Shown in pieces: positions 1 to 35,045 of a stretch of 35,045 nucleotides of DNA. Under the pieces are notes generated by a model. That model made no database searches and had not been told where the DNA came from. It was given only the letters and a program-made list of their open reading frames with translations. The translations under genes and the position numbers were made by a program. Source of the DNA: an uncultured Candidatus Poseidoniales archaeon (GTDB lineage Archaea; Thermoplasmatota; Poseidoniia; Poseidoniales; Poseidoniaceae); NCBI GenBank assembly GCA_905182725.1, contig CAJJCQ010000068.1, positions 1 through 35,045 on the forward strand, read 5' to 3'. The stretch's first letter is position 1; every line of letters begins with the position of its first letter.

Positions 1-8
1 GGATAAAG

Positions 9-737
9 ATGACTGGCAACGATGATTTCGAAGAAAAATTGATTGAACAGATCACTGAATTGTTCCGAAATATGGGCATGAACCTCGATAAAAAGCAGAT
101 TCGGGCGTTAATGGAGCAATTCCGTTCGCAATTCGAAAGCCTTGGCCTCGATGCAGAAAAAATCGCCAAAGGGGATGTAAACTTCAACTTCGATCTGTCA
201 CAACTGAGTAAGATGTTTGAAAAAGGAAAATCCATGGAAGACATTTTGAAAAATTTAGGTGTCGATGTTCAAGTCGATGCCAACCCAATCGAAGTCGATA
301 TGCCCGAGATTGATGAATTAACAGATAACCTCTACAAGTTACCAGCAGATGACGTCTATCTCGATGGATGGAATATGTCGGTGACAATCGACATCACTCT
401 CAAAGAAGATGTTGAAGAAACCGAAGTTGAACTTTCACTCGCCCATGAAGGCCACCAGTTGGAGATTTTGAAACAAAAGCGAACTTCTCCGTTGGCTCGT
501 GTTGAATTGCCTCATCCTTGCGATGAAGTGGTTGAATGGTCTCTTAACAATGGCATTCTCGATGTCACTCTCAAACTCACGCCCCAAGGCTCCGCCGTAC
601 CTGAACTCAATGATGGTGACGACGACGACGAAGACGAAGGCGATGATGCCGACGAAGTACCGGAGACCCCCGATGTACATCTCGACCTTGGTGAAGACCG
701 AGACGATGATGACGACGGCGGAATTCCAATTTTTTGA
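9..737 (+). CDS. Hsp20/alpha-crystallin-like small chaperone with acidic tail
   Basis: The 242-residue product has three parts. Residues 1-85 are a helical, charged N-terminal region. Residues about 119-191 look like an alpha-crystallin beta sandwich that includes [12 protein letters not shown], which matches the conserved 'NG-I/V-L' strand motif of Hsp20 proteins. The tail from about 200 is very acidic, with runs of Asp and Glu, and ends GGIPIF. Family knowledge: Hsp20 proteins hold unfolding proteins for Hsp70 refolding, and this gene sits 17 bases before dnaK, so a holdase partner of DnaK is a reasonable inference. The ATG has only eight bases before it (GGATAAAG), so the real start could lie beyond the window. 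The unusual N-terminal domain and the weak match make 'Hsp20-like' a fold-level call. Confidence 0.7.
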
Positions 738-754
738 AAAAAGGAAGTGAACAT

Positions 755-2647
755 ATGAGCAAAGTAATAGGAATAGATCTTGGAACAACGAACAGTTGTG
801 TAGCGACCATTGAGAACGGTGAACCCGTTGTCATTGCGAATGCAGAAGGTGCACGAACAACCCCCTCGGTTGTCGCTTTTGCTAAAGACGGTAGTGAACG
901 TATGATTGGCGTAACTGCAAAGCGACAAGCGGTGACAAACATCGACCGAACTTTGCTTTCAGTGAAGCGCCATATGGGTACTGATTGGAAAACAACCATC
1001 GACGATGTTGATTATACTCCTCAGGAGATTTCAGCCTTTATCCTTCAAAAGTTGAAGGCTGATGCAGAAGCTTACCTTGGACATGAAGTCAAGCAAGCGG
1101 TCATTACCTGCCCTGCCTATTTCACAGATGCACAACGAACTGCAACCAAAGACGCAGGACGTATTGCTGGACTTGAAGTTCTAAGAATCATCAATGAACC
1201 AACTGCAGCAGCTCTCGCCTACGGTGTCGACAAAGGAGAAGACCAAACCATTCTCGTTTACGACCTGGGTGGTGGAACTTTTGACGTATCCGTTTTGGAA
1301 ATTTATCAAGTTGATGGTCAACCTCAAATTGAAGTCAAAGCCACAGCGGGTAACAACAAACTCGGTGGAGATGATTTCGATGACCTTGTCATCCAATGGA
1401 TGGTCGCAGAATTCAAGCGCGACACTGGTATCGATCTGTCAAAAGATGTTCAAGCAATGTCCCGACTAAAGGAAGCTGCTGAAAAAGCAAAGATTGAACT
1501 CTCTGGTACTCAACAAACTCAGATTAATCTTCCATTCATCACCATGCGTGACGGTCAACCAGAACACATGGATATGACTTTGAGTCGTGCGAAATTCGAA
1601 GACCTTGTCTCGAAGTTGATTGAAAAAACAATGGGCCCAACCCGTCAAGCAATGAAAGATGCTGGCGTCAAGAAAGGCGATGTTGACAAAGTCATTCTTG
1701 TCGGTGGTTCAACCCGTGTACCTGCAGTCCAAGAAGCAGTTGAAAAAGAAGCTGGAAAGGCACCTTACAAAGGAATCAATCCTGACGAAGCAGTCGCTAT
1801 GGGTGCTGCACTTCAAGCAGGTATCATTTCCGGAGATGAAGGCGTTTCTGACATCTTGTTACTCGACGTCACACCTCTTACGCTCGGAATTGAAACGCTC
1901 GGTGGTGTCATGACGACAATGATTGAACGAAATACAACCATCCCTGCTCGTCGCTCTGAGATTTACTCAACAGCAAGCGATAACCAACCTGCAGTTACTA
2001 TTCACGTTCTTCAAGGAGAACGAAATTTTGCTAAGGACAATGTAACACTTGGAGAATTTACCCTCATGGGAATTCCAGCAGCGCCTCGTGGAACTCCACA
2101 AATCGAAGTTACCTTCGATATCGATGCCAACGGAATTGTCGATGTAAGTGCCAAAGATATGGGGACTGGTAAGGAGCAATCGGTGAAGATTGAAGCTCAA
2201 ACCTCACTCTCTGAAGATGAAATTCAAGCAAAGATCAGTGAAGCAGAAAAGTTTGCAGAAGAAGATGAATTGCGTAAAGCGAAAGTTGAACTCCGAAACA
2301 TGGCAGACCAAGTTGTCTATCAAACTCGTCGAACACTCGATGAATCAGCAGACAAACTCGATGATGCTGATGTAGATCCTGTAAAGGAACATCTTGATGC
2401 ATTGGAAAAGATGGTTCAAGATGATGACGGTAAACCTCTCGAAATCGATGATATCGATGACGCTGCAATTCAAGCGAAAGTCAAGGAAGTCGAAGAAGCA
2501 ATGCATGCAGTTTCCGCAAAACTCTACGAAGCCGCTGCTGCTGAAATGGCTGAACAAGACGGTTCATCGGAAGATGGCGATATCGATGTCGGTGGCGATG
2601 ATGTGGTCGATGCAGACTTTGAAGTCGTCGAAGATGACGAAGATTGA
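755..2647 (+). CDS. dnaK: Molecular chaperone DnaK (Hsp70)
   Basis: This is a full-length Hsp70 of 630 residues, an ATP-driven cytoplasmic folding chaperone. Visible signatures are [13 protein letters not shown] at the N terminus, the phosphate-loop motif [15 protein letters not shown], and [15 protein letters not shown] in the second lobe. The substrate-binding domain ([17 protein letters not shown]) follows, then a helical lid and an acidic end, [12 protein letters not shown]. The N-terminal lobe lacks the roughly 23-residue insert of proteobacterial DnaK: the sequence passes directly from the IKR-type helix to DYTPQEIS. This is the short form known from Gram-positive bacteria and archaea, which acquired dnaK from bacteria. 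ATG 755 is chosen because GGAAGTGA lies just before it and translation begins [10 protein letters not shown]; a TTG 21 bases upstream is less likely. No grpE or dnaJ is in the window; they may lie to the left. Confidence 0.97.
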
Positions 2648-2698
2648 GTCAACCTCGTTCATCGTTGAACTTATGGCGAAGAGTTTGGTGGCTGTGCT

Positions 2699-4288
2699 AT
2701 GAGCGATGCGCCTATTCTCAAGGATACCGAGCGTACCACGGGGCGCAGTGCTCTTCAGAACAACATTCAGGCGGCAATGGCTCTTGCTGGAGCAGTACGT
2801 TCTACTCTTGGCCCTCGAGGACTTGACAAGTTGCTGATTGATGATGACGGGCGAACCCTTGTGACCAACGATGGCGTTACAGTCCTCGAATCTGCGAAAG
2901 TGGAACATCCCGTTGCACGAATGATGATTAATGCCTCATCAGTCCAAGATAAGATCGCTCGAGATGGAACGACTTCCACAGTTCTTATGTCGGCTGAAAT
3001 GTTGCAAAATGCTTGGCACTTAGTTACGCAAGATGTTCATCCAGCGATCATCGCACGCGGATTTAGAATGGCTGAGACCTATGCTCATGAAGTTCTTATT
3101 GAGTTAGCCCTTCATTCTGAACATCATCACCGCTTACTTGCTGCTCAAACTTCACTTGCCGGTAAAGGTCACCAGTCTATGCAATTATTACTTGCTCAAC
3201 TCGCCGTTGATGCTGCTGAAGCCATTCAAGTGAATACCCCTACAGGTGTTGTGGCGGACCCAACTCGAGTGAAAGTATTACCACAATCTGGTGGTAGCAT
3301 TACCGATACACGGTTGGTAACTGGATTAGTTTTGGCAAAAAACCGAATCCATGAAGACATGCCTCGTGTGGCAGGTGCTGGGAAAGTTCTTCTTGTCGAT
3401 GGTGGAATTGAACGCCGTTCAATGAAAAACGATATGAAAATTAATGTGACCTCTCAAGGTGTTTTCGAAAGTTTCCGAGCGAAGGAAGTCGAATTGCTCC
3501 AACAACAAGTCGAACATCTCAAAGAACTTGGAATAGGGTTACTCGCTTGCAAAGAAGGCATTGACGAAGAAGCACGAGTTCTTCTTGCTAAAGCGGGAAT
3601 TCAAGCCTTCCGTAGAGTCGCACGGTCTGATTTAGATCTTCTTGCCCGAGGCTGTGGTGCAACCCTTGTCTCGGAAGTAAAGCGTTCAAAAGCATCTGAT
3701 TTAGGCGCTTTTATTTCGAGTAAAAACGAGACATGGGGTAGCGTGGCACATTGGATTGTTGAAACTGAAGAAGGTGGCGCAACACTGATTGCCTGTGGAA
3801 GCACAGAAACAGTACTTGGTGAAGTTGAGCGAAGTTTTGCAGATGCCTTAGGAGTTGCATGCCGGATGTTAGAAGACCCTCGTCTGATGGCTGGAGGAGG
3901 TGCAACACATGTGGCTCTAGCACGCCGACTACGTCGCTTTGCAGAAACGATTCCTGGACGTGAACAACTTGGTGCAGAAGCCTTTGCAGATGCCCTTGAA
4001 GTCATCCCTAGAGTTTTGGCAGAAAATGCAGGTTTGGACCCAATCGATACTTTGTTACAATTGGTTGCAGCGCAAGTCAACGGTGGAGAAGATTCCCATT
4101 ATCTTGGATTAGACCTGTTGAACCGTAGGCCTGCAAACATGGTCGAACAAGGCATTCTCGAACCTTATTTGATTGCTCGTCAATCTATCGCTGGCGCAAC
4201 CGAAGCAGCCATTTCTATTCTTCGAATCGATGATGTGTTGTGGGCAAGACAAGATCCAACAATGGCCGAAGTCCCAGAAATGGAATAG
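2699..4288 (+). CDS. Group II chaperonin (thermosome/Cpn60-type) subunit, divergent
   Basis: The 529-residue protein matches the thermosome/CCT family along its length. It has STLGPRGLDKLL and LVTNDGVTVLES in the equatorial ATP site, a helical-protrusion/apical segment with GIDEEARVLLAKAGIQAFRRV, and the C-terminal equatorial block AGGGATHVALARRL followed by AENAGLDPIDTLLQL. Family knowledge: group II chaperonins form double rings with a built-in lid and fold proteins with ATP. Two features are odd. The nearly invariant GDGTT motif reads RDGTT (R88-D89), and the usual Gly/Met-rich tail is missing, the protein ending EVPEME. It may be a specialised paralogue rather than the main thermosome subunit. 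It lies 51 bases after dnaK, likely in the same chaperone transcript, with GGTGG shortly before the ATG. Confidence 0.9.
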   Translation: MSDAPILKDTERTTGRSALQNNIQAAMALAGAVRSTLGPRGLDKLLIDDDGRTLVTNDGVTVLESAKVEHPVARMMINASSVQDKIARDGTTSTVLMSAEMLQNAWHLVTQDVHPAIIARGFRMAETYAHEVLIELALHSEHHHRLLAAQTSLAGKGHQSMQLLLAQLAVDAAEAIQVNTPTGVVADPTRVKVLPQSGGSITDTRLVTGLVLAKNRIHEDMPRVAGAGKVLLVDGGIERRSMKNDMKINVTSQGVFESFRAKEVELLQQQVEHLKELGIGLLACKEGIDEEARVLLAKAGIQAFRRVARSDLDLLARGCGATLVSEVKRSKASDLGAFISSKNETWGSVAHWIVETEEGGATLIACGSTETVLGEVERSFADALGVACRMLEDPRLMAGGGATHVALARRLRRFAETIPGREQLGAEAFADALEVIPRVLAENAGLDPIDTLLQLVAAQVNGGEDSHYLGLDLLNRRPANMVEQGILEPYLIARQSIAGATEAAISILRIDDVLWARQDPTMAEVPEME

Positions 4289-4360
4289 GCGTCCAAACGT
4301 AATCCTTACCCTGATGAAGGGGGAGTTGTTTCAAATAGGGGTCGAAAAGAACACGAACTG

Positions 4361-5932
4361 ATGGGAACTGATAGTCAAACCTGCGTTGGTATCGACGATA
4401 TTGCAATCCACTTCCCTCGTTTGTACATGGATATGAGAGATTTCGCAGAATTGCGAGGTGCAGATTTCGGAAAGCTAAACAAAGGTCTTGGACTTGAAGC
4501 AATGTCGATTCCCGACGTTCATGAAGATACAGCCACAATGGGCGCCATGGCGGTCATGCAAATCATTGATCGAAATGGGCTTGACCCAAACACGATTGGT
4601 CGTATGTACCTCGGAACTGAATCTGCTTTGGATGGTGCAAAACCCACCGCCACTTACATTGTTGACATGCTCACTCAACGCTATGGAGAGCGCTATGGTT
4701 CTGATTGCTTCAGAAATTGCGACGTTGTCGACATGACTTTCGCCTGTATTGGTGCAGTGGATGCATTACATACAACCCTTGACTGGGTTGCCCGCTCAAA
4801 TGAACACGATGAGCGCATAGGAATTGTGATTTTCTCTGACAATGCCAAATATGCTTTGGAATCATCTGGTGAATATACCCAAGGTGCTGGTGGAGGTGCG
4901 TTATTGGTTCGTAGAAACCCACGCCTTCTTGAGATTCCGGATTGTTTTGGAGTTTCGACTACACCGGTTCACGATTTTTTCAAACCTCGTCGAGAAGTGA
5001 GTATTCGTTCAGTGATTACCAACGTCATGCAACTTGCTCAAGAAACCGGTCAAACGATGAAGAAAGGTCTCATTGAAAGGATGATTCGTCATTTGCCTGA
5101 ATCAACAGTTCGCAAATTAGGTATCTTTGCTCATGGTGAAGAGAAAGTTAGCGTTCACCGAGACGACCCCATTTTCGATGGCCAATACTCCAATCGCTGT
5201 TACCAAGATGCAGTTCGACAAGCCTTCCACAACTTCTCTATGAAATCCGAAAAACAAGGCCGGTATAATCATGAAAACGATATCCGTCTCACAGAGCAAT
5301 GGTCTCGTATTATCATGCATTTACCGTATGCTTTCCAAGCGAAGCGAATGTTCCCTGATATCTTCCGACATGACCGTCAAGATACAGACTATTGGGAATC
5401 TATTGCAGAACAGCTTGGACCTATGCCTGCGGAACATAACTCAGAAGACCCCTTGATCATCGAGATTTGGGAGAAAGCAATGGATGGATATCGTCGAGCC
5501 ATTTCAAAAACTCCAGAATACCTTGAGTTCCATGCGAACCGAATTGAAAAGGGACAGAGAGCAAGTAGTTTGATTGGAAATCAATACACGGGCTCAATCT
5601 TCCTCGCTCTTATGTCCACCTTTGAATCCGACTTAGAAGAAAACAGCAACCTCGATAACACCCTCTTCGGCCTGTGTGGCTACGGATCTGGAGCAAAGGC
5701 CAAAGTGTTCGAAGGGAAGGTAAGTCCTCGTTGGAGAGAAGTCGTTTCTCGCTGGCATTTGTTTGAACGCCTCGGTGGCCGAGTCGCTATTGACCATATC
5801 ACCTATGAAAACCTCCACAAGGGATTGCAAGATGACAGTGTTGTCACTCCAAAGAGTGAGTTTGCTCTAGTTGAGATTGGTGATGAAGGCGTTGATGAAG
5901 GCGCACGACGTTACAAATGGATTGGCGCTTAA
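4361..5932 (+). CDS. mvaS: Hydroxymethylglutaryl-CoA synthase, long form
   Basis: The enzyme condenses acetyl-CoA with acetoacetyl-CoA to HMG-CoA, the committed route into mevalonate and archaeal isoprenoid lipids. The catalytic set is visible: Glu87 in LGTESALDGAKP, the acyl-accepting Cys129 in TFACIGAVDAL, and His204 in TPVHDFFKP. Later motifs GNQYTGSIFLAL (from residue 406) and CGYGSGAKAKVF (from 439) are also characteristic. At 523 residues it is far longer than the roughly 350-residue HMG-CoA synthase usual in archaea and closer to the bacterial/eukaryotic type. About 65 extra residues lie between His204 and the DGQYSNRCY motif (residue 273 on). It follows the chaperonin gene after 72 bases and converges on the next gene, sharing the bases TTAA at their stop codons. 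Confidence 0.92.
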   Translation: MGTDSQTCVGIDDIAIHFPRLYMDMRDFAELRGADFGKLNKGLGLEAMSIPDVHEDTATMGAMAVMQIIDRNGLDPNTIGRMYLGTESALDGAKPTATYIVDMLTQRYGERYGSDCFRNCDVVDMTFACIGAVDALHTTLDWVARSNEHDERIGIVIFSDNAKYALESSGEYTQGAGGGALLVRRNPRLLEIPDCFGVSTTPVHDFFKPRREVSIRSVITNVMQLAQETGQTMKKGLIERMIRHLPESTVRKLGIFAHGEEKVSVHRDDPIFDGQYSNRCYQDAVRQAFHNFSMKSEKQGRYNHENDIRLTEQWSRIIMHLPYAFQAKRMFPDIFRHDRQDTDYWESIAEQLGPMPAEHNSEDPLIIEIWEKAMDGYRRAISKTPEYLEFHANRIEKGQRASSLIGNQYTGSIFLALMSTFESDLEENSNLDNTLFGLCGYGSGAKAKVFEGKVSPRWREVVSRWHLFERLGGRVAIDHITYENLHKGLQDDSVVTPKSEFALVEIGDEGVDEGARRYKWIGA

Positions 5933-6984
5933 GCAAAATCCAAGACAACTTTGCCGCAATTTCCTGAGATTGCTAATTCTACAGCTTGTTCGAAATCATC
6001 GATTGACATTCGGTGAGTGAGAACAGCATTGACATCAATTAGCCCTCGTTCAAGTAAATCGTGCATTGTATCCCAAGTTGACCACATCTTCCGACCATTG
6101 ATGCCCTTGATGTGGAGATAACGGAACACAACTTCGTTCATTGGAACTTCTGGCATCGAGTTCCCATACACGGAGAGGATATTGACATAACCGCCCATGC
6201 GAGTGCTATGGACAGTATTCGCCAATGCTTGCGGCGAGCCTGAAAATTCACATGAATTGTCGACACCTCGACCATCGGTCGCAGCTAAGATTTCTGCAAC
6301 GACGTCATTTTCTTTTCCGAGGACAAGGTCTGCACCCAATGTTTTTGCCAATTCCATACGATAGGTATTGTCCCAATCCACTGCAATGATTTTCTTTGCA
6401 CCCATCGCTTTAGCAGCATTAACTGCAAACAATCCAATTGGACCCAGGCCATGAATGGCAACTGTAGCTCCTTCGATTGGCCCTCCAGTTAACGTATGAA
6501 TTGCATTCCCTAACGGGTCTTGAATTGAAGCATGCCCCGGGTCAAGCCCTTTTGGAATGTGACGTGCATTGACTGCGGGAACCACAAAATAGGGTCCAAA
6601 GGCACCGTGTTTGTGAACTCCAAAGATTGAGCCGTTTTCGCAAATGTGTGCATTCCCTTCATCACACCGAGGGCAATTCCAACAGGCGAGATGGCATTCA
6701 ATTGCGACGAGGTCTCCGATTGTATGGGTGTCCACCCCAGATCCTAATCCGACAACTTCTCCACATGTTTCATGACCAGTAATCGTTCCAAGAGGTACAT
6801 TTTCACGACTCCACTGGTCCCATTTCCAAATATGGATGTCTGTACCGCACACCGAAGTTGAATGAGTTTTGATCAATACCTCTCCTGCATTCGGCGTAGG
6901 GACGGTGTGTTTGATTCGACTGAACCCACCGGTAGTATCGGCTGTTTTGGTCCAAGCCAACATGGTTGTCGGAACTTCGCTCAT
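5929..6984 (-). CDS. tdh: Zinc-dependent medium-chain dehydrogenase, probably L-threonine 3-dehydrogenase
   Basis: This 351-residue alcohol dehydrogenase-like enzyme probably oxidises L-threonine to 2-amino-3-oxobutyrate with NAD+. Catalytic zinc residues are Cys46 (SVCGTDIHIW), His71 and Glu72 (GHETCGEVV). Four structural-zinc cysteines follow at 101, 104, 107 and 115, the same spacing as in bacterial threonine dehydrogenase. A Rossmann motif GLGPIGLFAV lies mid-protein, and the C-terminal part has NGRKMWSTWDTM, which resembles the threonine dehydrogenase signature rather than sorbitol or alcohol dehydrogenases. The ATG at 6984 is chosen because GAGGGG lies directly upstream of it; an upstream ATG at 7035 would add 17 residues without a clear ribosome-binding site. 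Another polyol or alcohol substrate cannot be excluded. Confidence 0.83.
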   Translation of the reverse strand: MSEVPTTMLAWTKTADTTGGFSRIKHTVPTPNAGEVLIKTHSTSVCGTDIHIWKWDQWSRENVPLGTITGHETCGEVVGLGSGVDTHTIGDLVAIECHLACWNCPRCDEGNAHICENGSIFGVHKHGAFGPYFVVPAVNARHIPKGLDPGHASIQDPLGNAIHTLTGGPIEGATVAIHGLGPIGLFAVNAAKAMGAKKIIAVDWDNTYRMELAKTLGADLVLGKENDVVAEILAATDGRGVDNSCEFSGSPQALANTVHSTRMGGYVNILSVYGNSMPEVPMNEVVFRYLHIKGINGRKMWSTWDTMHDLLERGLIDVNAVLTHRMSIDDFEQAVELAISGNCGKVVLDFA

Positions 6985-6988
6985 ACTT

Positions 6989-6994
6989 CCCCTC
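6989..6994 (-). promoter_or_regulatory. Ribosome-binding site that fixes the tdh start
   Basis: On the minus strand GAGGGG ends four bases before the ATG at 6984. It favours that codon over the in-frame ATG at 7035. Confidence 0.55.
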
Positions 6995-7113
6995 TCTTTG
7001 GTTTCAGTGCACCCACCCTTTGATTCTTCGCTCATTTCGTCATGCTTAGAAATATCTGTATGAGAGGTATGTTGATATGGGAGGCGCGACGGCCTAAAAG
7101 CCCGTTGATGTGC

Positions 7114-8745
7114 ATGAAGTACGTTGTTGTGAGCGGAGGAGTCCTTTCTGGATTAGGGAAAGGAGTAACGGCAAGTAGCATTGGGGTCCTCTTGAAAAGC
7201 GCTGGACTGCGAGTCACTTCTTTGAAAATCGACCCTTATCTTAACAGCGATGCTGGAACAATGTCACCGTTTGAACACGGCGAAGTTTTCGTTTTGGATG
7301 ACGGTGGCGAGGTTGACCTTGACCTCGGAAACTATGAGCGATTTCTTGATATCAACCTCGGAAGAGATAACAACGTAACGACAGGAAAAATTTACTCAAA
7401 AGTGATAGAAGCTGAACGCCGCGGTGATTACCTCGGAAAAACAGTTCAAGTCATCCCTCACATCACCGGAGCCGTCCAAGACTGGCTGGAAGAGGTCGCC
7501 CATCGACCTGCAGATGGTAGTGACGAAGCACCTGATGCTTGTATCATCGAACTGGGTGGGACCGTTGGAGATATCGAATCAGCACCTTACATCGAGGCTC
7601 TTCGCCAATTTCAATTCCGTGTTGGACGTGAAAACGTCACTTTCGTACATGTTTCACTGGTTCCTGTGATGGGCCCTGTTGGTGAACAGAAGACGAAACC
7701 CACGCAACACACTGTCAAAGAATTGCGAGGCCTTGGTATCACTCCTGACATCTTAGTTTGTCGTTCATCTGCACCTTTGAACGATGAAACACGAGAAAAA
7801 CTTGCAGCATTCTGCCATGTATCTCCTGAAGCAGTCATGTCGACTCACGATGTACCTAACATCTACCATGTTCCTTTGATGCTCCATGAGCAAGGTTTGT
7901 GTGATATCCTCAAGGTCGATAGCAATGCAACAGATATACTCCAAAAATGGAGAATCATGGCTCATCACCTCGATACTTTATCCGAAGAGATCCATATTGC
8001 CATGGTTGGGAAATACACGAATTTATCGGATGCTTATCTTTCAGTCATCAAGAGTTTACAGCATGCAGCAATGGCAGTTGACCGGAAATTAATCATCGAT
8101 TGGATTGAAGCAAGTCATCTTGAATCCGATTGGGAAAATGTGGATGAGCGAAAACAAGCATGGGATTTACTCAAGCAAGCTGCTGGTGTTTTGGTACCCG
8201 GTGGCTTTGGCGACCGAGGTGTTGAAGGCAAGATTTTGGCGGCAGAGTATGCCCGAACATCCTCAACACCCTACTTAGGAATCTGTCTCGGATTACAAGT
8301 CGCAACCATTGAGTTTTGTCGAAATGTGCTTGGGTTCGAGGACTCGAATTCAACAGAGTTTGATGAAAACTGCAAAAACCCAGCCGTGGTGTTCATGCCA
8401 GAAATTTCCAAAACTCATCTTGGTGGGACCATGCGATTGGGAAGTCGCCCGACCATATGGCAAGTTGATGATTGTAAAATCCGTACTCTTTACGGCGAAG
8501 GAGAATCAGTCGATGAGCGTCATCGTCATCGATATGAGGTCAATCCCGATATGATCGAAATCATTGAATCAGCAGGTCTTGTTTTTGTTGGCAAAGATGA
8601 AACAGGTCAACGTTGTGAAATCTTTGAACTTGAAGGACATCCGTACTATGTTGGCGTTCAATACCATCCTGAATTCAAGAGCCGTCCTGGCCGCCCAAGC
8701 CCGCCGTTCCTCGGTTTACTCAAGGCTGCAACAGGCCAGTTGTGA
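7114..8745 (+). CDS. pyrG: CTP synthase
   Basis: CTP synthase aminates UTP to CTP using ATP and glutamine, the last step of pyrimidine ribonucleotide synthesis. The 543-residue protein begins with the synthetase domain ([21 protein letters not shown]-loop at 13-17; [20 protein letters not shown]). It ends with a class I glutamine amidotransferase domain: Cys391 in YLGICLGLQ, and His518 and Glu520 in YHPEFKSRP. The length is normal. The start at 7114 is chosen because MKYVVVSGG aligns with the family N terminus; ATG 7108, two codons earlier, and a more distant ATG at 7042 are in frame. No good Shine-Dalgarno precedes it, so a short-leader or leaderless message is possible. Its stop is one base away from the stop of the convergent gene. 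Confidence 0.97.
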
Positions 8746-8746
8746 A

Positions 8747-9943
8747 TTACGCCTCTTCAATTCGAATGAGTCTGGTTGTTCTGAAACCTTGCAAGATTTT
8801 GATGAAGCGTTTGGCTTGGAACACTTGGTCCAGTTCAATTTCACCTGTATCGATACGAATAGCATTGAGTCCAATCAATTTAGCAGGCGTGGCTACACCA
8901 AGAATATTGTCAATCCCGATCATACGCAATACATCGGGAGAGAGTTGAAGATTTCCTCGTCCAATAAGGAATCCTTGCCCTCCCATAGGTGAAAGTAACA
9001 GTAAACATTGTCGCTGCTCACCATTTTCATCGACGTGATGGGATATCGTTTGGAGAAGTTGCTGTTCATTCAAGTCACTGAAAAGTTGTCGCTTTCCATT
9101 CTCAACGGGACCAAGAATATCAATTCCAAGTAGAGTAAGTTCCACTCCACAAAAGTCTCCCATTCGACGTAATGTGCCACCACTCCCCCAAATAACCATC
9201 AAATCAGGCTGGTCTTGAAGCAGAGTTTGAACATGATTAGCAAGACCCTCGATGGTATCAGATTCACTTGTTCGTTCGACCTGTTCCTTTGCACCTTGCA
9301 TGAATCGAGGACTGGAAGGTGTCCACGCCTCTCCATACATTCGGACTTTCCACACGCCTTTCTGATAGATTTCTTCATCCAAATCCATAACTTCAGTAAT
9401 CGCACATCGTAAATCGCCAATCAAGAACGCTAAGGTAACTTCAGCAGCAGCTTTTGGGGTAGTTGCAAAACAACCTGAATGCATCTTTACTCCGCCAGGG
9501 ACGCCAATAAGTGGGATTTCTTGCGCTTGTTTACTGATGCTCTCAAGTGTATTTGCGATATCTCGAGTAGTACCGTCTCCACCAGCGTAGAGTATCGCTT
9601 CAGCACCAGCCTCAACAAGGTCCGTAACCAATTGGCTTGTCTCAGTCACTGAAGTTTCTTCTGGTGTCTCTCCAATATCTGTAAAAAACATTTTTTCATT
9701 TGCTGAAGGCACCCAAACGCCCCCCATTCGTCCTTTCCAACCTAAACATTCGAGTTCAACATTCGAACGGTTAAGCGAACTCGAAAGGAGGACTTTCAAC
9801 GCTTCAAGTGTTTGTTGCATTCGGGGGCCTGCTCGGTCTTCAGCACCAGCGGCACGGGCTTCTGCAGCACGTCCATCACTCCCTTTGAAACCTAACCGGC
9901 CGCCGAGCCCTGCGTCAGGATTGACCACGATTCCGATGCGCAT
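8747..9943 (-). CDS. COG3199-type ATP-NAD kinase-like protein
   Basis: The 398-residue protein has the diacylglycerol/NAD-kinase fold signature. The N terminus MRIGIVVNPDAGLGGRLG is followed by the nucleotide-binding GGDGTTRDIA (121-130) and then GVPGGVKMHSGCFATTPKAA. This combination (NPxAGxGG, GGDGTTRD, GVPxGVKMxS) marks the predicted polyphosphate/ATP-NAD kinase family COG3199, which occurs widely in archaea. The likely activity is phosphorylation of NAD or a related substrate; the substrate has not been firmly assigned for the family and is an inference here. The C-terminal third carries a Gly-rich stretch (LLLLSPMGGQGFLIGRGNLQ) also seen in this family. It is convergent with pyrG and divergent from the next gene, with an 89-base shared upstream region. 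Confidence 0.82.
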   Translation of the reverse strand: MRIGIVVNPDAGLGGRLGFKGSDGRAAEARAAGAEDRAGPRMQQTLEALKVLLSSSLNRSNVELECLGWKGRMGGVWVPSANEKMFFTDIGETPEETSVTETSQLVTDLVEAGAEAILYAGGDGTTRDIANTLESISKQAQEIPLIGVPGGVKMHSGCFATTPKAAAEVTLAFLIGDLRCAITEVMDLDEEIYQKGVWKVRMYGEAWTPSSPRFMQGAKEQVERTSESDTIEGLANHVQTLLQDQPDLMVIWGSGGTLRRMGDFCGVELTLLGIDILGPVENGKRQLFSDLNEQQLLQTISHHVDENGEQRQCLLLLSPMGGQGFLIGRGNLQLSPDVLRMIGIDNILGVATPAKLIGLNAIRIDTGEIELDQVFQAKRFIKILQGFRTTRLIRIEEA

Positions 9944-9977
9944 GATTGTGCGAAGTGTTTCACCTTCAAGAAGACCT

Positions 9978-9988
9978 GCATTGATGTG
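9978..9988 (+). promoter_or_regulatory. GCATTGATGTG motif, copy A
   Basis: An 11-base word found four times in this window, only in intergenic DNA. This copy lies in the 89-base divergent gap, 44 bases before the GTG start at 10033. The function is unknown; a regulatory or promoter-proximal element is inferred. Confidence 0.45.
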
Positions 9989-10021
9989 ATTTGAAGCGAT
10001 GGCATCAAAAAGCAGCGCTGA

Positions 10022-10027
10022 GGGGAG
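10022..10027 (+). promoter_or_regulatory. Ribosome-binding site that fixes a GTG start
   Basis: GGGGAG lies five bases before GTG 10033 and supports it over the in-frame TTG at 9991, which has no ribosome-binding sequence. Confidence 0.55.
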
Positions 10028-10032
10028 AGTTT

Positions 10033-10776
10033 GTGAATACTGTTCAACGCAGGCGCCTAGCGATTCTTCTCATGGTTGGTTCGACTTGCTTGTGGCTTAT
10101 TGCAGGATATATAACTTGGATTTGGAACGGTTGTAAAGCCTACATGCCATTTATTTCTGATTTTGATTTGTATGAACCTGGCGACACGATTTTTACAGTT
10201 GGCACCTTTGTTAGTGGATTTCTTGTATTTTGGATCATCATGGAGATTCACTCAATGAATATGAAACGTATCAGCGAGGGTGGCCACCATTCAATTTGGC
10301 ACGGTTTGAACCACCTCGCTGTGTTCCCAGGCTTAATTGGGGCTTTTTCATGTATCCGTATTGGTTCAGTTCCATGGGATGTCGACGGTCCAATGCATGG
10401 GCATTATGCCCTTGACATCTTCAAGAACGGCGTCTATTGGTGTTTGATTGTCTCAGCGATTACAATCCGAATTTGGTGGGGTCATGAACGTTTTCGAGTG
10501 GTACTTGGGCTACGTGTTTTCGCAGCAGCAGCAGCCTTTGTTGGTTTGGTCAAAATGTTATCAACCCAAGCCAAAGTTTGGGGTCCTGATTTTGATTGGG
10601 ATTCGTATAATACGACGACCTCGGATATGCTTACCTTTTGCACCAGTACGAACTACCCACTTCTCAATGTAGCTGCAGTCTGGGAATACGTACTTGTGTT
10701 TGGAATTCTAGGGACAATTTTATCATTTTTACCTGAAGTAATCTTTGATGATTTGTCGAATGATGAAGAGGAATAA
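10033..10776 (+). CDS. Multi-pass membrane protein, possibly Frag1/DRAM/Sfk1-like
   Basis: The product has 247 residues and about six hydrophobic segments, including LAILLMVGSTCLWLIAGYIT near the N terminus, FVSGFLVFWIIMEI, FPGLIGAFSCIRIG, YWCLIVSAITIRIW and a last helix near YVLVFGILGTILSFLP. The first loop, with FISDFDLYEPGDTIFTVGTF, and the HGHYALDIFKNGVYW segment recall the Frag1/DRAM/Sfk1 fold (ISD...P...IFT in loop 1). That resemblance is by eye and weak, so function is not assigned. A GTG start at 10033 with GGGGAG upstream is preferred; TTG 9991 is the longer alternative. It is the first of a rightward run with two further genes of unknown function. The C terminus is acidic (SNDEEE). 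Confidence 0.72.
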   Translation: MNTVQRRRLAILLMVGSTCLWLIAGYITWIWNGCKAYMPFISDFDLYEPGDTIFTVGTFVSGFLVFWIIMEIHSMNMKRISEGGHHSIWHGLNHLAVFPGLIGAFSCIRIGSVPWDVDGPMHGHYALDIFKNGVYWCLIVSAITIRIWWGHERFRVVLGLRVFAAAAAFVGLVKMLSTQAKVWGPDFDWDSYNTTTSDMLTFCTSTNYPLLNVAAVWEYVLVFGILGTILSFLPEVIFDDLSNDEEE

Positions 10777-10798
10777 AGTAAACACACATCTTTGGCGA

Positions 10799-10809
10799 GC
10801 ATTGATGTG
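10799..10809 (+). promoter_or_regulatory. GCATTGATGTG motif, copy B
   Basis: Same 11-mer as copy A, 22 bases before ATG 10832. CACATC at 10785-10790 can pair with GATGTG at 10804-10809, giving a 6-bp stem with a 13-base loop. Confidence 0.45.
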
Positions 10810-10831
10810 CTCTACATGCTTTGGCTAAGAC

Positions 10832-11170
10832 ATGAGTCGAAGGAAGCCAGAGGTTCCAAGTCTTGCTGATGCATTAGCCAAGGACTTTGCCGAACTCAAA
10901 AAAGGTGAAGAAAATCCTCTACCATCGGAGGAAATTCCAGGGTCCCCGGAAGTTCTCGAATTGGTCGAGATTGATCCCTCTCAAAAACCGCAATATGGCC
11001 GCCCTGCACAGCATAAAGGGCAAGAAAGTAGTTTTGTTTTCACCCCCGATACACCAACCGAATCAGTCAATGGTGATGCAGAACTCATAGAAGAGGTCGA
11101 ATCACCTGTGGTAGAAATTCTTGACAAACCGAGCACTGCGCTCGGTGATGATTTTGATGTTGAATGGTAA
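10832..11170 (+). CDS. Small acidic protein of unknown function
   Basis: I do not recognise this 112-residue protein. It has no hydrophobic segment, is rich in Glu, Pro and Ser, and is probably largely disordered (for example LPSEEIPGSPEVLELVEIDP). The N terminus, MSRRKPEVPSLADALAKDF, may form one amphipathic helix. It ends DDFDVEW. It sits between two membrane-protein genes and its last seven bases overlap the next gene, so translation of the two is probably coupled. A cytoplasmic partner of the flanking membrane proteins is a guess from context only. The start has no strong ribosome-binding site. Confidence 0.62.
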   Translation: MSRRKPEVPSLADALAKDFAELKKGEENPLPSEEIPGSPEVLELVEIDPSQKPQYGRPAQHKGQESSFVFTPDTPTESVNGDAELIEEVESPVVEILDKPSTALGDDFDVEW

Positions 11171-11766
11171 GCGCTGATACAGGTCCTTATCAGTGTAAAC
11201 CTTTACCCGAAGTTATGAAAGTCACACGAAACTTCGTTCGAATTTTTATTATGATCTTCGGAACTCTTGTACTTGTATCCTATCTTTACGGCCTTTCACA
11301 CGCTTCGGATCAGGCTGCCTTGTGGGGTGGAATACCTTGGTCACAGGCCCAGTTCATTGTACCTTTCATGTTCTTGGCTGCCTTTGGATTCTTGATGTAT
11401 TGGTGGACTATTCTCTATCAGAATGATGCATCAGTAATGGAATCTCTTCGCTGGCCTTGGGGAGAATCAGATGGTGGTGGAGGCGCTCGCCTCCTGTTGG
11501 CCTTCGCCTTACTTGTCATACCTTCAGCACTGTGGCTTGAGGCGACTATTTTCCACCTTGATCACGAATACAGCTGGACTCCTCTGCTTGTTGTAGGGGT
11601 GTTGGCGCTTGCCTGTGTTGGAAATATTCTCATGGGGCTACTTGCTTATTCATCCTATGTCGATGAATCACCTGGTGGTGGGAAAATGCTTCTTGGATCA
11701 ATTCTCCTTGGAATCCAATGCATCATATTTGACGGAATTTATTGGAATCTTAAATTCCCTTGGTGA
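11164..11766 (+). CDS. Five-helix membrane protein of unknown function
   Basis: The 200-residue product has five predicted transmembrane helices: around residues 20-44 (FVRIFIMIFGTLVLVSYLYG), 55-78, 103-125, 135-160 and 178-195. The long hydrophilic segment between helices 2 and 3 contains a glycine-rich ESDGGGGAR. No catalytic motif or known family is apparent. The ATG lies inside the 3' end of the previous gene, overlapping by seven bases, which points to translational coupling. With the gene at 10033 it brackets the small acidic protein, and the three probably form one transcript that may read into thrS. Confidence 0.7.
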   Translation: MVSADTGPYQCKPLPEVMKVTRNFVRIFIMIFGTLVLVSYLYGLSHASDQAALWGGIPWSQAQFIVPFMFLAAFGFLMYWWTILYQNDASVMESLRWPWGESDGGGGARLLLAFALLVIPSALWLEATIFHLDHEYSWTPLLVVGVLALACVGNILMGLLAYSSYVDESPGGGKMLLGSILLGIQCIIFDGIYWNLKFPW

Positions 11767-11827
11767 CGAAGTAATAATTGTACTTGTATGGCTATTTTCT
11801 TGCCATATCGAGGGAGGGTTTGATGAA

Positions 11828-11851
11828 GGGTTGACAACCCCGTAGGGGTTG
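11828..11851 (+). promoter_or_regulatory. Two mutually exclusive hairpins before the thrS ribosome-binding site
   Basis: CAACCCC at 11835-11841 can pair with GGGGTTG at 11845-11851 (7 bp, 3-base loop). Its part AACCC (11836-11840) can instead pair with GGGTT at 11828-11832 (5 bp, 3-base loop). Only one stem can form at a time. The downstream stem ends at the base just before AAGGAGAG (11852-11859), the thrS Shine-Dalgarno. Control of ThrRS translation by switching pairing is inferred. Confidence 0.5.
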
Positions 11852-11865
11852 AAGGAGAGAGCAAA

Positions 11866-13893
11866 ATGGCACTCATCAACGTTACCCTACCTGATGGAAA
11901 TGTGAATGAATATGCCACAGGCATCACCTGTGCAGAAGTCATTACCGATGCATTAGGCCGTAAACATGGGTGCTTAGCAGCCCGAATCGACGGTGTAGAA
12001 TGTGATTTGTCCCGAGTGCTTGACGCAGATTGTTCGATTGTAGGGATTCTTTCAGACTCAGATGAAGGATTACACGTCCTTCGCCACAGTGCAGCACATT
12101 TGCTTGCTCAAGCCGTCATGTCTCTCTATCCCAATGCAAAACCAACGATAGGTCCAGCGGTTGACCGAGGTTTTTACTATGATTTTGCGATGGAACAAAT
12201 TGTCGAATCTGATCTCAAAGCAATTCAAAAGAAGATGCAAGAGTTAGCTCGGAAAAACTTCACGGTTGAACGAGTTGAATTAACCGATGAAGAATTACAA
12301 GACCATTTTGCTGATAACCCCTACAAACTTGAAATTATCAACGATAAAATCGAAGACGGTAGCGGCTCAACGATTTACAAACAGGATGATTGGTATGATT
12401 TATGTCTTGGACCTCACGTTCCAAACACCTCTCGATTGATGAATGTTAAACTCACTAGCATCTCTTCAGCGTATTGGAGAGGCGACCAAGATCGTGAACA
12501 ACTCGTTCGAATTTACGGCATTGTAGAAGCGAGTAAAGAAGCCCTTCGTGCCACACTCGATCGTCTTGAGCAAGCCAAAAAGCGAGACCACCGAAAGCTC
12601 GGAAAAGATTTACAGTTATTCCATATCGATGAAGAAGTCGGCCAAGGATTGATTCTTTGGACACCTCGGGGCTCAATTATCCGTCAAGAATTACAAGATT
12701 TCATTTCGTTCCATTTACGGCGTCAAGGCTATTCGCAAGTCTTCACCCCTCATGTTGGAAAACTCGATTTGTACCGTACTTCAGGTCATTTCCCTTATTA
12801 TCAAGATTCTCAATACCCGCCACTTGTCGAACGTGAGTTGATGAACAAACTCGCTGATGAAGGTTGCACCTGTGGAGAACTCTCGAATTTGATGAAGAGT
12901 GGAGATATTGACGGTTACATGCTCAAGCCAATGAATTGCCCACATCACATCAAACTCTATGCATCACAAATGCGTTCTTATCGTGACTTACCTCTTCGTT
13001 TGGCAGAGTTTGGTACTGTATACCGGTGGGAGCAATCTGGCGAGATTTCTGGAATGACTCGCGTTCGAGGCTTTACACAAGATGACGCTCACTTATTTGT
13101 GACTGAAGAACAAATCGCTGAAGAAGTCCTCGGGTGTATTGAACTGGTACAAATTATATTCGAAAAACTCGGAATGGATGATTATCGAGTACGGGTTGGC
13201 CTACGTGATTTAGATTCCGACAAATATGTTGGAGAACCTGAACGCTGGGATAAAGCTGAGGACGCATGCCGTGCAGCAGCCGAGTCACTCGGAGTCAATT
13301 GGTCGGAAGAGCAAGGAGAGGCAGCATTTTACGGTCCAAAGATTGATTTTGTTGTGAAAGATGTGATCGGACGTGAATGGCAACTTGGTACAGTTCAAGT
13401 TGATTACAACTTGCCAGAACGCTTTGAATTGGAATACAAAGGAAGCGATGGTGAGATTCACAGGCCAGTTATGATTCACAGAGCGCCGTTTGGTTCAATG
13501 GAACGGTTCTGTGGAGTGCTGATCGAACATTTTGCTGGTAAATTCCCGACATGGTTAACACCAACTCACTGCCATATCATTACGATATCCGAAAAACATA
13601 CAGCCTATGCCGACGAAGTCGCACAGTTACTTCGTGACAATGAAATCCGTGTGGAAATCGATAATGGCGATGATACGATTGGAAAGAAAATCCGAACTCA
13701 TCGCAAGATGCAACCAGCCTACATGGTTATTCTTGGCGATGGAGAGATTGAAACTCGAACAGTGAGTTTACGTGCCCGAAACGGTGATCAAGTGAGTGGA
13801 ATTCCACTTGAAACATTTTTGAAGGATTTGAGAACTGAAATAGACGAAAAAACAGTTCAACCGTCTTTAGCGGTTTCACCAAACGAGGATTGA
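11866..13893 (+). CDS. thrS: Threonyl-tRNA synthetase, bacterial architecture
   Basis: ThrRS charges tRNA-Thr with threonine. The 675-residue protein has an N-terminal TGS domain (residues 1-62, INVTLPDGNVNEY). A second editing domain carries HSAAH (His74, His78) and a CLGPH motif (Cys180, His184), the zinc-like hydrolytic site that removes mischarged serine. The class II catalytic core follows: MNCPHH, motif 2 (YRWEQSGEISGMTRVRGFTQDDAH), and motif 3 with IHRAPFGSMERF. An anticodon-binding domain is at the C terminus. This TGS plus HxxxH editing layout is the bacterial/eukaryotic type; many euryarchaea instead use a D-aminoacyl-deacylase-like editing domain. The start is supported by AAGGAGAG six bases upstream. 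It is followed 9 bases later by a membrane-protein gene. Confidence 0.97.
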   Translation: MALINVTLPDGNVNEYATGITCAEVITDALGRKHGCLAARIDGVECDLSRVLDADCSIVGILSDSDEGLHVLRHSAAHLLAQAVMSLYPNAKPTIGPAVDRGFYYDFAMEQIVESDLKAIQKKMQELARKNFTVERVELTDEELQDHFADNPYKLEIINDKIEDGSGSTIYKQDDWYDLCLGPHVPNTSRLMNVKLTSISSAYWRGDQDREQLVRIYGIVEASKEALRATLDRLEQAKKRDHRKLGKDLQLFHIDEEVGQGLILWTPRGSIIRQELQDFISFHLRRQGYSQVFTPHVGKLDLYRTSGHFPYYQDSQYPPLVERELMNKLADEGCTCGELSNLMKSGDIDGYMLKPMNCPHHIKLYASQMRSYRDLPLRLAEFGTVYRWEQSGEISGMTRVRGFTQDDAHLFVTEEQIAEEVLGCIELVQIIFEKLGMDDYRVRVGLRDLDSDKYVGEPERWDKAEDACRAAAESLGVNWSEEQGEAAFYGPKIDFVVKDVIGREWQLGTVQVDYNLPERFELEYKGSDGEIHRPVMIHRAPFGSMERFCGVLIEHFAGKFPTWLTPTHCHIITISEKHTAYADEVAQLLRDNEIRVEIDNGDDTIGKKIRTHRKMQPAYMVILGDGEIETRTVSLRARNGDQVSGIPLETFLKDLRTEIDEKTVQPSLAVSPNED

Positions 13894-13902
13894 GGGATTT
13901 CG

Positions 13903-16455
13903 ATGACAGGGCCACCTATTATTAGCGGATTCACCTTTGCTGCTTTGGTGCCTTATGTTTTGGCTGCTGCAACCGCTTGGTTATTTTGGACCCGCGTCGT
14001 TCCTCATCAATTACGTGGTTTACAAGTCGCTTTTGAAACAGGCGAGAAGCGATATGAAGTTCACGAAGTAACCTCTTCTACTCAAGATGCTCGTGATTTA
14101 CTCCGATCAAGAGGAATGCAACCCGGTGTTGCAACCTATATCTTCGCTTTAGTTGGGGCTCTGCTGCTGTTTTTTGAATATGTGATGATTCGGTTAGGAC
14201 TTTCAGATGGTTATCATACACCTTCATTGAGCGTGGCATTGATTTTCATTGCTCTTCCTGCTTTAATCTCAATGGGAACTTCGCTCGGAGCCCAGGTGAT
14301 TAAGCCGATTGGTCAAAGCCGAACATCTTTGCAAAATTTGAATTTTTGGCGAAGTTTAAAATACGTACTACTGGTCTTAATGTGGATTAGTTTAGTCTTT
14401 GGACTTTATCTCTTTTTAGAGAGTCAAGGCGTTCCTCTTTCACGGCGATTTAGTATTTGCACATTTGTGTTCATGTCTCCATCGATTCTTGCCTACGGCC
14501 GTATTCTTGGTTCATCATGGCAAGCTCTTCGACAGTCTTCCCGAAAAATTGCTCGAGGAGAGCCTTCTCCGTTTCACAACCATATTCCAAATGCAAGACA
14601 ACAGGCCGTAGCCCAACTCGTTAATCTCAACTTGATTGTAATGCCATATATTGCTTTGAATACGCTTGTTTCGCTCCTCGTTTTGTTATATGATCCAAAC
14701 CTACTGGCGCATTCGAACCGAGTACTCCAATTACCTGAATACACACTTCAAACAACATTTATGGAAGAAGGCGGAATTCTTGGTTTTGGACTCATTGAAT
14801 TATTCTCATTCATTCCAGTGGCAGGAATACGAGAACCTCTTGTTGAATTTGTATTACTGTTTTTGTTACTGAACGTCGCCCTTATTGGTTTCCTCTTCGT
14901 CTATGAAGTTGCTCGAATTCTCTTCCTCGATGTTCAAGATGTATCTGGCAAAGGTGGAATCAAATTAGCAGACAGTCGTCTTTTGAGGGCTGAACCAAGT
15001 CAACAGGCTAAAGTTCTCAATTTCTGTTTTACCGGATTTGCTGGCCAATCGATGCTTTTGTTGGCATTAGGTATGATCACTTTTTGGGATTCGACCGCAC
15101 TCCCTCAAGGCGCTAATTGTGGTGAATGGGAGGACAAAGTCTGTGGAGTTTTAGAAAAAAATGCTCTTGAAGAACTCACATGGATGCTCGCTTCAGGTGG
15201 TCAAATTGCTTTTCTCACCATCTGGCTCAAGTCACGCCGCATCGGGTTGGAATTAGAAGACATTACTTTCGATACTACAGTTGGAGGAGACCGTGCTCGT
15301 CTTTCAGAAATGCAAGATGTCATCTACCTCAAACAAAAACCCTTCACCGATTTGATTGCAAACGACCAATGGTCAAAAGCCCTCGATCGTCTCGACAAGA
15401 TTTATGAAGGTCATGGGAAGCAATTAGAGGGACTTACTTTAGCACGTAAAACCGACGCAATGATGGAATTGTATGCTGGTTTAGGGCGTTGGAACGAGGC
15501 TGAGCATGAAGCAGTCTCTCTCCTTGCTTTACGAGGTGGTCGTGAAGCACAAGTCGCTCGTTTGGTGCTCTCTGCATCCAGTTTATCTCAACGAGATTAT
15601 GCAGAAGCAAAGCCTCGTCTAGGATTGTTAATTTCTGATGATATTGAAACAGCTCGATTACAATGGGCAGCATCATTGTTCAATCCTAAACAACGAGTAT
15701 TAGAGCCTGAATTCAAAGCCCTCATTTCGATTGACTCGGTAATGAAACGTAACATTGACCTTGTTCAACGTTACAAAAAGGGTATTGCTCAAAGTGAATT
15801 GAAATACCTTGATACACCTCCAGGGCGAATCTTCTTGCTGAGTGATATTGCTCGAATGCGTTTAGGTGGTACACCTGACAAAGCATTGAACTTGCTTGAA
15901 CGGTTCATTAAGAACTTTGAAATAACAAATTGGACGCATGGAGAAGTTGTTCGGGCCCTACTCCATATCGATGCAGGGAGAATCAATACGGGCGTGACAC
16001 TGGCTGAAAAACTTGCAGCATCAAACCCCCGCCATCCTCACGTTCGAAATCTCATTGGAGCCCTTTCCCGTGCAGGTCATACCGAGATGCTTCCATCAGA
16101 AACAACGCCGATAGAATGGCTTAATGATTCAGGTCTTGATTGGTTTGATGGATGGACGATGAAACACGTCGTTGCCCCACCACCTAGCTTTGCTAGAAAA
16201 CCGTTAATTCAACATGCATGGAATTCTAATGGGTGGACTGCATTCAATGGGTCTGGTAGTCTCGCTGAAGCAATTAAGAAAAAGTCGAACGGTTGGAAAG
16301 TAGTTCAGCAAGTCTGGCCAGATGAATTACCAATGTGCATTCACACACACTTAACGGGAATCGTCGTTACCATTTCAGGAATGCCCGTTGACCTTGGATT
16401 CCCTGGTACACTTGACCTCAAATCCATTGAAAAGAAAGGCTTGCTCGATATTTGA
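13903..16455 (+). CDS. Large polytopic membrane protein with C-terminal helical-repeat domain
   Basis: This 850-residue protein is not recognised. Residues 1-445 contain about nine hydrophobic segments (for example FAALVPYVLAAATAWLFW near the start, YIFALVGALLLFFEYVMI, YVLLVLMWISLVFGLYLFL, LVEFVLLFLLLNVALIGFLF). Residues about 450-740 are soluble and made of helix pairs with TPR-like character (WSKALDRLDKIYEGHG; GRWNEAEHEAVSLLALRGG; TPDKALNLLERFIKNF). The last 100 residues look like a separate globular domain rich in Trp. A scaffold or sensor that displays a repeat domain on the cytoplasmic face is the natural guess. GAGGGA precedes the ATG, and the gene begins 9 bases after thrS. It converges with another membrane/helical gene, leaving only two bases between stops. 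Confidence 0.8.
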   Translation: MTGPPIISGFTFAALVPYVLAAATAWLFWTRVVPHQLRGLQVAFETGEKRYEVHEVTSSTQDARDLLRSRGMQPGVATYIFALVGALLLFFEYVMIRLGLSDGYHTPSLSVALIFIALPALISMGTSLGAQVIKPIGQSRTSLQNLNFWRSLKYVLLVLMWISLVFGLYLFLESQGVPLSRRFSICTFVFMSPSILAYGRILGSSWQALRQSSRKIARGEPSPFHNHIPNARQQAVAQLVNLNLIVMPYIALNTLVSLLVLLYDPNLLAHSNRVLQLPEYTLQTTFMEEGGILGFGLIELFSFIPVAGIREPLVEFVLLFLLLNVALIGFLFVYEVARILFLDVQDVSGKGGIKLADSRLLRAEPSQQAKVLNFCFTGFAGQSMLLLALGMITFWDSTALPQGANCGEWEDKVCGVLEKNALEELTWMLASGGQIAFLTIWLKSRRIGLELEDITFDTTVGGDRARLSEMQDVIYLKQKPFTDLIANDQWSKALDRLDKIYEGHGKQLEGLTLARKTDAMMELYAGLGRWNEAEHEAVSLLALRGGREAQVARLVLSASSLSQRDYAEAKPRLGLLISDDIETARLQWAASLFNPKQRVLEPEFKALISIDSVMKRNIDLVQRYKKGIAQSELKYLDTPPGRIFLLSDIARMRLGGTPDKALNLLERFIKNFEITNWTHGEVVRALLHIDAGRINTGVTLAEKLAASNPRHPHVRNLIGALSRAGHTEMLPSETTPIEWLNDSGLDWFDGWTMKHVVAPPPSFARKPLIQHAWNSNGWTAFNGSGSLAEAIKKKSNGWKVVQQVWPDELPMCIHTHLTGIVVTISGMPVDLGFPGTLDLKSIEKKGLLDI

Positions 16456-16457
16456 AG

Positions 16458-18242
16458 TTATATTTTTCTTCGAAGACGTTCCATTGAAGTATCAGCTTCA
16501 GATAAGTGGTTGAGACAATCTTCAACACGCCCACCTGACAAAGATTCGCCAGCAAGAGCGATGGCTTGTTCGCATGCACGACGGTTTTCATCTTCAATAG
16601 AAATACCATTTGCGTCGCATTGATTGCGAAGGATTTTCCATTCTTCTGTTACAAAATCATACAGTTCAAGTGCTTCATCACTTGCTTGGCCTTCGTTATC
16701 AAGATCGGTAGTCATGGTATCTAACAAGGCATTTGCAGATGTCCATTGTTTGAGTTCTGCAGCATCTTCAATCGAAGCGAGGCGGTTATCCCAATCTTTT
16801 TTGTCATCTCTCTCCTTGTATTGGGCAACTAATTTTTTACGCTGTTTGAGGGCTCGACGAACATTATCCATGGCTTCTCGTTCTGCTTCGATTGAACGTA
16901 CGACACCATCGGCTAATCCAATGGCTTGACTTGGACTACCTGCTTCAATGGCTTGTCCAGCACGATCTAATCGTTGCACCATCTCGGTTGTATCAAGGCC
17001 GTCGGTTTGTTGTAACTGGTGTTGCGCTTCTTTAACGGCATCAATAGCTCGTTCTTGTGCATCCCCATCTGCCAATAATTGAGGAGGAATCACGCATGCA
17101 AACTCATAGGCTTCTTGTGGCTCTTCGCTTGCCAACTTCTTCTTAGCATCAGTAAGTAATTCTTTCAAATGCTGAACACTTTCAGCATCATTGCCACCGA
17201 GTAATCGGCTGGCCTCAGTAATGGCTTGTTCTGCCATTGACCACCATTCAATAATTTCAAGTGCCAATTTCTTCGCTTGGCGAAACAATATTTCTCCTTC
17301 TCGCAATGAACCAAGTTTTACTTCCCGTACGCCTATTTCAAAAGATTTCCGAGGACGTTTTGCTGAAGGTGCAATCGATTCTGCCTTTTCTATCGCTTGG
17401 ATAGCATCTGCTTGGATAATTTCAACGTCTCCAGTGAGTGAAAGTGTACGCTCAATGTCATCTTGTGCTTCATCCAGAAGTTTCATGCCATATTCTGGAT
17501 TGATGTGCCCTTCTTCTTTTGCCGTCATTACTAAACTCGAAGCCTGATCGACCGCTGCACCTTGTGCTTTCAATTCTAATAAATGCGTTTCAACTCCGTC
17601 GAGTCGTCGAGCGAATGCTTTCCGTTCGACACGCTGGTCATCTCCAACGAACCAAATATATCCAGTTGCGATGCTGGCAGCACCAAGTGAACTGAGCGAA
17701 GCAAGCCATTCATAGGAATTTGTTTCAGGGACATCGCCAATAAAGAGTGAAAAGGCAGCTACGGCGCCAAGTCCAGTCATAATTGCTCGCCACCTCATGA
17801 CATCAAGTCCACCACGTAAGATTGAACTTGAGGTTTGAAAGCAAGCATAGGCGACCAGAATGATGAACCCTGATCCGAGAAGAGAAGCATACTCCTCAGG
17901 ATTGAGGTGCTTCGAAGCGAGAATCAAGAATACAGGCCAAGCAATTGAAGCAAATGACCCAATTCTTGTTCTTGCTTTTGCATCATCGAGAACAGAATCT
18001 TGAAGAATTAGCCCATAAGCGATAATGAGGAGAGGATAACCAAGGCCTTCAAATAATCCAGAATCACCTTTTACGGCTGATTGAAGGCTCGGCCACATCA
18101 GCCAAACCGCACCAGTGAGTACGAGTAATGCCGAACTACTGGTCAGGCGATCAAGTCGTTGCTGTCTTGATTTCCTTGCAGCAGTAATTGCCGCATCAAC
18201 ATCTGCCCAAGCATCGAGAGCCATAGTACATCTTGATGACAT
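16458..18242 (-). CDS. Membrane protein with long helical cytoplasmic tail, unknown
   Basis: The 594-residue product has about six hydrophobic segments between residues 36 and 200 (for example ALLVLTGAVWLMW, LGYPLLIIAYGLILQ, GSGFIILVAYACF, IMTGLGAVAAFSLFI). They are followed by nearly 400 residues of charged helices (LDEAQDDIERTLSL, AIDAVKEAQHQLQQTDG, LDRAGQAIEAGSPSQAIGLAD) ending SMERLRRKI. The helices come in short pairs resembling TPR- or HEPN-like hairpins rather than one long coil. No enzyme motif is visible. Start choice is uncertain: ATG 18242 is taken, with ATG 18224 and a start near 18317 in the same frame. It has the same overall plan (membrane half plus helical half) as its convergent neighbour, which suggests they act together. 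It is divergent from pyrB. Confidence 0.75.
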   Translation of the reverse strand: MSSRCTMALDAWADVDAAITAARKSRQQRLDRLTSSSALLVLTGAVWLMWPSLQSAVKGDSGLFEGLGYPLLIIAYGLILQDSVLDDAKARTRIGSFASIAWPVFLILASKHLNPEEYASLLGSGFIILVAYACFQTSSSILRGGLDVMRWRAIMTGLGAVAAFSLFIGDVPETNSYEWLASLSSLGAASIATGYIWFVGDDQRVERKAFARRLDGVETHLLELKAQGAAVDQASSLVMTAKEEGHINPEYGMKLLDEAQDDIERTLSLTGDVEIIQADAIQAIEKAESIAPSAKRPRKSFEIGVREVKLGSLREGEILFRQAKKLALEIIEWWSMAEQAITEASRLLGGNDAESVQHLKELLTDAKKKLASEEPQEAYEFACVIPPQLLADGDAQERAIDAVKEAQHQLQQTDGLDTTEMVQRLDRAGQAIEAGSPSQAIGLADGVVRSIEAEREAMDNVRRALKQRKKLVAQYKERDDKKDWDNRLASIEDAAELKQWTSANALLDTMTTDLDNEGQASDEALELYDFVTEEWKILRNQCDANGISIEDENRRACEQAIALAGESLSGGRVEDCLNHLSEADTSMERLRRKI

Positions 18243-18378
18243 CTCGGTGATAACCACTCCGCTTTTTCGTTTGACCTCCCCTTTCCTGTCAGACCTCTTT
18301 TGAAACGACAGAATCAATCAATTTGACGGTAATGTTCATGGGTGTCTTCGACCGCCTCAAGATGAGGGAAGAGAGCAT

Positions 18379-19323
18379 ATGGCAGGACTCATAACCATGG
18401 ACGACTTGACAAACGAACAAATCCTCAGTATTTTAGAGGATGCTGAACGACTTCTACCTGTGGCACGAGGTGAGATTTTCCTCCCACTTTTACAAGGTAG
18501 AATACTTGGAAATTTATTTTTTGAACCAAGCACACGGACTCGTATGTCGTTCGAAACCGCAATGAAAAGACTCGGCGGCGATGTTGTCAACCTCGGTGAT
18601 GTCAAAACCTCTTCAGTTGTCAAAGGAGAAACTCTGTTCGACACCATCCAAATGGTCGATGGCTATACCGATATTATCGCAATGCGCCATCCTCGACAAG
18701 GGGCAGCTCAATACGCGCAAGACGCAGCACGCGTCCCTATTCTCAACGGTGGAGATGGGGCAGGGCACCATCCTACACAAACGATGCTCGATTTGTTTAC
18801 AATCAAACAAGCCCATGGTCGCTTAGAGGGATTAAAAGTCGTTTTAGCTGGTGATTTACGGTATGGGCGAACAGTCCATTCCCTTTCTCATGCTTTGACC
18901 CGGTTTGGTTGCGAATTGATTTTTGCGAGTCCAAGTTTGTTGAACATGCCCGAAGAAATAGTTTCTGATTTGCGTTCTCACGGTGCAAATGTTATTGAAA
19001 CCGAAGATTTGTATGGTTCGATGGCAGATGCCGATGTCGTGTACATGACTCGAATTCAAAAAGAACGCTTTGCTGATGAAGATGAATATGCGAGATGTGC
19101 GGGGGCCTACAAACTGCATGCACGCCACCTTAGTGAAGTGAAGCAAGATATGATTATCATGCACCCATTACCTCGTGTCGATGAAATTGATCCTTCAGTC
19201 GATACGACTCGCCATGCACGATATTTCGAACAAGCTTTCAATGGAGTTGTCGCTCGTATGGCCCTTTTATGCCGCTTACTCGGTGTTACTGTCCCTGCCA
19301 AAATCGAAGGAGTTGCTCTGTGA
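18379..19323 (+). CDS. pyrB: Aspartate carbamoyltransferase catalytic subunit
   Basis: PyrB joins carbamoyl phosphate and aspartate in the first committed step of pyrimidine synthesis. The 314-residue protein shows the carbamoyl-phosphate loop FFEPSTRTRMSFE (Ser51-Thr52-Arg53-Thr54-Arg55), KGETL (Lys82), MRHPRQGAA, the HHPTQTMLDLF segment (His130 on), and the aspartate-side loop MHPLPRVDEID near the C terminus. The length is standard. GAGGGAAGAG lies shortly before the ATG. The stop overlaps the start of pyrI (TGATG), the usual coupled arrangement giving equal amounts of the catalytic and regulatory chains. Confidence 0.98.
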   Translation: MAGLITMDDLTNEQILSILEDAERLLPVARGEIFLPLLQGRILGNLFFEPSTRTRMSFETAMKRLGGDVVNLGDVKTSSVVKGETLFDTIQMVDGYTDIIAMRHPRQGAAQYAQDAARVPILNGGDGAGHHPTQTMLDLFTIKQAHGRLEGLKVVLAGDLRYGRTVHSLSHALTRFGCELIFASPSLLNMPEEIVSDLRSHGANVIETEDLYGSMADADVVYMTRIQKERFADEDEYARCAGAYKLHARHLSEVKQDMIIMHPLPRVDEIDPSVDTTRHARYFEQAFNGVVARMALLCRLLGVTVPAKIEGVAL

Positions 19324-19799
19324 TGTCCAATGAACATAGTATGCGCAGAGTAACAGCCATCCGTAATGGTACAGTGATTGACCACATTCCATCCGGGCAA
19401 GCTATGCGCGTTTTGGAAATGCTTGGAATTGCTGGTGCAACGGCTGTACCTGTTTCCCTTGTCATGAACGTCCCATCGAAAAAGATGGGTTCGAAAGATA
19501 TCATCAAAGTTGAAGACCGTGAATTGACACAATCAGAACTTGACCGATTGGCTTTGGTAGCACCAGACGCCCGTGTTGCAATTATCCGTGCTTATTCCGT
19601 TGCAGAAAAACTCTCCATTAACTTAGGTGAGGAACTGGTTAATGTTGTTCGCTGTACTTTCTCAAACTGCATTACTACGAATCTACGTGAACCTCAAGCA
19701 CATCGTCTGAAGGTCGTTCAAAGAGATCCGTTGCAATTGCGTTGCCATTATTGTGGCCGCCCTCAAAATTTAGGCGAATTGGCAAACAATGTTCTGTGA
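19323..19799 (+). CDS. pyrI: Aspartate carbamoyltransferase regulatory subunit
   Basis: PyrI binds CTP/ATP and holds PyrB trimers together, giving feedback control of pyrimidine synthesis. The 158-residue chain has the allosteric domain (VTAIRNGTVIDHIPSGQAMRVLEML; later KDIIKVEDRELTQSELDRLAL) and a C-terminal zinc domain with four cysteines at 111, 116, 141 and 144 (CTFSNC, CHYC). The ATG shares its A with the pyrB TGA stop, so the start is well fixed by translational coupling. The stop is directly adjacent to the stop of the convergent gene, with no intervening base. Confidence 0.97.
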   Translation: MSNEHSMRRVTAIRNGTVIDHIPSGQAMRVLEMLGIAGATAVPVSLVMNVPSKKMGSKDIIKVEDRELTQSELDRLALVAPDARVAIIRAYSVAEKLSINLGEELVNVVRCTFSNCITTNLREPQAHRLKVVQRDPLQLRCHYCGRPQNLGELANNVL

Positions 19800-20801
19800 T
19801 TAGTCATTCATCAAGGCCCGCATATCGCATGCTTTGCATTGCCTACTCGAGGTAAGTTCGCCACAGGACTCGCACGGCATTGGAGGAGAAGGTCGTGCTT
19901 CTACTCCTCCTAACTCAATGACTTGGTCGCGTAATCCTTTGATGTTATCTGCCATCCGTAACAATCCATGGCGGGTGCCGGCGACATCAGCTTCCATTCG
20001 GGCAACCATTTCCCGATGGCGCCAACGTAATGCTCCTTTTGCATGCGGGCATTCTTCATGGTGAAGTGGTAACTCGCGATGTAATGCATACAGGTGGACT
20101 TCTTGTTCAGGAATCCATCGCAAAGGGACAATACGGGGAGCCAGACCATCGACTGGTGTCGTTGTATGTGGGGCCAGGCGGAGGGTGCGTTCCAAATCGC
20201 CATTGGTCATGTTCATGAGAACTGTTTGCGCCATATCGTCGAGGTTATGTCCTAGAGCAACATAATCAGCATTCACTCTTTTTGCCAAGTGGTTAATGCC
20301 TTGTCTGCGGAAAACGCCACAGTAAGAGCATGGCATTCGCGGAGCATCTTTGTTTTCTTTGACGAGTCCAGGGATTCGGTTCGCTACTTCGTCCATTTCT
20401 TTGAAACTTAATTCAGGGTAAGATACCGTGATAAATTCAATTCCAAGACGGTCGCATAATTCTTGGGCACAAATCAACGAGGGTGGCCGGTAACCATCAA
20501 TTCCTTCATCCACCGTCCCGGCAATAATGGTGACATCAGGTCGCTTACCGAGGCGGTCAACAAGACTGTCGAGTAAAACAGCAGAATCTTTCCCCCCCGA
20601 AATCGCTACAAAGATCGTAGTTTCTTTATCTCGAGGAAGTTTGAGTTGATGACGCAATTCCTTTCCTACTTTTTTCCGAACTGATTTAGCCATGTGCTCT
20701 CCACACAAGATTCGTCCAGAATAGGCTTGTTCGAGAATGGCCGGTTTTGAGCAACTATCGCAGGTTGGAACGGAAAATACCGGTTCAACACCCTTCGCCA
20801 T
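19800..20801 (-). CDS. PP-loop tRNA 2-thiolation enzyme (TtuA/Ncs6/NcsA family)
   Basis: This enzyme activates tRNA with ATP and transfers sulfur to a uridine, making 2-thiouridine at position 34 (Ncs6/NcsA) or 54 (TtuA). The 333-residue protein has an N-terminal zinc finger (CDSC then CGEH), the ATP pyrophosphatase loop FVAISGGKDSAVLL, and a central cysteine motif MPCSYCGVFRR that with a later Cys in HHEECPHA can bind an Fe-S cluster. The GHNLDDMAQTVLMN motif follows, and a C-terminal zinc finger has CESC and CKAC. All these are hallmarks of the TtuA/Ncs6 subgroup. Which uridine is modified cannot be told from sequence alone. ATG 20801 is used; GTG two codons upstream is possible. The gene is divergent from the Roadblock module. 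Confidence 0.9.
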   Translation of the reverse strand: MAKGVEPVFSVPTCDSCSKPAILEQAYSGRILCGEHMAKSVRKKVGKELRHQLKLPRDKETTIFVAISGGKDSAVLLDSLVDRLGKRPDVTIIAGTVDEGIDGYRPPSLICAQELCDRLGIEFITVSYPELSFKEMDEVANRIPGLVKENKDAPRMPCSYCGVFRRQGINHLAKRVNADYVALGHNLDDMAQTVLMNMTNGDLERTLRLAPHTTTPVDGLAPRIVPLRWIPEQEVHLYALHRELPLHHEECPHAKGALRWRHREMVARMEADVAGTRHGLLRMADNIKGLRDQVIELGGVEARPSPPMPCESCGELTSSRQCKACDMRALMND

Positions 20802-20889
20802 ATACACTTGCGGGCACCACTATGGTTTGAGTTCACCGCTTGGATTGGAGATTCTATGCTTGTGTTGATTCTTAGAATTATGACTTTTA

Positions 20890-20918
20890 CCAATTGAATT
20901 TTTAATTTTCCAATTGAA
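20890..20918. repeat. Direct repeat CCAATTGAA, 20-bp period
   Basis: CCAATTGAA occurs at 20890-20898 and 20910-20918, exactly 20 bp apart (about two helical turns), each containing the palindrome CAATTG, within AT-rich DNA between divergent genes. A paired operator is plausible. Confidence 0.35.
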
Positions 20919-21058
20919 AACTTTTGACCCATATTGCCTAATCGAGGGTAAAATTCAGGTAAATCGGAGCCATTTACAAGCGCGGAAAACCGCTCAAAAG
21001 CAGGTCTCCGCGAGGTCAGTTTTGAATCCCCAGTTGGAAAATCATTTTGGGTCTTCAA

Positions 21059-21076
21059 ATCCCCCTTTAGGGGGAT
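21059..21076. promoter_or_regulatory. Perfect 7-bp inverted repeat upstream of the Roadblock module
   Basis: ATCCCCC (21059-21065), loop TTTA, GGGGGAT (21070-21076). It lies 52 bases before ATG 21129 (16 before TTG 21093). It may be an operator or, if transcribed, a leader hairpin. Confidence 0.45.
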
Positions 21077-21128
21077 AAAAGCGCAAAACTACTTGAAGGC
21101 TACAGCGCAGACGAGAAGTTTGAGAACC

Positions 21129-21470
21129 ATGCTGCAACGAGTACTTGCCGGATTATGCCGCCTTGAAGGTGTCAATCAAGCAATGCTTATCGACGACTCT
21201 GGCCAATTATTGGCAAGTGTCGGTGAAGAAGGAGTCATGCCACCGTTTGAACAGGCCGTGGAAATGATTCAGGTAGCCCAAGAAACTGGAGATGCCCTTG
21301 GCCTAGGTCAAGTCTACGAAGTGTGGTGCGAAAGCAAGAAACGGATGATAATAGATGTGGCAGCACCAAATCGAATTGTCGTTTTGAGTGGCGATGGAGG
21401 GCGATTAGCCCGATGGCGTCATGCACTTGACCGCGACCGTCGAATTCTCGCGACTACCCCAAGAATGTGA
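21129..21470 (+). CDS. Roadblock/LC7-domain protein
   Basis: The 113-residue protein is essentially one Roadblock/LC7 domain: an N-terminal helix (MLQRVLAGLCRLEGV), a strand pair with a tight turn (QAMLIDDSGQLLASVGEEG), a long central helix (PFEQAVEMIQVAQETGDAL), then strands (GQVYEVWCESKKRMIIDVAAPNRIVVLS) and a final helix (GGRLARWRHALDRD). Family knowledge: such proteins dimerise and regulate small Ras-like GTPases such as MglA, or act as scaffolds. ATG 21129 matches the domain boundary; an in-frame TTG at 21093 is an alternative. It overlaps or abuts the following Roadblock-like coiled-coil gene, so the two products probably form a heteromeric complex. No GTPase gene is in the window. Confidence 0.78.
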   Translation: MLQRVLAGLCRLEGVNQAMLIDDSGQLLASVGEEGVMPPFEQAVEMIQVAQETGDALGLGQVYEVWCESKKRMIIDVAAPNRIVVLSGDGGRLARWRHALDRDRRILATTPRM

Positions 21471-21478
21471 GTGATCCC

Positions 21479-24400
21479 ATGTTTAATCTGCCAGATGGAA
21501 ACCCAATCGAAGAAGAAATAAAGGTCGGAGACGGCATAATCCAGCCGTTTGACAATGGCGTGATTAGCACGTGGATTGGCCGACGGAAAACCCCTGCTGG
21601 ACATCGCCTCGTCCGTGCTGGACGAATTATCGGCTGGCTTTCTGAATCAGAGAAAGGCAAGACACTCTTGGGTGGAAAAGAGGCTCGTCAAAGACTTGAA
21701 GAAATCGAATCTAAAGATTCGTGCAGATTTACCGCAGGTTCCTATTCTCTTGCCGGGCTTGGAAGTGTTGCAGAAGTTGTTCCCGAAGCCTTTGAATTTA
21801 CAGCCGATCGTCAAGGCTTGTTACCTCGAGGCGATGCACTTCAACGTTTGATGAGTCGAGATCTTTCCGCAGTTTTGCGTGTGCTGATGGAGCAAGACAC
21901 CGTTCGCGGCGGTATCGTGGTTGACCAGGGAATGCTGATTGATTCGGTTGGTGAATTACCGGCTGACCCCGACAGTCTTTCAGCTCAAATCCACACAACA
22001 CTTTCCGACATGCGAATGGAAGGTTTGAATGCTGGACTCGGACTCAATGGTTCGAGTCATTGGACTCTTCACACGAATGACGGATCTCTTCTTCTTGCAG
22101 AATCAGGTGATATTTCAATCGGCGTCTGGACTGAAGCCAATACCAACCATGCTCGCCTTATTTCTGCGGCATCCGGCCTTCTCGATGGAGAGATGGGCTC
22201 AGTTGGAGTACGAGGTGGCCCTCTTCCCGAAGGTTTTGTTTTGAGAGAAGGACGAGGTGGCCCAGATGCAATTCTTTCAATGCTAACTGCCGCTGTGAAA
22301 GAAGAAGTTACCGGCTATTTGCAAGCGGGTCAATCTGCTCAGGCAGTATCTGTTCTTTTGTCACGAGGTATTCCAGTCGGTATCTCAGCATCAGAAGACG
22401 ATTCTTTGGAAGAGGCAATGCTCAAATTTACCGATTCAAAATGGGTTTTGAAACTGCATCGTCTACCTGTTGGAAGTATTATTTCTCGTGATTCGGGGAC
22501 AATTGATACCTTCAGCCTCGATATGTTCCATGAATTATTGGTGGTTCTCCGGACCCGTTCAGAAAGCCGAAAAGCAAACCTCAAAATCAAACTGAACGAT
22601 TTGTTTGGTTTTGAAATCGGCATGGACGTGCTTCGAACCAGCAGAGCATCCGTTAAATTCGCTGAAACTATTGAAGAAGTGAGTGACGGTATTGGTGGAG
22701 AGGCTGCACAATATTTAGCTGTCGATTCAGGCCTTCGTAGGCGCTTAGAAGCAGCCGATCATCGTATTGATGATTTGGAGAAAGAGAAGGCAGTACTCGC
22801 CGGTCGTCTTGATGAATCACATTCTGCAAAGAATGCTGCACAGATTGTAGCCAGAGAGGCCAGTGAATCTCGGATGGAATCGATTACGAAAATCGAAAAG
22901 AACAATTCAACTCTCGATAAGATGCAACTGGACCTCGCAGAATCACGCGCCACGAGTGAGCAAGCGGAAAACCGAGCCGAACGATTGGTTAAGCGTGTCA
23001 ATGAACTTGAACATCAAGTAAGTGTTCGAGCTGCTGAACTTGCCAAAGCACTTGGCGATGCGACCTCGAGTGAAGTATTACGTTCTGCCATTGAAGAATT
23101 GGCTTTGAAAGAATCCCAATTAAATGCAGACTTGGCAGTAGGAAGTGATCGATTATCAACTATACGCCAACAAGCAGATGATGACGAGCGTCGATTACGC
23201 GTTCTGCAAGAACAAGTAGAAGCCACTCGTGAACGCCACACTCGAGTTCAGGCAGAATCGATGCTTTTAGAAGAGAAAATACATTCCCATACTTCTGAAT
23301 TAGAGTCCATCGATGCCGAAGCAAAAGCATCACGCCGACGCTCTGAAGAAGATCGTACTCGACTTGCTTCGGATGAGGCACGTCAAGCACAAGTTCATGC
23401 TGAACTTCGTGAATTAATGACTGAACGCCGACAAACATTGCGTGAACTCGGAGATTTAGGTGCACGACGTGGTCATGCTGAGGCAGAATTAGTTTCACTT
23501 GTTGAACGGGCAGAAGCACTTTCGCAAGCTCATGAAGAAGCCTTGTCGGATATTCAAGAAGCAGAACGGCTCCGTGCTCGTTTGGCTGAAGAGCCACTGG
23601 CTCAGGCCCTACTCGATGATGCTTCGACTTTCGAGGGTCTCGGTCCTGTCCTTGAACGACTTGAAAATGCGCGAGTACTTGGATACTCAGTCACTCTTCT
23701 TGACCGCGCAGTTGAACGTGGATTGCAAGTGATTCAAACAACAGTAGACCATGTTGCTGCAACCCCTCGGCATCTTCTTTCGAGTGAAGTTATGACATTA
23801 CTTGAACGCCAGGTTCCTCAAACTGCAGGTGCAGTTCGAGGTCTTGCTCGATGGTCTGTTCAACAAAGGTTAGAGCATCAACTTGGTGAAACAGTCGGTC
23901 ATGTCGTTATTGATTTAGAGCACCTCTTGGAAGACTTCGACCGTTCGATCACGATGCTTCGCCGTCTTCGTAATGTGCTGGAGCAACTTGTTCGACTTGG
24001 CGCCCCTCATCAAGATGTTGAAGCACTCCTCAATAATTGCTCACGACCAGAAGCACTCCCAAGTATCGCAAAAGCCACTCGAAAGCTGATTCAAGTTGCA
24101 CTTGATGACATTTATCTCGAAGCTGACCAACGTGATGCTGGTGAAGCAATTGCTCTCGAAGAAACAGCTCGTGTTCTTGAAGAGTTGATCACTCAACTCG
24201 ATGCTTCTGGCCTAGCGGATGGAGTTCCACGAGGGATGCTTTGGGAATTCCAACGTGATGGATTGTTACCTTATGAGCGAAACTCTGTACCGGATGCTCA
24301 ACGTACACCAGTTGAAGAAGAAATGCTCCTTGATATGGAATCAAGCCTTGTTGGACCGGTCCCAGTATCATTAGATACAGTAAAGGAAGAACCAACAATC

Positions 24401-24655
24401 GATGATGCAGGATGGGAAAGTATGCCGGTTCCTGTGGATGAAGCAATGCTCAATGAAACCATGACATCTTCTGAACCTCTTTCCTCAAAGGTGGTTGTAT
24501 CCTCTGTTGACCAAAGCGATGAGCGTGCACAGCTGGAAGCAGAATTAGCACGTTTAGATGCATCTTGGAACCATCGACAAGAACCTGCTGTAGATTCAGC
24601 AGTTGATCCTGCTTTAGCAGCACTTGAAGCCCGACTCTCTGGTCTTGATTTCTGA
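21479..24655 (+). CDS. Large Roadblock-like plus coiled-coil protein
   Basis: The product has 1,058 residues and is not matched to a named family. Residues about 1-110 are an unknown globular domain (TWIGRRKTPAGHRLVRAGRI). Residues about 127-236 resemble a Roadblock/LC7 domain (LSAVLRVLMEQDTVRGGIVV, then helix, then strands with DGSLLLAESGDISIGVW). After a further mixed region, about residues 420-705 form a long, SMC-like coiled coil rich in Glu, Arg and Ala. The C-terminal part is helical (HLLEDFDRSITMLRRLRNVLEQL) and ends in a low-complexity linker and a short helix, LAALEARLSGLDF. There is no ATP-binding motif, so it is not an SMC ATPase. ATG 21479 is used; GTG 21467, overlapping the previous stop as GTGA, is equally possible. 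It is probably a cytoskeletal or scaffold element. Confidence 0.8.
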   Translation: MFNLPDGNPIEEEIKVGDGIIQPFDNGVISTWIGRRKTPAGHRLVRAGRIIGWLSESEKGKTLLGGKEARQRLEEIESKDSCRFTAGSYSLAGLGSVAEVVPEAFEFTADRQGLLPRGDALQRLMSRDLSAVLRVLMEQDTVRGGIVVDQGMLIDSVGELPADPDSLSAQIHTTLSDMRMEGLNAGLGLNGSSHWTLHTNDGSLLLAESGDISIGVWTEANTNHARLISAASGLLDGEMGSVGVRGGPLPEGFVLREGRGGPDAILSMLTAAVKEEVTGYLQAGQSAQAVSVLLSRGIPVGISASEDDSLEEAMLKFTDSKWVLKLHRLPVGSIISRDSGTIDTFSLDMFHELLVVLRTRSESRKANLKIKLNDLFGFEIGMDVLRTSRASVKFAETIEEVSDGIGGEAAQYLAVDSGLRRRLEAADHRIDDLEKEKAVLAGRLDESHSAKNAAQIVAREASESRMESITKIEKNNSTLDKMQLDLAESRATSEQAENRAERLVKRVNELEHQVSVRAAELAKALGDATSSEVLRSAIEELALKESQLNADLAVGSDRLSTIRQQADDDERRLRVLQEQVEATRERHTRVQAESMLLEEKIHSHTSELESIDAEAKASRRRSEEDRTRLASDEARQAQVHAELRELMTERRQTLRELGDLGARRGHAEAELVSLVERAEALSQAHEEALSDIQEAERLRARLAEEPLAQALLDDASTFEGLGPVLERLENARVLGYSVTLLDRAVERGLQVIQTTVDHVAATPRHLLSSEVMTLLERQVPQTAGAVRGLARWSVQQRLEHQLGETVGHVVIDLEHLLEDFDRSITMLRRLRNVLEQLVRLGAPHQDVEALLNNCSRPEALPSIAKATRKLIQVALDDIYLEADQRDAGEAIALEETARVLEELITQLDASGLADGVPRGMLWEFQRDGLLPYERNSVPDAQRTPVEEEMLLDMESSLVGPVPVSLDTVKEEPTIDDAGWESMPVPVDEAMLNETMTSSEPLSSKVVVSSVDQSDERAQLEAELARLDASWNHRQEPAVDSAVDPALAALEARLSGLDF

Positions 24656-24665
24656 GGTGAACCCC

Positions 24666-24911
24666 ATGTCATCTGAAACGAACACTCTTCTTTCACGCAA
24701 AGAAACACCTGGGCGAAGATACCCACTGTTTGTTGAACGACTTCTTTTGATTTTGGTTGTGATTGGTTCAATCGTTCTTCATCCAAAAGTTCTCGAAATG
24801 GTTGATGGAGTATTCGGTACTGTCGTAGCTTGGTGTGGATTGCCACTCTTTTTGTTACTGTGTGCAGAATTATCAGGACGAATTGTCCAAGCACTCCATT
24901 CAGATTCGTAA
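24666..24911 (+). CDS. Small two-helix membrane protein
   Basis: The 81-residue protein has two hydrophobic helices, LLLILVVIGSIVLH at about 25-38 and VVAWCGLPLFLLLCAEL at about 53-69, with a charged N terminus (MSSETNTLLSRKETPGRR). GAGGTGA before the ATG supports this start. It lies 10 bases after the coiled-coil gene, so it is probably the third member of the Roadblock transcript and might anchor that complex to the membrane; this is inferred from position. Its stop directly abuts the stop of the convergent gene. Confidence 0.7.
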   Translation: MSSETNTLLSRKETPGRRYPLFVERLLLILVVIGSIVLHPKVLEMVDGVFGTVVAWCGLPLFLLLCAELSGRIVQALHSDS

Positions 24912-26126
24912 TCAAATCTCTACGACTTCTTTACTTTGTGAAGTAGCATCTTGTGCCCTTCGAGCATAAATCAATCCCCATATACGTTCCCAGGGAACAA
25001 AGAATCTGAGCAATGCCATGATACTCAAGAACATCGCTGCGGAAATAACTAATCCGTATGTCAGTGATAATTCGATGGATTCAGAAACTTGACCCGCCCA
25101 TTGACTGCCCGTGGAATCTTTGACAATGTCCAAGAGAACACTATGGAATCCGAGTGCTACCATGGTTGCAATACCAGTTAATCCAAGGAATCCGAAAGTG
25201 TGCTTGAGGTGGGTGTTGAGAACATTGTCCATCTGTCGAACATATTCAGGGTCTCGCTTACATGATTCAGGAAGACGGTATGCATATTCCAAATAACGGA
25301 TCACACCGTAGGAAGATTCTTGGAATACCATGATGAGAATGGCAATCATGATCAGAGCGAATTGCTCCTTAGTAACGAGCATCAAGCCAAAAATGCCAAT
25401 TGTCGGTTCACTGAATTGTGCCCCAATAACGCTGACAGAGTCCCCATAGTTTCCAAGTTGACCGTTGATTAACGGGAATGCTAGTATTGCATGAATACCA
25501 AGGAACAACAATGTGAATCCAATAGCCCAAGCGATGGAACGACGGGAAAGACCCCATATTCCTCGAACACCCATAATGACAGGTAAGAGGTAAAGGAAGA
25601 GAATCATCAAAGATAAAATCATCAACAAAGGCCACTCAAGTGTGCTGAGTTCAGCGGAGTTTGGTAATCGTAAATCAAAACTGAATAACATCCCAGTGAG
25701 CCATGAAAGCAAAAGTTGACCGACTAATACGACAATCATTGTGATGATGAAACCTAACTTCACCCGTTGCTGAACGGTCGGTGTTTGGAATGCTAAGAGA
25801 GCCATTCCTCCACCAAGTGCCAATCCAAGAACCAATGGAACAAAGAAACGAGCCAAACCAGTTCGTCCTTCACCGGTGAGCCAATCTCCAATTGGTAATT
25901 GATCACCAATGAGGATTTCAATAGTATCGAAAAGCATTGTGTGGTCGATTGAGCCGACAACATACGTCGATACGATTTCGAGATACATTCCAATCAATGC
26001 CACAGTTGCAATAACCTGCAGAGTGATAATTTGCCATTGTTTTCGGAGCATCTTTAGATGCAATGTACGAGGGTGAATGCTTCCACTCAGGGTAACATCA
26101 CCTTGTAGTCCAACATCTTCAGCCAT
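24912..26126 (-). CDS. Polytopic membrane protein in DUF58 operon
   Basis: The 404-residue protein has about nine transmembrane segments (for example IITLQVIATVALIGMYLEIV, FFVPLVLGLALGGGMALLAF, LLMILSLMILFLYLLPVIM, AIGFTLLFLGIHAILAFPLI, IMIAILIMVFQESSYGVI). A charged loop precedes the last pair (YRLPESCKRDPEYVRQMDNV). It has no known motif. The start is supported by GAGGGG inside the 3' end of the DUF58 gene, and only one base separates the two genes, so it is the last gene of the DUF4350-DUF58 transcript. In related loci membrane proteins accompany DUF58 and DUF4350, so a shared envelope role is inferred. Confidence 0.75.
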   Translation of the reverse strand: MAEDVGLQGDVTLSGSIHPRTLHLKMLRKQWQIITLQVIATVALIGMYLEIVSTYVVGSIDHTMLFDTIEILIGDQLPIGDWLTGEGRTGLARFFVPLVLGLALGGGMALLAFQTPTVQQRVKLGFIITMIVVLVGQLLLSWLTGMLFSFDLRLPNSAELSTLEWPLLMILSLMILFLYLLPVIMGVRGIWGLSRRSIAWAIGFTLLFLGIHAILAFPLINGQLGNYGDSVSVIGAQFSEPTIGIFGLMLVTKEQFALIMIAILIMVFQESSYGVIRYLEYAYRLPESCKRDPEYVRQMDNVLNTHLKHTFGFLGLTGIATMVALGFHSVLLDIVKDSTGSQWAGQVSESIELSLTYGLVISAAMFLSIMALLRFFVPWERIWGLIYARRAQDATSQSKEVVEI

Positions 26127-26127
26127 C

Positions 26128-27381
26128 TTAGTACCCCCTCACTTGCATCAATGCTTGCGACAAATCCATGTCAGGCATCCAATCAATGACCATTGCACCA
26201 GAGCCGGCTAATGTTGTTAATCGGTTTTGGCGTTCAAGTTTGAGAACTTCATAGGACATTCGAGGAATACGACTTACAAGTCGTTCAAAGTCAATACTCG
26301 ACGGTGAGAGAACAGTTACTTCGTGTCCACGGCCAACCAGGTCTCGTACGGCTGCAGGTACCGTTCCATCTCCTTCACAAGATGATATGATGAACACGGG
26401 ACTCCCTCTACTAAAGCGACCACTGAGTGAATTAGTTACAGCTTGCAATGGCATTTTTCCTTTTGGAGATACACCAGCAAGCGCACTGAGGATTTTGAAA
26501 TACTGTTTGTCACCTGTATCTGGCGGTAGGTACGAAAGACTGTCATCAAATATGGCCAAAGCAACAGAATCCCGACGCTTGAGGAAGAATGCAGCAAGGC
26601 TCGCTGCTGAGACAGTACCCATTTCAAGTGGATTTTTGAGTACCGTTCCAATACGTGCTATGTCACGACTGTCTAAGAGAATGTACAAATCAGTTACCGC
26701 ATCACGGCATTTCTCATTCACCATCAATTCACCAGTTCGAGCATATGCTTTCCAATTAATGTTCTTGAACGGATCACCGGGGACATATTCTCGTAGAGAG
26801 TAAAACTCTGAACCTTGTCCTGGTGTTCGCAAAGTTGTCGCACCGGTATACATCTTGGGAGTTCGAGAGCGGAGGAATGCTTCCTCAACCTCTTTGATTT
26901 GCGGGAAAATCACGATGTCGCTGTGATGATCGACATACATTTCCTCGACACCGAGGTTGAATGTGTTTCGAGAGCGAAGAGAAACCGGACCTATGGAATA
27001 ATGTCCTCTCAATGGGCATCGGAGAACATACCGAATCCGTGCACTTTCACCCGGGCGTAAATTCAAACGCATTTGATTCAATCCACTACGTAGTTTCATC
27101 TCGTGAGGAATATTATCGTATACTTCCAAGAGTTGGGTATTTCGATTTGAACGGTTTGTGACCAAGAGTTCAACATACAAATCATCACCCTTGTAGAGAT
27201 TATCTGCTGAAAGGGTTCGTTGAACTTCAACATCACCGTGACCAGAGATCCAAGAATTAACGACAATAAATGCAATGAAGGAAATTCCAAGAATCATCAT
27301 TTGCAGATTTGCAATCATCATACCGATGAGAATCAGCGCAATACCGCCGGTGAATGTGAATGAAGCCTTTCGTGTCCACAT
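26128..27381 (-). CDS. DUF58-domain membrane protein
   Basis: The 417-residue protein starts with two membrane helices (residues about 8-45), followed by an extracytoplasmic beta-rich domain (VEVQRTLSADNLYKGDDLYVELLVTN). It then has the DUF58 signature REYVPGDPFKNINWKAYARTGELMVNE and a von Willebrand A-like fold with a metal-site-like DSRDIAR. Family knowledge: DUF58 proteins are encoded with MoxR AAA ATPases and vWA proteins, and are thought to help assemble or activate envelope complexes. No moxR is visible in this window. The ATG is preceded by GAGGTGA, which overlaps the stop codon region of the upstream DUF4350 gene, a sign of coupled translation. Confidence 0.88.
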   Translation of the reverse strand: MWTRKASFTFTGGIALILIGMMIANLQMMILGISFIAFIVVNSWISGHGDVEVQRTLSADNLYKGDDLYVELLVTNRSNRNTQLLEVYDNIPHEMKLRSGLNQMRLNLRPGESARIRYVLRCPLRGHYSIGPVSLRSRNTFNLGVEEMYVDHHSDIVIFPQIKEVEEAFLRSRTPKMYTGATTLRTPGQGSEFYSLREYVPGDPFKNINWKAYARTGELMVNEKCRDAVTDLYILLDSRDIARIGTVLKNPLEMGTVSAASLAAFFLKRRDSVALAIFDDSLSYLPPDTGDKQYFKILSALAGVSPKGKMPLQAVTNSLSGRFSRGSPVFIISSCEGDGTVPAAVRDLVGRGHEVTVLSPSSIDFERLVSRIPRMSYEVLKLERQNRLTTLAGSGAMVIDWMPDMDLSQALMQVRGY

Positions 27382-27390
27382 AGTCTCACC

Positions 27391-29025
27391 TCAGATGCGT
27401 CCCCACGCTTTGATTCGTTTGACGACTGCCACCGTCTGTTCAAGTGAATATTTCGTCGGCTCAATAGCGAACTTTGCTAATACGGGGTCGTTGATGAGTG
27501 ATACTAACTCTCGAGCAGGCATAGCATGGAACTCTTCACGGCTCAAGCCATTTTGATTTCGAACCTTGGAGAGGAATACTTGACGAATCTTATCCGTTTT
27601 TGCATAATATGTATACCGGTTCGCATCTCCGAATCCATAGTAAATGATACTAAACACGTGACGCCAAGGTTCAGGGTCTCTTTTCTTGATAAGAACTGCT
27701 TCAAAGGCAATAAAGAGGACGAGGAAGAGCAACATCATTGCTAATCCTTCACCTGTGAAATAGACCAAAAGGAAGTATACTGTGTTGTATGAATCTGCCA
27801 ATAAGGCATTTTGTGGGTGACGTGATTCATCAAAAATCACCATGGCGTTTTCTGCAGGTTGCCCTTCTTCGCCAATATCCGTTGACATCAGTGCTTCAGC
27901 AATGAAGTCCATTGCCCACTTTCGATTGTCATTTGCAGGTATACATTTTTCGTTTTTTGAGGAGCAATCATTCTCCCCATACAATGGGTCGTTTGGATCG
28001 TTGAAACCTTCATAGTCGTAAATGGCATTGATGAGAGCAGAACCGTCTGCCATGAACACAATACGACCGCCATCATCCGGGTCGCAGGATTTCCGTGCAC
28101 ATGCTTCGATACTCAAATTAAATTGGCCCCACAAATCTGGTGTTTCCGAATTCTGTTCATTTCCAACCCAAATCTCTCCATCGCCATTGACATCGACGGT
28201 TGCTTCATTACTGGTCACAGCTCGAATTGAAACTTCAGAAAGAGCACCACTTACGCCAGGGATCAGTTCCAAGGCCGTGATATTGTTGAGCAGTAGTTGG
28301 TAGGTTGCGTTGTATTGAATCTCTCCATTCATCCAGTGTTGAGTGCATAAGCCAGCATCTTCCAGAGGCATAGTTTGACCGTCTAAGAAACTGCAGGGAT
28401 GTGCCCCTTCGCCGTTCATTCCACTCCAGCGGTCATGGACTGAGAGGGTTGCAGGGTCGATACTGCTTCCGTTCATTCCGCAGGGTGTTGCTTGCATACA
28501 CATCCAGATATAGTTGTAATCAAGTTCTTCCACATAGGTTGTATCGTAGAGTTGGTAACCAGTATATCGCACGCCATAGGCTTGGGCAATACTTCCTGCA
28601 AATCCATAATCGTCAAGAATAAGCGCAGTACCCCCTGCATCAACAAATTCAACGATAGCATCAATTTCAGAAGGAGAATAACCGTCCTCTGCTGCAATAG
28701 TGATGAATCCATCATTATCGAATTGAGGAAGAGAAAGTGTATCGCGTTCTACGCCAGCAAGAATGTAAGTCGTATTGCGTGGGTCTTCGATATCTGCTAA
28801 CAAGAGGGGGCTGCTCACTAGTGAACTGGTTTTGATGCCCATGTCCTTGATGTCTTGTCGAAATGCTGACATGTCATTCCAATCATCATCGTAAGCCGAC
28901 AATTGATTGGTGTTGGAGAGATTGACAAAATTGAGCAAAATACTCGTTAGCAAAAGGAACATGACCAGCCAGAATGCGGCTTGGAGGCCGATTCGTCTGT
29001 AATTGCGATTTGCGTTGTCGAGCAT
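27391..29025 (-). CDS. DUF4350-like membrane protein with cysteine-rich ectodomain
   Basis: The 544-residue protein has one N-terminal helix (14-33) and another at about 414-443, with a large domain between them that likely faces outside. The early part resembles the DUF4350 glutamine-amidotransferase-like fold (EIDAIVEFVDAGGTALILDDYG), and the family-type motif VIFDESRHPQ precedes the second helix. Eight cysteines in the ectodomain (176, 181, 211, 227, 309, 314, 354, 361) fall in near pairs and could form four disulfides. TVDVNGDGEIWVG (277-288) looks like a calcium-binding EF-hand-type loop. DUF4350 genes typically accompany DUF58, as here. GGTGA precedes the start. It leads the three-gene operon and has a dyad operator candidate upstream. 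Confidence 0.8.
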   Translation of the reverse strand: MLDNANRNYRRIGLQAAFWLVMFLLLTSILLNFVNLSNTNQLSAYDDDWNDMSAFRQDIKDMGIKTSSLVSSPLLLADIEDPRNTTYILAGVERDTLSLPQFDNDGFITIAAEDGYSPSEIDAIVEFVDAGGTALILDDYGFAGSIAQAYGVRYTGYQLYDTTYVEELDYNYIWMCMQATPCGMNGSSIDPATLSVHDRWSGMNGEGAHPCSFLDGQTMPLEDAGLCTQHWMNGEIQYNATYQLLLNNITALELIPGVSGALSEVSIRAVTSNEATVDVNGDGEIWVGNEQNSETPDLWGQFNLSIEACARKSCDPDDGGRIVFMADGSALINAIYDYEGFNDPNDPLYGENDCSSKNEKCIPANDNRKWAMDFIAEALMSTDIGEEGQPAENAMVIFDESRHPQNALLADSYNTVYFLLVYFTGEGLAMMLLFLVLFIAFEAVLIKKRDPEPWRHVFSIIYYGFGDANRYTYYAKTDKIRQVFLSKVRNQNGLSREEFHAMPARELVSLINDPVLAKFAIEPTKYSLEQTVAVVKRIKAWGRI

Positions 29026-29111
29026 GAGGTCACCTTCTAGAGCACTGTTCCGACATACCCACGAGTTCCATTCGGTTTAGAAGGTTGTTATTTGATGGAA
29101 GGCAAATGCTC

Positions 29112-29126
29112 ATTCGTAGTACGAAT
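29112..29126. promoter_or_regulatory. Perfect 15-bp dyad upstream of the DUF4350/DUF58 operon
   Basis: ATTCGTA-G-TACGAAT is a perfect palindrome with a one-base centre, 86 bases before the ATG at 29025, with AT-rich AATATTT directly beside it on the promoter-distal side. This is typical of an operator for a dimeric regulator; the regulator is unknown. Confidence 0.55.
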
Positions 29127-29150
29127 ATTTCCATGTAAAACAATGCATTA

Positions 29151-29390
29151 TTAGCGTTTTAAATGAACTTTTGAAGCAATACGGGCAACCTCGTCAACTG
29201 GAATTTCCATCAATCCGTCAATCATCTCCCAAGGAAGTGCTGACGGGTCAATATTTGCCTCGATTTTTACTCGAATCCCGGAGATTGAGCCCGATTGTTT
29301 GTCAAAGACAATATCGCGAAGTGTTCCAAGGAGTTGACTATGCGAATCAATGACTTCACGGTCCATGATTTCACGTGCAAAGACAGCCAT
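29151..29390 (-). CDS. PRC-barrel domain protein
   Basis: The 79-residue protein is a single PRC-barrel: MAVFAREIMDREVIDSHSQLLGTLRDIVFDKQSGSISGIRVKIEAN followed by a short strand pair (LMEIPVDEVARIASKVHLKR). The turn DSHSQLLGTLRDIVFD is the usual PRC-barrel hallmark. Family knowledge: small stand-alone PRC-barrel proteins in euryarchaea include cell-division factors of the CdpB kind that work with SepF and FtsZ, and others of unknown role in RNA metabolism. Which applies here is not visible. GAGGAGA precedes the ATG. It lies 71 bases downstream of cdc48 on the same strand, and that gap carries repeated motifs. Confidence 0.85.
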   Translation of the reverse strand: MAVFAREIMDREVIDSHSQLLGTLRDIVFDKQSGSISGIRVKIEANIDPSALPWEMIDGLMEIPVDEVARIASKVHLKR

Positions 29391-29418
29391 ACAATTCTCT
29401 CCTCAGTTACAGGTCAAC

Positions 29419-29442
29419 CACATCAATGCAGCACATCAATGC
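29419..29442 (-). repeat. Tandem GCATTGATGTG motif, copies C1 and C2
   Basis: On the minus strand the 11-mer occurs at 29432-29442 and again at 29419-29429, with a 13-bp period. The copies end 41 and 28 bases before the PRC-barrel ATG. The first copy extends to 13 identical bases (ending CT) with copy B at 10799. Confidence 0.55.
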
Positions 29443-29445
29443 GTC

Positions 29446-29457
29446 GATTCATGAATC
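29446..29457. promoter_or_regulatory. Perfect 12-bp palindrome between cdc48 and PRC-barrel genes
   Basis: GATTCATGAATC reads the same on both strands. It lies four bases beyond the cdc48 stop codon and next to the tandem 11-mers; it may be an operator or a short processing hairpin. Confidence 0.4.
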
Positions 29458-29461
29458 CACC

Positions 29462-31687
29462 TCACATCGATTCCATGCCGAACCCAGTATCTCGAGATCG
29501 TTTGATATTGGAGAGGCCAGAAGTCAGCAAAGTTTCCATCTTTTGATAGTAAGTGAGCATTTCTGCAGTCACTGTCGGTCGAACACGTTTGACGGCTTCT
29601 TCGAAATGAGCCTTTGTGACTTTCTTCTTATTTGCTCGCATACAGATGAGCGCAGCTTCTCTGCATACAGCTTCAATATCGGCACCAGTGAACCCATCGA
29701 GTCCCACCATGATATCCTTGAGTGAAAATTTCGACAATGGCATATCTTGGCTGTGGATCTTGAAAATCGTTTCTCGTGCACCAGCATCCGGTGGAGGGAC
29801 GTGGAGAACACGTTCAAATCGTCCACTGCGCATGAGTGCAGGGTCCAACATTTCGGGTCGATTTGTAGCTGCAACAACGATGACGCCATCGAGTGATTCG
29901 ACTCCATCCATGCTAGCAAGCAATTGGTTGACGACTCGGTTGCCGACATCACTGCCCTCAGTTCCAGATGAAGAACGGCGACCTGCAATAGATTCGAATT
30001 CATCTAAGAAGATGATAGCCGGTGCCGATTGCTTAGCTTTCTTGAAAATCTCCCGAATACCACGTTCGGATTCACCGACCCATTTTGAAATCATCTCAGG
30101 ACCCTTGATACTAATGAAATTAGCTTGAGCCTCGTTAGCAATTGCTTTGGCAAGCAATGTCTTTCCAGTACCTGGTGCGCCGAAAAGCACGATTCCACGT
30201 GGAGGTTTAATGCCAAAGTGCTCAAACAACTCTGGCTTGGTAAGTGGCCATTCAACTGATTCTTTGAGGCGATCTTTGACCTCTTCCAATCCTCCAACTT
30301 CTTCCCAAGTCACTTTAGGGATTTCAACATAGATTTCTCGTAATGCAGAAGGTTCGATGTCTTTAATGGCATGACGGAAATCATCCATCCGTACTTCCAT
30401 CTTCTCGAGAACTTCAGGAGGAACTGTTTCTTCTTCCAAATCGATTTCCGGCAGATAGCGACGCAAAGCCTTCATTGCAGATTCTCGAACCAGAGCAGCC
30501 AAATCGGCTCCTACAAACCCGTAGGTATTATCGAGCACCCAGTCAATTTCAAAGTCATCAGAAATTGGCATTTGGCGGGTATGGACATCCATGATTTCAT
30601 TTCGTCCATCACGGTCAGGGACCCCAATTTCGATCTCACGGTCAAAACGACCAGGTCGTCGCAGAGCGGGGTCGAGTGCATCTCTTCGATTGGTTGCACC
30701 AATGACGACGACATTGTCCCGTCCTTCCATGCCATCCATGAGCGTTAGCATTTGAGCGACAACACGCCGTTCAACCTCTCCAGTGACTTCTTCTCGCTTA
30801 GGGCAAATTGAATCGATTTCATCAATAAAAATAATTGCTGGAGCATTTTCTGCTGCTTCATCAAAAATTTCACGAAGTTGTTTTTCAGATTCACCGTAAT
30901 ATTTTGAGATGATTTCTGGACCATTAATACTCTTGAAATGAGCGTTGACTTCAGTAGCCACCGCTTTGGCAATCATTGTCTTACCTGTCCCAGGTGGTCC
31001 GTGGAGGAGAACTCCCTTTGGCGGGTCAATGCCGAGTCGACGGAACAATTCAGGGTGTTTGAGTGGGAGTTCAATCATTTCACGTACTTTTTGTAATTGT
31101 TGTCCAATACCACCAATGTCTTCGTAGGTAATGCCTTCAGTTTGACCAGCATCCACATCGTCAACAGCTTCGTCTTTGATGACAATATCGGTATCGTTGG
31201 TGACTTTTACAATTCCTTTCGGAGTGGTTTGAATCACAGCAAACGGCAAGGCTTCGGCGAATAAGGTCATGCCAGGAATAAATATTCGATCTCCTTGAAC
31301 GACTGGACGCTTGGAAAGACCACGGCGAGCGAAACCTTCGATGCCCGGGCCGAACTTGACTTTTTGTTTGTTAGCCATGACGGGTGACAGAATGAGTTTG
31401 GTGCATTCCTTTGCCTCAACTTTACTCACCGTCACACGGTCGCCAAGACTCACGCCAGCATTCTTGCGAATAATGCCGTCAACACGAATGATTTCCATCT
31501 TTGCATCTTCCGGCCGGCTTCGCCAATAAATAGCAGCAGTTGACCGCTTTTCACCTTTGATTTCGACGATATCTCCGGGTTTCAAACCGAGGTCATTCTC
31601 TCCTGAAATACGGGCTCTTCCATGGCCTACATCAGACGGAATTGCTTTGGAGACACGCAAGGACATTGTTTTTTCATCTTTCGCCAT
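29462..31687 (-). CDS. cdc48: Cdc48/VAT-type double AAA ATPase
   Basis: This 741-residue hexameric unfoldase uses ATP to pull apart proteins and complexes, feeding the proteasome or recycling partners. The N domain (residues 8-100, [20 protein letters not shown]) is the Cdc48 double-psi barrel, followed by the four-stranded subdomain ([22 protein letters not shown]). D1 has Walker A GPPGTGKT (230-237), Walker B IIFIDEID (285-292) and arginine fingers in [16 protein letters not shown]2 has GAPGTGKT (503-510), Walker B IIFLDEFE (558-565), and [14 protein letters not shown]. In D2 the Walker B is followed by Phe-Glu where Cdc48 usually has Ile-Asp or Leu-Asp. The C terminus ends GFGMESM, without a clear proteasome-docking HbYX tail. 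It is divergent from the aldehyde dehydrogenase gene. Confidence 0.97.
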
Positions 31688-31718
31688 ATTTTCACTTCCA
31701 TTGTTGAACTGTCGAGCC

Positions 31719-31725
31719 TATTTAA
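31719..31725 (-). promoter_or_regulatory. Probable TATA box of cdc48
   Basis: On the minus strand TTAAATA lies 31-38 bases before the ATG at 31687. An archaeal start about 25 bases downstream would leave a leader of roughly ten bases that includes GGAAGTGA. Confidence 0.45.
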
Positions 31726-31865
31726 TGCTGGCCTGACCGCCTCTTCTCTGTTCGTTCTCGCCGACCCCCTTTTAACCTTAAGATAAAAATCGATGGTAAT
31801 TCTTGAGATTTTTTCCGTTTGAATCGTTCCATCAATTTCAAGAGGGGCGCTCCGTTGGGTGTGAT

Positions 31866-33494
31866 ATGGTTCACGTTCTTGAAACAGGTCTCGAATTCCT
31901 AAATGTAGAAAATCCAAATGGCAAACCTTCCGTTAAAGGCTACAATATTATCAACGGCCAAATGAGTTTAGCCAGTGATGGTGCTACTTTCACTTCTATC
32001 AATCCGGCGATTCTCAACGATACGCTGGGTGAATTCCCTCTCTCAACCCGAGACGATGTTCACGCTGCTTTGGACGCCGCACATGCTGCTTTCCCTTCTT
32101 GGGCTGCAACACCTGCGCCAACCCGTGGCCAAATAATTGGTAACATGGGCCGTTTGCTCATGGACCATAAGGATGCAATTGTAGCCCTTGAAACACGTGA
32201 AATTGGCAAGACTCTCAAAGAATCCGCAGGTTCTGTTCAAGAAGCAATCGACACATGTTTGTTTTTCCAATCCGAAGGTCGCCGCCTTTACGGTCAAACC
32301 GTGAACTCTGAATTGCCAGATAAGGAATTGTTCACCTACCGCCGTCCTCTTGGGGTTTGTGGAATCATCAATGCTTGCAACTTCCCAGCAGCCGTACCTT
32401 TCTGGAAAATGATTCCAGCAATTATGTGTGGAAACACATGTGTATGGAAGAGTCCACAAGACGCACCACTTCTCTCCTTCGCTCTTGCACGTATCATGCA
32501 TGAAGCAGGATTGCCAGACGGTGTCATCAATTTGGTTCACGGTAAAGGCAGTGGCGCAGGTCAATTCTTAGTCGATGCAGTCGATGCAGGCCGTGTGAAT
32601 AAGATTTCGTTCACAGGCTCTACCGAAGTTGGAAAGATGATCGGAGAAGTTTGCGGACGAAATTTAGTCTCATGTTCTCTTGAACTCGGTGGAAAGAATC
32701 CATTGGTTGTTATGCCAAGTGCAGACCTCGATAACGCAGTGGAAGGCGCCTATTGGGGTGCTTTTGGAACAGCTGGACAACGATGTACTTCACTTGGAAA
32801 TTTGATTCTTCACAAAGATATTTATGATGAGTTCATGACCAAGTTCATGGCAAAAGTCGAATCGACTACTATTGGAGATTCACTTGCTCATGATGGAGTC
32901 TTGTATGGACCAATGTTGTCTGAAAAGTATGCAAAAGATTTCCTCAAAGGTGTCGATATGTGTAACGCATCAGGCGCTAAGCAAATCTTTGGACAAGGTC
33001 GTATTACCAGTAGCAACAAACCAGCAAACTTCCTCGGAACTGCTGAAGATGGTGTCTTCATGTGGCCTCACGTGTTCACCGAAGTCACTGAAGGCATGGA
33101 ATGCTTCAATGAAGAGGTCTTTGGCCCAGCAGTGACAATCTGTAAGGCAAATGATTTCGAACATGCACTCCACCTTGCCAATGCAAGCCCTTACGGTTTG
33201 TCATCAGCAATCTATACCAATGACCGATTAGAAGCCTACCGTTACAAAACCGGAATCAAGGCTGGAATGACCGGAATCAATAATTCTACAACTGGAGCAG
33301 AAGCACATTTGCCGTTTGGTGGTGTCAAAGGTTCAGGTAACGGTACACGTGAATCTGGAATTTGGGTGATCGAGGCATATTCCTATTGGCATGCAGTGAA
33401 CGATGAACTCTCCGGAAAACTTCAACTCGCTCAAATGGATGTCGAAGATGTTGAGATGGCTGAAGCTGATGTCGATTGGACTCAATTGGCTTGA
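31866..33494 (+). CDS. NAD(P)-dependent aldehyde dehydrogenase (ALDH superfamily)
   Basis: The 542-residue enzyme oxidises an aldehyde or semialdehyde to the acid. Motifs are the cofactor-side INACNFPAAVPFWKMIPAI, FTGSTEVGKMIG, the general base Glu273 in LELGGKNP, and the catalytic Cys307 in GTAGQRCTS, with the normal 34-residue spacing between them. Near the end are EEVFGPAVTI and LPFGGVKGSGNGTRE. The GTAGQRCT form resembles alpha-aminoadipic semialdehyde dehydrogenases (ALDH7) and related semialdehyde enzymes; the substrate is not determinable. The C terminus carries an acidic extension (MDVEDVEMAEADVDWTQLA). ATG 31866 begins MVHVLETG; an in-frame TTG at 31803 is unlikely. It stands alone between cdc48 (divergent) and the phytoene/squalene synthase gene. 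Confidence 0.9.
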   Translation: MVHVLETGLEFLNVENPNGKPSVKGYNIINGQMSLASDGATFTSINPAILNDTLGEFPLSTRDDVHAALDAAHAAFPSWAATPAPTRGQIIGNMGRLLMDHKDAIVALETREIGKTLKESAGSVQEAIDTCLFFQSEGRRLYGQTVNSELPDKELFTYRRPLGVCGIINACNFPAAVPFWKMIPAIMCGNTCVWKSPQDAPLLSFALARIMHEAGLPDGVINLVHGKGSGAGQFLVDAVDAGRVNKISFTGSTEVGKMIGEVCGRNLVSCSLELGGKNPLVVMPSADLDNAVEGAYWGAFGTAGQRCTSLGNLILHKDIYDEFMTKFMAKVESTTIGDSLAHDGVLYGPMLSEKYAKDFLKGVDMCNASGAKQIFGQGRITSSNKPANFLGTAEDGVFMWPHVFTEVTEGMECFNEEVFGPAVTICKANDFEHALHLANASPYGLSSAIYTNDRLEAYRYKTGIKAGMTGINNSTTGAEAHLPFGGVKGSGNGTRESGIWVIEAYSYWHAVNDELSGKLQLAQMDVEDVEMAEADVDWTQLA

Positions 33495-33531
33495 TGACCG
33501 CTTTTTTGTCGTTGTTAAAAAACCACACTTC

Positions 33532-33539
33532 AAATATGA
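33532..33539 (+). promoter_or_regulatory. Possible TATA box for the phytoene/squalene synthase gene
   Basis: AAATATGA lies about 35 bases before GTG 33573. A start about 25 bases downstream would fall near 33560, just before the ribosome-binding site at 33562. Confidence 0.3.
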
Positions 33540-33561
33540 ATAGGCGTGGAATGTAATCATT

Positions 33562-33567
33562 GGGTGA
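33562..33567 (+). promoter_or_regulatory. Ribosome-binding site supporting GTG 33573
   Basis: GGGTGA ends five bases before GTG 33573. It favours this GTG over the upstream in-frame GTG at 33546. Confidence 0.45.
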
Positions 33568-33572
33568 ATCAT

Positions 33573-34580
33573 GTGTCGTCAATCTTCCTTCTTAGTGATG
33601 AAACCGATTTGAGTGTTAGTGAACACGTTGAACTTGCTTATACTGAATGTGAACACATAGCGAGGAGAGCATCTTCCTCGTTTTTCCGATCTTTCAGATA
33701 CCTTCCGGAGTCAAAAAGAAAATCAGTCAATGCGCTCTATGCTTTTTGTCGCCGAGTTGACGACATTGTTGATGGTGATTGGTTTCCTGATGAAGATTTG
33801 AGCCATTTGGATTTGTTAACTGAAAAGCATTGTCAAGACTTACTCGAGGAAAGAACATTTAATACATTATATTCGAAAGAAGAGCACTTTATTCGTCTCC
33901 GAGCCTTACTTTCATTCCGAGAAAAGTTAGATGGTATTGAAACAGGTGTGAAAATGACAGACCCGGTATTCATTGCTCTGGCAGATACATTGCAACGGTA
34001 TCCTATTGAAATTGTTCATCTTCATGAACTTATCAATGGCATGGAAGATGACTTGTTTGAAACCACTTACGAACGCTTTGAGGATTTACGCCGCTATTGC
34101 TACCGTGTTGCCTCAACAGTTGGTCTTTGTTTAATCGAAATTTATGGCTACTCTGATCCAAATGCTCGCCGAAATGCCGTGGAAATGGGCATTTTTCTTC
34201 AACTCGTCAATGTACTCAGAGATGTTCAAGAAGATTTGTCTCGTAACCGTATCTACATCCCTTCTGAAGAACTTGCCAAATTTGGAATTAGCCACTCTGA
34301 CCTTCGTGATTCTACCCTTGCCGGAACCAAAGCGTGGCAAAATTTCATGCGTCACTATATCGACCACATTCATGCCCATCGCAAGAATGCACTCGGACTT
34401 TTGCCGTTGCTGGACAAAGATGCTCGCCGTTCACCTCGTTTGATGTGTATGGCTTACAATGCAATCTTGGATGAAGCAGTACGACGTAATGGCGATGTGT
34501 TAAGTCGTCGTTTGACGCTCAACTTTTATCGAAAAATGCAAGTCGCTTTTTCGACACTCCTTTCACCGAGTCTTGACTAA
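33573..34580 (+). CDS. crtB: Phytoene/squalene synthase family protein
   Basis: The enzyme joins two prenyl diphosphates head to head: two C20 units to phytoene (carotenoid and retinal route) or two C15 units to squalene. The 335-residue chain has the first aspartate-rich motif FCRRVDDIVDG (Asp63, Asp64, Asp67) and the second, LVNVLRDVQEDLSRNRIYIP, both needed for magnesium-diphosphate binding. The helix SFFRSFRYLPESKRKSVNALYAF is typical of the family. Choosing between phytoene and squalene is not secure; phytoene is favoured because planktonic euryarchaea make retinal for rhodopsins. No other carotenoid gene is present. There is no ATG near the N terminus; GTG 33573 with GGGTGA upstream is chosen over GTG 33546. 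Confidence 0.88.
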   Translation: MSSIFLLSDETDLSVSEHVELAYTECEHIARRASSSFFRSFRYLPESKRKSVNALYAFCRRVDDIVDGDWFPDEDLSHLDLLTEKHCQDLLEERTFNTLYSKEEHFIRLRALLSFREKLDGIETGVKMTDPVFIALADTLQRYPIEIVHLHELINGMEDDLFETTYERFEDLRRYCYRVASTVGLCLIEIYGYSDPNARRNAVEMGIFLQLVNVLRDVQEDLSRNRIYIPSEELAKFGISHSDLRDSTLAGTKAWQNFMRHYIDHIHAHRKNALGLLPLLDKDARRSPRLMCMAYNAILDEAVRRNGDVLSRRLTLNFYRKMQVAFSTLLSPSLD

Positions 34581-34590
34581 TATCCCACAA

Positions 34591-34624
34591 AACCCTTTCT
34601 TTTAGAGGAATCCTCAAAAGGGTT
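34591..34624 (+). terminator. Imperfect hairpin after the phytoene/squalene synthase gene
   Basis: AACCCTTT (34591-34598) pairs with AAAGGGTT (34617-34624), and an inner GAGG/CCTC stem (34605-34608 with 34612-34615) has a 3-base loop. It lies 10 bases after the stop and 23 before the next ATG. No T-run follows at once, so it may be a processing or leader structure instead of a terminator. Confidence 0.4.
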
Positions 34625-34647
34625 GTCCTCCACGAATACTTGATTTT

Positions 34648-35045
34648 ATGAACTCAACTACCTTTTCTCTTCAAGCCTTGGTTTTGATTGGAGTTGTTAT
34701 GTATTTATTGTATAGCATCTTCAACAGAGCAGAAACAGAGGGGAAAAAGGAAACCAAAATTCCAATTTACAGCCTCATTGCTAATAAGCGAGAATTGCCG
34801 GGGACAATCAATTCGATTTTTTGCGTATTGATCGTCTTTTTTATGCTCATTGTTTCAGTGGATTTGCATTGGGCTTGGAATGATGCACTATTTGATTTTG
34901 CCGAAGAAGAGAGGGAGCAATGCCGTTCAGTTTCATCACACCAAGCAAGTGATTGTGAATACAATGTAAATGGAATGTATTTTGATACAGATGGTCCCAC
35001 AATGTTCGATGGATATTCATCTGACCATCCATTCATGGCCGATGG
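34648..35045 (+). CDS. Membrane protein of unknown function, cut by window end
   Basis: An open frame runs from ATG 34648 to the last base, giving 132 residues with no stop. It begins MNSTTFSLQALVLIGVVMYL, a first membrane helix (about residues 7-25). A charged stretch follows (NRAETEGKKETKIPIY), then a second helix, INSIFCVLIVFFMLIVSVDL (about 54-73), and a hydrophilic acidic region with two cysteines (EEEREQCRSVSSHQASDC) that probably faces outside. I do not recognise the family. The next frames carry only short or antisense ORFs, so this is the likely gene. It follows the phytoene/squalene synthase gene after 67 bases that contain a hairpin. Confidence 0.6.
   Translation, partial: MNSTTFSLQALVLIGVVMYLLYSIFNRAETEGKKETKIPIYSLIANKRELPGTINSIFCVLIVFFMLIVSVDLHWAWNDALFDFAEEEREQCRSVSSHQASDCEYNVNGMYFDTDGPTMFDGYSSDHPFMAD

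Follow-up and report, generated by a model that had tools for sequence, protein, structure and literature searches.

A repeated 11-base word in Candidatus Poseidoniales and a predicted core promoter with C or G in its box

In a 35,045 nt stretch of DNA from an uncultured Candidatus Poseidoniales archaeon (the window), an 11-base word occurs four times, at 9978-9988 (+), 10799-10809 (+), 29419-29429 (−) and 29432-29442 (−). All four copies lie between called genes and point toward the downstream gene, which encodes a membrane protein, a small acidic protein or a PRC-barrel protein. A sequence-only reading had taken them for a regulatory or promoter-proximal element linking these genes, which raises the question of what part of the word, if any, is functional. 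The positions and strands reported there were borne out, as was the identity of copies 10799 and 29432 over 13 bases. The distance of 22-44 bases to the start codon is also correct if the membrane-protein gene begins at GTG 10033, with which ortholog starts agree. Our analysis leads to the view that copies 10799 and 29432 very probably carry a TTGATG instance of a general Poseidoniales core promoter replacing the TATA box. The repeated 11-mer is mostly a by-product of Poseidoniales promoters, and its real part is the core TTGATG in these two copies.

The 11-base word is near background genome-wide

The repeat is present, but its rarity had been overstated; the argument from chance is weaker than claimed because the 11-mer was selected from among all words. 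Of 60 dinucleotide shuffles of the window, 6 contained some 11-mer with at least four copies, as did 6 of 14 further real 35-kb stretches taken from this genome and its relative G003. As copies 29419 and 29432 form a 13-bp tandem duplication, the four copies count as three independent occurrences. Genome-wide (1.66 Mb, 81% complete) there are six exact copies, and both of those beyond the window are antisense inside genes. With at most one mismatch, 74 matches were counted genome-wide, compared with ~64 expected from the window shuffles (on average 1.36 per 35 kb, scaled to the genome) and 10 for a reversed-word control. The genome-wide count, which had been named as a check, is thus near background and reveals no genome-wide element, so function has to be argued from position and ortholog conservation. 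The GCA flank of the word is rare at other promoters (2/78). A relative of the word at pyrG, TTGATGTGC, does occupy −9 to −1 of ATG 7114, as had been noticed, but is ruled out as a promoter box for this start because it is too near the ATG.

A predicted core promoter motif in Poseidoniales

De novo EM motif finding, unseeded by the 11-mer, yielded TT[CG]A[AT][AG] with a peak at −29 in the genomes G000, G003, G073 and G047, and the core emerged again from motif finding in G037, G053 and G082. The motif starts 29-30 nt upstream of start codons and is followed by C/G at −9/−8 and a pyrimidine at −1. The likelihood gain in G000 was 155.0, whereas none of 15 letter shuffles exceeded 30.8 and none of 15 random-offset sets exceeded 84.3. 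Across the seven genomes, TTSAWR is present at −31 to −27 of 139 of the 822 gapped genes, where the other bins sum to a mean of 25.9, and canonical TTWAWR is found there in 9 of 822. Upstream of genes with gaps <20 nt, TTSAWR is in place in 6 of 253 cases (four genomes). The strict hexamer is in place at only ~17% of gapped genes, and the signal of G053 is weak (7/74 vs 2.5, p=0.013).

The third position of TTNAWR at −32 to −27 is C66 G78 A2 T7 in the seven Poseidoniales genomes (C/G 144/153) and A20 T28 C2 G1 in four outgroup genomes (A/T 48/51); G144 entered this comparison with n=114. The contrast is partly background, since TTSAWR outnumbers TTWAWR in the Poseidoniales background too (scaled counts of about 30 and 8); relative to background, C/G boxes are in 4.7-fold excess and A/T boxes in 1.1-fold excess. 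Two C/G bases at +20 and +21 from the box start accompany 53 of the 67 boxes at −29, compared with 44 of 230 background boxes. In the 59 genes whose only box lies at −29, the base at −1 is C in 64% and T in 32%. Within the genus, a pyrimidine precedes the start codon of 84/92 box genes vs 281/408 genes without a box (p=3.6e-6); in four genomes outside the genus the difference (36/47 vs 179/273, p=0.18) is not significant. Avoidance of Shine-Dalgarno sequences by box genes goes in the expected direction but is not significant in either of two comparisons (15/92 vs 91/408, p=0.26; 3/47 vs 42/273, p=0.12). Upstream of the box, where a purine-rich BRE would lie, there is a weak preference for A at −10/−9 and −4 and a depletion of T at −7/−6, relative to the box start.

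We predict with considerable confidence that TTSAWR, C/G at −9/−8 and the pyrimidine at −1 together constitute a leaderless core promoter. The layout would be TTSAWR, 13 nt, W-S-S, 7 nt and a pyrimidine, followed by the RNA start. The fixed orientation and the peak at −29, with start codons as a proxy for RNA starts, are those of an archaeal TATA-box promoter, whose box lies some 25-30 nt ahead of the RNA start, but the box core is not the A/T-only TTTAWA type. A pyrimidine −1/purine +1 initiator is found as well, its association outside the genus falling short of significance. Given C/G at position 3 and the scarcity of TTWAWR in place, we describe the motif as a variant that works like a TATA-box promoter. 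Further instances in the window are TTCAAG at 31837..31842 (+), at −29 of ATG 31866, and TTCAAA at 4330..4335 (+), at −31 of ATG 4361.

Putative boxes at the three genes and alternative readings

The small acidic protein gene (10832..11170, +; 112 aa, no Pfam match) is preceded by copy 10799, which holds its putative box TTGATG at 10802..10807 (+) with the first T at −30 of ATG 10832. The W-S-S element is TGG at 10822..10824 (+), −10 to −8 of the ATG, and with C at −1 the gene is predicted to be leaderless, its RNA starting at the ATG. TTGATG is conserved at −29/−30 in 14/14 located orthologs, and the sequences flanking it vary; the start of the fifteenth, L069, was not found, but TTGATG was seen there by eye.

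The PRC-barrel protein gene (29151..29390, −; 79 aa, PF05239) has its putative box in the distal copy, 29432, as TTGATG at 29434..29439 (−), the first T at −49 of the ATG. Its 43 ortholog loci include 9 exact duplicates and give 34 distinct upstream regions, the f2 orthologs L063-L065 being left out as their start was not found. GACGC-N-TTSAWG is present in 32 of the 34; the box is TTGATG in 19, TTGAAG in 7, TTCAAG in 4 and TTCATG in 2, and the two regions without a box have lost the spacer. A W-S-S element, here TGG at 29418..29420 (−), +19 to +21 from the box start, is present in 21/32 orthologous promoters. Transcription is predicted to start at the G after T at 29410 (−), +29 from the box start; the RNA would thus begin ~20 nt upstream of the ATG and have a leader with the Shine-Dalgarno-like GAGGAG. 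Copy 29419 overlies the downstream element, and its TTGATG is found at the same spacing in only 4/32 orthologous promoters; this copy is a local duplicate.

Copy 9978, at −55 of GTG 10033 of the Frag1/DRAM/Sfk1-like membrane protein gene (10033..10776, +), is missing upstream of the gene in 13/15 loci. It was rejected as the promoter of this gene, and by this comparison we judge it to be probably incidental. The likelier promoter box is ATCAAA at 10004..10009 (+), at −29 of the GTG: [A/C]T[C/G]AA[A/G] occurs at −29 to −31 in 14/15 loci, the start being mislocated in the fifteenth (L074). On the opposite strand, TTGAAG at 9964..9969 (−) lies at −26 of a divergent NAD-kinase-like gene (ATG 9943). 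The proposal of a promoter-proximal element therefore stands for copies 10799 and 29432, where TTGATG is conserved at the box position of the clade, and not for copies 9978 and 29419.

The 13-base identity of copies 10799 and 29432 would also fit the site of a regulator common to the three genes. Many close relatives retain TGTGC after the box at the acidic and PRC-barrel genes, and the GACGC upstream of the PRC-barrel box could be read in the same way. However, the flanks vary in acidic-gene orthologs and distant PRC-barrel orthologs, copy 9978 is present in only 2/15 loci, and the full 11-mer is not enriched upstream of genes genome-wide, its extra copies being antisense. With the exact word close to background genome-wide, we rejected a shared regulon and consider such a regulator unlikely; the linking element of the sequence-only reading, whose GCA flank is rare at other promoters and whose copies 9978 and 29419 are poorly kept, did not hold up. 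Even less likely is that the word is a functionless chance repeat. Four-copy words arise in shuffled and other real DNA, and conservation is poor at copies 9978 and 29419, but orthologs keep TTGATG at 10802 and TTSAWG at 29434-29439 in place, and both match a positional motif found independently across the genome. Chance is thus disfavoured for these two copies; it does account for the 11-mer taken as a whole, and probably for copy 9978.

The spacing from the inner ATG of TTGATG to the acidic ATG is nearly constant (27 nt in 11/14 orthologs, 26 nt in 3/14), as might be expected of a translational signal, either a small upstream ORF from that ATG or a ribosome-binding element. The frame, however, shifts between the two spacings, and it meets a stop in some acidic-gene orthologs and runs on into the gene in others. 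At the PRC-barrel gene, the box is TTGAAG, TTCAAG or TTCATG in 13/32 cases, 11 of which have no ATG. An upstream ORF or leader peptide was rejected because the frame changes and the ATG is lost. Operon-internal genes also lack the box (6/253), and a translational role is highly improbable.

The putative reader of the box and known systems

The core promoter reading places TTSAWR where archaea have the TATA box TTTAWR, the third T being replaced by C or G. From the sequences we infer the RNA starts and that TTSAWR is bound by the divergent Poseidoniales TBP, which with TFB would recruit RNA polymerase as usual in archaea; this genome has one TBP gene plus TFB genes. In Poseidoniales TBP, 50 columns hold residues that are almost invariant among 16 Poseidoniales and seldom seen in 26 others (8/31 phylum loci without a single frame matching the repeat pattern twice were dropped, and 23 plus three f3 rows were kept). 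It carries a loop insertion in repeat 2, and no branch of the TBP tree is longer than the Poseidoniales stem, which has 2.22 changes per column and 100/100 support. The apparent change of the TATA box from TTTA.. to TT(C/G)A.. is accompanied by an unusually altered TBP. That both changed together on the stem of the order, making TTSAWR with C/G at −9/−8, both replacing A/T-rich elements, and its TBP a natural altered-specificity pair, we give an even chance. The side chains that we take to face the DNA are conserved in Poseidoniales TBP, so the box change is not explained by those residues. TFB, considered as the partner that changed, was rejected: it reaches best scores of 85.6-88.5 bits in seven Poseidoniales and 86.8-89.2 bits in the three f3 genomes, similar values that indicate no special divergence.

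If this reading is right, promoters of a major uncultured lineage of ocean archaea follow a definable rule, and starts, operons and host-specific viral promoters would be predictable from metagenomes. It would provide a natural example of a TATA box with a tolerance or preference for C/G in the core, and, beside a strongly altered but internally conserved TBP, make the evolution of TBP specificity testable in vitro. An altered-specificity TBP-TATA pair would then exist in nature throughout an abundant marine archaeal order.

A yeast altered-specificity TBP mutant reportedly reads TGTAAA, a precedent for TBP changes that shift the preferred box. The positions mutated in yeast, which we take to be 194, 203 and 205, are I, V and L in Poseidoniales TBP; wild-type yeast has these residues too, and nothing therefore points to that route. 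A search of open-access papers found nothing on promoters, TATA, TBP or leaderless transcripts of Poseidoniales/Marine Group II; passages of PMC7554672 are off this subject. With the archaeal TATA/BRE promoter, the predicted promoter shares its place (about −29 to −24 of the inferred RNA start), its orientation, the T-T-.-A-W-R frame, the pyrimidine/purine at the start and one TBP with TFBs in the genome; it differs in having C/G rather than T at position 3 and S-S at −9/−8. Promoter consensus sequences vary between archaeal groups, and haloarchaea are reported to have 'WW' at −10 (PMC4983044). The promoters of Haloferax volcanii, with TATA 'TTWT', BRE 'CGAAA' and −10 'WW', are mostly leaderless, an architecture shared with our prediction. 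In contrast, haloarchaeal promoters have only W in the box core and again at −10, whereas Poseidoniales would have C/G at both.

A repeated word and a hexamer at -29

The 11-nt word GCATTGATGTG is present at 9978-9988 and 10799-10809 on the forward strand and at 29419-29429 and 29432-29442 on the reverse strand. As the sequence-only reading had described, these copies are intergenic and oriented toward the downstream called gene. Its argument from chance is weaker than stated: an 11-mer with at least four copies occurred in 6 of 60 shuffles and in 6 of 14 further 35-kb pieces of real sequence. Nor did the genome-wide count bear out an element tied to gene starts: only 6 exact copies were found, of which the two beyond the window are antisense within genes on contig C45, and 74 matches with one mismatch compare with ~64 expected from the window shuffle mean scaled to the genome. 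The reversed word gave 10 such matches versus 74 for the word itself, and at least one exact copy occurs in 48 of 59 genomes (G000, which carries the window, and 58 relatives). Taken as an 11-mer, the word gives no reason to posit an element of its own. In another Poseidoniales genome, numerous 11-mers reach 4 to 9 copies (G003:C1:1-35045), perhaps as a repeat array.

Genes were called with a simple codon-usage script in 376 kb of G000 and in pieces of ten other genomes, and those with an upstream gap of at least 45 nt were subjected to an EM motif search. The search returned TT[C/G]A[A/T][A/G] (TTSAWR), with starts peaking at -29, in G000, G003, G073 and G047, and the same core displaced by one or two columns in G037, G053 and G082; a control window at -100 to -72 gave no comparable peak. 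The likelihood gain was 155.0 in G000, against at best 30.8 in 15 letter shuffles and 84.3 in 15 random-offset sets; the corresponding values were 139.7, 34.0 and 77.2 in G003 and 49.8, 33.5 and 35.3 in G047. The random-offset controls for G000 and G003 yielded TTSAA-like words as well, so the hexamer is generally frequent in upstream sequence. TTSAWR started at -31 to -27 in 41/193, 41/202, 10/107 and 13/95 genes of the first four Poseidoniales genomes (other-bin means 7.7, 7.0, 2.1 and 2.6) and in 14/80, 7/74 and 13/71 of the further three (2.0, 2.5 and 2.0), with binomial p values running from 6.7e-20 up to 0.013 in G053, the weakest case. Among genes with a gap below 20 nt, it was in place in 1/88, 4/84, 1/39 and 0/42 (four genomes). 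We propose this box as the Ca. Poseidoniales counterpart of the archaeal TATA box.

Predicted promoters of the three genes

The PRC-barrel protein is 96% identical to homologues in Candidatus Poseidoniales and Poseidoniaceae MAGs, the closest named relatives, which places G000 in that order. Of 34 distinct upstream regions, 32 carried GACGC-N and then a hexamer of which the search fixed just the first T (TTGATG in 19, TTGAAG in 7, TTCAAG in 4 and TTCATG in 2), varying only between C and G at position 3 and A and T at position 5; in the other two (L057 and L058), the PRC gene sits close behind the upstream gene. The GACGC directly before the box in these 32 of 34 regions is not a general flank and may be a gene-specific site. 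The pattern predicts for the copy at 29432 a box with its first T at 29439, TGG at 29420-29418 and an RNA start near 29410, followed by a Shine-Dalgarno-like GAGGAG and the ATG at 29390. The copy at 29419 is a 13-bp tandem duplicate, whose TTGATG is found in 4 of 32 orthologous promoters and whose last bases overlap the TGG, which close relatives retain.

For the small acidic gene, 15 loci were searched and the start was located in 14; TTGATG begins at -30 in 11 and at -29 in 3 of these, amid variable flanking sequence. By the same pattern, the copy at 10799 would form a leaderless promoter with the box at -30, TGG at -10 to -8, C at -1 and the ATG at 10832. The 13-base agreement of the 10799 and 29432 promoters is only partly explained beyond the hexamer: other promoters rarely have GCA preceding the box (2/78). 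Upstream of the membrane-protein gene, the 9978 copy is found in 2 of 15 orthologous loci. In 14 of these loci, a search imposing S, A, W and R found [A/C]T[C/G]AA[A/G] conserved, beginning between -29 and -31 relative to the start codon; in the fifteenth the start was mislocated.

Third base of the box and the divergent TBP

The third base of TTNAWR at -32 to -27 was C in 66, G in 78, A in 2 and T in 7 cases in the seven Poseidoniales genomes, versus A in 20, T in 28, C in 2 and G in 1 in four outgroup genomes of the same phylum (G061 and G144, of the same class, G113 and G106). Scaled to the same width, the background amounts to ~30 C/G and ~8 A/T sites for Poseidoniales, and to ~6 C/G and ~18 A/T sites for the outgroups; the ratios to background are thus 4.7-fold (C/G) and 1.1-fold (A/T) in Poseidoniales, and 0.5-fold and 2.7-fold in the outgroups. 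G106 had TTWAWR in 23/84 and TTSAWR in 0/84 genes, G061 yielded few sites (2) and an EM motif of the A-G...T-T-A-W type, and no clear EM peak was found in G113. Position 3 of the EM motif was still C (0.49) or G (0.41) in G053, at 38% GC.

PF00352, searched across 116 genomes from the phylum, matched the 24 genomes of the families including Poseidoniales (f1 and f2) at E 2.4e-26 to 1.5e-23, and 89 of the other 92 at no worse than 1.1e-28; of the remaining three, one that is 54% complete gave 3.8e-14 and two had no match. TFB scores showed no such gap between Poseidoniales and the G061, G134 and G144 lineage (f3). When 16 Poseidoniales TBPs were aligned with 26 others, 50 columns showed, in 15 or 16 of the 16, one and the same residue that is present in at most 3 of the 26, and repeat 2 carried an insertion of ~20-60 residues after its first strand. 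These features are found in G000:C105:3649-4233 (L189) and the 15 other Poseidoniales TBPs. In the TBP tree, Poseidoniales differ little among themselves and lie on one side of the longest branch (length 2.22, support 100/100). The residues that we take to face DNA by yeast numbering (two Asn, four Phe and the Val/Leu/Thr pairs) are all kept. How the box is read may depend on the insertion and on substitutions in the core.

In the Poseidoniales genomes searched there is a single clear TBP, with one or two TFBs, versus approximately two TBPs and three TFBs in f3, where G061, G134 and G144 each give four TBP and six TFIIB repeat matches. A second, very weak TBP-like match (E 1.9e-5 to 8.6e-4, G091 to 2.3e-7) occurs at G000:C35:13327-13554 and in G028, G082, G091, G035, G036 and G037; it might be a diverged TBP paralog or a different protein that shares the fold.

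The S-S element and the RNA start

Position -1 was C in 64% and T in 32% of the 59 genes whose only box lies at -29, and their positions -9 and -8 were nearly devoid of A/T. S-S occupied +20 and +21 in 53/67 boxes at -29, 43/91 boxes at -50 to -40 and 44/230 boxes at -110 to -62. Because S-S trails the box in likely leadered genes too, it is part of the promoter and not a Shine-Dalgarno motif; such motifs were fewer in box genes, a difference that was not significant. Within the genus, a pyrimidine stood at -1 in 84/92 box genes versus 281/408 genes lacking the box (p=3.6e-6), and in four other genomes in 36/47 versus 179/273 (p=0.18). Outgroup promoters had S-S at -9 and -8 in 6/46.

Among the open-access papers searched, none dealt with the promoters or the TBP of Poseidoniales (Marine Group II being searched as well), although absence there does not prove that none is published. 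PMC4983044 gives a haloarchaeal promoter consensus and describes the consensus as differing among archaeal groups. At -9/-8, 20-21 nt past the box start, the seven Poseidoniales genomes have a promoter-linked S-S pair, whereas W-W is reported there for haloarchaeal promoters.
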